Assembly (NCBI RefSeq): GCF_029854215.1
Contig: NZ_CP122961.1
Location: forward strand, 620,001 to 684,000
Direction: 5' to 3'
Origin: Halomonas alkaliantarctica
GTDB lineage: Bacteria; Pseudomonadota; Gammaproteobacteria; Pseudomonadales; Halomonadaceae
DNA length: 64,000 nt
The position numbers and the translations under genes are program-made. The stretch's first letter is position 1. Each line of letters opens with the position of its first letter. Shown here one piece after another: positions 1-64,000 of the stretch. A model generated the notes under the pieces. The model was not told the origin of the DNA. It did no database searches and was given only the letters and a program-made list of their open reading frames with translations.

Positions 1-461
1 TCAGTATCATTACTCAGAACATTGATGACCTACACGAACGTGCAGGCTCTCGTCAGGTGTTGCACCTGCACGGTGAGATTCTAAAAGCGCGCTCTTCTAT
101 CGATGAGCGTATGCGCTACCCGCTGCCCAAGGGCGGTATTGAGTTGGGTCATGTCTGCGATAAAGGCAGCCAGCTGCGTCCCGATGTGGTCTGGTTTGGC
201 GAGTCGGTACCGTTGTTTGCCGAGGCCTGTGATCTCGTCAGTCAGGCTGACTTTCTGCTGGTCGTGGGCACGTCGCTGGCGGTTATGCCTGCGGCATCGC
301 TGTTATCCTACATCGACTACGATACCCCCTGTGCATTGGTCGACCCAGAGGCGGATATGCTTAGCCCGCCAGGAGTGCTGGCAATCAATACCACCGCTGG
401 AGAAGGCGTTCCGGCGTTGGTCAATCGCTGGAAGCAGCAGGGTAATTTGCTGTTGTCTTGA
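1..461 (+). CDS. Sir2-family NAD-dependent deacylase, 3' part
   Basis: The reading frame is open from base 3 to a TGA at 459-461; the start lies outside the window. It opens with the sirtuin signature TQNIDDLHERAG, followed by HLHG, whose His is the catalytic base of the family, then LRPDVVWFGE and VVGTSLAVMPAA of the NAD-binding fold. Sirtuins remove acyl groups from protein lysines using NAD+. The four-Cys zinc module expected between HLHG and LRP is not there: that stretch holds a single Cys (HVCDKG), so this is a zinc-less type of sirtuin. It runs convergently into bioA with only 11 bp between the stop codons. Confidence 0.9.
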   Translation, partial: SIITQNIDDLHERAGSRQVLHLHGEILKARSSIDERMRYPLPKGGIELGHVCDKGSQLRPDVVWFGESVPLFAEACDLVSQADFLLVVGTSLAVMPAASLLSYIDYDTPCALVDPEADMLSPPGVLAINTTAGEGVPALVNRWKQQGNLLLS

Positions 462-472
462 GCCACTTATTG

Positions 473-1741
473 TTAATCCAAAAACCAAGCCTTCATTACG
501 TCAGTAATCTGGTTGATTTCTGCTTCCGAAGTGATGTAAGCGGGCATGGTATAGAGCCAGCGGCCAATGGGGCGCATCCACACGCCGCGCTCGCGGGCGA
601 AGTCTCCCACGCCTTTTAGTTCCTCGGCGGAGTGCGTTTCAATGACGGCGGTGGCGCCAAGTACTCGAACGTCGGCCACCGCTGAATGTGCGTTCAGCGC
701 TTGGTCTTCAAGTAGCTCACGCTGCAACTGCTGGCTGAGCTTCGCAATTTTGCCGAGGTAATTCTCGTCCTCGAAGACGCGCAGGCTCTCCAACGCTACC
801 CGGCAGGCCAACGGGTTGCCCATAAAGGTAGGCCCGTGCATAAAGGCGTGCAGGGGAGTGTCGCCGATAAAGGCGTCGTGGACGCGATCTGTGGCTATGG
901 TTGCAGCGTGGCCCAAATAACCGCCGGTCAAACCTTTGGAGAGCACCATAATATCCGGCGTGACGCCCGCATGGTCGGCGGCAAACAGTTTGCCGGTGCG
1001 GCCAAAGCCGGTGGCGACTTCATCGAAAATCAATAGTACACCAAACTCATCGCACAGCTTACGGGCGCCAGTAACATAGTCCGGTGAGGTCATATTGAGT
1101 CCGCCAGCCGCTTGTAAAAGCGGCTCCATCAGCAGCGCGGCGATCTCATCATGGTGGCGCTCAAGTACGCTACGCAGGGCGCTAAGGTCGTGTTCGACCT
1201 GTTCAGCGGTGGCATCAAAAGGGGCCGTGGGCGCCGGGGCGAAATGGTGCTGGGGCAGTAGGCTGGCGAACAGACCGTGCATGCCTTCTTCCGGGTCGCA
1301 CACCGCCATACAGCCGGTGGTGTCACCGTGGTACGCCTTCATCAGCGAGAGCATCTTTTGCTTGCCGGGGTGGCCAGTGAGTATCTGGTATTGGAGGGCC
1401 ATTTTCATCGCCACTTCCATGCCCACCGAGCCGCTGTCCGAGTAGAAAACATGATTCAGCCCGTCTGGGGTAATGCGCACCAGCTCACGAGCTAATTGAT
1501 TGGCGGGCTCATGTGTCAAGCCGCCAAGCATCACATGGCACAGCTCGCCAGCCTGCTCGCGAATGGCCGCTACAAGGCGTGGGTGCCCATAGCCGTGAAT
1601 CATGCACCACCAGGAGCAGGTGGCATCCAGCAGGCGCTCGCCGCGCTCAAGCACGAAGTGAGCGCCATCACCGCCAACCACCTTGGGCGCGGGTGTCTGG
1701 GTTTTTAGGTGGGCATAGGGGTGCCAAACGGGCGTTTTCAT
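473..1741 (-). CDS. bioA: Adenosylmethionine-8-amino-7-oxononanoate aminotransferase
   Basis: 422 residues, the usual length for BioA, a PLP-dependent class III aminotransferase. It converts 7-keto-8-aminopelargonate to 7,8-diaminopelargonate with S-adenosylmethionine as amino donor. Visible landmarks are the N-terminal HPYAHLKTQ, the SWWCMIHGYGHP segment that contacts substrate, IFDEVATGFGRTGK, and LSKGLTGGY with the PLP-binding Lys. It is the last gene of bioB-F-H-C-D-A; its start overlaps the end of bioD by 4 bp (ATGA type), so coupled translation is likely. In many pseudomonads bioA lies elsewhere; here all six genes are together. Confidence 0.96.
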   Translation of the reverse strand: MKTPVWHPYAHLKTQTPAPKVVGGDGAHFVLERGERLLDATCSWWCMIHGYGHPRLVAAIREQAGELCHVMLGGLTHEPANQLARELVRITPDGLNHVFYSDSGSVGMEVAMKMALQYQILTGHPGKQKMLSLMKAYHGDTTGCMAVCDPEEGMHGLFASLLPQHHFAPAPTAPFDATAEQVEHDLSALRSVLERHHDEIAALLMEPLLQAAGGLNMTSPDYVTGARKLCDEFGVLLIFDEVATGFGRTGKLFAADHAGVTPDIMVLSKGLTGGYLGHAATIATDRVHDAFIGDTPLHAFMHGPTFMGNPLACRVALESLRVFEDENYLGKIAKLSQQLQRELLEDQALNAHSAVADVRVLGATAVIETHSAEELKGVGDFARERGVWMRPIGRWLYTMPAYITSEAEINQITDVMKAWFLD

Positions 1742-2427
1742 AACGGCTCCAGGGAGAGATAGGGGGCGGCAGTCGCGGCGTCGGGGGCATCAAGATGGGG
1801 AATAATGCCTAAACAGGGGGCCGCGAGTTTGGCGTTTAGATGAGCAATATTGGCCTTAAAGCGGGCTGTGTCAGCCGCAAAGGCGGGGTCAACCACGCTG
1901 CCTGCCCACCCTGCCACTACCAAGCCGTCGGCGCGAATGGCTTCCGCTGTTAAGCGAGCATGATTCAAGCAGCCCAGCTTTAGGCCGACCACCAGAATCA
2001 CCGGCAGCTCAAGCGCCATCGCCAGGTCGGCGAAATCTTCCTGTGCGTTTAACGGTACGCGCCAGCCACCGGCGCCTTCAATCAGGCTCACGTCTCTGGG
2101 CAATTGGCTAAGCGTTTCGCGCAGCAAGTTAGCAATAGCGCTAACCTCCAGTGGCTTGCCTGCCTCTAGCGCGGCGAGATGAGGCGCAATGGCGGGTGCA
2201 AAGGCGATAGGATTCACCGTGGCGTAGTCGACCGGCGGCACGCTTTGATGCTGAAGGGCGAGGGCATCGCTGTTTTGCAGGCCTTCAGGCGTCGTTTGGC
2301 TGCCTGAGGCGATGGGTTTTAAGCCCAGCGTGCTCAAATGCTGTTGGCGGGCGGCATATAGCAATCCGCTGGTCACCAAGGTTTTACCCGCATCGGTATC
2401 GGTGCCAGTCACAAACCAGACATTCAT
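1738..2427 (-). CDS. bioD: Dethiobiotin synthetase
   Basis: 229 residues. ATP-dependent carboxylase that closes the ureido ring of dethiobiotin from diaminopelargonate and CO2. The N-terminal P-loop reads GTDTDAGKT (about residues 8-16), the typical BioD form, and LIEGAGGWRVP carries the conserved GAGG loop. It overlaps bioC upstream and bioA downstream by 4 bp each, placing it inside one polycistronic message. Confidence 0.96.
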   Translation of the reverse strand: MNVWFVTGTDTDAGKTLVTSGLLYAARQQHLSTLGLKPIASGSQTTPEGLQNSDALALQHQSVPPVDYATVNPIAFAPAIAPHLAALEAGKPLEVSAIANLLRETLSQLPRDVSLIEGAGGWRVPLNAQEDFADLAMALELPVILVVGLKLGCLNHARLTAEAIRADGLVVAGWAGSVVDPAFAADTARFKANIAHLNAKLAAPCLGIIPHLDAPDAATAAPYLSLEPL

Positions 2428-3206
2428 AGCGATTTTCCCAAGTGCAGCGTTAAGCAGTGGTAGCTCACGGGTAGGCCTTCCGGCTGGCGGAGTTGTTCAA
2501 AGCGCGCTTGTGCGGCGGCGATGTCATTTCGGCTAAGGCTGGCTTGTGGCCGGGCAATCTGGGCGCCAACGCCTTTAATAGATGCCATCACCGCCTTCAA
2601 GTCAGGGTAATAAAAGCGCTCAACGGTGGCCGCCTGGCGGGTGATGGTTAAACCGCTTTCACCGATGGCCCTCTCTACGCTGGCGCGATCAGGCGTTTGC
2701 AGCAGCGCTTCGGGGCGCTGCCAGGCAAAGGCGATCTCCTCCAGGGTGCCGGGTAGCAGCGTTGTGATATGCGCCTGCCCACCGGGCGTGAGCACCCGGT
2801 AAAGCTCCTCCATCACCGCGCCAATATCGCGGCACCACTGGACCGCCAAGTTGGAAAACACTAGATCAATGGCATGCTTACCAAACGGCAGTGTCGCAGC
2901 GTCACCCGGTTGCCAGTGGATACTTTCACCATAACGCTGGCGGGCCTGTTCCAGCATGCCGGGGGCTAAATCTAACCCCGTTATACGAGCATTCGGGTAA
3001 AGTTCGGCCAACCGTTGCGTCCAGAAGCCGGTGCCGCAACCCATATCCAGCACGTTAAATGCGCGGGAAGGTAATGACCCCCACAGCATCTCGCCTATTT
3101 GGCGTTGTGCCGTGGCGAGCACATCATAGCGGGGGGCAGCCCGGGAGAAGGCGTGGGCGACCCGTGCTTGCCAGTTAACCTCGCTGTTCAGCGTTAGATC
3201 GCTCAT
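2424..3206 (-). CDS. bioC: Malonyl-ACP O-methyltransferase
   Basis: 260 residues. SAM-dependent methyltransferase that methylates the free carboxyl of malonyl-ACP so that fatty acid synthesis can build pimeloyl-ACP methyl ester. The Rossmann SAM-binding motif I is VLDMGCGTGFWTQRL (about residues 52-66); an N-terminal FSRAAPRYD and the later DLVFSNLAVQWC match BioC. It overlaps bioH and bioD by 4 bp each. It works as a pair with the esterase encoded just upstream. Confidence 0.95.
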   Translation of the reverse strand: MSDLTLNSEVNWQARVAHAFSRAAPRYDVLATAQRQIGEMLWGSLPSRAFNVLDMGCGTGFWTQRLAELYPNARITGLDLAPGMLEQARQRYGESIHWQPGDAATLPFGKHAIDLVFSNLAVQWCRDIGAVMEELYRVLTPGGQAHITTLLPGTLEEIAFAWQRPEALLQTPDRASVERAIGESGLTITRQAATVERFYYPDLKAVMASIKGVGAQIARPQASLSRNDIAAAQARFEQLRQPEGLPVSYHCLTLHLGKSL

Positions 3207-3943
3207 AAAACCGCCGTGCTGACGTTAGCCATCTGGGTGGCATGACGGATAATCGCCGCTGCGAGAGGCTGGGGCTGCGAGAGCATCGGGCAGTGGCCGA
3301 CACCACTTAAGGTCTCGCTAATGCGGCGCTGGGCGGGGCTGATGAGTGGATCATGGTCGCCGACAAGACGTACAACCGGGCAAGGGGCAGCCGCTAAGCG
3401 CGGGCGATTATCAATCGACGCCAACCATTGCAGACCGGTAGCCAAGGTGGTGCTGTCGGCGGGCGGTGTATCGCCCAGCAACTCCTGCAGTTGCCGGTAA
3501 GCCTGCCGGGGGCTGGGCTCCCCTTGTGCCTGCCAGCACAAAAAGTGTTGCCAGGTTGCGGTGGGGTCGCGCTTAAAAGCGCGCTGAAAAGCCTTTAGCT
3601 CGGCGGTGGTAACGCCATCATCGGCGCAGAAAGTGGCGCCTGCGCCTAATAATATAAGCCCCTTCGGGGCGGGGAGGTAGTCGAGCAGGGCGGTCGCCAG
3701 TAGGCCGCCCAGGGACCAGCCTACCCACACTGTATCGTGGGACAATACAGTGGCCATCGACTCCGCTAACTGCGCCATGGTTACATTAGCGGGTAGCGCG
3801 GGAGTATCGCGGTCACCGCCACTATAACCCGGCCAATCGAGAGGCAAAGCTTCAGTTTCATGCGGCCAGTAGGCTTCAAGTGACTGCCAAATACGGCAGT
3901 CAATGCCCCAGCCTGAGAGCAGCACTAGGCGTGGGTAAGGCAC
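3203..3943 (-). CDS. bioH: Pimeloyl-ACP methyl ester esterase
   Basis: 246-residue alpha/beta hydrolase. BioH removes the methyl group from pimeloyl-ACP methyl ester and so ends the disguised fatty acid elongation begun by BioC. The nucleophile elbow GWSLGG holds the catalytic Ser; VGDHDPLIS and GVGHCPMLS supply the likely Asp and His of the triad. The start overlaps the end of bioF by 19 bp, a larger overlap than elsewhere in the operon, but no better start is evident downstream. The placement in bioBFHCD agrees with pseudomonad operons. Confidence 0.93.
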   Translation of the reverse strand: MPYPRLVLLSGWGIDCRIWQSLEAYWPHETEALPLDWPGYSGGDRDTPALPANVTMAQLAESMATVLSHDTVWVGWSLGGLLATALLDYLPAPKGLILLGAGATFCADDGVTTAELKAFQRAFKRDPTATWQHFLCWQAQGEPSPRQAYRQLQELLGDTPPADSTTLATGLQWLASIDNRPRLAAAPCPVVRLVGDHDPLISPAQRRISETLSGVGHCPMLSQPQPLAAAIIRHATQMANVSTAVL

Positions 3944-5082
3944 ATGGCCTCCTCACGCTGACATGTAGTTAGCGCTGCTAATAACTGATCGATATGGTCA
4001 CGGGTATGACCCGCACTGAGCGTAATACGCAAGCGTGCTTCACCGCTGGGTACCGTAGGTGGACGAATCGCGCCTACGTGTATGCCCCGCTGCTGCAGTT
4101 GTGCTGCCCAGCGTAGGGTGCGTACTTCATCACCCAAAATCAGTGGCTGAATGGGGGTGACCGAATCGCTGAGCGGGAGCCCCAAGAGAAGCGCTTCGCG
4201 GCGAAAGTAAGCAATATTGGCGTTGAGCTGGGCGCGGAGTTCCGGTTCACTTTGAACGATCTCCAGCGCTTTTAAAGTAGCGGCGGCAATCGCCGGTGGC
4301 TGGGCGGTGGTATAGATATAGCTGCGTGAAAACTGAATCAAGTGCTCGATTAGCTCGGCATCTCCGGCTACAAAAGCCCCGGCGGTACCTAATGCTTTGC
4401 CCAGGGTTCCGACTAAAATCGGCACTTCGGTGCTGCTCCAGGTGCTGGCCACGCAGCCGCTGCCATTGTCGCCAAGCACGCCCACCCCGTGGGCGTCGTC
4501 GATCATTAGCCAGGCGTTGTGCTGCTGACTGGCTTCGACAAGCGTGGCAATGTCGGCGATATCGCCATCCATACTGAAAACGCCATCGCTAACCACGAGC
4601 TTATGAGTGCACTCACTGCGCGCCAGCAGGCTTTTCAGATCAATGGCATCGCGGTGATGGAAACGCCGCGAGCGGGCACCGCTCATCGCAGCACCATCAA
4701 TTAGCGACGCGTGGTTGAGGCGATCTTGGAAAATAGCAGTATGGCGATCTGCCAGCGCTTGCAGCACGCCGAGATTGGCCATATAGCCGGTAGAAAACAA
4801 CAATGCACGTTCGCGGCCTGTCCAGCGCGCTAAGCCTTCTTCCAGGGCGTCGTGAACTGTCAGATGACCGCTGACCAAATGCGAAGCGCCTGCACCTGCG
4901 CCGTAACGGCGAGCGCCCGCTGCCTGGGCTTCACAAACGCGAGGGTCTTGGGCAAGACCCAGGTAGTCGTTACCGGCAAAGCCCAAAGTGCTATTTTCCA
5001 CGCCCTGCCGAGTTCGCCAACGATTTGCCTGCTGGCGATCAGCGCGGGCGTCGGCCAGACGCTGTTGCCACGCTTTAGACAC
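3925..5082 (-). CDS. bioF: 8-amino-7-oxononanoate synthase
   Basis: 385 residues. PLP-dependent alpha-oxoamine synthase that condenses pimeloyl-ACP with alanine to give 7-keto-8-aminopelargonate. Recognisable motifs are [10 protein letters not shown] near the N-terminus, [18 protein letters not shown], and [13 protein letters not shown] with the PLP Lys. It starts inside the end of bioB (8 bp overlap) and ends within the start of bioH. Confidence 0.96.
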
Positions 5083-6151
5083 TGGCGTCTACCGCCAGCT
5101 CGGCCACCCGTTCGGCGTGCACCTGCTGCTGTGCCTGTTGGGCAAGGCGGGCCGCTTGGGTAGCTTCGCTTTCGCAGGTTTCGCGCTTTTCAGGGTGCAG
5201 GCCCAGCTTGGCAAATAGAGCTCGGTCGCGATCGACCTGAGGATTGCCAGTGGTCAGCAGTTTGTCGCCGTAGAAGATCGAATTAGCGCCGGCCAAAAAC
5301 GCCAGCGCCTGGGTCGATTCGTTCATTTGCTCACGGCCAGCGGAGAGCCGCACATGGCTTTGTGGCATCATGATGCGGGCGACCGCAATAGCGCGGATAA
5401 ACTCAATGGGATCTAGATCTTCGACATTTTCCAGCGGCGTGCCGGGCACTTTCACCAGCATATTGATGGGTACGGATTCAGGGTGCGGGGTGAGCTTAGC
5501 CAGCTGTTGCAGCAGCGCGCTACGATCTTTGGCATCTTCGCCCATGCCTAGAATGCCACCGGAGCACACTTTCATGCCCGCATCACGCACGTTGGAGAGG
5601 GTTTCAAGCCGGTCGCTGTAGGTGCGGGTGGTGATGATTTCACCGTAGAACTCCGGCGAGGTATCCAGGTTGTGGTTGTAGTAATCAAGCCCCGCCGTGG
5701 CCAGTCGGCTGGCCTGTTCGCCGTCGACCATCCCCAGCGTCATACAGGTTTCCAGACCTACCGCTTTCACCTGACGAACCATCTCTTCGACCAGCAGTAA
5801 ATCCTTATCCCGCGGGCTGCGCCACGCCGCGCCCATGCAAAAACGGCTGGCGCCTGCCTCTTTCGCTGCCTTGGCTTGTTCGACCACTTTTTCAATTTCC
5901 AGCAGCTTCTCTTTCTCTAGCTGGGTGTTGTAGTGGCCGGACTGCGGACAGTATTTGCAGTCTTCCGGGCAGGCGCCGGTCTTGATCGACAGCAGGGTAG
6001 AGACCTGCACCGCGTTAGCATCAAAGTGGGCACGGTGAACCTGCTGGGCTTTAAACAGCAGATCATTGAACGGCAGCGCGAACAGCGCGTTGATCTCTTC
6101 TAGCGTCCAATCGTGGCGCTGTTCGTGAAATCGCTCGTGGGGCACGGTCAT
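5075..6151 (-). CDS. bioB: Biotin synthase
   Basis: 358 residues. Radical-SAM enzyme that inserts sulfur into dethiobiotin. The Cys-x3-Cys-x2-Cys cluster motif CPEDCKYC is at residues 61-68, and the following [18 protein letters not shown] and [13 protein letters not shown] are family hallmarks. First gene of the six-gene operon. The AAAAGG ribosome-binding site lies 8-9 bases before the ATG, inside the right half of the promoter-proximal BirA-like operator, so operator, leader and ribosome site are packed into about 30 bases. Confidence 0.97.
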
Positions 6152-6152
6152 G

Positions 6153-6184
6153 GTGTAAACCTTTTTAACTTTAATAGTTGACGA
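6153..6184 (-). promoter_or_regulatory. BirA operator, promoter-proximal
   Basis: On the minus strand the half-sites are TCGTCAACT and GGTTTACAC separated by 14 bases. The known gammaproteobacterial BirA consensus is TTGTAAACC-(14/15)-GGTTTACAA, so the halves match at 6 and 8 of 9 positions with correct spacing. The site ends one base before the bioB start codon and covers the predicted transcription start. Confidence 0.8.
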
Positions 6185-6185
6185 G

Positions 6186-6215
6186 ACTTTAGCGGCGTTG
6201 CGCTTTGGGTGTCAA
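6186..6215 (-). promoter_or_regulatory. bioB operon sigma-70 promoter
   Basis: On the minus strand a perfect TTGACA (-35, 6210-6215) is followed after 18 bases by TAAAGT (-10, 6186-6191; 4 of 6). Transcription would begin near 6179, giving a leader of about 28 bases. The -35 is inside the distal BirA-like site and the start point is inside the proximal one. Confidence 0.65.
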
Positions 6216-6240
6216 CGTTGGTGGTTTTTTAGGTTTACGG
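6209..6240 (-). promoter_or_regulatory. Second BirA-like operator, over the -35
   Basis: On the plus strand GTGTCAACG and GGTTTACGG are separated by exactly 14 bases, matching the BirA half-site consensus at 6 and 7 of 9 positions. Its centre is 56 bp from that of the proximal operator. It covers the bioB -35 box and may also influence the divergent DTW gene. Weaker than the proximal site. Confidence 0.6.
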
Positions 6241-6255
6241 TGGTGGTGGAAACAT

Positions 6256-6285
6256 TCGTCAAAAGACGGCGTGCTCATTTATACT
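6256..6285 (+). promoter_or_regulatory. Possible promoter of DTW-domain gene
   Basis: TATACT (6280-6285) makes a good -10 about 30 bases before the ATG at 6317; the best -35 candidate, TCGTCA (6256-6261), lies 18 bases upstream and is weak. Proposed only from box similarity. Confidence 0.35.
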
Positions 6286-6316
6286 CGGCGCCCTTTTTCC
6301 ACATTCTGGAGCGCGG

Positions 6317-7117
6317 ATGTCTGATTTTGATAGCTCTGTTGTAGAGGGTTTAGTTAATCATGATTCAGTCGCCGAGCATCCGCGCCTGCCGCGGCGCGAA
6401 TTTAAAGCGCGGGGCAGTTTTGTAACGCGCTGCGATAACTGTCAGTTACCCGTGCTGAACTGTCTGTGCCCCTATCAGGTGAAGGCAGAGAGTTATGCCC
6501 AGGTGTGGTTGTTGACCCACCCGCTGGAGCACTTTAAGCCGACCAATACCGGGCGTTTGATTCGCGATGTGATCACGACGACCCAGGTGTTTACCTGGTA
6601 CCGCACGGCGCCGGATGCCCAATTGGCTGCGTTGCTAAAAGACCCGCGTTACGCGCCCTTTGTGATCTTTCCCGATGACCAGCCCGACTACGCGGATCGT
6701 GTTGTGGGTATCGAAGCGGTTCACACGGCGAAAGCGCAGGCGCGCATTCCGGTGTTTATCATTTTGGATGGCACTTGGCGTCAGGCGCGGCGCATGTTCC
6801 GTAAAAGCGCCTATCTGGATGCGTTGCCTGTGCTGCCATTGAGAACCGAGCGCGAGACGCGCTACCGGCTGCGCAAGCCGGCCTCAAAAGCGCACCTTTG
6901 CACGGCGGAAGTGGCTATCGAGCTGCTGCGCCAGGGCGGGGATACGGTTGCTGGGGACGTGCTGGACGACTACTTTGAGGTATTTAACGATAGCTACGCG
7001 GCGAGCCGACTGCATCACAAAATCGACCCGCCTACGGCAGCGATGCGGCGCCTAGCCGCCAAACAGAGCGCCGGCGATTCTGAATCCAGCCACCCAGGTG
7101 CCCACCGCGGAGCCTAG
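6317..7117 (+). CDS. DTW-domain tRNA-uridine aminocarboxypropyltransferase
   Basis: 266 residues. Members of this family (TapT/YfiP) use SAM to put an aminocarboxypropyl group on tRNA uridine (acp3U). The N-terminal Cys cluster CDNCQLPVLNCLC (about residues 39-51) and the ILDGTWRQARRM segment that includes the D-G/T-W signature are both present. About 35 extra residues precede the Cys cluster. The gene is divergent from bioB, so it may share the BirA-controlled region. Its last 66 bp overlap antisense with the end of the TraB-family gene. Confidence 0.88.
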   Translation: MSDFDSSVVEGLVNHDSVAEHPRLPRREFKARGSFVTRCDNCQLPVLNCLCPYQVKAESYAQVWLLTHPLEHFKPTNTGRLIRDVITTTQVFTWYRTAPDAQLAALLKDPRYAPFVIFPDDQPDYADRVVGIEAVHTAKAQARIPVFIILDGTWRQARRMFRKSAYLDALPVLPLRTERETRYRLRKPASKAHLCTAEVAIELLRQGGDTVAGDVLDDYFEVFNDSYAASRLHHKIDPPTAAMRRLAAKQSAGDSESSHPGAHRGA

Positions 7118-8293
7118 CGTGGCGAGAATAAACACCAGCAGGGTGCGCGATACGCGGTTTTTCCACCAGCCTTTCAACTCCGTGACATCGTGGCGCAGCG
7201 ATGAAAAATCGCGCACTTTGGGTTTGCGCATATAGAGCTCAACCCCGGCGGCCACAAAACCAGCGCCGATGGTGGGGTTCAGCGAAGTGAGCGGCGCGGC
7301 AAAGAAGGTGGCAATCACTGTAACGGGGTGTGCCAGGGCGATAATCGTCGCACCGCCCGATAGAATGCCGTTAATCAAGAACCACTCAAGCACCAATTGC
7401 CAGCCAAGGTCTGTATTGCGTGAAAAACCAATCGCAAAGCCGGTAAGCACCAAGGCGGTAATCAGCCACGGCAGCGCTTTCCAAAGCTTGGAAGGCGGCG
7501 GGGTGGCCTCAAGCAATTCGCGCTCTACCTTTGGTTCGGCGGGCAGAGGGGTTTCAAGGTGCTCACCGGTGCCTTTAAGGTGGCCTGCGCCGATGACTAC
7601 TAGCACGTGCTTGTAACGTCCTGGCGGCGCCTCTTCTGCCAAGCGTAGCGCCATGTAGCGGTCGCGCTCGCGAATCAGCGGGGTGTACAGCGCTTCGGAT
7701 TCGGCGGCAAACTCGCTGAAGGTGGCTTCCAGCATATCGCCTTCTTTGAGTTTTTCGATATCTTCTTTAGAGACATCCTGGCGGGAGAGCACGCTGCCGA
7801 TAAGGCCTGAAAACAGTGAGAAACGCTGCCACCAGGGGACATTGCTGTAAATGCGTTTTAGCGTTATACCCACATCGCGGTCGACCAGCATCAGCGGTAG
7901 TTCTAATCGGCTGGCTTCTTCAACGGCGGCGCGCATTTCGGCCCCCGGCTGGATGCCAGACTGGTCGGCAATCCGCTGCTGAAAGGCACCCAGCGCCAAG
8001 CTTGCGGCAACCATGCCTGCCTTGCCTTCTCTGAATACTTGAAAAAGATCCTGCTCGCCCATGGCATCCGGGTTGGACATGCTGTGGTGGCGAGCGTCGC
8101 AGAGCTCAATCGCCACCGCATCAAAAGCTTCGCTAGCCAACAGCGCACGCACATCGTCGGCACTTTCCGCCGACACATGTGCCGTGCCCAGCAGCGTATA
8201 GCGGGTTTCGCCGATAGTGAACGTTTTTAACGGCCCGCTGGTGGTCGGCAGAGAAGCCGGGGTTTCTTCGTGAGATGTAGCTTCGTGGTTCAT
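7052..8293 (-). CDS. TraB/GumN-family membrane protein
   Basis: 413 residues. The N-terminal TraB domain shows GTAHVSAES (about residues 36-44) and VIGAGHLKG (about 232-240), motifs thought to form the active site of this metalloprotease-like superfamily. The C-terminal third has about four hydrophobic helices, so the protein should sit in the inner membrane. Architecture resembles PrgY/TraB, the enterococcal pheromone shutdown protein; the role in gammaproteobacteria is not established. It follows trkH with a 44-bp gap and may belong to the same transcript. Confidence 0.85.
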   Translation of the reverse strand: MNHEATSHEETPASLPTTSGPLKTFTIGETRYTLLGTAHVSAESADDVRALLASEAFDAVAIELCDARHHSMSNPDAMGEQDLFQVFREGKAGMVAASLALGAFQQRIADQSGIQPGAEMRAAVEEASRLELPLMLVDRDVGITLKRIYSNVPWWQRFSLFSGLIGSVLSRQDVSKEDIEKLKEGDMLEATFSEFAAESEALYTPLIRERDRYMALRLAEEAPPGRYKHVLVVIGAGHLKGTGEHLETPLPAEPKVERELLEATPPPSKLWKALPWLITALVLTGFAIGFSRNTDLGWQLVLEWFLINGILSGGATIIALAHPVTVIATFFAAPLTSLNPTIGAGFVAAGVELYMRKPKVRDFSSLRHDVTELKGWWKNRVSRTLLVFILATLGSAVGTWVAGFRIAGALFGG

Positions 8294-8337
8294 TAACAGC
8301 TCTCAAATCGGTCTATAAGGGGGCAGACGTGACGTGC

Positions 8338-9786
8338 TTAACGCCGCCAGAAAGCGGGGGTAAACAGCACCAGTACCGTAAAGATTTCCAGGCGACCAAG
8401 CAGCATGGCTATCACCAGTATCCATTTCGCCAAGCTAGGCATGTCGCCATAATTAGTGCTGGCTTCTCCTAGCGCAGGGCCAAGGTTGTTGAGCGCAGAT
8501 CCCACGGTCGACCAAGCGGTTACCTGATCAACCCCGGTGGCCATGACGCCCACCAGCATTAATAAGAACAGCATCACATAGACCGAAAAGAACCCCCATA
8601 CCGCCTGGGCAATGCTGTCGGGAACGCTGACCTTGCCGACTTTGACTGCAATCACCGCATTGGGGTGGATCAGCCGCATGATTTCGCGCATGCCCTGTTT
8701 GATGATCAAAATAATCCGTATCACCTTCATACCGCCAGCGGTAGAGCCAGAGCAGCCGCCAACGAAGGCTGCTACAAACAGCAGAAAGGGCAGCGCGCCG
8801 GGCCACATGGAGAAGTCGGCGACACTAAAACCCGCGGTCGTGGCCACCGAAACGACTTGGAAGACCCCATGCCGTAGACCGCGCAGCGTGTCGTAGGTGT
8901 CGGTTAACCACAGGGAGAGCACGGTGATCACGGCCAGGGCGAGCAGAAATAGCATTAAAAAGCGCGCTTCGGGGTCGTGAAAGTAGTGCATCAGGCTTTT
9001 TTCACGCCAGGCGATAAAGTGCAGGCTAAAGCTGAACGCTGAAATCAACATAAAGCCTACGCATACCATCTCGATGGTGGCGCTATCGAAATAGCCGATG
9101 CTGGCGTCGTAAGTGGAGAAACCACCGATAGCGACAGTCGAAAAGCTATGGCTTAAGGCATCGAACCAGCTCATGCCCGCTAGCATATAGGCGATCATGC
9201 AGGCGAGGGTGAGCGTCGCATAGATGTACCACAGCGCTTTAGCGGTTTCGGTAATGCGAGGTGTGAGCTTGGAGTCTTTTAGTGGCCCAGGGATCTCGGT
9301 GCGATAGAGCGCCATACCACCCACGCCTAGGGTGGGCAAAATGGCAACGGCCAAAACAACGATCCCCATGCCGCCCAGCCACTGGAGCTGCTGGCGGTAG
9401 TAAAGAATTGATTCGGGTAAAAAATCGATGCCGGTAATCACCGTGGCGCCGGTAGTGGTCAATCCGGAGAACGACTCGAACACCGCATCGGTAATGCCTA
9501 ACGAACCTTCGCCAAATAGCATCAGCGGCAGCGAACCAAACAGCGCCAGCACCGTCCAGAACATCGCGGCGATAATAAAGCCGTCGCGGATACGCAGCTC
9601 TTTTTGCGAGTGCCGATTGGGCAAGTAAAGCAGTAATCCCGTCACCACCGAAATCGCAATGCCGCTAATAAAGGCACTCCACACGCCGTCGCGAAACCAG
9701 AGTGAGATTAGCGTTGGGGGGAGCATGGTAAGGCTGAAGAGCATCAGCAGCAGCCCCAAAATGCGCAAAATAACCCGCAGACTCAT
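8338..9786 (-). CDS. trkH: Trk potassium uptake, membrane subunit
   Basis: 482 residues with about ten or more hydrophobic segments in four pore repeats. The selectivity-filter turns are visible: SGLTTTGATV, VAIGGFSTYD, VATTAGFSV and LNNLGPALGE. Together with the NAD-binding TrkA it imports K+, which is central to osmotic adaptation in halophiles. It lies 52 bp downstream of trkA in the same orientation. Halomonas has two such subunits (TrkH and TrkI); this one cannot be assigned to either from the window alone. Confidence 0.93.
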   Translation of the reverse strand: MSLRVILRILGLLLMLFSLTMLPPTLISLWFRDGVWSAFISGIAISVVTGLLLYLPNRHSQKELRIRDGFIIAAMFWTVLALFGSLPLMLFGEGSLGITDAVFESFSGLTTTGATVITGIDFLPESILYYRQQLQWLGGMGIVVLAVAILPTLGVGGMALYRTEIPGPLKDSKLTPRITETAKALWYIYATLTLACMIAYMLAGMSWFDALSHSFSTVAIGGFSTYDASIGYFDSATIEMVCVGFMLISAFSFSLHFIAWREKSLMHYFHDPEARFLMLFLLALAVITVLSLWLTDTYDTLRGLRHGVFQVVSVATTAGFSVADFSMWPGALPFLLFVAAFVGGCSGSTAGGMKVIRIILIIKQGMREIMRLIHPNAVIAVKVGKVSVPDSIAQAVWGFFSVYVMLFLLMLVGVMATGVDQVTAWSTVGSALNNLGPALGEASTNYGDMPSLAKWILVIAMLLGRLEIFTVLVLFTPAFWRR

Positions 9787-9838
9787 GGTTGTCGCATGCT
9801 CCTGTTTTTAGCAGCCAGTGGCAGGGATTCGAAGGTTA

Positions 9839-11212
9839 TCAAAAGAACGTTAAACCGACTTGGAACAGGCGCTCCACATCGCGAATGCGGCGCTTGTCGA
9901 TCACGAATAGAATCACGTGGTCGCCGCTCTCCACCATCACCTCGCCGTGGGCGATGATGACTTCCTTGCCGCGCACAATCGCACCGATGGTGGTGCCGTC
10001 GGGCAGGTCAATCTCGCGGATCGTGCGGCCGACCACCTTAGACGACTGCTTGTCGCCGTGGGCGATGGCTTCAATGGCCTCGGCGGCGCCCCGGCGCAGC
10101 GAGTGAACGTTGACAATATCGCCCCGGCGCACGTGGGTCAGCAGGCTGCCGATGGTCGCCTGTTGAGGGGAAATAGCGATATCGATCTCGCCGCCCTGCA
10201 CTAAATCCACGTAAGCGGCGTTGTTAATCAGCGTCAGCACCTTCTTGGCGCCCAAGCGCTTGGCGAGCAGCGACGACATGATATTGACCTCGTCGTCGTT
10301 GGTCAGCGCGCAGAAGATATCGCACTCTTCGATATTCTCCTCTTCCAGCAAGCGCTTGCTGGTGGCACTGCCGTGGAGCACCACGGTGCGATCCAGCCGC
10401 TCAGACAGCGTGGTGCAGCGCTCCAGGCTGTGCTCGATGATCTTGACCTGATGGCTGTGCTCCAAATGCTCCGCCAGCCGCTCACCGATATTGCCACCCC
10501 CGGCGATCACCACCCGGCGAAAATCCCGCTCGACCCGGCGTAGCTCGCTCATCACCGCGCGAATATCCCGGCGGGCGGCGAGGAAGAACACTTCGTCGTC
10601 AGCCTCGATGACCGTATCACCACGGGGAATAATCGGTCGATTGCGGCGGTAGATCGCCGCCACGCGGGTATCCACGTTGGGCATATGGCGGCGCAGGAAA
10701 GCCAAGTCCTGGCCTACCAGCGGGCCGCCGTAAAACGCTTTCACCGCGACCAACTGTACCAGGCCACCGGCAAACTCCAGTACCTGCAGGGCACCAGGGT
10801 GCTCGATCAAGCGGCGCACGTGGTCGGTGACCACCTGCTCGGGGCTGATCAGCACATCAATGGGGATCGCTTCATGGGCGAACAGGCCTTTGCGGGTTAA
10901 GTACGCCGTGGCGCGTACCCGGGCAATTTTGGTCGGGGTGCGAAACAGCGTATGGGCGACCTGGCAGGCGATCATATTGATCTCGTCGCTGTTGGTGACG
11001 GCGATCAACATATCGGCGTCTTCGCAGCCTGCCTGGCGCAGCACAATGGGGTAGGAGCCCGCCCCGGTGACGGTGCGGATATCGAGCTTGGTGTGCAGGT
11101 CGCGCAGTTTTTTGGCGTCGGTGTCCACGACCGTAATGTCGTTCTCCTCGCGGGCGAGGTGTTCAGCCAGTGTGCCGCCGACCTGGCCGGCGCCGAGAAT
11201 GATGATTTTCAT
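9839..11212 (-). CDS. trkA: Trk potassium uptake, regulatory subunit
   Basis: 457 residues with two RCK (Rossmann plus TrkA_C) halves. Nucleotide-binding glycine motifs are at about residue 5 ([15 protein letters not shown]) and about 235 ([16 protein letters not shown]). It is the cytoplasmic NAD(H)/ATP-sensing subunit that gates TrkH/TrkI. In pseudomonads trkA follows def-fmt-rsmB directly; here a dodecin gene intervenes, with a terminator-like hairpin after it, so trkA probably has its own promoter in 11213-11300. Confidence 0.95.
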
Positions 11213-11299
11213 TGCTGAGCATCGGTTCCATTAAAAGCGCCAGCGCGCGATGTTGTTGAGACCATACCCTAAGACCGGGACGGTCTATCATGCGCTGCA

Positions 11300-11334
11300 A
11301 TAAAGACGGCGGCCAGTGTAAACCAGCCGCCGTC
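11300..11334 (-). terminator. Terminator after dodecin gene
   Basis: On the minus strand GACGGCGGC pairs with GCCGCCGTC across a 12-base loop and is followed by TTTATT. The 9-bp GC-rich stem plus T-rich tail fits an intrinsic terminator between the dodecin gene and trkA. Confidence 0.7.
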
Positions 11335-11350
11335 GAAAAGCAGGTGAGGA

Positions 11351-11557
11351 TTATTCTAGCGTAAAGCCGACTTTAACCGTGACCTGCCAGTGGGCCACTT
11401 GGCCGTCTTCAATGTGGCCACGGGTATCGATTACTTCCAGCCAGCGCATGTGCTTAATAGTCTCTGAAGCCTTGGCCAGAGCGTTCTGTACCGCTTCCTC
11501 AATACCCTTCTCGGAAGAGCCGGTCAGTTCCACGTGCTTATAGGTATGATGACTCAT
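11351..11557 (-). CDS. Dodecin family flavin-binding protein
   Basis: 68 residues, the usual dodecin length. The sequence [19 protein letters not shown] at the start and the later [21 protein letters not shown] match bacterial dodecins, small proteins that form hollow 12-mers storing or buffering flavins (FMN/FAD, riboflavin). An AAGGAG ribosome-binding site precedes the ATG closely. It sits between rsmB and trkA, where pseudomonads have nothing, and is bounded by hairpins on both sides. Confidence 0.9.
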
Positions 11558-11582
11558 AATATCTCCTTCCTTGTCATGAAAT

Positions 11583-11617
11583 CACTGCCCCCGGCGTCAG
11601 TGGGCGCCTAGGCAGTG
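11583..11617 (-). terminator. Hairpin at 3' end of rsmB
   Basis: CACTGCC (11583-11589) pairs with GGCAGTG (11611-11617), and inside it GGCG pairs with CGCC. The structure overlaps the rsmB stop codon. It lacks a strong T-run, so it may be a weak terminator or a processing/stability element before the dodecin gene. Confidence 0.4.
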
Positions 11618-12945
11618 CGCTTTTCTAGTCTGGCATAAAAAAAGCCATCGTGACTGCCCTGGGCCGGAAACAGCTGGCGACCTGCGCCGTTGGCAATGCC
11701 CCAGGCAACGTCGTTAGGCGTGGTGACATGGGCGTCAGGGGTGCGGGCGAGAAACGCTTCAATCTGCTCACTGTTCTCTTCCGGCAGTACGGAGCAAGTT
11801 GCGTAAAGCAGTGTGCCGCCTTCGCGCAGCATCGGCCAGAGGTTATCTAGCAGCTGGCGTTGAAGCTTGGCCAGCGGGCGAATATCGTCTTTACGGCGCA
11901 GCTTTTTGATATCCGGGTGGCGGCGGATAACGCCGGTGCCAGAGCAAGGGGCGTCGAGCAGAATGGCATCGAACGGCGTGCCGCTCCACCAGTCGCGCTC
12001 GGTCGCATCGGCGTGCTCAAGCACCGCCTCAACGCCGAGGCGGCTGAGGGTGTCCTCCACCCGCGCCAGGCGCTGGTTGTCGCTATCGATAGCCGTTAGC
12101 GCAATATCAAACTGCTCGAGCAAGTGGGCCGTTTTACCACCTGGGGCGCAGCAGGCATCAAGCACACGGGCACCTGGACGCGGTGCCAGCGCGGGGCCTA
12201 GTAGTGCGGCAGAAAGCTGGGCGGCCTCATCCTGAACGCTAACATGGCCTTCTTCAAAGCCGGGCAGCGCGGTGACATCGCAGGGCGTTTCCAGGGTGAT
12301 AGCGTCTGGGGCATGGGGGCATAAGTGGCCGTTCAACCCCTGTTCGGTGAGCATACCTAAATAGGCTTCACGGTCGTTGTAACGCTGATTCACCCTTAAC
12401 GTCATAGGGCCAGCGTGATTGTTGGCTTCAACAATATCGCGCCACTGCTCTGGCCATGCCTGGCGCAGGGCGTTAAGCAGCCAGGGCGGATGCTCTAGCG
12501 CTACGCTCTCATCCCGGTCTACCTGGGCCTGGAGCGCCTCGGATTCGCGCTGTAGGCGCCGCAAGCAACCATTTAAGACGCGGGTGGCCCACTCCTTATT
12601 CAGTAAGCGCGCAGCGCCCGCTGTTTCACCTACCGCCGCGTGGGCAGGAATGCGCATGTAGAGCAGTTGGTAAATACCCAGTAGCAGCAGCGCCTGAACA
12701 TCGCTATCGCGTTTTTTAAACGGCTGCTTAAGCAGCACACCCGCTAAGGCTTCCAGACGCGGTAAACGGCGGCAGGTGCCAAAACAGAGCTCCTTGAGCA
12801 GCCCGCGGTCGCGAGCCACCACGCTGTGCTCATCCAGCCCCGCCAGTGAGCCTTGGTCGCTGAGCACCGGGGCCAGCGCGCGAGCCGCCGCAGCGCGGAC
12901 TTCCTGGCCACTGCCGCCACTTTGAGGGGAGCGCTTTTGGCTCAT
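11608..12945 (-). CDS. rsmB: 16S rRNA m5C967 methyltransferase
   Basis: 445 residues. An N-terminal NusB-like RNA-binding domain is followed by a SAM methyltransferase domain with LDACCAPGGKTAHL (motif I), LLDAPCSGTG (motif IV) and ATCSVLPEEN with the catalytic Cys. RsmB (Sun/Fmu) methylates C967 of 16S rRNA. The start overlaps the end of fmt by 4 bp, as in the conserved def-fmt-rsmB cluster. Confidence 0.95.
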   Translation of the reverse strand: MSQKRSPQSGGSGQEVRAAAARALAPVLSDQGSLAGLDEHSVVARDRGLLKELCFGTCRRLPRLEALAGVLLKQPFKKRDSDVQALLLLGIYQLLYMRIPAHAAVGETAGAARLLNKEWATRVLNGCLRRLQRESEALQAQVDRDESVALEHPPWLLNALRQAWPEQWRDIVEANNHAGPMTLRVNQRYNDREAYLGMLTEQGLNGHLCPHAPDAITLETPCDVTALPGFEEGHVSVQDEAAQLSAALLGPALAPRPGARVLDACCAPGGKTAHLLEQFDIALTAIDSDNQRLARVEDTLSRLGVEAVLEHADATERDWWSGTPFDAILLDAPCSGTGVIRRHPDIKKLRRKDDIRPLAKLQRQLLDNLWPMLREGGTLLYATCSVLPEENSEQIEAFLARTPDAHVTTPNDVAWGIANGAGRQLFPAQGSHDGFFYARLEKRTA

Positions 12946-13958
12946 GGTGTGTCTCCTTCGCTGGCCTGAGCCGCTGGTTTACCAAGACGAGTGTCAAGAT
13001 GAGCGCCAAGCCGTGTGCCGGTAGCCAGACGCGCGTGTCGTGCATTCAGTAAGTCACGCACGGCCATGGCTTTTCCGCCGGGCAACTGCGCGTTGGTCAC
13101 GCACAGCACGTCGCGACCGCCGGTGCCGCAGGCAATGCGCAGGTGATCGTCGCCATGCTCAAGTAGCGTGCCGGGGGCGCAGGGAGGATGCTCGCCTTCC
13201 TCTACATTGGCCATTAGCAAACGTAGGCGATCATCGCCCAGCGCGCACCAGGCCACTGGCCAGGGGTTAAAGGCGCGAATTTTGCTGGCTAGCTGCTGCG
13301 CGGGCTGGTCAAAGTCGAGCTCGGCTTCCGCTTTGCTCAGCTTGGCGGCATAGGTAACGCCCTCTTCGGGCTGAGGCGTCGCATGCGCGGTGCCGGTGGC
13401 CAGAGCATCCAGCGTGTTGATCAGCGCATTGGCACCTTGAATGGCGAGACGGTCGTGCAAATCGCCGCCGGTGGTGCGTGTAGTAATCGGCGTGCGCACT
13501 TCTGTAAGCATTGCGCCGGTGTCCAGGCCAGCATCCATCTGCATGATGGTCACCCCCGATACGCTATCGCCCGCTTCGATCGCCCGCTGAATAGGGGCAG
13601 CGCCGCGCCAACGGGGCAGCAGCGAGGCGTGAACGTTAACGCAGCCTAAACGCGGTATATCCAATACGGCCTGGGGAAGCAGCAGCCCGTAGGCCACAAC
13701 GACCATAATGTCGGCATTGAGCGCGGCCAGCTCTGCTTGAGCCTCGGGCTGTTTTAGCGTCTGGGGTTGATAGACAGGCAGGCTGTGTTCCAGAGCCAGC
13801 TGTTTGACCGGGCTGGGCGTTAGCTTACGGCCTCGACCAGCAGGGCGGTCGGGTTGGGTATACACCCCCACCACTTCGTGCTGGCTTTCCAGTAGCGCGG
13901 CAAGGCTAGAGGCGGCGAATTCAGGCGTGCCAGCAAAAATAACGCGCAATCGTGACAT
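12942..13958 (-). CDS. fmt: Methionyl-tRNA formyltransferase
   Basis: 338 residues. Transfers a formyl group from 10-formyl-THF to initiator Met-tRNA. Motifs: FAGTPEFAA at the N-terminus, VNVHASLLPRWRGAAPIQRAI with the catalytic Asn/His region, and MQMDAGLDTGAML. A C-terminal OB-like tRNA-binding domain follows from about residue 205. It lies 35 bp after def and is translationally coupled to rsmB. Confidence 0.96.
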   Translation of the reverse strand: MSRLRVIFAGTPEFAASSLAALLESQHEVVGVYTQPDRPAGRGRKLTPSPVKQLALEHSLPVYQPQTLKQPEAQAELAALNADIMVVVAYGLLLPQAVLDIPRLGCVNVHASLLPRWRGAAPIQRAIEAGDSVSGVTIMQMDAGLDTGAMLTEVRTPITTRTTGGDLHDRLAIQGANALINTLDALATGTAHATPQPEEGVTYAAKLSKAEAELDFDQPAQQLASKIRAFNPWPVAWCALGDDRLRLLMANVEEGEHPPCAPGTLLEHGDDHLRIACGTGGRDVLCVTNAQLPGGKAMAVRDLLNARHARLATGTRLGAHLDTRLGKPAAQASEGDTP

Positions 13959-13993
13959 ATAAAGAGGGCTACCTGGCTTGAATGAGAGAAGTG

Positions 13994-14506
13994 TTAGGCG
14001 TCCTGCATCTGCTTATGGCGTTTCTGCATTTTCTTGCGGATACGGTCACGTTTTAGCGGCGACAAGTAGTCAACAAACAGCACGCCCTCAAGGTGGTCGT
14101 ACTCGTGCTGAATACAGTGTGCCAGCAGACCCTCTGCCTCTAACTCATAGGTCTCGCCATTACGATCCAGCGCGTTGAGTTGCACCTTAAGGTAGCGCGG
14201 CACTTCGGCGTAGTGCTCTGGAATCGACAGGCAGCCCTCCGAAAGCAGCTCTTTCTCGTCGCCAATCGGGGTATAGCGCGGGTTGATGAGCACCAGCGGC
14301 TGGGAGTTATCGTCGCTGACGTCCATGACGACTACGCGGCGATGGACATCGATCTGGGTCGCGGCTAGACCGATACCACGGGCGTCATACATGGTCTCCA
14401 GCATATCGTCGACGAGCTGGCGTACCTCATCGTCGACGGTTTCCACCGGAGCGGCCTTGGTGCGCAGGCGCTCATCGGGGAATTCAAGAATAGGAAGTTT
14501 GGCCAT
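13994..14506 (-). CDS. def: Peptide deformylase
   Basis: 170 residues. Removes the N-formyl group from nascent proteins. All three metalloenzyme motifs are present: [13 protein letters not shown] with the metal-binding Cys, and HCIQHEYDH with the HExxH pair. In motif 1 the usual GLAAPQ is GLAATQ. First gene of def-fmt-rsmB, divergent from the LysM-less envelope gene, as in pseudomonads. Confidence 0.96.
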
Positions 14507-14744
14507 GGCGTTACAATCACCGTTATGCTGAGTCTAAATTAAGTCAAGCTAGGCAGTGACGGGCGTCTTCTAACCTAGGTACTTTATGATGGGTCACTAT
14601 ATCATGCTGTCAACGTTTCTGGGCATGGGCGCCTGATACGCGCAGGGTTTCAGCAGCAACACAATGACTGCGTTTATGCAGCGTTTCGACATGGAACTAA
14701 GAGTGACGCAACTAAGAGTGACGCATTTTATTGGGGAGAGCAGG

Positions 14745-15590
14745 ATGGCGGCAAAACAACACCCCTATCGGGGGGCATTAAGTGGTTTGCTGCTGAGTGC
14801 AGTGATGCTGATGAGTATCGATGCCGACGCTTGGGAGCGTGATCAGGCAGTGATTAAACTCTCGCCGCAGGTGCGTACATTGCCCCATCGTGAAGCGATC
14901 GAGCCCATCGCCCTGGAGGAAGCCCAGGCCTTTTTACGCGAACACCGCGTTGTCGATGATGCCGAGGCGTTGCAGGGACTGGCTTACGTAGTGGCGGGAG
15001 ACGATCGCCGCTTGATCAGCGGTGCGGGTGATCGGTTATACGTGCGTGGTGATGTGCCACGCTATGGTCAGCTGGGCATCTATCGGCAGTCGGAACCCTA
15101 CCTGGCAATGGATGGCACGCCGCTGGGCTTAGAGTTGATCAGCGTTGGCATCGCTCGCCACATCAGCAGTGAAGGCGAGATTGCGCAGCTCGAAGTCGTT
15201 AGCTCTCATCAGGAAGTGCGAGTTAACGATATTATTTTACCGCTGGAGGAGCGCGAGCTGAGCCGTGAGTTTATGCCCCGCGCGCCGCTTAATGCCGTCG
15301 CAGGTCATGTTATTGCTGTGCCAGGTGGCGTGCGCTTTATTGGCCGTTTTCAGATCGTTGCGCTGGATCTCGGCACCCTGGATGGTTTGCAGGCGGGTCA
15401 TGTGCTGCGAGTCAATCAGCAGGGTGAGCTGATCAACGACCCACGTACCCAGGAGCTAGTACAACTGCCCAGCACAGAGGCGGGGAGTGTGATGGTGTTC
15501 AAGCCCTATGATCGCGTCAGCTACGCCCTGGTAATGCAGGCATCGCGGGTGCTGGAAGTGGGCGATGAGGTTGCGTCAGCGACGAACTAA
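14745..15590 (+). CDS. Envelope protein related to the dprA-linked LysM protein, without LysM
   Basis: 281 residues from the ATG at 14745, chosen because GGGAG stands six bases before it; an in-frame ATG at 14664 would bury the signal peptide. A signal peptide (about residues 1-28, ending near DADA) leads directly into VIKLSPQVRTLP and RVVDDAEALQGLAYVVAG, then GAGDRLYVRG. These match from memory the part that follows the LysM module in the protein encoded between def and dprA in pseudomonads. The LysM peptidoglycan-binding module is absent, and no remnant is seen upstream. Probably periplasmic; function unknown. Confidence 0.7.
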   Translation: MAAKQHPYRGALSGLLLSAVMLMSIDADAWERDQAVIKLSPQVRTLPHREAIEPIALEEAQAFLREHRVVDDAEALQGLAYVVAGDDRRLISGAGDRLYVRGDVPRYGQLGIYRQSEPYLAMDGTPLGLELISVGIARHISSEGEIAQLEVVSSHQEVRVNDIILPLEERELSREFMPRAPLNAVAGHVIAVPGGVRFIGRFQIVALDLGTLDGLQAGHVLRVNQQGELINDPRTQELVQLPSTEAGSVMVFKPYDRVSYALVMQASRVLEVGDEVASATN

Positions 15591-15624
15591 CGGGCGGCAC
15601 ACAAAGACTTTAAAAGGAGGAAGT

Positions 15625-16749
15625 ATGGACGCCCAGGCGTGGTTGGTGGTCAATGCGTTGCCGGGTATGGGCGCGCTGCGAATCGCGCAATTAATCGCCC
15701 GTCAGCCGCAGTGGCCGGAAGGCTGGCTGGCAGCACTGCCGAGCCGTGCTGCCAGCGAGTTGCGCCTGTGGCTTGAGCACCCCACCCGCAGCCCGTTGCA
15801 AAAAGTAATCGATGAAACCGAGGCGTGGCAGCAAAGCGGCCCAAGTCGCCACGTGCTGCATCGCGACCACCCCGCCTGGCCTGCACTGTTAAATGAGTTG
15901 CCCGACCCGCCCGTGGTGCTCTGGGCCCAGGGGGATCTTAGCGCTCTGGAGGGCCCCAAGCTTGCCATGGTAGGCACTCGTCGCCCCACCGGCGAAGGCA
16001 CCCATAACGCCCAAACCTTCGCGCGCGACCTAGCCCGTCGCGGCTGGTGCGTGGTCAGCGGCATGGCGTTAGGGGTTGACGGCGTTGCCCAACGCGCAGC
16101 GCTAAATGCCGGCGGACGCACGATCGCCGTACTCGGCTGTGGTGTAGATGTGATCTATCCCGCCTCCCACCGTGATCTCCACGAGCAGCTTAGCCGCCTG
16201 CCCGGCGGCCTGCTGCTATCAGAACATCCACCAAGTACGCTGGCCCGCCCGGCGTTTTTCCCGCGGCGCAACCGGATCGTTACCGGCCTCTCGCTCGGTA
16301 CCCTAGTGGTCGAAGCCACCGAAAAAAGCGGTTCGCTGGTCAGTGCGCGGCTCACCTTAGAGCAAAATCGCGAACTGTTTGTACTGCCCGGTTCGCTACA
16401 CAACGTACAGGCCCGCGGCTGCTTGGCACTACTGCGTCAGGGCAGTGCCCACCTTGCCCTTAGCGTCGACGATATCATCGCCGATCTTGGTCACTGGGCG
16501 GAGGCGTTTATCCCGTCCGAAGACACCGTGCAGCAAACTTTACCGGCGACGGCGGAGAAACCACCCGCGCAAGAGCTATTGCCCGATTCCTTATTAGCGT
16601 CTTTATCCGCTACGCCAACGCCCATTGATCTCTTGGTACACGCCACCGGCGTGACGGTCAGCGACTGCCAGCAGCGCCTACTGATGCTCGAGTTAGAGGG
16701 CTGGGTCGCCCAGCAGGCGGGAGGCTGGGTGCGGCTGCCGCGGCCATGA
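15625..16749 (+). CDS. dprA: DNA-processing protein A
   Basis: 374 residues from the ATG at 15625, which has an excellent AAAGGAGG ribosome-binding site; the frame is open further upstream but without one. DprA (Smf) binds incoming single-stranded DNA and loads RecA in natural transformation. An N-terminal SAM-like region is followed by the Rossmann-type core with VGTRRPTGEGT, VSGMALGVDGVAQRAAL, GCGVDVIYPASH and FFPRRNRIVTGLS, and a C-terminal winged-helix segment after about residue 310. It lies between the LysM-less gene and tsaC, the standard order. Confidence 0.95.
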   Translation: MDAQAWLVVNALPGMGALRIAQLIARQPQWPEGWLAALPSRAASELRLWLEHPTRSPLQKVIDETEAWQQSGPSRHVLHRDHPAWPALLNELPDPPVVLWAQGDLSALEGPKLAMVGTRRPTGEGTHNAQTFARDLARRGWCVVSGMALGVDGVAQRAALNAGGRTIAVLGCGVDVIYPASHRDLHEQLSRLPGGLLLSEHPPSTLARPAFFPRRNRIVTGLSLGTLVVEATEKSGSLVSARLTLEQNRELFVLPGSLHNVQARGCLALLRQGSAHLALSVDDIIADLGHWAEAFIPSEDTVQQTLPATAEKPPAQELLPDSLLASLSATPTPIDLLVHATGVTVSDCQQRLLMLELEGWVAQQAGGWVRLPRP

Positions 16750-16792
16750 TAGGATAAAACGATTAAAGGCCTGTTAACCGTGAGGAGAGAGC

Positions 16793-19192
<2,400 letters not shown>

Positions 19193-19215
19193 CCGAATCC
19201 AACCAACACAACTTA

Positions 19216-19256
19216 AAAAGCGGGGGCGGATACAGTATCCGCCCCCTCTTTTATTG
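19216..19256. terminator. Bidirectional terminator after aroE
   Basis: GGGGGCGGATAC (19222-19233) and GTATCCGCCCCC (19235-19246) form a perfect inverted repeat around one base. T-rich tails stand on both sides (TCTTTTATT on plus, GCTTTTTAAG on minus), suiting convergent aroE and the minus-strand membrane protein gene. Confidence 0.85.
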
Positions 19257-19278
19257 ATGCCGCTCCGCTAATAGCGTT

Positions 19279-19539
19279 TCACTTAGCGCGTTTAACGTAC
19301 AAGCCCACCATACTCATTACCAGTCCCGCCACTGAGACCAGCATGCCGCCATTGACTAACAGCGGCGAGCGCTGCAGCCAGGAGACGAACGGTTGCTGAG
19401 TGTCGCTACAGACACTCTCGATATAGTCCCAATGGCCGCCATTAAGCTGGCACGCGCGAACGTCGTTGAGCTCCCAGAAATAGACGCCCATTAGTACAAA
19501 CAGCGGCAGCACTAGCAGCAGTAAACCTAACTTGATCAT
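19279..19539 (-). CDS. Small two-helix membrane protein, unknown
   Basis: 86 residues, not recognised. Hydrophobic helices span about residues 3-22 and 59-80; the middle section holds two Cys (RACQLNGG and SVCSDTQQ) that could form a disulfide if it faces the periplasm. GAGG stands five bases before the ATG. It begins 17 bp after the M48 protease gene on the same strand, so the two are probably co-transcribed. Confidence 0.65.
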   Translation of the reverse strand: MIKLGLLLLVLPLFVLMGVYFWELNDVRACQLNGGHWDYIESVCSDTQQPFVSWLQRSPLLVNGGMLVSVAGLVMSMVGLYVKRAK

Positions 19540-19556
19540 CTAAACCTCAAGAGCCG

Positions 19557-20360
19557 TTAAGGGCGTGGGCAGTTGGGGGTGCGGCCATTGCTGCGTGCTT
19601 GTTCGTAGCGTGCCAGGGCACGATCCATATTGGCTTGCAGGCCTTCAATGCGCTGGCCTTGGCCAGGGTGAGTCGACATCCACTCGGGGGGCGCACCGCC
19701 GCCTGTGGCCGCCTGCATATTTTCCCAAAGGGTCACGCTCTCACGGGGATTGAAACCTGCTTGGGCCATAAGATCCAGGCCAATCACGTCAGCTTCGCTC
19801 TCATGAGCCCGGGAAAAAGGCAGTACGATGCCATACTGTGCGCCCATGCCGAGCACGCCCATGAGTTGCTGGCCACCGACAGACTGCATGCCCGAGGTGC
19901 TGGAAATTACCGACAGGCCTAACGAGGTAGCGCTCTCGGTTGAGGCACGCTCATTGGCATGGTTGGCCAGTACGTGACCAATTTCGTGGCCGATAACGGA
20001 AGCAAGCTGATCCTGATTTGTAGCAATATCCAGCATACCGGTATTCACGCCCATATAGCCGCCGGGAAGCGCGAAGGCGTTGGGTTGTTCGGACTCAAAC
20101 ACGCGGATTTGCCAATCTAGCTGTTGCTGCTGGGCGGGGAGCTCCGCCACGATGGCATCGGCAATACACTGGACATAGCGATGACTGGCTTGGCCGGCGG
20201 TAGGCAGTTTCTGCTGATATTGAGTGAACGCCTGGCGGCCCATCTCATTGAGTTCGCTATCGGAGAGCAACAGCAGTTGCGAGCGTCCGGTAGGCGAGGT
20301 GGAGCAAGCGGCGATGGAGGCGCATAGCGCGGTAATAGCAAGGGGGCGAAGCCAGCGCAT
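19557..20360 (-). CDS. M48-family metalloprotease lipoprotein
   Basis: 267 residues. A lipoprotein signal ends in the lipobox ASIAAC (Cys about 19). The zinc protease motif HEIGH is in VIGHEIGHVLANHANE (near residue 125), and ESEADVIGLDLMAQAGF supplies the third ligand. This fits the LoiP/YcaL type of periplasmic quality-control proteases attached to the envelope; it lacks the TPR domain of BepA. AAGGA precedes the ATG by nine bases. Its exact substrates cannot be read from the sequence. Confidence 0.88.
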   Translation of the reverse strand: MRWLRPLAITALCASIAACSTSPTGRSQLLLLSDSELNEMGRQAFTQYQQKLPTAGQASHRYVQCIADAIVAELPAQQQQLDWQIRVFESEQPNAFALPGGYMGVNTGMLDIATNQDQLASVIGHEIGHVLANHANERASTESATSLGLSVISSTSGMQSVGGQQLMGVLGMGAQYGIVLPFSRAHESEADVIGLDLMAQAGFNPRESVTLWENMQAATGGGAPPEWMSTHPGQGQRIEGLQANMDRALARYEQARSNGRTPNCPRP

Positions 20361-20538
20361 GGGACGGTTTCCTTATAGACGAATGGGTTTCTTGGACACA
20401 AGATAACCGCTGATAGCAGTAAATCAATCCCCCATCATAACCCACCTAGAGGGTGAGTATGGATGCTGAATTAACCATCCTTCTCTGACCCAATGCTAGG
20501 CACCAGACGGTGGGCTGCAAGCTCCTAGAAATAAACCC

Positions 20539-21153
20539 TCAGCGCTGGGGTACTAACTGCCCATCCGCGCCTACATTGAGGCGAATGGTGGGCGTCAACA
20601 AACCGGCAGGTAACCGCATACCTAAACCGCGCAGATCGCCAGGCTTGATGGCCAGTTGACTGCCGGGTGGTAGCTCGCCTTGGGACGCCAACTGGCTGGC
20701 AAGCTCGAGCATGGGGGCCATGCGTTGGGTATCGGTGGCGAGGACATCAAAGGCTACCGGTAGGCGTAAATTGGCATCGTCACCGGAGGTCAGTGTGACA
20801 TCCTGCTCATAGTTACCCTCTACAGGATCAACCCCAGGCATATCCAGCGCCCAGCGAAAGCCTGACATTTCCACTGGGGGCATACCCGCAGGTAAGCCCA
20901 GCCCCATGGCGATGGTGGCTTGTATAGGCAAGCTGCCGGCGCCAAGGCTGGAAGCAATCAGACTGGTTAGATCACTGGTGTCCAGCCCTGCATTAATGCT
21001 GTAAGGGCCAATGCGAACATCCTCGACCCCCAGAGAGGTCACCGCCAAACGAAACGCAAACAGGCCTGTTTGGGGAAGGGCGAGACAGCCCGTGAGTAGG
21101 CTGGCAACGCCAAATAGGGTAAGCCGTCGCCAGTAGCGAGCAATATAAAGCAT
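20539..21153 (-). CDS. Lipoprotein of unknown function
   Basis: 204 residues, not recognised. The N-terminus has a positively charged head and a hydrophobic core ending in the lipobox SLLTGC (Cys about 22), so a lipid-anchored envelope protein is likely. The rest is non-enzymatic in appearance, with a Gly/Leu/Pro-rich middle and a conserved-looking end (PTIRLNVGADGQLVPQR). A GGGGAG ribosome-binding site precedes the ATG. It stands alone between the der terminator and the M48 gene, with 178 bp of unremarkable sequence after it. Confidence 0.65.
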   Translation of the reverse strand: MLYIARYWRRLTLFGVASLLTGCLALPQTGLFAFRLAVTSLGVEDVRIGPYSINAGLDTSDLTSLIASSLGAGSLPIQATIAMGLGLPAGMPPVEMSGFRWALDMPGVDPVEGNYEQDVTLTSGDDANLRLPVAFDVLATDTQRMAPMLELASQLASQGELPPGSQLAIKPGDLRGLGMRLPAGLLTPTIRLNVGADGQLVPQR

Positions 21154-21317
21154 AAGACTCCCCTTAAGTAGGGCGTAAATAGTGGGGTAATGGCGTCAAG
21201 TGTAAGGTGCTGATGCAAACTTACTAGGTTCGGGCTAACAAGCGCGGCTATTTGAGGGCTGAAGCCATTTTCTGTCAAGACAATTTGCGTGTTCAGGCGC
21301 CTATTGAAGGCTAGAAG

Positions 21318-21349
21318 CAAAAACGCCCGCTTGTCGGTGCAAACGGGCG
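21318..21349 (-). terminator. Terminator after der
   Basis: On the minus strand CGCCCGTTTG and CAAGCGGGCG pair (one mismatch) around a 6-base loop and are followed by TTTTTGCTT. It closes the hisS-yfgM-bamB-der transcript. Confidence 0.8.
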
Positions 21350-21375
21350 AATTCAAATAGCAGCTAATAAAGCGA

Positions 21376-22779
21376 TTAGCGACGGCTTTTGCGCGCCTCT
21401 TTGGTGCGGTTAAGCTCGCGCTTTTTAGCCTTCTCTTTGTCGCTGGCGCCCGCCATGTCATCGAACGGGTTACTGCCCGAGCGAAACTCAAAGCGAATCG
21501 GCGTGCCGCGCACCTTGAGCACCTTGCGGAAGGTGTTGGTCAAATAGCGACGGTAGGCTTCGGGGAGCGACTCGGTTTGGTTGCCGTGGACGACGATAAT
21601 CGGCGGATTGCTGCCGCCCTGGTGAGCCATACGCAGCTTGATACGCCGTCCATGTACCATCGGCGGTGGGTTTTGGCTGACCGCGTCCTGTAGCAGGGTG
21701 GTGAGGCGGTTGGTCGACCAGTGGGCGTTAGCGGCGTCAAAGGCGCGATCAATCGAGGGGTAGAGATCCCCCACCGCCGTGCCGTGCAGGGCAGAGATAA
21801 AGTGCAGTTCGGCATAATCCGCAAAGCCCAGGCGGCGTTTCACTTCAGTGCGCATTTTATCCTTGGCTTCGGTCTCCAGGCCGTCCCACTTATTCACCGC
21901 CAATACCAGCGCACGACCGGTGGTCAATACGTAGTCGAGCAGGTGCAAGTCCTGCTCCACCAGGCCGCTGGAGCCATCCAGTACCATGATTACCACATGG
22001 GACTCTTTGATCGCATCCAGGGTCTTGATGATGGAAAATTTCTCGGCGATTTCGCGCACGTTCTTGCGCCGCCGAATACCCGCGGTGTCAATCAGTACAT
22101 AGGGCTTGCCGCGGCGCTCGAAGGGGATCTCGATGGCATCGCGGGTGGTGCCCGCTTCATCAAACACGACGACCCGATCTTCGCCCAGCAGGCGATTGAC
22201 CAGGGTCGATTTGCCCACGTTGGGGCGGCCTATCACGCCGATGCGAACGCCTTTGCTGCCGGTGTCGGCAGGAATGCTGACGTCACGCTCGGGAAAGGGT
22301 TCGAGTACCACATCGATCAGGGTGGAAACGTTGCGCCCGTGGGCGGCAGCAATCGGCCAGGGATCGCCGAGGCCGAGCGACCAGAAGTCGCCCATGGCCG
22401 AATGCTCTTCCAGCCCATCGGTTTTATTCACCACCAGCCAGGTTTTTTTCTGATTGACCCGCAGGTGGTTGGCAATCGCCTGATCCGCGGCGATAAGGCC
22501 GGCGCGCGCGTCGACCATAAACAGCACAATATCGGCTTCATCAATGGCAGCAAGTGACTGCTCTGCCATGGCGGCATCGATGCCTTCTTCGTCACCGCTG
22601 ATACCACCGGTATCAATCACGGTATAGACCTTATCGCCCAACATGCCATTGCCGTACTTACGATCGCGGGTGAGGCCAGGAAAGTCGGCCACCAGTGCAT
22701 CACGCGAGCGCGTTAGGCGGTTAAACAGCGTCGATTTGCCCACATTGGGGCGACCGACTAAAGCAATGACGGGTGTCAT
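21376..22779 (-). CDS. der: Ribosome assembly GTPase Der
   Basis: 467 residues with two consecutive GTPase domains, each with its P-loop GRPNVGKST (about residues 8-16 and 185-193) and NKxD motif (NKTD, NKWD), then a C-terminal KH-like domain. Der (EngA) is essential for 50S subunit maturation. The tail is very basic ([16 protein letters not shown]). The start overlaps the end of bamB by 4 bp. The order hisS-yfgM-bamB-der is widely conserved. Confidence 0.97.
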
Positions 22780-23945
22780 GGAGTTACTTCCAGGGTTTCC
22801 AGGCGACCATTGTTGGCCTGGACATGAATGGTGCTGCCTTCAGTGACCGGGCGTACGCTGATACCCGAGCTGTGCACGCGAGTGCGACCCACGATATCGC
22901 CTTCGCGAGCGTCGATCAGGTGAACATAACCTTCAAAATCGCCGAATACTAAACGGCCATCGGCGAAGGCCGGGGCGGTTAACCAACGGTCTTCTAAATC
23001 GTCGTTGCGCCAAATTTCGCGGCCGCTGTTAGCGTCGAGGGCGACGACTTGGCTGTCATCGGTGACCACAAACAGAAAGTCACCGACCAGGATCGGGGTA
23101 TGGCGGCTGGAGAGATCCGCTTCCCAAAGCACGTCGCCTTGGGTGGCTTCCAGCGCCACTACACGACCATTATAGCTGGTCACGAAAAGTCGACCATCGG
23201 GGCTGATGATCGGCTGGCCTGAAAGATCGACCAGGCGTTCCACTTCGCTACGCCCTTGGGGAGTGGCAATCTGCATTTCCCATAGCGGCTGGCCGCTGCG
23301 GTTATCCAACGTGGCCAGGCGGCCATTGGCCAGGCCAACAAAGCTGACTGGATCAATCACCATTGGCGTGCCGGTGCCGCGTAGGGTGAGTGACGGCTGC
23401 GAACTGGTGTATACCCAGCGTTCTGCACCCGTGGCGCGATCCAACGCCGTCACACGGCCATCGACACTTTGTACAACCAGCAGTTGTTGGTTGGCCTGCG
23501 GCGCGGCCAGCACTTCGCTGGATACCCGCGAACGCCACTCTTCGCTGCCGTCACCTTGATCCAACGCGATCACTTCGCCGTTACCGGTGGCCAGATAGAC
23601 CTGACCGGCAATCGCCGTTAGCGCGCTGGAAATAGTCGTATCAAGGTCGATTTCCCACTTGACGTCGCCGCTAGTGGCATCCATCGCCATTACCACGCCC
23701 TCGACATCGGCCGCAAACACGGTGTCGCCTTCACGGGAAGGCGCGATGGGGTAACGGGCATGGCCCAGGCCATCGCCCACTTTGCGATCCCATTGGGTCT
23801 CTAGCGAAGAGGTTTCGTCGAAGCTACGCAGCTCTTTGGGCGTATAAGCTGGCTCGCCTTTACTAGCGCAACCGACTAGCAGTGCCAGCGACAGCGCGCC
23901 TAAGCTTGCGCGTACTAGCTGTTTTGTTGGGATACCAAACGTCAT
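22776..23945 (-). CDS. bamB: Outer-membrane assembly lipoprotein BamB
   Basis: 389 residues. A lipoprotein signal with lipobox LLVGC (Cys about 26) is followed by an eight-bladed PQQ-like beta-propeller: repeated blocks such as [56 protein letters not shown] and [14 protein letters not shown] are visible. BamB is a scaffold of the BAM complex that inserts beta-barrel proteins into the outer membrane. It overlaps both yfgM and der by 4 bp. Confidence 0.95.
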
Positions 23946-24598
23946 TGTGTCGCCTCCTCAGCGCCGAGATCGTCAAGCTTGAACTGCACGCCGTAAAGCG
24001 GCTGGTCTTGGGTTTGTGACACTTCCAACGCCGTTTCCCAAGCATCGCGGGCTGCATCAGTGTTGCCTTGAGCGGCGAACGCATCGCCGCGTACGTTAGC
24101 ACGCTGTGCTGCCAGGGCGTCAGTAATTGGCTCATCCAGCAGCGCATGCGCCTGTGTGGGGTTGCCGTCGGCAAGCTCAACACGCGCTAAGCGAAGCCAC
24201 GCCAGGCTTTGCACATAGCGGCGCGAGGAGTCGGCTGCGCTTTCCAGTGCGGTTCGCGCGCCCTCCAAATTACCTTGCTGAACCGCTAGGCGTGCGTCGA
24301 GCAGCAGAGCGAGTTCGGCGTAGAGCGTATCGCCATGCTCGTCGGTCAGTTCGCTGACCATTTCCCGTGCGCTTGCCAACTGCTCTTCGTCGAGCTCGTT
24401 GCCAGCGGTCATGTTAACCAGCTGTTGATAGCGCATGGAGGCCGCTTCGGCTTGGCCTTGCTGATAGTTCTGCCAGGCATTCCAGCCGAACACCCCAGCC
24501 GCCGCCAGGACAGCGCCTGCAATCAACGACATGCCGTTCTCTTTCCACCAGCGCTTAATGGCGTCTAGCTGTTCTTCTTCGCTTCTCAGCTCCACCAC
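23942..24598 (-). CDS. yfgM: YfgM-family translocon-associated chaperone
   Basis: About 218 residues from a GTG at 24598, preferred because AAGGAG (24606-24611) lies seven bases upstream; an in-frame ATG at 24643 lacks a good ribosome-binding site. The protein has a short cytoplasmic start (VELRSEEEQLDAIKRWW), one transmembrane helix (SLIAGAVLAAAGVFGW) and a periplasmic TPR region. YfgM works with PpiD at the SecYEG translocon. It is coupled to bamB by a 4-bp overlap. Confidence 0.9.
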   Translation of the reverse strand: MVELRSEEEQLDAIKRWWKENGMSLIAGAVLAAAGVFGWNAWQNYQQGQAEAASMRYQQLVNMTAGNELDEEQLASAREMVSELTDEHGDTLYAELALLLDARLAVQQGNLEGARTALESAADSSRRYVQSLAWLRLARVELADGNPTQAHALLDEPITDALAAQRANVRGDAFAAQGNTDAARDAWETALEVSQTQDQPLYGVQFKLDDLGAEEATQ

Positions 24599-24665
24599 GG
24601 GCGGGCTCCTTTCTTCTAAAGTCGTATGTTTAGACCGTCGCATGCAAGCAGGCAGCCTGCAGGGC

Positions 24666-25967
24666 TTATGCGTTAGCCGTTAAAAGCTCGCCCAGCGTGC
24701 GGCCCAATGCGGCTTGAGGAACGCTTTGCTGTTCGCGGCCATCGCGCAAAAATTTGATCGTCGCTGACTGCGCTGCGATTTCATCTTCACCGATCAGTAT
24801 GGCTATCGTAGCAGCGCTCTTATCGGCTTTTTTGATTCGGCTTTTAAAGCTGCCGCCGCCGCAATGAAGCTGCAGACGCAGTTCCGGCAGTTGACTACGC
24901 AGTTGCTCGGCCAGAGTGATCGCTGCCGTGGTGGCGCTATCATCCATGGGCAGCAAATAAACATCACAGCCGCCAAGGGCGTCCTCTGGAATCAGCTCAA
25001 GCGTCTCGAGCAGCAGGATCAGGCGTTCAATGCCCATGGCAAAGCCCACTGCGGGAGTAGGTTTGCCACCCAACTGCTCGACCAGCCCGTCGTAGCGCCC
25101 GCCTGCGCACACGGTGCCCTGGCTGCCCAGCGCAGTCGTCGTCCACTCGAACACGGTGCGGCAGTAGTAGTCGAGCCCGCGCACCAAGCGCGGGTTGATT
25201 ACATAGGCAATGCCCGCGGCTTCAAGCATCTTGGTGAGCTGCTCGAAGTGTTCCTGGGACTCGGCATCCAGGTGATCCATCAACTGCGGTGCGCCGTCGA
25301 GCATCTCAGCCATGGCCGGATTTTTGGAGTCGAGAATACGCAGCGGATTGCTGGTCAAGCGGCGCTTGGAGTCTTCATCGAGGACGTCATGGTGCTGCTC
25401 GAAGTAGGCCACCAGCGTATCGCGGTAAGCCGCCCGCGCCTCAGACGAACCCAGCGAGTTTAGCTCCAGGGTGACGTGCTCCATCAAGCCGAGTTCTTGC
25501 CATAGGCGCGCCGAAAGCAGGATCACCTCGGCGTCGATATCCGGGCCATCAAAACCAAAGGTCTCAACACCAATCTGGTGAAACTGGCGGTAGCGGCCTT
25601 TTTGTGGGCGCTCATAGCGAAACATCGGCCCCTGGTACCACAGTCGCTGGGTTTGGTTATACAGCAGGCCGTGTTCCATGGCCGCGCGCACGCAGCTTGC
25701 GGTGCCTTCGGGGCGTAGGGTCAAACTCTCGCTGTTGCGATCGTCGAAGGTATACATCTCTTTTTCGACGATATCGGTAACTTCACCGATAGAGCGCGCA
25801 AATAGCGCGGTTTGCTCAACGATCGGCGTGCGAATTTCATTAAAGCCGTAACGCAGCATTAGCTGGCGTACTTTTGCTTCAAAAAACTGCCAGCGCGGGC
25901 TCTCGCTGGGCAGCAGGTCGTTCATACCACGAATGGCTTGAATCTTTTTAACGGCGGACTTGCTCAA
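24666..25967 (-). CDS. hisS: Histidyl-tRNA synthetase
   Basis: 433 residues, class II synthetase. Motif 2 ([18 protein letters not shown]), the histidine-A loop region [15 protein letters not shown] and motif 3 ([10 protein letters not shown]) are all recognisable, with the C-terminal anticodon-binding domain from about residue 330. The start codon is TTG, selected by AAGGAG six bases upstream. It stands between ispG and yfgM in the conserved order. Confidence 0.97.
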
Positions 25968-26028
25968 AGAAAACTCCTTATTCTGCCATCAGGCGTGGCT
26001 CACCCAGGCTGGCAGCCAGCCCCAGCGA

Positions 26029-27156
26029 TTAAACGCTGCGGGCAATCATATCGTCTTGCTGCTGCTGTTTTTCACGTACTTTATCGCGAATCAACTTTTC
26101 AAGATCGTCGACCAAGTGGTCGTTACGCAGCTTGCTGGCGGGCTTGCCGTCGATATACACCAGGTTGGCGGGACTGCCGCCGGTCAGGCCAATATCCGTC
26201 TCTTTGGCTTCGCCGGGACCATTGACCACGCAACCGATTACCGAGACGTTGAGCGGTGTCATCACGTCTTCCAGCCGCTCTTCAAGCTGGTTCATGGTAT
26301 CAATGACGTCGAAGTTCTGGCGCGAACAGCTGGGGCAGGCAATAAAGTTGATGCCTTTAGAGCGCAGCTTGAGGCTGCGGAGCATGTCAAAGCCAACCTT
26401 GATCTCTTCCACCGGGTCTGCCGCCAACGAGACGCGGATCGTGTCGCCGATGCCATCCATCAGTAGCATACCTAGACCAATCGATGATTTGACTGTACCC
26501 GAGCGCAAGCCGCCTGCTTCGGTAATCCCTAAGTGCAACGGCTGTTCGATGCGCGCGGCCAGGTCGCGATAGGCGGCCACGGCCATAAATACATCCGAGG
26601 CTTTGACGCTGACTTTGAAGTCGGGGAAGTCGAGACGATCCAGGTAGTCGATGTGACGCATGGCAGACTCCACCAGCGCCGCCGGAGTAGGTTCGCCATA
26701 CTTCTTCTGCAGGTCTTTTTCCAACGACCCCGCGTTAACGCCAATCCGGATTGGAATGCCATGGTTGCGTGCCGCGCTAACCACCGCGCGTACCCGGTCT
26801 TCACGGCCGATATTGCCTGGGTTGATACGTAGGCAGTCGACGCCAAGTTCGGCAACGCGCAAGGCAATTTTGTAATCGAAATGGATATCGGCAACGAGCG
26901 GTACATTGACGAGCTTTTTGATTTGACCAAAGGTTTCGGCGGCGTCCATATCGGGTACTGAAACGCGTACGATATCCGCACCGGCTTTTTCCAACTGCTG
27001 GATCTGGGCCACGGTCGCGGCGACATCCAGCGTGTTGGTATTGGTCATGCTTTGTACGGCAATGGGGGCATCACCGCCCACCGCGACGTTCCCGACCTGA
27101 ATCTGGCGGGAGTGGCGGCGTTTTATCGGAGAAGGGGCGTGCATAGGACGTGTCAC
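26029..27156 (-). CDS. ispG: HMBPP synthase (MEP pathway)
   Basis: 375 residues. Iron-sulfur enzyme that reduces methylerythritol cyclodiphosphate to HMBPP, the penultimate step of isoprenoid precursor synthesis. The 4Fe-4S ligands are in [10 protein letters not shown] and [12 protein letters not shown]-terminal (alpha/beta)8 blocks such as [11 protein letters not shown] and LRINPGNIG are intact. The start overlaps the end of rodZ by 4 bp. Its dependence on Fe-S assembly is of interest given the reduced isc cluster nearby. Confidence 0.97.
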
Positions 27157-28184
27157 TCTCCCAAGGTGAATCGGGCAACATTATTGGCGCCTGCGCGAGC
27201 GGGAAGATCAACTTCCTCGCCTTGGTAGCGCAGCTCAACGCCGGTGGCATTGCCTACGGTTAAGCGAAAGGGTGGCTCGCCTTCGACGGTTGTCGAGGTG
27301 CCGGGCGATTGCAGACCAACGAAGACGCGCTGGTTGGTCGCATCAAAAATTTCAGTCCAAGACTGCTCGTTAAATGTCAGCTCAAGCCGATTGGCACTGG
27401 CGTTTTGGGCGGCGGCAGCGGTTTGCTCGCTATCAGCGTCATTTTGCTCAGTACTGCTTTCTTCACTAGCAGTCTCTGCAGTCGTGCTGAGCTCATCATT
27501 TTCATTGGTAGCGCTGTCGTCGCTATCCTGCAATGGCTCATCTAGCCCAGCAATGGCGTCAGCGTCATCTTGCGCGCTGGGAGTCTGGTCTTGTGTAGGT
27601 GTAACGCGAGCAGCATCACTTTGCAGCGACGCGCTTTCATCGCTACTGGTGAAGCTTGAGTCAGGGTTCTCTTCTGCGTCAGCTGGTTCATCTGCTGGCT
27701 CTGCCGTGGCGGGAGCGGTCTCTTCCGTGGAAGTGGAACCAAAGCCCGGCGGCTCGTTGCCGCCCCGGCTCTGCCACCACATAACGGTCACGGCGATAAG
27801 CGCCACAATCACCAGCAGGGTAACCAGCTTAAACAGCCAAGCGCCAACCTGGGAGGGCGGCTTGGCAGTGGAGACCGGGGTGACTTTGCGTTCGGTGTCG
27901 GTACCGCCGCTGCGGGCTTGATAAGCCTCAAGCACCAGCCGGTCATCCATGCCCAGGTATTTGGCGTAAGAGCGTAGATAGCCGCGGCGATAAGCGGCGA
28001 CGGGAATCTCTTGATAATTATCCTGCTCAAGCCCGCCCACCACGGCGGGGCGCAGGTTTAACGCCCGGGCCGCATCGGCGAGCGGAATACCAAGCTGCTC
28101 GCGTTGGCGAGCAAGAAGTTCGCCAGGGGAGGCGCTTGTGTTAGAGCTATCAATGACGTTTTCTTGTGACTGTGTATCGCTCAT
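27153..28184 (-). CDS. rodZ: Cytoskeletal cell-shape protein RodZ
   Basis: 343 residues. An N-terminal Xre-like helix-turn-helix domain (about 18-85; [22 protein letters not shown]) binds MreB, one transmembrane helix follows (about 113-136), then a very acidic Ser/Glu/Asp/Thr-rich linker (about 140-260) and a C-terminal DUF4115 beta domain (about 265-343). The linker is low complexity and its acidity fits a halophile. RodZ links MreB to the peptidoglycan elongation machinery. It lies between pilF and ispG as in pseudomonads. Confidence 0.92.
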
Positions 28185-28231
28185 GGCTGAGCATCCTTGA
28201 TTAAATAAGCGGTGATCAGGGCGTCAATCAG

Positions 28232-28966
28232 TCAGTCGTCGCCAAGCAGGCGCTGATATTCGGCGGCGGCGCTATGCTCGCCGCGTGAATGAGCGATATC
28301 AACCGCCATTCTTAGCGCTGCTTGGTCGGGGTCGGCGAGCTGTAAATAAGTTTGCAGCGGTGCCCAGGCCTGAGAGTAATTGCCCTGCGAATATTCGAGT
28401 TCAGCTAACATTAAATAGCCGCGTGAATTACGCGGATCAATACTTTGCGCGCGCTCCAGCCGAGCACGCGCTTTGTCAAAATCTTCCAGTGCCAGATAAC
28501 ACTGCCCTAAATTGGTAAATAGCTGGGCTCGGTTGGCGTACTGGGCATCTTCTGATGCGGTTTCTAACTGCTCACAGGCAGCGTCAAACTGGCCCTGACC
28601 ATACAGGAACGCCGCATAGTTGTTGCGGGCGCGAGTGTAGTCAGGTTCGGCGTTGACCGCCTGTTGAAAATAGTCTTCGGCAAGCGCGTTTTCGCCTTGG
28701 CGTTGGTAGACCAATGCCAGTGCTTGCAGCGCTTCTGCATGGCGTGGGGCAATTTCCAGCGCCCGATCCAGTGCGTTGAGTGCGCGGGGAAGGTTGTTGC
28801 GTTCCAGATAGGCGACGCCAAGCTGGGTATAGGCGTCTGCCGCCGCGGGGTTGGCTGGCGGTGTAAGGTTGTTGGACGAGGCACAGCCGGCTAGCCACAA
28901 GCTACCGATAAGCACGGTGAGCATGGGCACCCGCGATGGGTGTTGGCGCCTGCGGTGAGCGATCAT
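28232..28966 (-). CDS. pilF: Type IV pilus biogenesis lipoprotein PilF/PilW
   Basis: About 244 residues from the ATG at 28966, which has GAGG seven bases upstream; an in-frame TTG at 28993 is less likely. After a basic start comes a lipoprotein signal with lipobox WLAGC, then tandem TPR motifs (AYTQLGVAYLERNNLPRAL, AEALQALALVYQRQGENAL, SRGYLMLAELEYSQGNY). PilF is the outer-membrane pilotin that helps PilQ secretin assembly; with dprA in the same window it hints at type IV pili and competence. Confidence 0.9.
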   Translation of the reverse strand: MIAHRRRQHPSRVPMLTVLIGSLWLAGCASSNNLTPPANPAAADAYTQLGVAYLERNNLPRALNALDRALEIAPRHAEALQALALVYQRQGENALAEDYFQQAVNAEPDYTRARNNYAAFLYGQGQFDAACEQLETASEDAQYANRAQLFTNLGQCYLALEDFDKARARLERAQSIDPRNSRGYLMLAELEYSQGNYSQAWAPLQTYLQLADPDQAALRMAVDIAHSRGEHSAAAEYQRLLGDD

Positions 28967-29106
28967 GTAAATCCTCGTGTGGTGAACGTCCAACTGCTAG
29001 TAAGGCAATACACACAAACAGCAGTGCTAATCTAAATAAAAACCGTGACCATCAAAGCGCCGTGCCAAGCGGAAGTCAAGATAAGCCCGGTTTTCTACAT
29101 TCCACC

Positions 29107-30306
29107 TTAGTCCGCATCGAGCTGTACTGACTGGATATAGCGCGCGCTGCGTTTGGTGCGGTCTTTCACGCGACCAACGAGTTGGCCGCAGGCGGCATCA
29201 ATATCCTCACCTCGGGTTGTCCTCACCGTGGCGTTATAACCTAAATCATACAGCCACTGTTGGAAGCGCATAACCTGGTTACGTGACGGTTTTTCGTAAC
29301 CCGAGTTGGGGAACGGGTTGAACGGGATCAGGTTGATCTTACACGGCAGTTCTTTCAGCAATGCGGCAAGCTGTTCGGCGTGCTCCTGCTGATCGTTGAC
29401 GTCTTTGATCAGCGTGTACTCAATGGTTATCTGACGATTATCCGGGCACTTGGAAAGGTAGCGGTGGCAAGCATCCAACAGCGCGCGAATGTTGTATTTA
29501 CGGTTGATGGGCACCAGTTCATTGCGCAATTCGTCCGTAGACGCATGCAGCGAAATCGCCAAACTAACGTCCATTTCATCGCCGAGCTTGTCGATCATCG
29601 GCACCACGCCAGAGGTCGACAGCGTCACGCGGCGCTTGGACAGGCCATAACCGTTGTCATCAAGCATAAGCTTCATGGCGGGCACAACGTTGTCGAAGTT
29701 GAGCAGCGGTTCGCCCATGCCCATCATCACGACGTTGGTCACCGGGCGGTTCGCCGTATCACGGCGCGGGCCAACGCTGCGCTGGGCGACCCATACCTGG
29801 CCGATAATTTCAGCAGCGGTTAAGTTACGCTGAAACCCCTGCTTGCCAGTGGAGCAGAAGCTGCAGTCCAGCGAGCAGCCGACCTGGGAGGAGACGCATA
29901 GCGTGCGGCGTTTACCGTTCTCTGCCGGGATCAGTACCGTTTCTACATAGCTACCGTCCTCCACTTCCAGCACCCACTTACGGGTGCCGTCGCTGGAAGT
30001 ACCCTCATAAATCACCCCTGGGCCACGAATTTCTGCCAGCCGGGCCAGTTTTTCACGCAGCGGTTTGGAGAGATTCGTCATGGCAGCAAAGTCATCGCTG
30101 CCTTCCTGGTGAATCCACTTCATCAGCTGCGCAGCACGAAACTTCTTTTCGCCGATCGACAAAAAGAAGGCTTCCATCTGCTCGCGGGACATGCCAAGCA
30201 GGTTTTGGCGCTCCGGCGTCGCTTTTGCAGCAGGCGTGCGGGCGACGTCTGAGCTTTCGGCGACTGGATGGGGGGCGGGCGTATGTTGGGCTACATTGGT
30301 GGTCAT
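29107..30306 (-). CDS. rlmN: 23S rRNA A2503 / tRNA A37 C2-methyltransferase
   Basis: 399 residues. Radical-SAM methyltransferase that makes m2A in rRNA and tRNA. The cluster motif CSLDCSFC is near residue 144 and MGMGEPLLN follows. The two catalytic Cys (CVSSQVGC region and the C-terminal DIDAACGQL) are present. The N-terminus has about 35 extra low-complexity residues; no clear ribosome-binding site supports the ATG at 30306, so the true start could be internal. Confidence 0.93.
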
Positions 30307-30324
30307 GGCGGTCAGCGTTATAGA

Positions 30325-30350
30325 AAGGGGCGGGGGACTAGCCCCCGCAA
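30325..30350 (-). terminator. Hairpin between ndk and rlmN
   Basis: GCGGGGG (30330-30336) pairs with CCCCCGC (30342-30348) around a 5-base loop. On the minus strand it is followed by CCCTTTCTAT, a poor T-run, so termination may be partial. Confidence 0.5.
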
Positions 30351-30395
30351 AATGGCCGGCAACGGAAGTTGATACGGCGGCGCTACCTGACAGGC

Positions 30396-30821
30396 TTAGC
30401 GCGGGCAGATTTCGTCGTTGCCAAAGAAGTAGCTAATTTCGCGCTCAGCGCTTTCCGGAGAATCAGAACCATGGACAGCGTTAGCGTCGATTGTTTCCGC
30501 AAAGTCGGCGCGAATAGTGCCGGGTGCCGCTTCTTTCGGGTTGGTCGCACCCATCAGATCACGGTTTTTAGCGATAGCGCCTTCACCTTCCAGCACTTGA
30601 ACAACGACCGGGCCAGAGGTCATGAAACCGACCAGGTCTTTAAAGAAGGGACGCTCTTTGTGCTCTGCGTAGAAACCGCCAGCCTTCTCTTCAGAGAGCT
30701 GAACCATCTTCGCGGCAACGACCTTCAGGCCAGCTTTTTCGAAGCGGGCGATAATGTCACCGATCGCATTTTTAGCAACGGCATCAGGCTTGATAATAGA
30801 AAGAGTGCGTTCAGTAGCCAT
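30396..30821 (-). CDS. ndk: Nucleoside diphosphate kinase
   Basis: 141 residues from the ATG at 30821 (GGAG nine bases upstream), which gives the canonical [15 protein letters not shown] start; the frame extends five codons further up. It moves gamma-phosphate between nucleoside di- and triphosphates. The catalytic His is in [10 protein letters not shown] near residue 117. In pseudomonads ndk follows the end of the isc operon; here it follows iscA, with a terminator between them. Confidence 0.97.
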
Positions 30822-30849
30822 GTTAATGGTCTCCATAAATGGGGGCTAA

Positions 30850-30883
30850 GCAAAATTGCCGCCCCAGAAAGCCGGGGCGGCCC
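30850..30883 (-). terminator. Terminator between iscA and ndk
   Basis: On the minus strand GCCGCCCC and GGGGCGGC pair around an 8-base loop and are followed by AATTTTGC. It appears to end the iscR-iscS-iscA transcript. Confidence 0.75.
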
Positions 30884-31030
30884 AGAAATTAATTCGGCTA
30901 ATAGCGTTTAAGCAGCTAGCGTTTTAACAAGCGTCGAGCGTTGTCGGCGCTTGTTGTTGGATATCTAGGGGCGCGATTATAACCCTTAAGCCAGGGGATG
31001 AATACCGGTGATGAAACCTGACCGAAAAGG

Positions 31031-31357
31031 CTAAACGGTAAAGCTTTCGCCGCAGCCGCACTCATCTTTGACGTTGGGGTTGTTGAAGCGGAAAAAGCGG
31101 TTCAGCCCTTCACTGACGTAATCCACTTCGCTGCCATTAAGCATCTCCACCGCGTCGGGGGCGACATAGACGCTGGCACCGTGGGCTTCAAAATGGACTT
31201 CTTCGTCGCTAACCGAGTCGGCAAAATCGAGCACGTAGCTATAGCCAGAGCAGCCGCTTGGCTTGACCGAGACGCGCAGGCCAAGGCCTTGGCCTCGCTC
31301 GTCGAGCACGTGGCGAATCTGTTGTGCGGCAGCCGGGGTAATATTGAGTGTTGCCAT
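31031..31357 (-). CDS. iscA: A-type iron-sulfur carrier IscA
   Basis: 108 residues. HesB/IscA fold with the three conserved Cys: VKPSGCSGYSY and the C-terminal CGCGESF. A-type carriers pass Fe-S clusters to target enzymes. An AAGGAGG ribosome-binding site precedes the ATG. It follows iscS by 26 bp. The scaffold gene iscU, which normally sits between the two, is missing, as are hscB, hscA and fdx, which normally follow. Confidence 0.93.
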   Translation of the reverse strand: MATLNITPAAAQQIRHVLDERGQGLGLRVSVKPSGCSGYSYVLDFADSVSDEEVHFEAHGASVYVAPDAVEMLNGSEVDYVSEGLNRFFRFNNPNVKDECGCGESFTV

Positions 31358-31383
31358 GAGGCGTCCTCCTTGAAAATAGTCAG

Positions 31384-32574
31384 CTAGTCAGCCGCTTGAC
31401 GGGGCGGTGTACGTAAACCGCTCACCGCATGGCGTATGAGCGTTAGCGCATGATCAATGTCGGCTTCGGTGGTAAAGCGCCCGAAGCTAAAACGCAGCGA
31501 TGAGAGGGCCAGCGAGCGCGGCGTGCCGATACCGAGCAGCACGTAGGACGGGTCGACGCTGGCCGAGTTGCACGCCGAGCCGGTAGAAACCGCCACATCG
31601 CGCAGCGCCATCAGCAGCGATTCACCGTCGACGCCTTCAAACGCCAAGTTGAGAATGTTGGGTACGGCGCGCGGCTCTTTGTGACCCAATGGCGTGTTGG
31701 GAAGCACACCCTCGACGTCTTCAAGGCCGCGCAGAAAACGCCGCTGCAAGCGCGTAATATGGGCGTTGTCTTCGTCGTACTGCTGCTGCATCAGCGCAAA
31801 GGCTTCACCCATGCCCGCAATTTGGTGTGTTGGCAGAGTGCCGGAACGCATGCCGCGCTCATGACCACCGCCATGGATCAGCGCCTCAACGCGGATATCC
31901 GGGTGGCGCTTTACATACAGCGCCCCGACGCCTTTAGGGCCGTAGGTTTTATGGCCTGACAGCGACATTAGATCAATTTGCTGGGCCACTACGTCTAACG
32001 GGATACGCCCCACCGCCTGGGCGGCATCGGTATGAAAAGCCGCGCCAAACTCATGAGCAACGGCCGCCAGAGCAGCGATATCGTTGATGCTGCCAAGCTC
32101 GTTGTTAACCGCCATCAGCGAGACTAGCGCGGTGTCGTCGCGCATCGCTTCGCGTAGCTGTTGGGGTTCAATGCAACCGTCCCGCCCAGGCGTTAGCCAA
32201 GTGACCTCAAACCCCTCTTTCTCCAGCGCATGGGCGGTGTCAACGATCGCTTTGTGCTCAATCGTCGAGGTCACCAAGTGTAGGCCGCGTTCGCGGTTAG
32301 CGCGCATAAAACCAATCAGCGCCAGGTTGTCTGCTTCGGTGGCGCCGCTGGTCCAGACGATCTCTCTGGGGTCGGCGCCAATCGTGTCGGCCACCTGACG
32401 GCGCGCCTGCTCAATCACCTGTTCTGCCTGCCAGCCCAGCATATGGCTGCGCGAAGCGGGGTTGGCAAATAGCTGGTCAACTGTCAGGTAGCGTTGCATA
32501 ACCTCAACCACGCGGGCATCCGCCGGCGCGGTGGCGGCGTAATCCAGGTAAATGGGCAGCGTGGGTGTAGTCAT
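31384..32574 (-). CDS. iscS: Cysteine desulfurase
   Basis: 396 residues. PLP enzyme that takes sulfur from cysteine for Fe-S clusters and tRNA thiolation. N-terminal YLDYAATAPAD, the PLP Lys in LSGHKTYGPKGVGALYV, and the active-site loop STGSACNSASVDPSYVL with the persulfide Cys place it in the IscS/NifS class I group. It is 52 bp downstream of iscR. With iscU absent here, its scaffold partner must be encoded elsewhere or be SufU/SufB-type. Confidence 0.95.
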   Translation of the reverse strand: MTTPTLPIYLDYAATAPADARVVEVMQRYLTVDQLFANPASRSHMLGWQAEQVIEQARRQVADTIGADPREIVWTSGATEADNLALIGFMRANRERGLHLVTSTIEHKAIVDTAHALEKEGFEVTWLTPGRDGCIEPQQLREAMRDDTALVSLMAVNNELGSINDIAALAAVAHEFGAAFHTDAAQAVGRIPLDVVAQQIDLMSLSGHKTYGPKGVGALYVKRHPDIRVEALIHGGGHERGMRSGTLPTHQIAGMGEAFALMQQQYDEDNAHITRLQRRFLRGLEDVEGVLPNTPLGHKEPRAVPNILNLAFEGVDGESLLMALRDVAVSTGSACNSASVDPSYVLLGIGTPRSLALSSLRFSFGRFTTEADIDHALTLIRHAVSGLRTPPRQAAD

Positions 32575-32626
32575 CGTTACGTTCCAGCGGTTAAGCGGTC
32601 AGGGTCAACGGGTCTATGTCGCGGGG

Positions 32627-33094
32627 TCAGGGTGAAGAGGCGAGAATGCCTGCCTCGACACGCTGATTCTGTCGCGACGCAACACGTATGACATCAGGAC
32701 GCAGCATCAGTTGTGCCAGGGTCATATCGTCAAGGAAGTGGCGTATCTGCACGGAGAGCTCGCACCACAAATGGTGGGTCAAGCAGGTGTCACCCTGCTG
32801 GCAATCGGAAAGCCCCTGGCAGCGGGTGGCATCAACGCTTTCGTTCACCGCGTCAATCACCTTTGAAACGCTAATCGCGTCCGCAGGTTGCGAAAGCAAA
32901 TAGCCGCCGCCTGGACCGCGCACGCTGTTGACCAAGCCTGCACGGCGCAGACGAGCAAAAAGCTGCTCTAAATAAGAGAGCGATATCTCTTGGCGCTGAG
33001 AGATATCGCTTAGGCTGGTCGGGCCGTTGTGGGCATGCAAGGCTAAATCAAGCATGGCGGTAACGGCGTAACGGCCCTTGGTGGTCAAGCGCAT
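32627..33094 (-). CDS. iscR: Fe-S cluster-sensing repressor IscR
   Basis: 155 residues, Rrf2 family. The N-terminal winged helix opens with [20 protein letters not shown], and the cluster-binding Cys form the canonical C-x5-C-x5-C spacing in [13 protein letters not shown] (about residues 92-104). IscR represses isc genes when its 2Fe-2S cluster is filled and acts on suf and others without it. GAGG precedes the ATG. It is kept although the operon it normally controls is reduced to iscS and iscA. Confidence 0.95.
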
Positions 33095-33146
33095 GGCAAG
33101 CCTCTCGACGCTGAACGCTCAGCGCACTAACGGCAAATGTGTTGCC

Positions 33147-33176
33147 ATTATGGGAAAGCCTGAGTGCTTTGGTCAA
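33147..33176 (-). promoter_or_regulatory. iscR promoter
   Basis: On the minus strand TTGACC (-35, 33171-33176) and CATAAT (-10, 33147-33152; 5 of 6) are 18 bases apart. The -35 overlaps the cysE stop codon. A type 1 IscR site could not be recognised with confidence. Confidence 0.6.
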
Positions 33177-34060
33177 CCATTACCCGGCGGCAGTGTTTCT
33201 TGCTCGGCTTCTTGCCCAGTCTCTTGCTTAGCTGATGGCGGTGTAGCCGAGCGTTTGCCAACGCCGGGGCAGCCGGTATCGTTCTCGTCCAGAATGTCGG
33301 CAAAATCTTCATCGCGCAGCGCTGGCAGTTGGCCGTCGCGGTAGTTGTCATCTAGCTTGCGCAGGGTTGAGCACATGCGCTCGATACGCTCATCCACGGC
33401 GTGCATATGGTCGAGCATGGCCTGCATCGAGCGGGCTACCGGGTCGGGCATATCCTGGCTGACGCCGTAGGCATCAAAGCCAAATTTTTGGCAGATGGCT
33501 TCGCGGCGAGCGGGGTCGACGTCCAGCGCTTCCTCCTCATCAGGGTCGGCACGTTTCACTATTTTACCGGGAATGCCAACCACCGTGGCGCCGGGTGGCA
33601 CTTCTTTGGTGACCACGGCATTAGAGCCAATTTTTGCTCCGGCACCGACCATAAAAGGTCCCAGTATTTTGGCGCCCGCACCCACTATCACGCCATCGCC
33701 CAAAGTGGGGTGACGCTTGCCTTTGCTCCAGCTGGTGCCGCCTAGCGTGACACCTTGATAGAGCGTGACGTTATCGCCGACCAGCGCCGTTTCGCCAATG
33801 ACCACCCCCATGCCGTGGTCAATAAAAAACCGCCGACCAATCGTGGCGCCCGGATGAATTTCAATACCGGTTAGCCAGCGTGAAAACGTCGACAGCGTGC
33901 GCGCTAGCCACTTGAGGTTTTTTTTCCACAGCCAGTGGCCGCAGCGGTGCAGCAACAGGGCGTGCAGGCCAGGGTAGTTGGTCAGCACCTCAAGAAAGTT
34001 ACGTGCGGCCGGGTCGCGGTCAAATACGCTGTTGATGTCTTCACGTAAACGTTGAAACAT
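33173..34060 (-). CDS. cysE: Serine O-acetyltransferase
   Basis: 295 residues. Makes O-acetylserine, the precursor of cysteine. An N-terminal helical region precedes the left-handed beta-helix of hexapeptide repeats ([39 protein letters not shown]). The protein is longer than the common 258-273 residues because of an acidic, low-complexity tail (about residues 230-295). The usual C-terminal Ile that binds cysteine synthase is absent here. AAGGA lies seven bases before the ATG. Location next to iscR is the pseudomonad pattern, tying cysteine supply to Fe-S assembly. Confidence 0.93.
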
Positions 34061-34207
34061 GAGGTGATCCTTGGCGTTAAAGGGCGGCGTCTAGCTATTG
34101 AAATATCACCATGGGTGCTTGGAGTATCAATAGTGGAGTCACGTTAAGATTAGCGAAGTTGGGGCGTAGCGCGTCAACTTCAAGTTTAGCGTTTCCAGCC
34201 TAATAAG

Positions 34208-34972
34208 TTACGGCTTGGGTGGCTTGGTGTTGGCAGCCTTTTCAGTGGCCGACAGAATTCCACGCAAAATATTCATCTCCATACGCTCTGGGCGTGCGCG
34301 CAGGTACAGGCGGCGCAGTCTCGCCATTAGCTGTCGTGGCTGATCAGGGTCGTGGAAATCGATGCCAATCAGCGTGCGCTCTAAATGCTCGAAGTAGCGC
34401 TCAAGTTCGGCATGCGTTGCCAGCTCATCGTCATCACTTGCTACGGCTGTGGGCGCATCAGCTTGGCCATCTGCTTGGCTTAGCCATGCCATACGACACT
34501 CATAGGCAAGCACCTGAACCGCTGCGGCCAAATTGAGCGAGCTAAAGTCAACATTGGTCGGAATATGCACGTGGGCGTGGCAGCGTTGCAATTCGGCGTT
34601 CGTCAGGCCGCTGTCCTCGCGACCGAATACCAGCGCCACGTGAGCGCCTTCCGGCTCGCACTCAGCGGGCAGCCGGTCAGCTAACTCCCGTGGTGAGAGC
34701 ATCGGCCAGGGCAGAGTGCGTGAACGTGCACTGGCACCCACGGCCAGGGTGCAATCAGCTACCGCTTCTTCAAGAGTGGCGTGAACCTTGGCTTGGTGAA
34801 GCAGGTGATCGGCGCCGGAGGCGCGGGAAATGCTGTCCTGGGTAATCACTTCACAGCGGGGGGCGACAAGGGCCAAATCGGCCAAGCCCATATTGTGCAT
34901 GGCGCGTGCCACGCCGCCGATATTGCCGGGATGGCTGGTGCCGATAAGAACAATGCGAATGCGCTCAAGCAT
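34208..34972 (-). CDS. trmJ: tRNA (Cm32/Um32) 2'-O-methyltransferase
   Basis: 254 residues. SpoU/SPOUT fold: N-terminal IVLIGTSHPGNIGGVARAMHNMGL, VALVFGREDSGLTNAEL and the knot region IPTNVDFSSLNLAAAVQVLAYE. TrmJ methylates the ribose of position 32 in several tRNAs. It lies upstream of cysE (147-bp gap) and divergent from suhB, the standard order. Confidence 0.94.
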   Translation of the reverse strand: MLERIRIVLIGTSHPGNIGGVARAMHNMGLADLALVAPRCEVITQDSISRASGADHLLHQAKVHATLEEAVADCTLAVGASARSRTLPWPMLSPRELADRLPAECEPEGAHVALVFGREDSGLTNAELQRCHAHVHIPTNVDFSSLNLAAAVQVLAYECRMAWLSQADGQADAPTAVASDDDELATHAELERYFEHLERTLIGIDFHDPDQPRQLMARLRRLYLRARPERMEMNILRGILSATEKAANTKPPKP

Positions 34973-35152
34973 GATAAGGCTCGGTCAATAAAGAGGGTGA
35001 TTATTATCGCGTAACGCGCGCAGTCTAGCATGAGTCGGTGGTATGCCCGAGAGCGGTCTGCTAGAATTGCGCGCCAAAGGCGGCATCTACGCCTGCTTAT
35101 TGCTCTAAGATTAGCATCACGTTCTTTAACATCACTGTGACAAGGCCCAACC

Positions 35153-35947
35153 ATGAATCCGATGGTCCAATTTACGCTGCGCGCTGCGCGTGGCGCCGTT
35201 GAACACTTTCTGCGCGTGCGCGAACGTATAGAAAACGCACACGATGAATTTAACCTTGACCGCCTGCTCGACGAGACAGCGCGCAAGGCCGAAGCGACGA
35301 TTGTTCAGCAGTTGGAGCGCGGTTATCCCCAGCACGGTGTTACTGGCCGCTTTACCCCGCACCGCGCGGGTGAAGGTGAAGGCGCGGATATCGTCTGGAA
35401 AATTGAACCGATGCACGGCTATTCCAATTTAGCCGTGGCCGGAAAGGGCTTTGCACTCTCAGTGGTGTGTCTTATCAAAGGTCGTCCCGAACACGCGGTG
35501 ATTATCTGCCCGTTCGCCGACGACGAATATATCGCTAGCCGCGGCCGCGGCGCCCAGCACAACGACAAGCGCATGCGCGTTAGTAAGCCTACCGCCATTA
35601 GCGGTACGCGTATGGCCATGAGCCTGCCGGAAGTTTGGCTGCGCCCGCGCAATTTACCTGCCTATTTGACCGTTTCACAGCAGCTTGCCCCGCAGATAGA
35701 AAACCTGTTGGCCACGGGCTGTGGGTTGCTGGATTTGTGTGAGCTGGCCACTGGGCGAGTGGATAGCGCTTTTGTACTCGGCCTGGAAGAGCAGGATATG
35801 CTGGTAGGCACGCTGTTCCTGAAAGAGGCGGGCGCCTTGATGGGAACGCCGGACGGTCAGCCTACGGTGAAGGTGGAAGGGCAGTTAATGGCCGCGGGGC
35901 CACGTCTCTATAAGGCGCTGATCAAGCAGCTAACGCCGCACTTTTAA
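35153..35947 (+). CDS. suhB: SuhB homologue with lost catalytic residues
   Basis: 264 residues. Position (divergent from trmJ-cysE-iscR, next to secF) and overall sequence (start MNPMVQFTLRAARGAVEHF, GRPEHAVI, RGRGAQ, LDLCELATGRVDSAF, KEAGALMG) identify SuhB. The inositol monophosphatase metal site is degraded: the GEE motif is GRF, DPLDGTTN is EPMHGYSN, and the W of the WD motif is Q (EEQDMLVG). Catalysis is unlikely. E. coli SuhB also acts in the Nus complex on ribosomal RNA transcription independently of catalysis; that role could be what is retained (inference). A TAGAAT box at 35062-35067 may be its -10. Confidence 0.85.
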   Translation: MNPMVQFTLRAARGAVEHFLRVRERIENAHDEFNLDRLLDETARKAEATIVQQLERGYPQHGVTGRFTPHRAGEGEGADIVWKIEPMHGYSNLAVAGKGFALSVVCLIKGRPEHAVIICPFADDEYIASRGRGAQHNDKRMRVSKPTAISGTRMAMSLPEVWLRPRNLPAYLTVSQQLAPQIENLLATGCGLLDLCELATGRVDSAFVLGLEEQDMLVGTLFLKEAGALMGTPDGQPTVKVEGQLMAAGPRLYKALIKQLTPHF

Positions 35948-35960
35948 GCAGTACTGCTAG

Positions 35961-36008
35961 GTTTTTAAAGATCATCGTTTTTAAAGGCCATCGTTTTTAA
36001 AGACAATA
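35961..36008. repeat. Three tandem 16-bp repeats after suhB
   Basis: Copies at 35961-35976, 35977-35992 and 35993-36008 all begin GTTTTTAAAG and differ in the last six bases; a decayed fourth start (GCTTTAAAAT) follows. They fill the space between the suhB stop codon and the terminator. Confidence 0.85.
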
Positions 36009-36020
36009 GCTTTAAAATGA

Positions 36021-36058
36021 AAAAAAGCCCCTGCTGGATTTCCAGCAGGGGCTTTTTT
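36021..36058. terminator. Bidirectional terminator suhB/secF
   Basis: A 17-bp inverted repeat: A6 then GCCCCTGCTGG, loop ATTT, CCAGCAGGGGC then T6. It gives a textbook terminator on both strands between convergent suhB and secF. Confidence 0.95.
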
Positions 36059-36092
36059 GTAGGCTAAATAAGAGGAGTAAAAAGATACGCCG

Positions 36093-37019
36093 TTAAGGCA
36101 ACTCTTCCTCTTCTTCATCGAGCTCTTTCTTGGTGGGAATCAAATCTTCCCGTGACAACTTCAGCGGTAGTAGCAGCGCCGCTGCAATATAGATAGACGA
36201 GAACGTGCCCACGACAATGCCGACCAGCAGCGCAATGGCGAAGTTCTCAATCATATCGCCGCCCAGCAGTAGCAGCGCGAGCAATACCAGCACAGTGGTG
36301 CCCGAGGTTGCCAGGGTGCGGGAGAGCGTGGCGTTAATCGCTTCGTCGAAGATCTGCGGCATATCGTCGATACGCGAGGTGCGGATGGCTTCGCGTACGC
36401 GGTCATAAACCACGATGGTATCGTTCAACGAGTAGCCGATAACTGCCAGTATCGCTGCCAACACGGTAAGGTCGAAATCGAGCTGAAATAGCGCAAAAAC
36501 ACCCACTACGATAATCACGTCGTGGAGCAATGCCAGCAGTGCACCAATCGCAAACTTGTACTGAAAGCGGAAGGCGACATAGAGCATGACCACGCCGAGT
36601 GCTACCAGCAGGCCCAGGCCGCTTTGATCACGCAGTTGGTCGCCTACCTGGGAGCCCACAAACTCAGAGCGAACAAGATCTACACTATCGCCACTAGAGC
36701 GCAGCAGGTTAACGACCTCGCCGCCTACATCGGCGTCAAACGCCTGCTGGAGACGAATCAAGACTTCGGTTGATGCCCCAAAGGTTTGCACCGAGACATC
36801 TTGAAAGCCGCTCTCTTCAAGCAGCACACGAATAGCGTCCAGGGACGGCGCAGCGCCGTAGCGCACCTCAATCAGCGTACCGCCAGTAAAGTCCAGCCCT
36901 AGGTTGAGCTGCTGGAACAGGATGGCACCAATCGACACGATAAGTAGTACAGCGGAGACGACAAACGCGATGTTGCGCCGTCCCATAAAGTCGATTTGCA
37001 GGTGTGATAGGGGTTTCAT
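36093..37019 (-). CDS. secF: Protein export membrane protein SecF
   Basis: About 308 residues from the ATG at 37019, which has AGAGG five bases upstream; an in-frame GTG two codons up is less likely. Six transmembrane helices of the RND-like fold are evident (IAFVVSAVLLIVSIGAIL first), with LGLDFTGGTLIEVRY, GYSLNDTIVVYDRVRE and the acidic C-terminus. SecDF uses the ion gradient to pull exported proteins out of SecYEG. It lies 50 bp after secD. Confidence 0.96.
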   Translation of the reverse strand: MKPLSHLQIDFMGRRNIAFVVSAVLLIVSIGAILFQQLNLGLDFTGGTLIEVRYGAAPSLDAIRVLLEESGFQDVSVQTFGASTEVLIRLQQAFDADVGGEVVNLLRSSGDSVDLVRSEFVGSQVGDQLRDQSGLGLLVALGVVMLYVAFRFQYKFAIGALLALLHDVIIVVGVFALFQLDFDLTVLAAILAVIGYSLNDTIVVYDRVREAIRTSRIDDMPQIFDEAINATLSRTLATSGTTVLVLLALLLLGGDMIENFAIALLVGIVVGTFSSIYIAAALLLPLKLSREDLIPTKKELDEEEEELP

Positions 37020-37068
37020 TACCACCTCTTAAGTTCTGGGCTAAGCACGTGGATTAGATCCATGCTTT

Positions 37069-38922
37069 TCAAATCCATAGCTTTTTGACGGGTTTGCTGC
37101 CATAGGCCAAGTTGACCATGGCGCGAGTCACCATCAGAGCGGTGAACAGCGACGTCAAAATGCCGATAGAGAGTGTGACGGCGAACCCTTTCACCGGGCC
37201 GGAGCCAATCGAGAACAGGATAACGGCGACCAGCAGCGTGGTGATGTTGGCGTCGACGATGGAAGTGAAGGCGCGCTCATAGCCGGCTTGGATCGCCTGC
37301 TGAACCGACATTCCATTGCGCAGCTCTTCGCGTATTCGCTCGAAAATCAGCACGTTGGCGTCCACCGCCATACCCAGCGTCAGTACGATACCGGCAATAC
37401 CCGGCAGCGTTAGCGTGGCACCCAGCATCGACATCACTGCGACCAGCAGCGTTAAGTTCAGCGCCAGGGCGATATTGGCAAACACGCCAAACACCTTGTA
37501 GCGCACCAGCATAAACAGCACGACCAGCAGCAGGCCGATCTGTACCGAGAGCAGGCCCCGCTCTATATTTTCAGCGCCCAGGCTTGGCCCGATCGTGCGC
37601 TCTTGCACGAAGTAGATGGGAGCAGCAAGGGAACCAGAACGCAGCAGTAGCGCCAGTTCAGCGGCTTCCGTTGGCGAGTCTAAGCCGGTGATCCGGAAGC
37701 TGTTGCCCAGTGCGCTTTGAATCGTGGCCAGGCTAATCAGGCCACGCTCAATGTAAGGCTCACGCTCAATGGTCTCTTCACCCGTCTCCGGGTCGGTGAT
37801 CACGGTGTCTTCGCTCTTATGCTCGATGAACAGCACCGCCATGTTGCGGCCGATATTGGTGCGCGTGGCGCGGTTCATCAGCGTGCCGCCGGTGCCATCC
37901 AGGTCAATATTGACCTGCGGGCGGCCATTCTCATCAAAGCTGTTGCTGGCGCTGGAAACACTATCGCCGGTAATAATCACATCGCGCATTAGCTCAGCGG
38001 TGCGGGCAGGCTCGTTACGAAACGTCAGGGTTTCTGTTTCGTTTTCCGGGGTGTCGGGGCGAGCTTCCAGACGGAATTCCAGGTTGGCCGTTGCGCCAAC
38101 AATGCGCTTAGCTGCCACGGTGTCCTGGATGCCGGGTAGTTCCACGACGATCTGGTTGGGTCCTTGGCGCTGCACCATAGGCTCAGCCACACCCAGTTCG
38201 TTGACCCGGTTGCGTAAGGTGGTCAAGTTCTGGTTGATCGCGTAATCCTGAATTTCGCTGACCGACTGATCGCTAAGCGTCATTACCAGCGAGGAAGCAC
38301 GGCCATCGCCTTCGCTACTGTATTCAAACTCTGGGAAGTCGCGGCTGATCAGGCTACGTGCCGTATCGCGGTCTTCGGCGCTGGCAAAATCAATCGACAG
38401 CGTGCGCTCTCCGACTTCAGTGTTGCGGTAGCGGAGACGCTCACTGCGCAGCAGTTCACGCATCGCGCTGGCGTTGACTTCCAGGCGCTGGGTTAGCGCA
38501 GCGTCCATATCCACTTCGAGCAGGAAGTGGACACCACCGCGCAGATCAAGGCCCAGCGTCATGGGCGAGGCGGAAAACGCCTGCAGCCACTCGGGCGTTG
38601 CTTCGGCGAGATTCAGCGCTACCGTTGCATCATCGCCTAAAAGGTCGGCGGCAATGTCGCGTGCGGGGAGTTGATCGTCGTCGTGGCGTAAACGAATGAG
38701 CCACTGCCCGTTCTCTTCTTCGAGCGCTTTGACCTCAATATCGTTTTCGCTGAGCGCGGTTTCGACGCGGTCTATCTGACGCTCATCCAGCGAATCGCCT
38801 TGGGCGCTGCTGATTTGGATGGCGGGGTCTTCGGGGAATAGATTGGGAAGCGAGTAGATAAGGCCAACCACCAGGACGACCAGTATCAGTAGATACTTCC
38901 ACAGGGGGTAACGGTTGAGCAT
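37069..38922 (-). CDS. secD: Protein export membrane protein SecD
   Basis: About 617 residues from the ATG at 38922 (MLNRYPLWKYLLILVVLVVG), supported by AGGG five bases upstream; the frame continues 24 codons further into a hairpin. A first helix, the large periplasmic P1 domain with LGLDLRGGVHFLLEVD and a C-terminal five-helix block (GMAVDANVLIFERIREEL) are typical. Partner of SecF in post-SecYEG export. Two stable hairpins lie between yajC and this gene. Confidence 0.96.
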   Translation of the reverse strand: MLNRYPLWKYLLILVVLVVGLIYSLPNLFPEDPAIQISSAQGDSLDERQIDRVETALSENDIEVKALEEENGQWLIRLRHDDDQLPARDIAADLLGDDATVALNLAEATPEWLQAFSASPMTLGLDLRGGVHFLLEVDMDAALTQRLEVNASAMRELLRSERLRYRNTEVGERTLSIDFASAEDRDTARSLISRDFPEFEYSSEGDGRASSLVMTLSDQSVSEIQDYAINQNLTTLRNRVNELGVAEPMVQRQGPNQIVVELPGIQDTVAAKRIVGATANLEFRLEARPDTPENETETLTFRNEPARTAELMRDVIITGDSVSSASNSFDENGRPQVNIDLDGTGGTLMNRATRTNIGRNMAVLFIEHKSEDTVITDPETGEETIEREPYIERGLISLATIQSALGNSFRITGLDSPTEAAELALLLRSGSLAAPIYFVQERTIGPSLGAENIERGLLSVQIGLLLVVLFMLVRYKVFGVFANIALALNLTLLVAVMSMLGATLTLPGIAGIVLTLGMAVDANVLIFERIREELRNGMSVQQAIQAGYERAFTSIVDANITTLLVAVILFSIGSGPVKGFAVTLSIGILTSLFTALMVTRAMVNLAYGSKPVKKLWI

Positions 38923-38952
38923 GCAAGCCCTGCCTTCAATTACAAACGGAAT

Positions 38953-38979
38953 GCTGTGCACGGACATACCGTGCACAGC
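38953..38979 (-). promoter_or_regulatory. Hairpin just before secD
   Basis: GCTGTGCACGG and CCGTGCACAGC form a perfect 11-bp stem with a 5-base loop, about 30 bases upstream of the secD ATG in the yajC-secD message. There is no T-run, so an RNA stability or translation-control role is more likely than termination. Confidence 0.6.
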
Positions 38980-39006
38980 AAAGTTCACCATCATTCATAC
39001 CATGTC

Positions 39007-39044
39007 ACCCCTGCCGGGGTGGCTGGCACTGGCTCGGCAGGGGT
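39007..39044 (-). promoter_or_regulatory. Hairpin after yajC
   Basis: ACCCCTGCCG (39007-39016) pairs with CGGCAGGGGT (39035-39044), a perfect 10-bp stem with an 18-base loop, ten bases after the yajC stop codon. Not followed by a T-run on the minus strand. Confidence 0.55.
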
Positions 39045-39054
39045 ATTACAGGGT

Positions 39055-39381
39055 TTAGATGGACTTGATGGTGCCTTTAGGCAATACGGCGGCAACGGCG
39101 TTCTTCTGCACGTTAACTTCGGTGCCTTCAGAGATCTCGATGGTCAGGAATTCGTCGCTCACCTTCGTGATACGACCCACCAAACCACCGCCAATGACGA
39201 TCTCATCACCTTTGTCCAGGTTGCTGACCAGTTGCTTGTGCTGCTTAGCGCGCTTGGCCTGCGGGCGCCACAACAGGAAGTAGAAAATCAGTACGAAGCC
39301 GACCAGCATGACGATTTGCGCAATACCACCGCCAGCGGCGGCTTCTTGGGCATGGGCTGGTGAGATGAAGAAATCCAGCAT
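39055..39381 (-). CDS. yajC: SecDF-associated protein YajC
   Basis: 108 residues. One transmembrane helix (about 22-42; GIAQIVMLVGFVLIFYFLLW) followed by RPQAKRAKQHKQLVSNLDKGDEIV and a basic/beta C-terminal domain, the typical YajC layout. It associates with SecDF and the translocon. AGGAG lies nine bases upstream of the ATG. It is between tgt and secD in the conserved order. Confidence 0.96.
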   Translation of the reverse strand: MLDFFISPAHAQEAAAGGGIAQIVMLVGFVLIFYFLLWRPQAKRAKQHKQLVSNLDKGDEIVIGGGLVGRITKVSDEFLTIEISEGTEVNVQKNAVAAVLPKGTIKSI

Positions 39382-39393
39382 TACAGAGAACTC

Positions 39394-39457
39394 CTGAGTT
39401 AGAAAACGTCTGGGTTAGAAAAGCTTAGGTTTAATAAAACTCTGGTTTAATAAAGCG
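39394..39457. repeat. Four degenerate 16-bp repeats between yajC and tgt
   Basis: Units at 39394-39409, 39410-39425, 39426-39441 and 39442-39457 share the pattern CTGGGTTAGAAAA or CTGGTTTAATAAA. The first two resemble each other most, as do the last two. Same period as the repeats after suhB but different sequence. Confidence 0.7.
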
Positions 39458-39498
39458 TAAAAAGCATGGTTTTTAAAAGCATAGCCACGCAGTTTAAA

Positions 39499-39518
39499 CC
39501 ACGCGCCAAGGCGTGTGG
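39499..39518 (-). terminator. Weak hairpin after tgt
   Basis: CCACGCGCC and GGCGTGTGG pair (one G-U) around two bases, three bases after the tgt stop codon on the minus strand, followed by GTTTAAA. A weak intrinsic terminator at best. Confidence 0.4.
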
Positions 39519-39521
39519 CGA

Positions 39522-41748
<2,227 letters not shown>

Positions 41749-41823
41749 GGCGTATAACTCTTAGCGTTGATCAAACAGGCGGCATAGGATAGCGCTTTGG
41801 CAGCACAAAGTCAGTCAATGTGA

Positions 41824-41851
41824 TTGACCTACCTCGTTAATTACGTATAAT
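41824..41851 (+). promoter_or_regulatory. tRNA-Leu promoter
   Basis: TTGACC (41824-41829) and a perfect TATAAT (41846-41851) are separated by 16 bases; the tRNA starts 11 bases after the -10. A strong sigma-70 promoter. Confidence 0.85.
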
Positions 41852-41862
41852 GCGCATCCATT

Positions 41863-41949
41863 GCCGGTATGGCGGAATTGGTAGACGCAGCGGATTCAAA
41901 ATCCGCCGCCTTTACGGGTGTGCCAGTTCGAGTCTGGCTACCGGCACCA
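41863..41949 (+). tRNA. tRNA-Leu (anticodon CAA)
   Basis: 87 bases with encoded CCA. The acceptor stem pairs GCCGGTA with TACCGGC, the anticodon stem-loop is GCGGA-TTCAAAA-TCCGC with anticodon CAA, the T-arm contains GTTCGAGTC, and a long variable arm is present as expected for a class II tRNA. It sits beside queA as in pseudomonads and marks the point where conserved gene order gives way to accessory genes. Confidence 0.97.
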
Positions 41950-41960
41950 TATTCAAAATC

Positions 41961-41981
41961 AGACGCTTAGGCGTCTTTTTT
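41961..41981 (+). terminator. Terminator after tRNA-Leu
   Basis: AGACGC and GCGTCT pair around TTAG and run into TTTTTTG. It lies 12 bases after the tRNA CCA. Confidence 0.85.
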
Positions 41982-42054
41982 GTGTCTGCGATTTGAGTTT
42001 TTCCTTCCTAAATGTCTGCATGTGTCCACAAGGTGTCAGCGGAGATTGTGAGAC

Positions 42055-43422
42055 TTACTTCACTGTCTTCTCAAAACCCTTGGCCGTGAGGGTCCTATAG
42101 AAACTAACCAGCTCGGCGCTTTTGGCATCTTCGTGCCAGCTAGCGACGTAGGATTGGGCGCGCTCGGAAAGCTGTTGGAGCAGGGTGTAATCGCTTAATA
42201 GCTGGTTAACCTTAGTGGCAAAGTCGTCATGGTTATCTTCGGCGATCAGGCAGCCTTCTCCTTCTTTTAATACATCAATCGTGCCCATCGCGGCGGTGGA
42301 AACTACCGGCGTGCCGAGTGCCATCGCTTCCAGCAGCACCAGCCCTTGGGTTTCTGTGCGTGATGCAAACACAAAAACGTCGGCGGCACGATAGGCCGCC
42401 TGCAGTGGGCCGCTGCGGTTGAGATAGCCAAGGAACAGCACCGATTCTGCCACGCCAATTTCCTGGGCGCGCCGTACAAGCGAGTCATGAGCCGGGCCTT
42501 CGCCGGTAATAATCAGCCGGGTGGTGGGGTGTTCGGCTAACACCTTGGGCAGCATATCGATCAGAAAATCGATGTTCTTCTCAAAGGCGGCGCGGCCTAC
42601 ATAAAGCAGCAGGCGCGCATCTGTAGGCAGGTCGTAATGAGCACGAAAGTCGCTATCATCCTGGGCTTGAGGATGGCAGAACGACTCAAGCGGCAAACCG
42701 GTAGGAATGACCGTGGAGGGAGTGGTCACGCCGTAGTGGGTCAGTGCTTTCTGCATCGCTTGAGAGGGTGCCACTAAGGCGTCGAGCTGCTGACACTGGT
42801 GCACTGAAAGTCGGCGTGCGGCAAATCGCAGCCAGCGTCGTGGAAACCAACGGATATAGTGTTGAACATACTCCTCAAACAGGGTGTGGTAGGTCGCTAC
42901 CACTGGAAGCCCGAGCCGACGCCCCAGGGCTACACCGGCATAGTGGGCGGTAAAGGGAGTATGGACATGAATAAGGTCAAAGGCTTCGGCGGCAAGCTGC
43001 GGCTTCAGGGCGATCAAGTCCCGGTAGTGCATCATGCGATCCTCCGGGTCGCCGGGTACCTGGCGCGAACGGATGCGCAGTACGCCCGGCTCGTCCACCT
43101 GGCCAACTGGATAGTCGGGGCAGATCAGCGTAACCGAGTGGCCCAGGCGTTCAAGGGCCCCTCGAAAACTGGCGATGGAGGTTGAAACGCCATTGACGCG
43201 GGGGAAATAGACATCCGAAATCATCAATATTTTTATACCGCTCAGCGGTGTCTTGGTCGTTGACGCAGTCGAGTGGAACAGCGTCAACGCTGACGTTAGC
43301 CGCGTCTTGCGATCAGCTTCGCGCTGTAGATACAGGGCATTGCCGTTGGCTAATTGGGTTAGGATCGCGACTTCCGGGTCACTGAGAGGAGAGCGGAGAG
43401 AGGGGCGTCGGCGCTGTGGCAT
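42055..43422 (-). CDS. Glycosyltransferase, GT4 family
   Basis: About 455 residues from the ATG at 43422 (MPQRRRPSLRSPL); the frame is open 24 codons further up. GT-B fold: N-terminal acceptor domain from about residue 60 (ILMISDVYFPRVNGVSTSIASF, HVHTPFTAHYAG) and C-terminal donor domain with LLYVGRAAFEKNIDFLI, ITGEGPAHDSLVRR and ETQGLVLLEAMALGTPVVS, which carries the E-x7-E motif. Similar enzymes glycosylate diacylglycerol or mannosyl lipids, but the acceptor is not readable here. About 60 residues at the start do not belong to the fold. It stands alone, divergent from the AraC-type gene. Confidence 0.85.
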   Translation of the reverse strand: MPQRRRPSLRSPLSDPEVAILTQLANGNALYLQREADRKTRLTSALTLFHSTASTTKTPLSGIKILMISDVYFPRVNGVSTSIASFRGALERLGHSVTLICPDYPVGQVDEPGVLRIRSRQVPGDPEDRMMHYRDLIALKPQLAAEAFDLIHVHTPFTAHYAGVALGRRLGLPVVATYHTLFEEYVQHYIRWFPRRWLRFAARRLSVHQCQQLDALVAPSQAMQKALTHYGVTTPSTVIPTGLPLESFCHPQAQDDSDFRAHYDLPTDARLLLYVGRAAFEKNIDFLIDMLPKVLAEHPTTRLIITGEGPAHDSLVRRAQEIGVAESVLFLGYLNRSGPLQAAYRAADVFVFASRTETQGLVLLEAMALGTPVVSTAAMGTIDVLKEGEGCLIAEDNHDDFATKVNQLLSDYTLLQQLSERAQSYVASWHEDAKSAELVSFYRTLTAKGFEKTVK

Positions 43423-43609
43423 GTTGTTTGGACTCTTTTGGCAGCTTATTGCCACGCTACCCCGAGTCCATGACTGACGGATGACAGCCAGCACCCGGCT
43501 TGTACATATCGAGCTGAGCGTTTTCGCACAGTGGGCGGTGCTCTCGCTTTTTGTTGTCTAGCCGTTTTATAGTGCTTCAATAGCACTCGACGAAAAACGG
43601 TAATCCACC

Positions 43610-44377
43610 ATGGCCCTTTTTGAGCTACATAGCCGCAACTTAGCCCAAGAGCAGGTGGCCCATACCCACGACTTCCATCAGCTTATTCTGGCCACTTGTG
43701 GTGTTACGGAGCTTTCGATGGAGGGCCAGGGGGAAAGGGTGACCGCCCGCCGAGGGTGCTTGATCCCTTCGTCGCGCCATCACGAGTACCAGGGTGATGG
43801 CAACAACCGTACCTTAGTGCTGGATATACCCGTTGCCCAGTTGGCATCGCTTGAAAAGGGCAGTGAGATTGAGCGACTCTTTGATAAGCCGCGCTTTTTC
43901 AGCGTGCCTCCCGCGTTAAACCAGCTTACCCACGCCCTGGCGAATCAGCTTGAGCAGTGCCCCGCGCTGCAGAATGAAATCGCGATTCTGCTGTTACGCG
44001 CGTTGACCATGTATCTGCATGATGCCACTCCCTCCACAGTTGGACAGTTGGGCCAACACTGCATCAGCGAGCGCCTTGATCTTGCCCGTTTGGATGCCTG
44101 GTTGGATCAGCATCTAGCCGATGAGATTCGTGTGGAGCAGTTAGCTGCTTTGTGTGCCTTAAGCCCAGGGCACTTTCACTCCTGCTTTCGTGAGCTGACT
44201 GGCGTAACGCCGCTGGCCTATGTGCAGCGCAGGCGCTTAGAACACGCTCGCACCTTGGTTCGCCACAGCACGCTTAGCCTGGGGCACATCGCTATGCTGG
44301 TCGGCTTTCGCGATCAAGGCAGCTTTTCCCGCGCCTATCGGCGATATTTCGAGATTGCTCCTTCTTCAGACCGTTAG
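43610..44377 (+). CDS. AraC-family transcriptional regulator
   Basis: 255 residues. An N-terminal cupin-like sensing domain (about 1-90; HTHDFHQLILATCGV, RRGCLIPSSRHHEYQGDG) and a C-terminal pair of helix-turn-helix motifs (about 158-250; VEQLAALCALSPGHFHSCFRELTG and LGHIAMLVGFRDQGSFSRAYRRYF). It directly precedes and faces the same way as the RidA-TRAP-deacetylase operon, so it is the likely regulator. The 3' end of the gene, including its stop codon, lies in the first unit of a 20-bp tandem repeat. A perfect AGTGCT/AGCACT inverted repeat at 43571-43587 is upstream and could be an autoregulatory site. Confidence 0.9.
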   Translation: MALFELHSRNLAQEQVAHTHDFHQLILATCGVTELSMEGQGERVTARRGCLIPSSRHHEYQGDGNNRTLVLDIPVAQLASLEKGSEIERLFDKPRFFSVPPALNQLTHALANQLEQCPALQNEIAILLLRALTMYLHDATPSTVGQLGQHCISERLDLARLDAWLDQHLADEIRVEQLAALCALSPGHFHSCFRELTGVTPLAYVQRRRLEHARTLVRHSTLSLGHIAMLVGFRDQGSFSRAYRRYFEIAPSSDR

Positions 44378-44440
44378 GCCCTTCTGCAGATCGTTAGACC
44401 CTCATCTGACCGCTAGCCCCTCGCCGAACCGTTAGTGCTA
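44361..44440. repeat. Four 20-bp tandem repeats at end of AraC gene
   Basis: Units at 44361-44380, 44381-44400, 44401-44420 and 44421-44440 carry variants of CTTCTGCAGACCGTTAGACC. The AraC-type stop codon (TAG, 44375-44377) is in the first unit, and a TAG recurs in each later one. Divergence increases with distance. Confidence 0.8.
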
Positions 44441-44460
44441 AAATTTTCTTGCCTGCATGA

Positions 44461-44492
44461 CTTGCGGGCAAATCTACCTCAGCTTCGGGCAA
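44461..44492 (+). promoter_or_regulatory. Candidate AraC-type operator (direct repeat)
   Basis: CTTGCGGGCAA (44461-44471) and CTTCGGGCAA (44483-44492) are direct repeats 22 bp apart, about two helical turns, the layout bound by AraC-family activators. The second abuts the predicted -35 of the RidA operon. A further partial copy, CTTGCCTGCA, begins at 44449. Confidence 0.5.
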
Positions 44493-44496
44493 GTAA

Positions 44497-44524
44497 TTTG
44501 TCGGCGAGCGCACTAGTCTCTAAT
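44497..44524 (+). promoter_or_regulatory. Predicted promoter of RidA-TRAP-deacetylase operon
   Basis: TTTGTC (44497-44502) and TCTAAT (44519-44524; 5 of 6) are 16 bases apart. The weak -35 next to the direct repeat fits activator-dependent transcription. Confidence 0.45.
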
Positions 44525-44566
44525 GATCCCTTTTAAATCAACACAACCCCTTTCAAGGAAAACACC

Positions 44567-44923
44567 ATGGGCGTTACCTACCAAGACAGCAATGCACGTA
44601 TGAGCCAAGTGGCGATTCACAACGGTACCGTTTATCTCGCAGGTCAGGTTCCCCCTGATGCCACGGCGGATATGCGTGGCCAAACCGAGCAGGTGCTGGC
44701 GCGTATCGATCAGTTGCTGGCCCAAGCGGGCACCTCGAAAGAACACCTGATCTCAGCACAAATCTGGGTCACCAGCATGGCGGAGTTCGACCAAATGAAC
44801 GCCGCTTGGGACGCCTGGGTCGTGCCCGGTCGCCCGCCGGTGCGTGCAGCGCTTGAAGCCCAGCTCGCCAAGCCCGAGTGGAAAGTTGAGATTATGGTGG
44901 TAGCCGCGCTGCCGGAGGCCTGA
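44567..44923 (+). CDS. RidA/YjgF-family enamine/imine deaminase
   Basis: 118 residues. MSQVAIHNGTVYLAGQVP, then QTEQVLARIDQLLAQAG and a C-terminal RPPVRAALEAQLAKPEWKVEIMVVAA. The last block holds the Arg that binds the carboxylate of 2-aminoacrylate-type imines in RidA proteins. Typical family members hydrolyse reactive imines released by PLP enzymes or amino acid oxidases. AAGGA precedes the ATG. First gene of the operon; only one base separates its stop codon from the next start, so the two act together. Confidence 0.9.
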   Translation: MGVTYQDSNARMSQVAIHNGTVYLAGQVPPDATADMRGQTEQVLARIDQLLAQAGTSKEHLISAQIWVTSMAEFDQMNAAWDAWVVPGRPPVRAALEAQLAKPEWKVEIMVVAALPEA

Positions 44924-44924
44924 T

Positions 44925-45866
44925 ATGCGGGTTGTTTCTGCCGAAGAGGTCACGCGCCACTTGACGTGGGATGGCTTGATCAAGCGGCTACATACAACAT
45001 TCGTGAACGGCGTGGAGTCACCTCCGCGCCATCACCACGCGATGCACCGGCCAGATGGCGAAGCCACCATGCTGCTAATGCCCGCCTGGGAAGCGGCGGG
45101 CTATATCGGCGTCAAAATGGTCAATGTGTTTCCGCAAAACGCCGACCATGGTATTCCGGCGATCTCTGGGCTTTATTTGCTCAGCGAGGGCAAACACGGC
45201 CAGCCGCTGGCCTGCATCGATGGCAGCGAGCTAACCCGACGTCGCACGGCGGCGGCCTCTGCGCTGGCCGCTCAAGCCTTGGCGAATGAAAACGCAGAGA
45301 CGCTGCTGGTGGTGGGCACGGGCAAGTTGGCGCCCATGGTGATCGAGGCTCACGCCAGCGTGCGTCCCATCAAACGTGTGCTGATCTGGGGCCGCAATCC
45401 CAGTAAAGCGGCAGCGATTGCCGAGGAGTATGCCGAACGCTTTGAGACCCACGTGGTGGAAGAACTCGCAGAAGCGGTAGCCGAGGCAGACATCATCAGC
45501 TGCGTAACGCTCTCCAACCAGCCGCTGATCAAAGGTGAGTGGCTGACGCCTGGCACCCACTTGGATCTGATCGGCGCGTTTCGCCCCCAAATGCGCGAAA
45601 CCGATGCGCTGTGTCTGCGCCGCTCAGAGGTGTTTGTGGATACCTACGCCGGTGCCAAAGGCGAAGCGGGCGACATTCTGCAAGCCATTGAAGAGGGCGA
45701 GTTCCAGTTCGACCAGATTCAAGCGGAGCTTGCTGAAGTGCTGACCGGGGTTAAGCCGGGGCGTTCTGCACCGGAGGCCATCACGCTATTCAAATCGGTA
45801 GGTGCTTCGCTGGAAGATTTAGCCGCTGCGATAGAAGTGTGGGAGTCGCTGCCCGAACAGTCATAA
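44925..45866 (+). CDS. Ornithine cyclodeaminase / pyrroline-2-carboxylate reductase family
   Basis: 313 residues. OCD/mu-crystallin family: substrate domain with GYIGVKMVNVFPQN and ELTRRRTAAASALAAQAL, and a Rossmann NAD(P)-binding domain starting LLVVGTGKLAPMVIEAH (about residue 125). Members either convert ornithine to proline or reduce cyclic imines such as delta-1-pyrroline-2-carboxylate and delta-1-piperideine-2-carboxylate. Presence with RidA and an aminotransferase favours the imine-reductase function (inference). Confidence 0.88.
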   Translation: MRVVSAEEVTRHLTWDGLIKRLHTTFVNGVESPPRHHHAMHRPDGEATMLLMPAWEAAGYIGVKMVNVFPQNADHGIPAISGLYLLSEGKHGQPLACIDGSELTRRRTAAASALAAQALANENAETLLVVGTGKLAPMVIEAHASVRPIKRVLIWGRNPSKAAAIAEEYAERFETHVVEELAEAVAEADIISCVTLSNQPLIKGEWLTPGTHLDLIGAFRPQMRETDALCLRRSEVFVDTYAGAKGEAGDILQAIEEGEFQFDQIQAELAEVLTGVKPGRSAPEAITLFKSVGASLEDLAAAIEVWESLPEQS

Positions 45867-45956
45867 CGATTGCCATAACAACAACACCATCGATACCCGG
45901 TGGGTAGCCACGTCACTCATAACGAAGACCGACCAATAATCAAAACGAGGTGTGTT

Positions 45957-47030
45957 ATGAACGCTAAAAAATCAGTATTTTTCGCCGCCTTGGCTGCACT
46001 TCCGCTAGCCATTGCCAGCGCCAATGCCCAGGCGCAATCCTATGAAATGGTGATTGCCACGCAGTTGCCCGAGGATATGAGTAATAACGAGATCTATCCG
46101 GCGCTGGTGCACTTTAAAAACTTGGTAGAGGCGCGCACCGACGGGGATCTTGAGGTCACCATCTTCGGCGGCGGCCAGCTAGGTTCCGAGGTGGAGAACG
46201 GCTCGGAAGTGCAGGGCGGGCGTACGCTACAGTCAACGATTATGTCCGCGGGGGCGATGTCCTCCTTCTACGAAGACTACCAAGTCGTCACGGCACCGTT
46301 CCTGTTCACCAACTGGCGGCAGGCGTGGAGCTTCTTTGACAGTGAATGGTTCGCGGATTTCATGTCCGGCACCATCGAAGACGCCGATTTGCGTTACTTG
46401 GGCACCTTCGATGATGGCGGCGGTTTTGTCGCCTTCACCAATAACGTGCGTCTAATAAAGACCGTCGAAGATTTAGAAGGTCTTAATATTCGCACCGAAG
46501 AGAACCCTGCCCACGTGGCGATCATGCAATCGTTAGGTGCTTCGGCCACCCCGCTGCCCTGGGGCGAGCTAATCACTGCGCTGGAAACCGGTCTTGCCGA
46601 TGGGCAGTTCAATGCGCCGGTGCTCAATACCACCTTCAACTTCGATGCGGTCACCGACTACACCACGCTCACCGGGCATGTGTATAACAGCGCCCCCTGG
46701 GTGGTCAGCGAGTCGTGGTACCAGTCGCTGCCCGAAGAGCATCAGCAGGCGGTGATTAGCTCCGCCCGGGAGGCGATTCAACTGAGCCACGGTATGTCGG
46801 GCGCCCTGGCTACCGCGAGTTGGGTGGAGTCCTGTGAACGCTTCGAAGAGTGCTACCTGATGCCCGACGCCGAGCGTGAGCGGATGGCGGAAATTGCCCG
46901 GCCCGCTTGGCAAGAGTGGATCGTCGATGACTTCGGCATGGACGAAGCCCGCGTACAAGGGCTGCTTGATGAAGTCGAGCGTGTCGGCCAGCAGTTGGCA
47001 GAAGACGACTACCGCATCTATGGCCAATAA
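45957..47030 (+). CDS. TRAP transporter substrate-binding protein (DctP family)
   Basis: 357 residues from the ATG at 45957, with ACGAGG six bases upstream. A signal peptide ends near ANAQA. The DctP signature is present: GLNIRTEENPAHVAIMQSLGAS with the Arg that salt-bridges substrate carboxylate, then PLPWGELITALETGLADGQFNAP. This predicts an organic or amino acid substrate with a carboxylate. A strong hairpin follows the gene, as is common where the binding protein is made in excess over the membrane subunits. Confidence 0.93.
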   Translation: MNAKKSVFFAALAALPLAIASANAQAQSYEMVIATQLPEDMSNNEIYPALVHFKNLVEARTDGDLEVTIFGGGQLGSEVENGSEVQGGRTLQSTIMSAGAMSSFYEDYQVVTAPFLFTNWRQAWSFFDSEWFADFMSGTIEDADLRYLGTFDDGGGFVAFTNNVRLIKTVEDLEGLNIRTEENPAHVAIMQSLGASATPLPWGELITALETGLADGQFNAPVLNTTFNFDAVTDYTTLTGHVYNSAPWVVSESWYQSLPEEHQQAVISSAREAIQLSHGMSGALATASWVESCERFEECYLMPDAERERMAEIARPAWQEWIVDDFGMDEARVQGLLDEVERVGQQLAEDDYRIYGQ

Positions 47031-47090
47031 ATGCAGGGCTAATAAAGCCTGGGTCAAAAAACAAGGCCAATAACGATTAGCGAACGATAA

Positions 47091-47118
47091 ACGCTGGGGC
47101 GATGTGAGGCCCCAGCGT
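47091..47118 (+). promoter_or_regulatory. Hairpin between dctP- and dctQ-like genes
   Basis: ACGCTGGGGC and GCCCCAGCGT form a perfect 10-bp stem with an 8-base loop, immediately before the dctQ-like ribosome-binding site (GAGG from 47119). No T-run follows. Likely 3' stabiliser of the binding-protein mRNA or partial attenuator. Confidence 0.6.
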
Positions 47119-47129
47119 GAGGAAAAACC

Positions 47130-47675
47130 ATGGGCGTTCTAACTCCTTTGCGCCGCGTGAGCGACCTCGTCAATCAGGTGGCTATCGTGGTGTGTGTGAG
47201 CTGTATTCTGGCGATGCTGGGCATCTCGTTCACGGCGTTTCTCTATAAGCTGATCACCGGCAGCACGCTGAGCTGGACCTACTCGCTGGCGCGGCTGTTT
47301 CTGCCCTGGATCGGCTTTCTCTCCATGACGATTTCGCTGCGCTATGGCGAACACGTCGCCATGACCCTGCTGGTTCGCAGCTTGCCCCGCGTGATGGTGC
47401 AAGTGGCTGCCGGGCTGTGTTTGGCGGTGATTGGCCTGTTTGCACTAATGCTAACTTGGTATGGCTGGGGCTATTTCACCAGCGCCACTCAGGTCTATAT
47501 GGTTTCCGCCCAAATCCAAATCCCTAGTAAGTTCACCGCCATTGTCATACCCATTAGCGGTGTGATTATGCTGCTGCATCTGGTGCATGGCTTCGCCCTA
47601 CTGGAGCACTTCATCGATGAGCAGGACGTGATTGGTGAACTCATCGACACCACTGACGGGGAGCGCCGCTCATGA
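47130..47675 (+). CDS. TRAP transporter small membrane subunit (DctQ family)
   Basis: 181 residues with four predicted transmembrane helices (about 16-38, 53-70, 91-113 and 134-156). LARLFLPWIGFLSMTISLRYGEHVAM is typical of DctQ. It pairs with the large subunit next door, whose start overlaps its stop by 4 bp. Confidence 0.9.
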   Translation: MGVLTPLRRVSDLVNQVAIVVCVSCILAMLGISFTAFLYKLITGSTLSWTYSLARLFLPWIGFLSMTISLRYGEHVAMTLLVRSLPRVMVQVAAGLCLAVIGLFALMLTWYGWGYFTSATQVYMVSAQIQIPSKFTAIVIPISGVIMLLHLVHGFALLEHFIDEQDVIGELIDTTDGERRS

Positions 47676-48946
47676 TCCCTGCAATTATTGCGTTTGTCTT
47701 GCTGCTGTTTATCGGCGCGCCGGTAGCCGTGGTGATGGCCATGTCGGGGCTAGCGGGTGGCTTTGCCATGGGCGGCGAGCGCATGCTCGGCATCATTGCC
47801 GACCGAATGTTCTCCGGCGTCTCCGGCTTTCTGCTGATTGCCGTGCCCTACTTTATTTTTACCGCTGAACTGATGAACCAGGGCGGGCTGACCCATAAAT
47901 TGATCGCCTTCAACAATGCGCTGTTCGGCCGGGTGCGCGGGTCACTCTCCCACGTGAATATCTCGGTCTCGGTGTTCTTTGCGGGTCTCACCGGCGCGGC
48001 GGTCACCGATACCGTCGCCATCGGCAAGATCATGATCCCCGAGATGAAAAAGCAGGGCTACGATGCCGAATACGCCGCGGCGGTTACCGCCTGCTCCTCT
48101 ATCATCGGGCCGATTATTCCCCCCAGCGTGGTGATGGTGGTCTACGCCACGCTGCTGCGGGATATCTCGGTGATTGACCTGTTTGCCGGTGGCATTATCC
48201 CCGGCCTATTGATGGCGCTGGCGCTGCTGGGCGTCAGCTTCTTCCTGGCCTGGAAGCGCAACTACCCGAAACAGGCGCCGACGCCGTTTAAGATGGCCGT
48301 GATGTCGTTTGTGCTGGCGCTACCCGCCATGGTGGTGCCGCTGATTATTCTCGGCGGCATTCTCTCGGGGCTCACCACGATTACCGAAGCCTCGGGCTTT
48401 GCGGCAGTTTACGCCATTGTGATTGGCGTGGTGTTCTACCGTAATCTTACCTGGCGCAAAATTTGGGATTCGCTGGTGACCACGGTGCGCTTTTCCGGCG
48501 TGGTGTTTTTCCTGCTGGCCACCTCGGCGGTATTGGGCTGGTTCGTTACCCGTTCGGGCATCGCCAGGGATGCAGCCAGCATGATCACCACCTTCAGCGA
48601 TGTGGCCTTTTTGCAGTTGATGCTGGTGTGTTTGCTACTCTTGATGATCGGTACTGTCATGGATGTGCTGCCTGCTTTGGTGGTCATTGCGCCCGTGCTG
48701 GTACCGGCGATGATTCAGCTGGGTTTTGACCCGCTTCACTTCGCGATCCTGATGATCGTGGTGCTCAATATCTCCAACGTGACGCCGCCAGTGGGGATGA
48801 CGCTGATGACCGCCGCACGAATAGCCGACGTGCCGTACGAACGGGCGATTGTGGCCTCGCTGCCGTTTTACGTATCATTTCTGGTAGTAATTGTGTTGCT
48901 GGCGGCGTTTCCAGCGCTCTCCACCTGGATTCCTTCTTTACTTTAA
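47672..48946 (+). CDS. TRAP transporter large membrane subunit (DctM family)
   Basis: 424 residues with about twelve transmembrane helices. Family motifs include GAAVTDTVAIGKIMIPEMKKQGYDAEYAAAVT-like segment near residue 108, SSIIGPIIPPSVVMVVY and NISNVTPPVGMTLM. It carries out Na+-coupled transport of the substrate captured by the DctP-type protein. Confidence 0.93.
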   Translation: MIPAIIAFVLLLFIGAPVAVVMAMSGLAGGFAMGGERMLGIIADRMFSGVSGFLLIAVPYFIFTAELMNQGGLTHKLIAFNNALFGRVRGSLSHVNISVSVFFAGLTGAAVTDTVAIGKIMIPEMKKQGYDAEYAAAVTACSSIIGPIIPPSVVMVVYATLLRDISVIDLFAGGIIPGLLMALALLGVSFFLAWKRNYPKQAPTPFKMAVMSFVLALPAMVVPLIILGGILSGLTTITEASGFAAVYAIVIGVVFYRNLTWRKIWDSLVTTVRFSGVVFFLLATSAVLGWFVTRSGIARDAASMITTFSDVAFLQLMLVCLLLLMIGTVMDVLPALVVIAPVLVPAMIQLGFDPLHFAILMIVVLNISNVTPPVGMTLMTAARIADVPYERAIVASLPFYVSFLVVIVLLAAFPALSTWIPSLL

Positions 48947-48974
48947 CGGGCTGCCAAGGATTGCGAATTTGACC

Positions 48975-50006
48975 ATGAAATGCTTTTACCACCCCGATCA
49001 GGCCTACCACGCGCCGCCGACGTTTTTGCTGCGCGGTCAACCCGTGCCCTCACCGGAAGGCCCGGTGCGCGCCGAGCTGCTGACCCAAGGCTTGGCAAGC
49101 GCGGGCCTGACCCTGACGGCACCTAAAGAGGCGGATTCGCCAACGCTGCGTAAGCGTTTAGAGCAGATCCATACGCCGCGCTACCTGACGTTTCTCGACA
49201 CCATTTACGCCCGTTGGCAGGCGCTACCCAATGCGGCCGAATTTGTTGCACCCAATATTCACCCCTGCGGCGGTGGTTACCACTACCCGCGCCACCCGAT
49301 TGGGCAGGCGGGCTGGCATCTGCACGATATGGCCTGCCCGCTGAGTGCTACCAGCTTTCAAGGCGCGTTGGCCTCGGCAGCTAGCGCGGAAGCGGCGGCT
49401 GAAGAGGTGCTTGATGGCGCGCCTACGGCCTACGCGCTGTGCCGCCCGCCGGGTCATCATGCTGGGCCGGAGCGCGCCGGGGGCTTTTGCCTGCTGAACA
49501 ATTCAGCGCTGGCCGCCACGGTGCTGCGCGAACGCTTCGCTAAAGTAGCGATCATCGATGTGGATCTGCACCACGGCAACGGCACCCAGGATATTTTTTA
49601 TCACCGCAGCGATGTCTGGACGGGGTCGCTGCACGCTGACCCTAGTGATTTCTATCCGTTTTTTTGGGGCGGCGCTGATGAAGAGGGCGACGAAGAAGGC
49701 GTAGGTGCTAACGTTAATTTGCCCTTGCCGGTAGGTAGCGACGGCGAGGTCTATCTGGACGCTCTGGCAGTGTTAATTGATCACCTGCAGCGCTACGAGC
49801 CCGATGCCGTGGTGGTGGCGCTAGGCTTGGATGCCCACAAAGATGACCCGCTCGCGGGGCTCAAGGTGGAAACCGAAGCGTTTATCGAGGTGGGCAAACG
49901 CCTGGCGGCGCTTTCGCTACCCATGGTGATTGTTCAGGAAGGTGGCTACCCCACTGAGCACTTAAGCGCCAACCTGACCGCCTTTATGCAGGGCTTTACG
50001 GCATGA
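48975..50006 (+). CDS. Histone-deacetylase-like amidohydrolase 1
   Basis: 343 residues from the ATG at 48975, 28 bp after the TRAP gene; the open frame reaches back into that gene. HDAC fold with all catalytic parts: RPPGHHAGP (His-His), IIDVDLHHGNGTQDIF (zinc Asp and His), GLDAHKDDP (zinc Asp) and VQEGGY (Tyr). Length and GTQDIFYHR resemble bacterial acetylpolyamine amidohydrolases. It probably removes acyl groups from a small amine rather than from proteins, given the transporter beside it (inference). Its stop overlaps the next deacetylase gene by 4 bp. Confidence 0.88.
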   Translation: MKCFYHPDQAYHAPPTFLLRGQPVPSPEGPVRAELLTQGLASAGLTLTAPKEADSPTLRKRLEQIHTPRYLTFLDTIYARWQALPNAAEFVAPNIHPCGGGYHYPRHPIGQAGWHLHDMACPLSATSFQGALASAASAEAAAEEVLDGAPTAYALCRPPGHHAGPERAGGFCLLNNSALAATVLRERFAKVAIIDVDLHHGNGTQDIFYHRSDVWTGSLHADPSDFYPFFWGGADEEGDEEGVGANVNLPLPVGSDGEVYLDALAVLIDHLQRYEPDAVVVALGLDAHKDDPLAGLKVETEAFIEVGKRLAALSLPMVIVQEGGYPTEHLSANLTAFMQGFTA

Positions 50007-51109
50007 GCAGAACCGGTTTCTACTGGCACGAACGCTGCTTTTGGCACGATCAAGGCGCGATTGGGGTATTCTCCGCGCCGGGCGAATTCCTGCAGCCCCA
50101 GGCCGCTTCGGAAAGCCCGGAGAGTAAACGGCGGCTGAAAAATATTCTCGAAGTTAGTGGGCTGATTGACGAGCTTCATGTGGTGAAACCATCCGCCGCG
50201 TCGCTCGATGATCTGCTGTGTTTTCACACCCCGCGCTATTTAGACGAACTGCAGGCGGGGGATCAAGCCCGCGGCGGCAATGGAGGCGACTGCGCCCCCT
50301 ACATGCCCGGCAGTTGGGCGGCGGCCACGCAATCCGCCGGTTTAGCTATTGCCGCCGTGGAAGCCGTAGCGTTGGGCGAAGTGGGCAACGCCTACGCCCT
50401 ATGCCGCCCGCCCGGGCATCATGCCGAAGCCGATCAAGGCCGTGGGTTCTGTCTGCTGGGCAATATCCCCGTGGCGGTGATGCGCGCCCGGGCCTTGGGG
50501 CAGGTTAGCCGCGTAGCGATACTTGATTGGGATGTTCACCACGGCAACGGTCAGCAGGCGGCGTTTGATAACGAGCCTGAAGTCTTTACGGTTTCTATCC
50601 ATCAGGCGGCCAACTACCCGCTGGAAACCGGCAGCTTTGACGAGCAGGGCGAAGGCGCAGGCCTGGGTGCCAATCTCAACCTGCCGCTACCGCCAGGCTG
50701 CGGCCTGGGCGCCTACGCGTATGCCATGGAAAAACTGGTGTTGCCCGCACTGGAAGCCTTTAACCCCGAGCTCATCGTGGTGGCTTGCGGTTACGACGCC
50801 TGCGCCAAAGATCCCTTAGGCAAGATGTTGCTCAACAGCCAGGCCTTCGCCACCATGACCGCCCAGCTAAAAACGCTGGCCGAGCGCTGCTGCGATGGCA
50901 AGCTGGTGTTTGTACACGAAGGCGGTTATTCAGAGGGCTACGTGCCGCTCTGCGGTCACGCAGTGATCCAGACTTTGGCAGATAGTCAGATTGTCGTGCC
51001 TGACCCGCAAAACGATGAAATTGCCGCTTGGGGCTATCAGGCCCTGCAACCGCACCAGCAGTCATTGATAGACGACTGGTGCCAACAGTGGGAGCAACGC
51101 AAACAATGA
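50003..51109 (+). CDS. Histone-deacetylase-like amidohydrolase 2
   Basis: 368 residues. HDAC fold of the class II-like bacterial group (HDAH type): SPESKRRLKNILEVSGLID near the start, RPPGHHAEAD, ILDWDVHHGNGQQ, CGYDACAKDPLG and VHEGGY. The Zn ligands, His pair and Tyr are intact. It is clearly a different subfamily from the enzymes at 48975 and 60799, with longer ends and different loops. Overlaps of 4 bp with both neighbouring genes show it belongs to the operon. Confidence 0.88.
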   Translation: MSRTGFYWHERCFWHDQGAIGVFSAPGEFLQPQAASESPESKRRLKNILEVSGLIDELHVVKPSAASLDDLLCFHTPRYLDELQAGDQARGGNGGDCAPYMPGSWAAATQSAGLAIAAVEAVALGEVGNAYALCRPPGHHAEADQGRGFCLLGNIPVAVMRARALGQVSRVAILDWDVHHGNGQQAAFDNEPEVFTVSIHQAANYPLETGSFDEQGEGAGLGANLNLPLPPGCGLGAYAYAMEKLVLPALEAFNPELIVVACGYDACAKDPLGKMLLNSQAFATMTAQLKTLAERCCDGKLVFVHEGGYSEGYVPLCGHAVIQTLADSQIVVPDPQNDEIAAWGYQALQPHQQSLIDDWCQQWEQRKQ

Positions 51110-52059
51110 CACCGCTTTATGACCGCGATGGCTGGATTTGGCACGACGGTGAATGGCTGGAGTGGCGCGAGGCCAAGGTGCATGTCTTCACCCATACGCT
51201 TCACTATGGCATGGGCTGTTTTGAGGGCGTGCGCGCTTATGCAGGCCCCAGCGGCACGCATCTATTCCGTACTGCCGAGCACACCCGCCGCTTGGCAGAA
51301 AGTGCTCACTCGCTGGATATGCCGCTGCCGTTTAGTGAAGCGGAGCTGATCGATGCCCAGCGCGAGTGCTTGACCAAAAACAACCTGAGCAATGCCTACC
51401 TGAAACCTACCGTGTTTTTTGGGGCAGAAGGTTTAGGGCTACGCGCCCAGGGGCTGACTACCCATGTGATGGTCGCTGCCTGGGATTTAGGTCCCTACAT
51501 TTCCCCCCAGGCCGCGACCCATGGCTTGCGCGCACTGACCTCTTCCTGGGCGCGCCACCACGTCAATATCAGCCTGTGTCGGGCAAAAACCAACGGCCAC
51601 TACGTCAACTCGATATTGGCACTGAATACAGCGATCAAGGCCGGGTTTGATGAAACCATCATGCTCGACCCGGAAGGCTATGTAGCCGAGGCCTCCGCGG
51701 CGAACGTCTTCTTGCTGCGCGATGGCGTGCTGCATACCCCGGAAGTGACGTCGTGTTTGCAAGGCATCACCCGGGATAGCGTGATTCAGCTGGCGCAAAA
51801 GGTGCTGGGTATTGAAGTGCGGGAGCGGCGTATTACCCGCGACGAGCTCTACACCGCCGACGAGGCATTTTTAACCGGCACCGCCGCCGAAATACTCCCG
51901 CTTCGCGAGCTGGATGGCCGTCGTATTGGCGGTCGCGCGGGCGCACCGCCCGTTAACGAACCCATCAGCCCCGACAGCGTCACTGCTCAACTGCAGGGCT
52001 TATATCGTCAGGCGGTGCGCGGTGAGCTAGATGATTTTAGGCATTGGTTAACGCCTTAG
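51106..52059 (+). CDS. Class IV (branched-chain-type) aminotransferase
   Basis: 317 residues from the ATG at 51106 that overlaps the preceding stop by 4 bp. PLP fold type IV: HTLHYGMGCFEGVRAY, CRAKTNGHYVNSILALN with the PLP Lys, and AEASAANVFLL. It resembles IlvE, but as the last gene of a catabolic operon with deacetylases, a special amino acid substrate is more likely than housekeeping leucine/valine synthesis (inference). It is followed by the structured repeat at 52090. Confidence 0.87.
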   Translation: MTPLYDRDGWIWHDGEWLEWREAKVHVFTHTLHYGMGCFEGVRAYAGPSGTHLFRTAEHTRRLAESAHSLDMPLPFSEAELIDAQRECLTKNNLSNAYLKPTVFFGAEGLGLRAQGLTTHVMVAAWDLGPYISPQAATHGLRALTSSWARHHVNISLCRAKTNGHYVNSILALNTAIKAGFDETIMLDPEGYVAEASAANVFLLRDGVLHTPEVTSCLQGITRDSVIQLAQKVLGIEVRERRITRDELYTADEAFLTGTAAEILPLRELDGRRIGGRAGAPPVNEPISPDSVTAQLQGLYRQAVRGELDDFRHWLTP

Positions 52060-52089
52060 GAGTATTCTGGCGGGTAATCAGCATGTAGC

Positions 52090-52190
52090 GGTGCGAGGGC
52101 AGGTTTCCGCGAGGGCGCTGTGAACCCGTCCATGGGCGCTACTTTTGTCATCCATGACAAAAGACCCTCGCTCCAACCTGCCCTCGCACC
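52090..52190. repeat. 101-bp nested inverted-repeat element
   Basis: Outer arms GGTGCGAGGGCAGGTT (52090-52105) and AACCTGCCCTCGCACC (52175-52190) are perfect complements. A symmetric TCC/TCC bulge leads to a second stem, GCGAGGG (52109-52115) with CCCTCGC (52165-52171). Inside are two side hairpins: one around CCC-GTCCAT-GGG (52125-52136) and CTTTTGTCAT-CC-ATGACAAAAG (52142-52163). The RNA or single strand would fold into a branched cloverleaf. It lies between two convergent operons. It looks like a REP/MITE-type dispersed element and could also end transcription from both sides. Confidence 0.85.
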
Positions 52191-52214
52191 TACTGAGCAG
52201 ATTTACCCATTGAA

Positions 52215-53339
52215 TCAGGCGTTTTCTTTAATCGCCTGTTCGAGAGCCGCCAATCTTCCCGGTTCCAGTGCGGCTTGTACCGCCGTGATGCGTATTACAT
52301 TGGCAAGCTCTGGGTGTGTCAGGCGCGTGACTAATACACCTTCGTCGAGCAGTTGCTGATGGACCTCAGCGGCGAGTTCGGCGCTGGGCAGGCGAATGCC
52401 GATAAAGTTGGTGGCGCTGGGGAGCACGTCGGCACCCAGGGCGCGAAAGTGCTCTGCCAACTGCTCACGGCGGGCTTTTACATCGGTAACGTGTTGGTGA
52501 ACCTCGTCAGGGTGGTCGAGCACCACTTCCGCAGCGGCCAGGGTCAATGACGATACCGCGTAGTGAATACGCACCTTCATCATCATCGCCAGCACGTCAG
52601 GGTCGGCGATAGCGTAGCCAATGCGCAGACCCGCCAGGCCGTGGGCTTTGGAGAGCGTGCGCAGGCGAATTACGCCCGGTATTGCTTTGCCAGCGAACTC
52701 GCTGTTGGCATCATCGCGGAAGTCCCCATAGGCTTCGTCCAGCAGCAGCCAGCAGGTATCGGGCAGCGCCTCGCGCAGTTTGAGAATGGCGCTGTCGCTA
52801 TGTAAGTGGCCGCTGGGGTTGTCGGGGTTGGCCAGATACACTAGCCGCGCATTTTCCTGATGCGCCGTTGACGCCAAGGCTTCCAGGTCGGGGGCTAACA
52901 CGCCAGGCGCCTCAAAATAGCTGGGTTCGATCAGGCGGCATCCCTGGCCTTTGGCAAAATAGCCCAAGGTGGGGTAGGTGCCTGCGGTGCTCACTACGGT
53001 TTCCCCCGGTTCGCAGGTGGTGCGCAGGGCCAGGGCGATTAAGCTATCGGCACCGGCATCTACCAGCAGCGTTTCCAGCGGAATACCTTGCTGTGCGCTC
53101 AAGCGCTGGCGCACCCCCAGCGCTTCGGCATCACCGTAGCAGTAAACATGTTCAGCCAGAGCATCGCCAAAATGTTCGCGCAGGGCGCGGTGGGGCATAT
53201 CCAAGCCTTCATTAGAGCCCAGTCGATAGGGGATCTTCTTTCCAATGCGACGCTCTAAAACTTTGATACCTGGGAAGGGGTTATGCGGGCCTTCGCCAGT
53301 TAAGTGTTTGGGATAACGGGGCGTACTTTGGCTAGGCAT
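52215..53339 (-). CDS. HisC-like PLP aminotransferase
   Basis: 374 residues, fold type I class II aminotransferase. Landmarks: YRLGSNEGLDMPH near the N-terminus, LANPDNPSGH, LLLDEAYGDF, and RTLSKAHGLAGLRIGYA with the PLP Lys. The family name is histidinol-phosphate aminotransferase, but it lies at the end of a transport and oxidation cluster with no other his gene, so an unrelated amino acid substrate is probable (inference). It follows the FAD-linked gene by 32 bp. Confidence 0.87.
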   Translation of the reverse strand: MPSQSTPRYPKHLTGEGPHNPFPGIKVLERRIGKKIPYRLGSNEGLDMPHRALREHFGDALAEHVYCYGDAEALGVRQRLSAQQGIPLETLLVDAGADSLIALALRTTCEPGETVVSTAGTYPTLGYFAKGQGCRLIEPSYFEAPGVLAPDLEALASTAHQENARLVYLANPDNPSGHLHSDSAILKLREALPDTCWLLLDEAYGDFRDDANSEFAGKAIPGVIRLRTLSKAHGLAGLRIGYAIADPDVLAMMMKVRIHYAVSSLTLAAAEVVLDHPDEVHQHVTDVKARREQLAEHFRALGADVLPSATNFIGIRLPSAELAAEVHQQLLDEGVLVTRLTHPELANVIRITAVQAALEPGRLAALEQAIKENA

Positions 53340-53371
53340 GGTAAGTCCTAAAAACAGTGTTAATGAGTAAC

Positions 53372-54763
53372 TTAAAACGTTTCTTGAAGCACTTTGCTGC
53401 GATTCAATAGATTGAGCGGGTCTAGGGCCAGCTTGAGGGTGCGCATCAGCTCTATTTCGGCGCTGGAGCGGCAGGTGCTCAGCCAGGGCCGCTTCTCAAG
53501 GCCAATGCCGTGTTCGGCGGAGACCGAACCGCCGAGTGCCGCCAGCGGCTGATAGACCATGGCTTCCACGTCACGGCGCACCTCGACATCGGCGCTCCCC
53601 ACGCTAACGGAAATATGCAGATTGCCATCGCCCAGATGGCCAAACACTACCAGACGCGCCTCTGGCCAGCGCTGGGTTAGGTGCGCTTCCAGGGCATCGG
53701 TATAGCGCTGCATATCGGCAATCGGCAGGCTGACATCAAAAGTGAACAGCGGTGCCAAGCCTTTGATTAACCCTTCGATATCTTCACGAATCGCCCACAG
53801 CCCATCGCGCTGGGTAGTCGACTGCGCAATCACCGCATCCACGATCAGCTCGCTCTCTAACGCGCTTTCTAACGCCTCGCTGAACTGAGTAGCATTGCGC
53901 TCGGCGTCGCTGCCCAGAGAATCAATGATCACATAAAACGGGTGCTCGGTGGCCATCGGCGGGATGTGGCGGCCGAGGGTTTCAGTGAGCAGCCGGTAGT
54001 GGTTTTGCCACATCACTTCAAACGCACCCAGGCTGCCGCCGAGGGCTTTACCCATATGGCTGAGCAGCCCAGTGAGCGCCTCAAACGAAGGGCAGGCCAC
54101 CATCGCCGTTTGTTCGCTGGGGGTGGGTGGCTGCAAGCGCAGTACCGCGCGGGTCACAATCCCCAACGTGCCTTCGCTGCCGATAAACAGCTGCTTTAAA
54201 TCGAAACCTGCGTTGTTTTTGAGCATACGGTTCATGGAGCTGACCACCCGGCCGTCGGCCATGACGGCTTCCAGGCCGAGCACCTGCTGGCGCATCATAC
54301 CGTAGCGGATCACCCGCACGCCGCCGGCGTTGGTGGCGATATTGCCGCCAATGGTGCAACTGCCCCGAGCACCCAGGTCGAGCGGGAACTGTAGGCCAAC
54401 CTCTTTCGCGGCTTCCTGCACCCGCTGCAGCGGCGCCCCCGCCTGCACGGTGAGGGTGCCGCCGACTTGATCTATTTCTTCGATCGCGGTTAGCCGTTCC
54501 AGGGAAATCACCAGCTCATCCGGACTAGCTTCTGCACCGTGCACCAACCCGGTTAATCCGCCGTGGGTGACCACCGGCTGCTGCACGGCGTAGCAAGCCT
54601 GCATCACAGCGGCGACCTGATCAGTATCCGCTGGGCGAACGATCGCTCCAGCTTGGCAGGGCGCGCCGGTCATCCAATCCACGCGGCGGCTGCGCACATC
54701 GTCACCGGTCAATACATTGGGTGGGCCCACAATAGCGCGCAGTGCCTCCAGGGTTATTTGCAT
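53372..54763 (-). CDS. FAD-linked oxidase, GlcD/D-2-hydroxyacid dehydrogenase type
   Basis: 463 residues. FAD_binding_4 domain (QPVVTHGGLTGLVHGAEAS, ARGSCTIGGNIATNAGG, GMMRQQVLGLEAVMADG) followed by the FAD-oxidase C domain ending SVSAEHGIGLEKRPWL. Members oxidise glycolate, D-lactate or D-2-hydroxyglutarate and pass electrons to the respiratory chain. Located between ABC transporter and aminotransferase genes; it may process the 2-oxo/2-hydroxy acid partner of the transamination (inference). Confidence 0.88.
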   Translation of the reverse strand: MQITLEALRAIVGPPNVLTGDDVRSRRVDWMTGAPCQAGAIVRPADTDQVAAVMQACYAVQQPVVTHGGLTGLVHGAEASPDELVISLERLTAIEEIDQVGGTLTVQAGAPLQRVQEAAKEVGLQFPLDLGARGSCTIGGNIATNAGGVRVIRYGMMRQQVLGLEAVMADGRVVSSMNRMLKNNAGFDLKQLFIGSEGTLGIVTRAVLRLQPPTPSEQTAMVACPSFEALTGLLSHMGKALGGSLGAFEVMWQNHYRLLTETLGRHIPPMATEHPFYVIIDSLGSDAERNATQFSEALESALESELIVDAVIAQSTTQRDGLWAIREDIEGLIKGLAPLFTFDVSLPIADMQRYTDALEAHLTQRWPEARLVVFGHLGDGNLHISVSVGSADVEVRRDVEAMVYQPLAALGGSVSAEHGIGLEKRPWLSTCRSSAEIELMRTLKLALDPLNLLNRSKVLQETF

Positions 54764-54798
54764 GTGTTTTCCTTAGCCTATCTTGTCCATTCGGTAAA

Positions 54799-56439
54799 TC
54801 ACGCTGTCGCTGCCACGGGCGCTTCGCGGCCGGGAATCGCCTTGAGCAGGTCCTGGGTATACGTCTCTTTTGGAGCGAGGAAAATTTGCTCGGCGCTGCC
54901 TTGTTCGACAATGCGGCCATGCTGCATCACCACGATGCGGTCACAAATATGCGCGGCGACACGCAGGTCGTGGGTGATGAACAGCAGCGAAAGCGACAGC
55001 CGCTGTTTTAGCTCCTCCAGTAGTTCCAGTACCTGGGCCTGAATCGACACATCCAACGCTGAAACAGCTTCATCTGCAACGATCAGCTCGGGGTTGAGCG
55101 CCAGCGCCCGGGCAATGCCGATACGCTGACGCTGGCCGCCGGAAAATTCGTGGGGGAAACGCTCCACGGCGCTGGCGCCCAAGCCCACCATATCCAGCAG
55201 CTCACCTGCCTGTTTAAGCGCCGCTGCTTTGGGCGTGCCGTTGGCAATTGGCCCCTGGGCTATCGCCATGCCCACTTTGGTGCGTGGGTTGAGCGAGGCG
55301 TAAGGGTCCTGGAATATCATCTGCACCCGGTGGCGTTCCCGGCGTAGCGCATCGCCTTTTAGCTGGGAAAGATTCACCCCATCCAGCAGCAGCTCGCCGC
55401 TGTCCGGGTGCTCCAAGCGCACCACGCAGCGTCCGAGGGTGGACTTGCCCGAGCCGGATTCGCCTACGATGCCCACGGTTTCTCCACGCGCCAGGGTGAG
55501 CGAAACATCGTTAAGCGCATGCACTTCGCGAGCAGGTTTGAGCCAGCCGCCCCGAGAGCGAAAGACCTTATTGAGCTGCTTGATTTCCAACAGCGGGGCG
55601 ACTTGGCTGGTCTCCCTGTGGGGCGGCACCGCATTACTGGGAATCGCGGCAATCAGCGCTTGGGTATAGGCGTCTTGCGGGTTCTCAAGCACCGGCTTGG
55701 CGTCACCCAGCTCGACGATCTTGCCGTGGCGCATGACGCAGACGCGGGTGGCAATTTCGGCTACCACGCCAAAGTCGTGGGTGATAAACATCACCGACAT
55801 GCCGCGCCGCTGCTGAAGGTCCCGAATAAGCTCCAGAATCTGCGCCTGTGTCGTTACATCCAGCGCCGTAGTGGGCTCGTCGGCAATCAACAAAATGGGC
55901 TCTAACGCTAGCGCCATGGCGATCATGACCCGCTGGCGCTGGCCACCGGAAAGCTCAAACGGATAGGCGCGAATGGCCTTTTCAGGCTGGGGAATGCCCA
56001 CTTCGATCAGCAGTTCCAGGGCGCGGGCCTGGCGCTCTTTGGCGTTGAACTGGCCGTGGGCCTCGAACACCTCGGCAATTTGCGCGCCTACCCGCATCAG
56101 CGGATTGAGGGCGGTCATCGGCTCCTGAAAGATCATGCCAATTTTTAGCCCGCGCAGGGCGCGGTGCTGTTTTTCCGACAGGGCAAGTAGATCCTGCCCT
56201 TCAAAGAGTATCTCGCCATGGGTGGCGTTCACGCCCTTGGGCAGCAGCCCCATCACGGCGTTGGCGGCCATCGATTTGCCGGAACCGGACTCGCCCACCA
56301 CGCACATGATCTCCCCGCGCTTAACCTCGTAGCTAACGTCCTCCACCGCCAGGGCGCGATCCGCCCCTTTAGGAAGCGCAATGTTCAGGTCGCGAATGCT
56401 GAGGACGGTGTCAGCCGATTGATTCTCTGTAATAGGCAT
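54799..56439 (-). CDS. Dipeptide-type ABC transporter, fused double ATPase
   Basis: 546 residues with two ABC nucleotide-binding domains in one chain. Walker A motifs [12 protein letters not shown] (about 52-63) and [12 protein letters not shown] (about 327-338); signature motifs [13 protein letters not shown] and [16 protein letters not shown]-terminal oligopeptide-transporter extensions after each. Equivalent to DppD plus DppF fused, as in GsiA or YejF. It energises the two permeases encoded just upstream. Confidence 0.93.
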
Positions 56440-56448
56440 ATAAAGTCC

Positions 56449-57282
56449 TTAGCGCTCACGGGATAGTTTGGGGTTCAAGGCATCGTCTAGCCCTTCACCC
56501 ACCAGGTTTAACGCCAGTACGGTGAGCAGAATCGCCACGCCAGGGAAGAAGCTTAGCCACCACGCCTGGCGAATCACCGTGCGCGCTGCGCCGATCATAT
56601 AGCCCCAGGACATCACGTTAGGATCGCCCAAACCCAGAAACGACAGCGCCGATTCCAGCAAAATCGCGGTGGCGACCATCAGCGAGGCCAGTACGATAAT
56701 CGGCGACAGCGTATTGGGCAGAATCTGACGCAGAATGATCGTGGTGTTGGACTGGCCGACCAGACGCGCCGCTTCCACATATTCACGGTTGCGCAGCGAC
56801 ATAAATTCGGCGCGCACTAAACGGGCTACCGGCGGCCAACTGACAATCGCAATCGCCAGTACAATCGAAGTGATACTGGGCTGCATAATCGCCACCAGCA
56901 CGATCGCCAGGGCAAAATTGGGGATGGTCTGGAAGAACTCGGTAAAGCGCATCAGTACGTCATCAATGATGCCGCCGTAGTAGCCTGCAATCGCCCCCAA
57001 GGGAACGCCAATCAGCAGGGCCACGCTGGTGGAGACCAGCCCGATCAACAGCGATACCCAGGCGCCGTGCATCAAGCCGGATGCCACGTTGCGGCCCATG
57101 GTGTCGGTGCCCAGGGGGAAGCCATCCTGGGAGAGCGGTGGCAAAAACGGCCGCTGAACCATGCGCCAGGGCGACTCAGGAAATAGCAGTGGGGCCAGTA
57201 TCGCCATGGCGATAATCACCAGCAGGATGATCAGGCCGACGAGGGCACCACGGTTTTGCGCGAAGCGTGCGAAAAAGCTCAT
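56449..57282 (-). CDS. Dipeptide-type ABC transporter permease (DppC class)
   Basis: 277 residues with about six transmembrane helices. FPLGTDTMGRNVASGLMHGAWVSL at about residues 54-77 and the later EYVEAARLVGQSNTTIILRQILPN (EAA loop contacting the ATPase) are typical. It overlaps the DppB-class gene by 4 bp and leads into the ATPase gene 9 bp later. Confidence 0.92.
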   Translation of the reverse strand: MSFFARFAQNRGALVGLIILLVIIAMAILAPLLFPESPWRMVQRPFLPPLSQDGFPLGTDTMGRNVASGLMHGAWVSLLIGLVSTSVALLIGVPLGAIAGYYGGIIDDVLMRFTEFFQTIPNFALAIVLVAIMQPSITSIVLAIAIVSWPPVARLVRAEFMSLRNREYVEAARLVGQSNTTIILRQILPNTLSPIIVLASLMVATAILLESALSFLGLGDPNVMSWGYMIGAARTVIRQAWWLSFFPGVAILLTVLALNLVGEGLDDALNPKLSRER

Positions 57283-58265
57283 GCGGCCCCCTTCTTGATA
57301 CGTGGATCAGCCAGACTGTAGACCAAATCGGTGATGATGTTGAAGACAATCACCAAGGCCGCCGAGAAGAAGAAAATACCCAGCAGCAGGTTGTAGTCAC
57401 GTTGCTCAAGGGCTTCAAACATCAAGCGGCCGATGCCCGGCCAGGCAAACACGGTTTCGGTCAGAATGGCCCCGCCGACCATCTGCCCCGCTTGCAGACC
57501 TGCCAGGGTAATAATTGGCAGTAGCGCGTTACGCAGCACATGACGACGCTGGATAATGCTGGGCTTCAAGCCTTTGGCGCGGGCGGTTTTGACGTAATCC
57601 TGCTGGGCGGCATCCAGCATTGAAGTACGCGTCATACGGGTGTAAATCGCCATAAAGAACAGCGCCAGCGTGGTTGCCGGGAGCACCAGGTGTTGGGCAA
57701 CATCGAGCATCAGCGCAAACCCGGTGTGATCGGCCCCGACGGTATAAAGCCCGTAGGCGGGCAGCCAGCCCAGGTAGACCGAGAACACCACCACCGACAT
57801 CAGCGCCACCCAGAACAGCGGGGTAGCGTAGAACACCAGTGCCAGCGCCATAATGATTGAGCCGGAAGGTTTTTTAACCCGGGCTGCGGCCATGGAACCC
57901 GCCACGATGCCCAGTACCAGCGAAAGCACAAAAGCGGTGCCGGTGAGCAGTAGAGTGGCTGGCAAGCGATCCATGATCAGATCAAACACTGGGACGCCCA
58001 GCCGGTAGGAGTAGCCAAAATCGAGCATGGCAATACCCGATACATAGCGCCACAGCTGCACGTACATTGGCTGATCAAGGCCGAATCGCTCGCGCAACTG
58101 GTTGAGGAACTCCTGATCGGCAGCGCCCGCTTGCCCAGCCAAAATAGCCGCCGGGTCGCCGGGGGCCATTTGAATCAGAAGAAAATTGAAAATAACGATC
58201 AAAAACAGAACGATAACGGCTTTAAAAAGCCGCATGGCAATTAACCGAGCGTAAACCATAGACAC
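57279..58265 (-). CDS. Dipeptide-type ABC transporter permease (DppB class)
   Basis: 328 residues. N-terminal helix (LFKAVIVLFLIVIFNFLLIQMAPGDP), DQEFLNQLRERFGLDQP, and EAA loop QQDYVKTARAKGLKPSIIQRRHVLRNAL are standard DppB features; about six transmembrane helices. It lies 57 bp after the binding-protein gene, with a strong hairpin in the gap. Confidence 0.92.
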   Translation of the reverse strand: MSMVYARLIAMRLFKAVIVLFLIVIFNFLLIQMAPGDPAAILAGQAGAADQEFLNQLRERFGLDQPMYVQLWRYVSGIAMLDFGYSYRLGVPVFDLIMDRLPATLLLTGTAFVLSLVLGIVAGSMAAARVKKPSGSIIMALALVFYATPLFWVALMSVVVFSVYLGWLPAYGLYTVGADHTGFALMLDVAQHLVLPATTLALFFMAIYTRMTRTSMLDAAQQDYVKTARAKGLKPSIIQRRHVLRNALLPIITLAGLQAGQMVGGAILTETVFAWPGIGRLMFEALEQRDYNLLLGIFFFSAALVIVFNIITDLVYSLADPRIKKGAA

Positions 58266-58285
58266 CTTCCTGATGTAGCTGAAAC

Positions 58286-58311
58286 ACCCAGGCGGTGTCG
58301 ACCGCCTGGGT
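58286..58311 (-). promoter_or_regulatory. Hairpin between binding-protein and permease genes
   Basis: ACCCAGGCGGT and ACCGCCTGGGT form a perfect 11-bp stem with a GTCG loop. On the minus strand it is followed by GTTTCAGC. A partial terminator or mRNA stabiliser that favours binding-protein expression is likely. Confidence 0.65.
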
Positions 58312-58322
58312 ATGGCTAAGCC

Positions 58323-59879
58323 CTAGCGGTCTAGCCAGGCATCTTTAAAGCCGTCGTTAACCCCTACGCCGGAGGTGACTAGGTTTTGCACATCGCAGCG
58401 GTAGAGCGTCGGGAAGCCCAGCTCCATCAGCCAGCCAACGGGCACGTCTTCGTGCAGGATTTCCTGCACTTCACCATAGAGTTTTTCGCGCTCTGCATCG
58501 GGGAATGCCGTGGCGGCTTCGTTAAACAGCTCGTCGACACGCTCGTTTTCGTAGCCTTCCACGTTATTCCAGGGCGAGCCCTTGGCAATATTGTCGGAAA
58601 GGTAGGTGCGTGAAATACCCAGCGCCGGGTCGCCGTACTGGTAAAGGTAAGTAAAGGCGAGGTCGTAATCCCAATCGCCCAGGCGCTGGTTCCAGCCGCC
58701 CACGTCGGTGGCCTGGGTTTCTACGTTAATGCCCACTTCGCGCAGGTTTTGCTGCACGGCTTCGGCCCAGCGCGTCCAGGTTTCCCCATAGGGCAGCGGC
58801 AGAATGGTGATCTCTTCACCGTCGTAGCCCATTTCATCCAGCAACTCGCGGGCGCGGTCTGGATTGTAATCGTAGGGCTCCAGATCATCGTTCTGGAAAC
58901 GCGCATTGGAGCCAAAGGCGGAGAGCGGGACATTGCCCAGGCCGTTCCAGAGTACATTTTTGGCGAACTCGCGGTCCATGGCGTACATCACCGCCTGACG
59001 GAAACGTTTATCCGCCGTGGGGCCTTCGCGGTTGTTCATCCACAGCATGGCGAAGGGGCTGAAGTACTCATGGCCCTCTTCAGTCATACAAACGTTATCC
59101 ATCTCGGCCAGGCGGGGAATATCGAAGTTTTCGACGGTACCGCTGGGCAATACATCAATGGTGCCGTTCTCGAACGCCACTGCGCGGGAGGCACCGTCGG
59201 GGATGACGTGCCAGTTAACACCGTCCAGATAGGGCAGGCCGTCTTCGTAGTACTCCTCGTTCTTGACCAGCTCGATGACGGTGCCGCGTTCCCAGTTGTC
59301 GAACTTGAACGGGCCGGTGCCAATAGGGTGGTCGTTGTGCTCGTTATTGCGGAAATCGGTACCCGCATACAGGTGCTCAGGCACCATGGTGAAGGTGCCC
59401 GCTTCAAAGGAGAGCAGGAAAGGACCGAAGGGCTGCTTCAGGGTAAACACCACAGTATGGTCATCGGTGGCTTCGATACTTTCCACGTGCTGCAGCACCG
59501 CCCGGGCGCTGGGGTTCAACTCGCGGTGGAACACATCGGCGGAGAACACCACATCGTCGGCGGTAAAGGGCTCGCCATCGTGCCAGGTAACGCCTTCACG
59601 CAGATGGAAGGTGTAGGTACGGCCATCGTCACTAACGTCCCACGACTCTGCAAGTTGTGGCATGGGTTCAAGGTCGGTGGTATAGCGCAACAGGCCTTCG
59701 TAAATATTGCCCGCTACAGTGCGGGTGGGTGCGTTCTGAACCATGCCCAGCACCAGGCCGGGCGGTTCCGGCTGGATAATGGTGTTAACCACTCCACCCT
59801 CTTTGGGGTCATCGGCCAGGGCGGCGGAGGTAAAAGCGAGTGCTGCAGCGGAAATAGCCAACGCTAAAGGTTTCTTCAT
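58323..59879 (-). CDS. ABC transporter substrate-binding protein, family 5
   Basis: 518 residues. A signal peptide (about 1-22, ending SAALA) precedes a peptide/nickel/opine-type binding domain: EGLLRYTTDLEPMPQLAESWDVSDDGRTYTF-like block near residue 64, VTWHDGEPFTADDVVFS, and FRQAVMYAMDR. The substrate may be a peptide, opine or amine; the sequence does not decide. First gene of the minus-strand module 2, divergent from the GntR-type gene and expected to be under its control. Confidence 0.92.
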   Translation of the reverse strand: MKKPLALAISAAALAFTSAALADDPKEGGVVNTIIQPEPPGLVLGMVQNAPTRTVAGNIYEGLLRYTTDLEPMPQLAESWDVSDDGRTYTFHLREGVTWHDGEPFTADDVVFSADVFHRELNPSARAVLQHVESIEATDDHTVVFTLKQPFGPFLLSFEAGTFTMVPEHLYAGTDFRNNEHNDHPIGTGPFKFDNWERGTVIELVKNEEYYEDGLPYLDGVNWHVIPDGASRAVAFENGTIDVLPSGTVENFDIPRLAEMDNVCMTEEGHEYFSPFAMLWMNNREGPTADKRFRQAVMYAMDREFAKNVLWNGLGNVPLSAFGSNARFQNDDLEPYDYNPDRARELLDEMGYDGEEITILPLPYGETWTRWAEAVQQNLREVGINVETQATDVGGWNQRLGDWDYDLAFTYLYQYGDPALGISRTYLSDNIAKGSPWNNVEGYENERVDELFNEAATAFPDAEREKLYGEVQEILHEDVPVGWLMELGFPTLYRCDVQNLVTSGVGVNDGFKDAWLDR

Positions 59880-59986
59880 GTTTCCTGCTCCTCGGTTATT
59901 AGCACGTAATGAGGTTACGTCGTCGTTAGGCGAGCGAGGCGTGATGCGTCAGGCCCTGTTGTGAGGTTTTTTAGAGGCCTACTTTG

Positions 59987-60015
59987 ACCATAGCAGCACA
60001 CGGTAAAACTGTCGA
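59987..60015 (-). promoter_or_regulatory. Promoter of ABC transporter operon
   Basis: On the minus strand TCGACA (-35, 60010-60015; 5 of 6) and TATGGT (-10, 59987-59992; 4 of 6) are 17 bases apart. The -35 lies inside the palindrome ACTGTCGACAGT, so a bound repressor would block it. Confidence 0.55.
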
Positions 60016-60038
60016 CAGTCGGCAATCGTTCGTCGACA
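60008..60038. promoter_or_regulatory. Candidate GntR operator, two TGTCGACA boxes
   Basis: The perfect palindrome ACTGTCGACAGT (60008-60019) and a second box CGTCGACA (60031-60038) have centres exactly 21 bp apart, two helical turns. Each box overlaps the -35 of one of the two divergent promoters. The symmetric arrangement suits the dimeric FCD-type GntR regulator encoded alongside. Confidence 0.6.
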
Positions 60039-60060
60039 AGTGAGTATTTTTGGTCATACT
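60033..60060 (+). promoter_or_regulatory. Promoter of GntR-deacetylase operon
   Basis: TCGACA (60033-60038) and CATACT (60055-60060; 4 of 6) are 16 bases apart on the plus strand, upstream of the regulator gene at 60086. Confidence 0.45.
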
Positions 60061-60085
60061 GGGAAGAACACGTCATACCCCATGA

Positions 60086-60793
60086 GTGAATGCGATGGCC
60101 TTACCAACGGCGGCTCCCAGGGCCTTTATCCAGCAGCAAAATCTCGTTGAGCAAGTGGCTGACTTCTTAACCCAAGCGATTATTCAGCAACACTTTTTAC
60201 CCGGCGAACGGCTTTCTGAAGTGCAGCTCTCCCGCGACTTGGGTGTGAGCCGGGCACCGGTTCGCGAGGCCGCTCGTTTGTTGGAAAGCCGCGGTTTATT
60301 GATCTCAAAACCGCGCCGGGGCTTCTTTGTAAGAGCGTTGAATGCCGTTGAACTCGAAGACGTATTTGATTTGCGGCTGTGCCTGGAACGTCACGCGATT
60401 CAGCGCCTGGCCGAGCGCTATACGCCCGATGCCCAGCGCGCGCTCAAGCAGCAGGTAGAGGTGCTATGTGAGGCGGCAGCCAGTAACGATGGCACCCGTC
60501 GCATTGAAGAAGATCTGCAGTTTCACCGCCTCATGCTGCATTACGCGGGTAACGAGCGGCTGTTGCGTGCCTTTGACGACCTGACCCATGAGCTGCGCCT
60601 GTGCATCACCCTCATTACCAAAACCCACGAAGCCCCCGATACCATCGCCACCAGCCACTTTAAGCTGCTTGACGCGCTGGATAGTGGTAGCCCTGACGCT
60701 TGCCGTGAGGCGATTGACTACCACATAGGCGTAGCCCGCAAATTCGTGGTGAAGGGTGTAGGCGAAACCGGAGATGGTTCTGATGAAGGATAG
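60086..60793 (+). CDS. GntR-family regulator, FCD type
   Basis: 235 residues from a GTG at 60086; an ATG three codons later is an alternative and neither has a clear ribosome-binding site. Winged-helix N-terminus (about 20-85; LPGERLSEVQLSRDLGVSRAPVREAARLL-type block followed by GLLISKPRRGFFVRAL) and an all-helical FCD ligand domain with the metal-binding pattern (DVFDLRLCLERHA, EEDLQFHRLMLHYAGNERL, HFKLLDALDSG, H). Such regulators usually repress catabolic genes until a small organic acid binds. It is co-oriented with the deacetylase gene 5 bp downstream and divergent from the ABC operon. Confidence 0.9.
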   Translation: MNAMALPTAAPRAFIQQQNLVEQVADFLTQAIIQQHFLPGERLSEVQLSRDLGVSRAPVREAARLLESRGLLISKPRRGFFVRALNAVELEDVFDLRLCLERHAIQRLAERYTPDAQRALKQQVEVLCEAAASNDGTRRIEEDLQFHRLMLHYAGNERLLRAFDDLTHELRLCITLITKTHEAPDTIATSHFKLLDALDSGSPDACREAIDYHIGVARKFVVKGVGETGDGSDEG

Positions 60794-60798
60794 TTCTG

Positions 60799-61836
60799 AT
60801 GAATAGAGTACCGATGAAGACGTTCTTCCACGCTGACCAACTGCTTCATCAGCCGCAAACCTACTTCTCACGCGGGAAGATGCGCATTCCCCAGGAAGTG
60901 CCTGAGCGCGCCACTCAGCTGCTAGCGGCCGCCAAGCGGCTTGGTTTCGATGTGCAGGCACCCATCGAGTATGGCGTGGCGCCGCTAAGGGCGGTGCATT
61001 CGCTGGCTTATCTGCGCTTTCTGGAAAGTGCCCATCGGCGCTGGCATGCCCTTGGGGAAGATTGGGGGGAAGAGGTTATCTCCAATATCTTCGTACGTTC
61101 GCCCAACGCCCTGCGCGGCATATTGGCGGAAGCCGGGCGCTACCTGGCCGACGGTAGTGCGCCCGTGGGCCAGAATACCTGGCAAGCCGCTTATTGGTCG
61201 GCGCAAAGCGCGGTCGCCGGGGCTGAGGCTCTGTTAGCCGGGGAGCGATTTGCCTATGCATTATCGCGCCCGCCGGGCCATCACGCGGGCATCGACTCCG
61301 CCGGTGGCTTTTGCTTTCTCAATAATGCCGCCATTGCCGCGCAGCACCTCACCTCGCGCTATCCGCGCATCGTGGTGTTAGACCCCGATATGCATCACGG
61401 GCAGGGGATTCAGGAGATTTTCTACCAGCGCGACGACGTGCTGTATATCTCGATCCATGGTGATACCACCAACTTTTACCCGGCGGTAACCGGCTTTGAA
61501 GACGAGCGCGGGCAGGGCGCTGGGCTGGGCTATAACCTCAACCTGCCAATGCCCCACGGCTCAGAAGAAGCGGTGTTCTTTGACCGCATGGAGGAAGCCT
61601 GCCAGGCCATCCGCCTATTCGAGCCGGACGCCATCGTGCTGGCGCTGGGGTTTGATATCTACGAGCGCGATCCCCAGGCCAAAGTGTCTGTCTCCACGCC
61701 AGGATTTGGTGAGCTGGGCCGCCGGGTCGCGGGCCTCAACGTACCCACGCTGGTGGTCCAGGAAGGCGGCTACTACCTGGAAGGGCTGGAGGCCAATGCA
61801 GTGAGTTTCTTTGAGGGGCTGCTAACCAATAGGTAA
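60799..61836 (+). CDS. Histone-deacetylase-like amidohydrolase 3
   Basis: 345 residues; the ATG at 60799 has GAAGGA eight bases upstream. HDAC fold of the acetylpolyamine-amidohydrolase kind: SRPPGHHAGI, VLDPDMHHGQGIQEIF (Zn Asp and His), GFDIYERDP (Zn Asp) and VQEGGYY (Tyr). It is closer in layout to the enzyme at 48975 than to that at 50003, but VLDPDMHHGQG differs from the usual DVDxHHGNG. Directly after the GntR-type gene, so it is part of module 2 and likely hydrolyses the compound imported by the ABC transporter (inference). Confidence 0.88.
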   Translation: MNRVPMKTFFHADQLLHQPQTYFSRGKMRIPQEVPERATQLLAAAKRLGFDVQAPIEYGVAPLRAVHSLAYLRFLESAHRRWHALGEDWGEEVISNIFVRSPNALRGILAEAGRYLADGSAPVGQNTWQAAYWSAQSAVAGAEALLAGERFAYALSRPPGHHAGIDSAGGFCFLNNAAIAAQHLTSRYPRIVVLDPDMHHGQGIQEIFYQRDDVLYISIHGDTTNFYPAVTGFEDERGQGAGLGYNLNLPMPHGSEEAVFFDRMEEACQAIRLFEPDAIVLALGFDIYERDPQAKVSVSTPGFGELGRRVAGLNVPTLVVQEGGYYLEGLEANAVSFFEGLLTNR

Positions 61837-61937
61837 TCAGTAAGACAAGCCATCAAGGTGTCTGGCAAAATGGCTGCTTTCAGCGATCAGCAAAACGATC
61901 CGGATCGCCCTTGAAGTCGTCATTGAAAGGACACGGC

Positions 61938-64000
61938 ATGGCCCACCTGCTACGCATCGTGATGATTCACGGCCACCTGGAAGGGGTGGTTGAACTGAGT
62001 GTGGACGGTCACACCAATATTTGCGGCACCAACGCCTCCGGTAAAACCACGCTACAGCGTCTGGTACCGGTGTTCTACGGCGAATTACCCAACAAGGTCG
62101 TGCCCAAGACGCGCATGAAGTTCGATGCATTCTACCTGCCCCACCGCAACAGCTACCTGGTGTACGAGTACCGCCGCGAAGCGGGCAATATCTGCCAGGC
62201 AGTGCTGACCCGCAAGGCAGAGGGCGGGGTGGAGTACCGTTTTGTCGGCGCGCCCTACCAGCCGGAAGACTATCTGGTGGAGAGCGATGCAGGCGTGGCG
62301 GCGCTGGATTACACCCAGTGGGCCAGCGGCCTGCGGCGCAACGGCACGCCGGTCTCGCCCAAGCTGGGCGCGACCTCTGAATTCCGCTCGGTGATCCAGA
62401 ACGACTTTACCCAACTGCACGGCAACAGCCGCGACGGCCTGAAGCTGCGCCAGATCGCGGCGCAGTTCAGCTTGGTTAAACCCGAGCGGCGCATCCGTCA
62501 TATCGAAAAGCTGGTCTCGGCGGTGCACGCCAAAGAGGGCAAGATGGACACCCTCAAAACCATGCTGGCGGCGATTTTCGAAGAGGACGGCGTTGAACTG
62601 CCGGTCACCCGCATTCGCAACACCAAGGCGCGGGAGTGGATTGCCCAAATGCGCCAATCCATGCGCCTGGAACCGCTGCAGGCCTCGCTGGCCCGGCTCG
62701 CCGGTATCGACCGTGAACTCGCTGATCTGGATGCCACGCTGTGGCAACTGAAGCCCCAACTGGAAGATGACCGCCAGCGGGCCGAGCGCCAAATGGCCGA
62801 TCTGGATGCCGAACTGGCCCGCCACCAGCGAGAATTCCAGCAGCGGGAGAGTGACTATAGTGAGGCGCGGGATAAGCTGAACGACCGCCACAGCGAAGTG
62901 GTCAGCGATTTACAGCAGACCCAGCGCCGCCTCAACGACCTGCAAACCCAGTACGAGCAATACGCTGATGCGGATATGCCTGCCCTGGAGCGCGACATCA
63001 ACGCGCTGCCCCAGTGGCGGGATCAGTACGAAGAGCTAAAGAAACATTTGCAGCTTCTTCAGGATAAGTTCAAGGAAAGCCAGGCGCGCCTGGACGGTCG
63101 GCTGCGCGAGCTTTCCGAGGCGCTGGCCCGCCAGACCCGTGAGTCCCAGGAACTGATCGATGCTCTGGTCGAAGAGAAAGCCCTGCGCCGTGAACAGCAG
63201 TGGGCGTCCGAACAGCAGCTCAACGAACGCTACCAACAGGAGCGCCAACGCCTGGAGGGCGAGTATCAGGCGCAGCTGGAACTCGGCGTCGAGCAGCTAG
63301 CCGAACTGAAAGCGCAGCTCTCGCTTTCGACCCAGACCGCCGAAGAGGCTTCCGAGGCGGAGCTTGCCCAGGCGCGCCTTGATCAGGCCCAGCAGGAGCG
63401 CAACGCATCGGCTGCTACCCTGGATGGCCTGCGCCGGGAGTTTGAAAGCCGCAAACGCGAGCGCGACAGTGCCGAACAGCAGCTGGTGCAGCTTCGCCAG
63501 CAGTTGGAGCGCGCCGAGCAGCGCTGCTACGCACTCTATCAACAGCGCGACCCGGAGCAGGGCAGCCTGCGCCACTTTCTGCGCTACCACCGCCCCGGCT
63601 GGGAGCAGCAGTTAGGTAAGGTGATTGCGCCGGAACTACTGGAACGGCGAGACCTTGCCCCGCAGCTGGCGGAAGGCGCAAGCGATGACTTGTTCGGGCT
63701 GGCGCTGGATCTTTCCGCCATTGCCCTGCCGGATTACGCCCAGGATGAAGCCAGCCTGCTGGCTGCTATCGAAGAAGCGGACACCGCCAAACGGCGGGTG
63801 CAAACGGAGAGCCAGGCCGCCGAGAAATCGCTCAAACAGCATAACGAGCGGGTGCAGCAGGCCGATGAAGCCCAGGATCAGGGCCGCATGGCCCACAAGC
63901 GCGCCGAGCAGGAAGTCGAGTTTGCGATAGAGGCCCGCCGCCAGCAGCAGGAGCGCCACACCAAGCGCCAGCAGGAGCGCCGCGCCGCGCATCAAACTGC
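61938..64000 (+). CDS. SMC-like ATPase (DUF3584 type), 5' part
   Basis: The ATG at 61938 has AAAGGA seven bases upstream; the frame stays open to the window end (at least 687 residues). The N-terminal ATPase half has Walker A GTNASGKT at residues 30-37 inside HTNICGTNASGKTTLQRL, and a globular part to about residue 245 (EFRSVIQNDFTQLHGNS, HIEKLVSAVHAKEGKM). From about residue 260 the sequence is Gln/Glu/Arg/Leu-rich heptad-like coiled coil, interrupted near 535-590 by a less charged stretch (SLRHFLRYHRPGWEQQLG), as in hinge-bearing SMC/Rad50 proteins. It matches from memory the large gammaproteobacterial DUF3584 ATP-binding proteins. Function unknown; the C-terminal signature motif and partners lie outside. 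Confidence 0.8.
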   Translation, partial: MAHLLRIVMIHGHLEGVVELSVDGHTNICGTNASGKTTLQRLVPVFYGELPNKVVPKTRMKFDAFYLPHRNSYLVYEYRREAGNICQAVLTRKAEGGVEYRFVGAPYQPEDYLVESDAGVAALDYTQWASGLRRNGTPVSPKLGATSEFRSVIQNDFTQLHGNSRDGLKLRQIAAQFSLVKPERRIRHIEKLVSAVHAKEGKMDTLKTMLAAIFEEDGVELPVTRIRNTKAREWIAQMRQSMRLEPLQASLARLAGIDRELADLDATLWQLKPQLEDDRQRAERQMADLDAELARHQREFQQRESDYSEARDKLNDRHSEVVSDLQQTQRRLNDLQTQYEQYADADMPALERDINALPQWRDQYEELKKHLQLLQDKFKESQARLDGRLRELSEALARQTRESQELIDALVEEKALRREQQWASEQQLNERYQQERQRLEGEYQAQLELGVEQLAELKAQLSLSTQTAEEASEAELAQARLDQAQQERNASAATLDGLRREFESRKRERDSAEQQLVQLRQQLERAEQRCYALYQQRDPEQGSLRHFLRYHRPGWEQQLGKVIAPELLERRDLAPQLAEGASDDLFGLALDLSAIALPDYAQDEASLLAAIEEADTAKRRVQTESQAAEKSLKQHNERVQQADEAQDQGRMAHKRAEQEVEFAIEARRQQQERHTKRQQERRAAHQT

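Follow-up and report, generated by a model that had tools for sequence, protein, structure and literature searches.

A conserved gene set joining HDAC-family amidohydrolases to putative cyclic imine reduction in Halomonas relatives, a candidate route for feeding on acylated amino acids

A conserved gene set in Halomonas and its relatives most likely lets these bacteria use acylated amino acids (for instance N-acetyl-lysine or N-acetyl-ornithine) as nutrients, as judged from gene content and protein families. The set was resolved from Halomonas alkaliantarctica (genus Vreelandella/Halomonas; assembly GCF_029854215.1, contig NZ_CP122961.1, positions 620,001-684,000 of the forward strand), and this whole stretch of 64,000 nucleotides is the window to which the positions in Table 1 refer. 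The island at 43610-61836 consists of module 1 (43610-52059), containing genes for an AraC regulator, a Rid protein, an OCD-type reductase, the DctPQM transporter, HD1, HD2 and AT4, and of module 2, containing an Opp-type ABC transporter, a GlcD-like flavoprotein and a HisC-like aminotransferase, with a GntR-HD3 pair divergent from them. The clustering of module 1 is far beyond chance, which supports a conserved, catabolic-looking unit. With confidence somewhat short of even, we read it as an operon for breaking down a small diamino acid that carries an acyl group on its omega nitrogen, N-delta-acetyl-ornithine and N-epsilon-acetyl-lysine being the likeliest candidates.

Table 1. Features of the island, in window positions
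Feature	Position	Strand	Evidence
AraC-family regulator, module 1	43610..44377	+	Pfam HTH_18/AraC; near 44/61 HD1 orthologues
Rid-family (RidA-like) imine hydrolase	44567..44923	+	PF01042 90.5 bits; 58/61 loci
OCD/mu-crystallin-family reductase, putative Delta1-pyrroline-2-/Delta1-piperideine-2-carboxylate reductase	44925..45866	+	NF004793; 59/61 loci
DctP, TRAP solute-binding protein	45900..47030	+	PF03480, NF037995; 44/61 loci
Stem-loop, 10 pairs, dctP-dctQ gap	47091..47118	+	z -3.2
DctQ, TRAP small permease	47130..47675	+	PF04290
DctM, TRAP large permease	47672..48946	+	TIGR00786; 45/61 loci
HD1, HDAC-family amidohydrolase, acetylpolyamine-amidohydrolase-like without polyamine residues	48975..50006	+	
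HD2, HDAC-family amidohydrolase, HdaH/DmhA-like	50003..51109	+	PF00850 282 bits; 9glb/9gkw; 53/61 loci
AT4, class IV (IlvE-like) aminotransferase, YLKP replacing YLRP	51106..52059	+	NF005146 377 bits; 54/61 loci
HisC-like aminotransferase	52215..53339	-	PF00155
GlcD-like FAD dehydrogenase, probable D-2-hydroxy-acid oxidation	53372..54763	-	PF01565/PF02913
Fused Opp-type ABC ATPase	54799..56439	-	Profile matches
OppC-type permease	56449..57282	-	Profile matches
OppB-type permease	57279..58265	-	Profile matches
Family 5 solute-binding protein	58323..59879	-	PF00496 314 bits
GntR/FCD regulator, module 2	60086..60793	+	Profile matches
HD3, HDAC-family amidohydrolase, module 2	60799..61836	+	PF00850; 3men 529 bits

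The island genes lie where the earlier note on this DNA had placed them, except for two corrected starts: HD1 begins at 48975 instead of 48891, since most orthologues align from about that residue, and AT4 begins at 51106. The overlaps described for the end of module 1 were found, with 4 bases shared by HD1 and HD2 and 4 by the HD2 stop and AT4. Promoter-like and terminator-like elements across the island were in no excess over shuffled sequences (5 vs 7.9 and 22 vs 19.6, respectively).

HD1 orthologues, counted as genomes with a match of at least 63% identity and with double copies in two genomes counted once, are present in 61 of 151 family genomes. Near HD1 at these loci, some of which are cut by contig ends, the OCD reductase was found 59 times, Rid 58, AT4 54, HD2 53 and DctM 45; the 61 genomes are related and thus not independent. 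The genes therefore stay together, a point on which the earlier note had let its reading depend. HD1, HD2 and AT4 are each absent from some loci, and the import system changes between loci while the enzyme set persists. One genome contains Rid-OCD-HD2-AT4 without HD1 and the TRAP transporter, one Marinobacter carries the order amino-acid-type ABC-HD1-Rid-OCD-DadA-like, and in Modicisalibacter muralis HD1-OCD is preceded by a Pot-like ABC transporter (listed models below cut-off), which could hint at an amine link. H. elongata strain 153B also has module 1. At one locus that lacks the TRAP genes, two neighbouring ORFs on the divergent side were scanned, and one of them encodes a tungstate-like ABC permease that probably has no connection with the module. 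A gene resembling D-amino-acid dehydrogenase (DadA-like) belongs to the same run at 12 of the 61 loci, lying between HD2 and AT4 in 10 of the 12. Keyword literature searches returned no published account of this gene set among the matches listed, in line with the earlier note, which knew of no described pathway with this exact set; the main text of PMC11532494, by word search, contains 'operon' once and lacks 'gene neighbo', 'genomic context' and 'aminotransferase'.

The three amidohydrolases, previously treated as one kind, all belong to the HDAC family, which has six Hist_deacetyl genes on the chromosome, but they differ from one another. For HD1 and HD3 the closest structures are acetylpolyamine amidohydrolases (3men, 283 and 529 bits, respectively), whereas the nearest structures of HD2 place it in another subfamily with HdaH, DmhA and PrpH (9glb, 355 bits; four best chains 349-355 bits, nearly full length), pesticide amidases among them. 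The zinc and catalytic residues are kept in HD2 (D177, H179, D265 and Y309), and HD1 has the HDAC fold, the D/H/D zinc ligands and the catalytic Tyr. However, Ala120 of HD1 aligns with MrAPAH Glu117, which we take to be a polyamine-recognition residue, Ile109 (Ile, Val or Ala in orthologues) aligns with Glu106, and the PIS motif of acetylpolyamine amidohydrolases reads PLA. In the structure model, residues 94-118 of the loop carrying these changes fall under pLDDT 50, so that the argument from polyamine residues is drawn from the sequence alignment. Since the Glu106 position is occupied by His in the active PsApaH, according to PMC11532494, the loss of Glu106 and PIS makes polyamine activity in HD1 less likely without excluding it.

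The OCD protein passes the model for Delta1-pyrroline-2-/piperideine-2-carboxylate reductase (NF004793, 420 bits, cut-off 322), so that reduction of a cyclic imine, as proposed earlier, is a good guess; it falls short of the EutC model (TIGR02992, 141 bits, cut-off 472). A trans-3-hydroxyproline pathway was ranked low; no Pfam match to the dehydratase of the proline racemase fold was found among the 18 island proteins scanned. Rid passes PF01042 and fails the test for archetypal RidA (TIGR00004, 49 bits, cut-off 106). AT4 scores above two IlvE models (377 vs 279 bits for NF005146, and 350 vs 246 bits) and is closest to L-branched-chain enzymes; nevertheless, the YxRP Arg, presumably the residue expected of branched-chain aminotransferases, is replaced by Lys in every one of the 66 orthologue rows (those of >60% identity and >280 residues, some genomes entering twice), and the type II enzyme of the genome has Arg there. 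A housekeeping branched-chain role for AT4 was rejected, since the genome has this type II enzyme and since AT4 and HD1 agree in presence in 19 of 20 genomes of the genus. Onward catabolism of module 1 products could fall to genes elsewhere in the genome, namely two long genes with Pro_dh matches (PutA-like) and one AmaA-like gene, which at 346 bits stays under the L-pipecolate oxidase NF050086 cut-off of 600.

For import, DctP passes the DctP-type TRAP receptor model (NF037995, 158 bits, cut-off 50), and carboxylates are the usual ligands of such receptors. Its nearest structure is 4n8g (148 bits), a solved receptor for which a literature search found no related paper; an inference of the ligand from the predicted fold was dropped, with a mean pLDDT of 41.6 for the model.

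Taken together, an N-omega-acyl diamino acid would enter via the TRAP transporter and lose its alpha-amino group first, at a stage when the acyl group still keeps the side chain neutral. One enantiomer would be transaminated by AT4, the D form could be oxidised by the DadA-like flavoenzyme where present, and the imino acid would be hydrolysed by Rid; the DadA-like gene at 12 loci and in Marinobacter fits such an alpha-oxidation step. HD1 and/or HD2 would then remove the acyl group, the freed amino-keto acid would close to a cyclic imine, and OCD would yield L-proline or L-pipecolate for general catabolism. The earlier reading of module 1 is thereby upheld in part, namely in the conserved unit and the imine end; Rid more likely hydrolyses the pathway's own imino acid than clears stray imines, and transamination probably precedes deacylation rather than follows it. 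A more speculative and rather doubtful extension is a stereoconvergent pathway, in which both enantiomers would give one acylated keto acid (through AT4, or through DadA and Rid), release of the amine by an HDAC-family enzyme would trigger spontaneous ring closure, and OCD would make the L-imino acid; the acyl group would thus be a protecting group that prevents premature cyclisation. HDAC-family enzymes would then be dedicated catabolic enzymes in parallel pathways ending in a cyclic imine, beta-keto cleavage or a 2-hydroxy acid. Several observations count against an N-acyl diamino acid: the losses of HD1, HD2 and AT4, the branched-chain score of AT4, the small share of loci with DadA-like genes, the failed pipecolate oxidase model, the pesticide-amidase likeness of HD2 and the Pot-like ABC transporter in Modicisalibacter muralis.

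Acetylpolyamine catabolism, in which HD1 and HD3 would release putrescine, cadaverine or spermidine, agrees with their nearest structures and with that Pot-like transporter, but appears quite improbable given the replaced residues of HD1, the ligand preference of TRAP receptors, and the lack of an evident role for the reductase and the alpha-aminotransferase. The PIS motif and the AAET segment are retained in another HDAC-family gene of this genome, though no polyamine gene scored above cut-off beside it (8 of 13 ORFs scanned). Equally improbable is broad-range amide scavenging or detoxification, in the manner of enzymes that hydrolyse propanil or dimethoate, or else protein deacetylation: HD2 resembles DmhA and PrpH, and bacterial deacylases can be promiscuous according to PMC11532494, yet the operon is tight, long-conserved, and equipped with an importer and a reductase.

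It is unlikely, if somewhat less so, that module 1 serves chiefly to deracemise D-amino acids, with DadA, or AT4 working as a D-aminotransferase, oxidising acylated D-ornithine or D-lysine and OCD restoring the L-imino acid. The DadA-like genes, the membership of D-aminotransferases in class IV and the Arg-to-Lys change in AT4 are consistent with this, but no DadA-like gene is nearby at 49 of the 61 loci and the closest relatives of AT4 act on L-branched-chain substrates. The breakdown of an ectoine-related solute, e.g., N-gamma-acetyl-diaminobutyrate, would suit a halophilic host and the composition of ectoine clusters, which likewise contain TRAP, deacylase, aminotransferase and OCD-family genes; it is nonetheless very unlikely, for a gene that passes the ectoine hydrolase model (654 bits, cut-off 613) sits ~2.5 Mb from the island, OCD falls far below the EutC cut-off, and the keto acid of diaminobutyrate would require a strained four-membered imine.

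The pairing of the two modules noted earlier is real, but they are separable cassettes, seen paired in two genera only. Module 2 adjoins module 1 in 11 of 17 loci of Vreelandella/Halomonas; at all 5 loci of the second genus the module 2 genes are found upstream, and an M20-type deacylase replaces HD3. The HisC-like aminotransferase is near HD1 in 17 of the 61 loci, including three from other genera that lack the ABC cassette. Of 13 HD3 loci of other genera, hand-picked from the family genome search, 6 have Opp-type ABC genes next to HD3. The nearest structures of the GlcD-like dehydrogenase are 3pm9 and D-2-hydroxyglutarate dehydrogenase (6lpn). Module 2 is probably a linked second uptake and deacylation cassette, whose substrate would be an N-acyl compound bearing a D-2-hydroxy-acid moiety.

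Distant homologues (45-55% to HD1) were drawn from 64 loci, the lower part of the best 80 HD1 homologues listed, with one Halomonadaceae member (Halotalea). Among these matches, a class III aminotransferase and a beta-keto acid cleavage enzyme are near 19 of 57 (seven loci with <3.5 kb upstream left out), 24 of 64 have a GNAT gene immediately upstream, and 12 of 64 have a DAO-type flavoenzyme nearby; these neighbourhoods are read as small amino-acid chemistry again. The tree covers 12 of the 61 family loci, 43 selected from the 64 distant loci, Marinobacter and 10 module-2/HD3 loci; in two of its rows the protein picked up by position is HD2, three proteins were entered twice, and it carries a long-branch warning.

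Acylated amino acids occur as compatible solutes and protein breakdown products, and bacterial HDAC-family enzymes are chiefly known as protein or polyamine deacylases. If our reading is true, such enzymes would also harvest carbon and nitrogen from acylated amino acids in Halomonas relatives, rhizobia and roseobacters. One HDAC subfamily is joined in conserved operons with an importer, a transaminase, Rid and an imine reductase in Halomonas relatives, and with beta-keto acid cleavage in rhizobia and roseobacters; the gene set yields testable substrates.

Compared with known systems, HD1 differs from the acetylpolyamine amidohydrolases (cluster 4; MrApaH, PsApaH, 3men) in the residues above and in its place in an amino-acid operon, and HD2, alike nearly throughout to HdaH/DmhA/PrpH deacylases (cluster 1b), differs from them in sharing an operon with HD1, Rid, OCD and an aminotransferase. 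OCD matches the Delta1-pyrroline-2-/Delta1-piperideine-2-carboxylate reductases (PRK06141, NF004793), in an island whose 18 scanned proteins gave no match to the proline-racemase-fold trans-3-hydroxyproline dehydratase. The ectoine clusters (UehABC/EutABCDE) share the gene types named above, but their deacylase has a fold different from that of HDAC, and here an ectoine hydrolase gene is elsewhere in the genome. The class III aminotransferase-Kce-GNAT-HDAC operons of rhizobia and roseobacters share a homologous HDAC, an aminotransferase and often an importer, with beta-keto acid cleavage in place of cyclic imine reduction.

Module 1, the run from AraC to the class IV aminotransferase AT4, is real, strongly conserved and built from known families. 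HD1, the first of its HDAC-family amidohydrolases, was searched in 151 family genomes and had orthologues (identity of at least 63%) in 61, and the window proteins were mapped onto the surroundings of all 61 loci. Within 9 kb and at an identity of at least 50%, HD1 was accompanied by the OCD-type reductase in 59/61 loci, Rid in 58, AT4 in 54, the second amidohydrolase HD2 in 53, DctM in 45, and DctP and AraC in 44 each, so that the outcome which the earlier note named as refuting it, genes that do not travel together, did not arise for module 1. AraC-DctPQM-HD1-Rid-OCD-HD2-AT4 was the most frequent order (18 of the 61 loci), and the window order, with Rid-OCD ahead of the TRAP genes, is an own-genus arrangement (10 loci plus variants). 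Among 20 own-genus genomes common to the HD1 and AT4 searches, 14 had both genes, five neither and one HD1 alone; a further genome (G140) retained Rid-OCD-HD2-AT4, with HD1 and the TRAP genes absent. Two genomes of another genus have an additional HD1 gene ahead of AraC (L045:12427-13452, L046:12289-13314), in which the zinc ligand Asp285 is replaced by Asn in both and His199 by Arg in one, possibly a catalytically dead paralogue retained beside the active one.

The window (620001-684000) lies on a single-contig chromosome of 4.23 Mb. Rid and OCD are spaced by 1 base and DctM and HD1 by 28 bases, and DctQ/DctM, HD1/HD2 and HD2/AT4 each overlap by 4 bases. A strong 10-pair stem-loop in the dctP-dctQ gap (window 47091-47118) perhaps sets the receptor level above that of the permease.

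Features of the two modules (window coordinates; starts, or start and end)
Feature	Position	Strand	Module
AraC	43610	+	module 1
Rid	44567	+	module 1
OCD-family reductase	44925	+	module 1
DctP	45900	+	module 1
DctQ	47130	+	module 1
DctM	47672	+	module 1
HD1	48975	+	module 1
HD2	50003	+	module 1
AT4, class IV aminotransferase	51106-52059	+	module 1
HisC-like aminotransferase, GlcD-like FAD dehydrogenase, Opp-type ABC importer	after AT4	-	module 2
GntR and HD3	divergent from Opp-type ABC importer genes		module 2

In six loci of other genera, HD1-Rid-OCD-HD2-AT4 occurs and no TRAP gene was matched. Three of these were examined: two carry a divergently oriented MFS-like gene, whose 100-103 bits fall short of the 320 cut-off, and the third carries a tungstate-like ABC permease. 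The HD1 locus of Modicisalibacter muralis includes a Pot-like ABC transporter (scores below cut-offs). In Marinobacter sp. F4216, a class III aminotransferase, a CoA-transferase subunit, an amino-acid-type ABC transporter, HD1, Rid, OCD and a DadA-like (D-amino-acid-dehydrogenase-like) gene follow one another in this order on one strand. The importer is thus exchangeable, and it is the enzymes that define the unit. A DadA-like gene lies within the run at 12/61 HD1 loci, between HD2 and AT4 in ten and without HD2 in the remaining two, and three scanned proteins scored 426-448 bits against a cut-off of 383. Since flavin oxidation of amino acids yields imino acids, the compound class that Rid proteins hydrolyse, Rid can be placed inside the pathway.

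The OCD protein scores above the curated cut-off of the Delta1-pyrroline-2-carboxylate/piperideine-2-carboxylate reductase model. A five- or six-carbon omega-amino-2-keto acid, once freed, would form a cyclic imine, the predicted substrate type of OCD; an omega-acyl group would block ring closure, and HD1 or HD2 could take it off. AT4 resembles branched-chain transaminases, whose active site suits neutral side chains, so that the AT4 step should come ahead of deacylation. AT4 is assigned to the pathway because a housekeeping type II branched-chain enzyme is encoded elsewhere in the genome, and AT4 has Lys (66/66 rows) where that enzyme has Arg in the YxRP motif. The genome holds two long Pro_dh (PutA-like) genes and, as its sole AmaA candidate, one gene below the model cut-off, so that lysine and ornithine derivatives are both candidate substrates. 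The earlier note's scheme, in which an imported N-acyl diamino acid is deacylated, transaminated and reduced as a cyclic imine, is plausible and now better supported for module 1, for which we infer step order and substrate, and module 2 probably handles a different compound.

The second module forms a cassette linked to module 1 and separable from it. In the own genus, its FAD and ABC genes adjoin module 1 in 11/17 loci and HisC in 14/17; at three loci from other genera (L048, L160, L161), HisC is the sole module-2 gene near module 1. In 5/5 loci of a second genus, module 2 is represented upstream of module 1 by a family 5 binding protein, GntR and an M20-type deacylase (39-43% identical to that of L088, a locus from another genome); one locus, when extended (L201), also contained HisC, FAD and the remaining ABC genes, with the M20-type gene in the position that HD3 holds in the window. 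That the cassette takes up two different positions relative to module 1 favours a functional link. Among 13 HD3 loci of other genera, six have a single block holding HD3, the ABC genes and genes for an NAD-type 2-hydroxy-acid dehydrogenase and a class II aldolase-like protein; the dehydrogenase and aldolase-like genes occur in a seventh that lacks the ABC genes, and the remaining six show none of them. The closest structures to the GlcD-like enzyme include D-2-hydroxyglutarate dehydrogenase. Flavin and NAD 2-hydroxy-acid enzymes thus alternate in the cassette across genera, a weak indication that the module 2 substrate is an N-acyl compound degraded via a D-2-hydroxy acid. Literature searches found no published description of the island's gene combination.

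Beyond this island, the closest named relatives of the chromosome among the HD1 matches listed, which may omit the source genome, belong to Halomonas/Vreelandella (Halomonas sp. QHL1, HD1 98% identical). The lower part of the best 80 matches listed comprised 64 distant homologues (45-55% identity), of which 63 fall outside Halomonadaceae and Marinobacter and one is Halotalea. Among these, a GNAT gene lay immediately upstream in 24/64 and a DAO-type flavoenzyme nearby in 12/64; at the 57 loci with at least 3.5 kb upstream, a class III aminotransferase lay within 6 kb in 24, a beta-keto acid cleavage enzyme (Kce) in 23 and both in 19. Operons of class III aminotransferase, Kce, GNAT and HDAC in rhizobia and roseobacters (L137, L138 and many of L075-L118) possibly perform protect-cleave-deprotect chemistry on a beta-diamino acid; the best model for the Kce of L088 is 3,5-dioxohexanoate:acetyl-CoA acetone transferase. 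Elsewhere, an HD1-like gene (49%) beside ZnuA, an ABC-3 permease, N-acetylmuramoyl-alanine amidase and FolE2 (L056:11112-19648) looks like part of a zinc-starvation island; neither Pfam nor NCBIfam gave a match for an ORF of 293 residues flanked by an HD1-like gene and a class III aminotransferase (L055:10470-11351); and a record titled Bacillus subtilis SK6B4 (L087), with a proteobacterial-type homologue (50%), is probably misnamed or contaminated. Of nine annotated plasmid records, two carry aminotransferase-Kce-GNAT-HDAC and a third has this set minus GNAT; a Variovorax record has two HDAC genes with class IV and class III aminotransferases, and the others show ABC transporters, hydrolases of other types or unrelated genes. 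In an 80-row tree, with long branches in parts, the Halomonas-Marinobacter HD1 set forms a single clade (97/97), distinct from HD3 and from the sets of rhizobia and roseobacters. An HDAC subfamily thus turns up repeatedly in small-molecule operons of several kinds, frequently alongside transfer or oxidation of an amino group.
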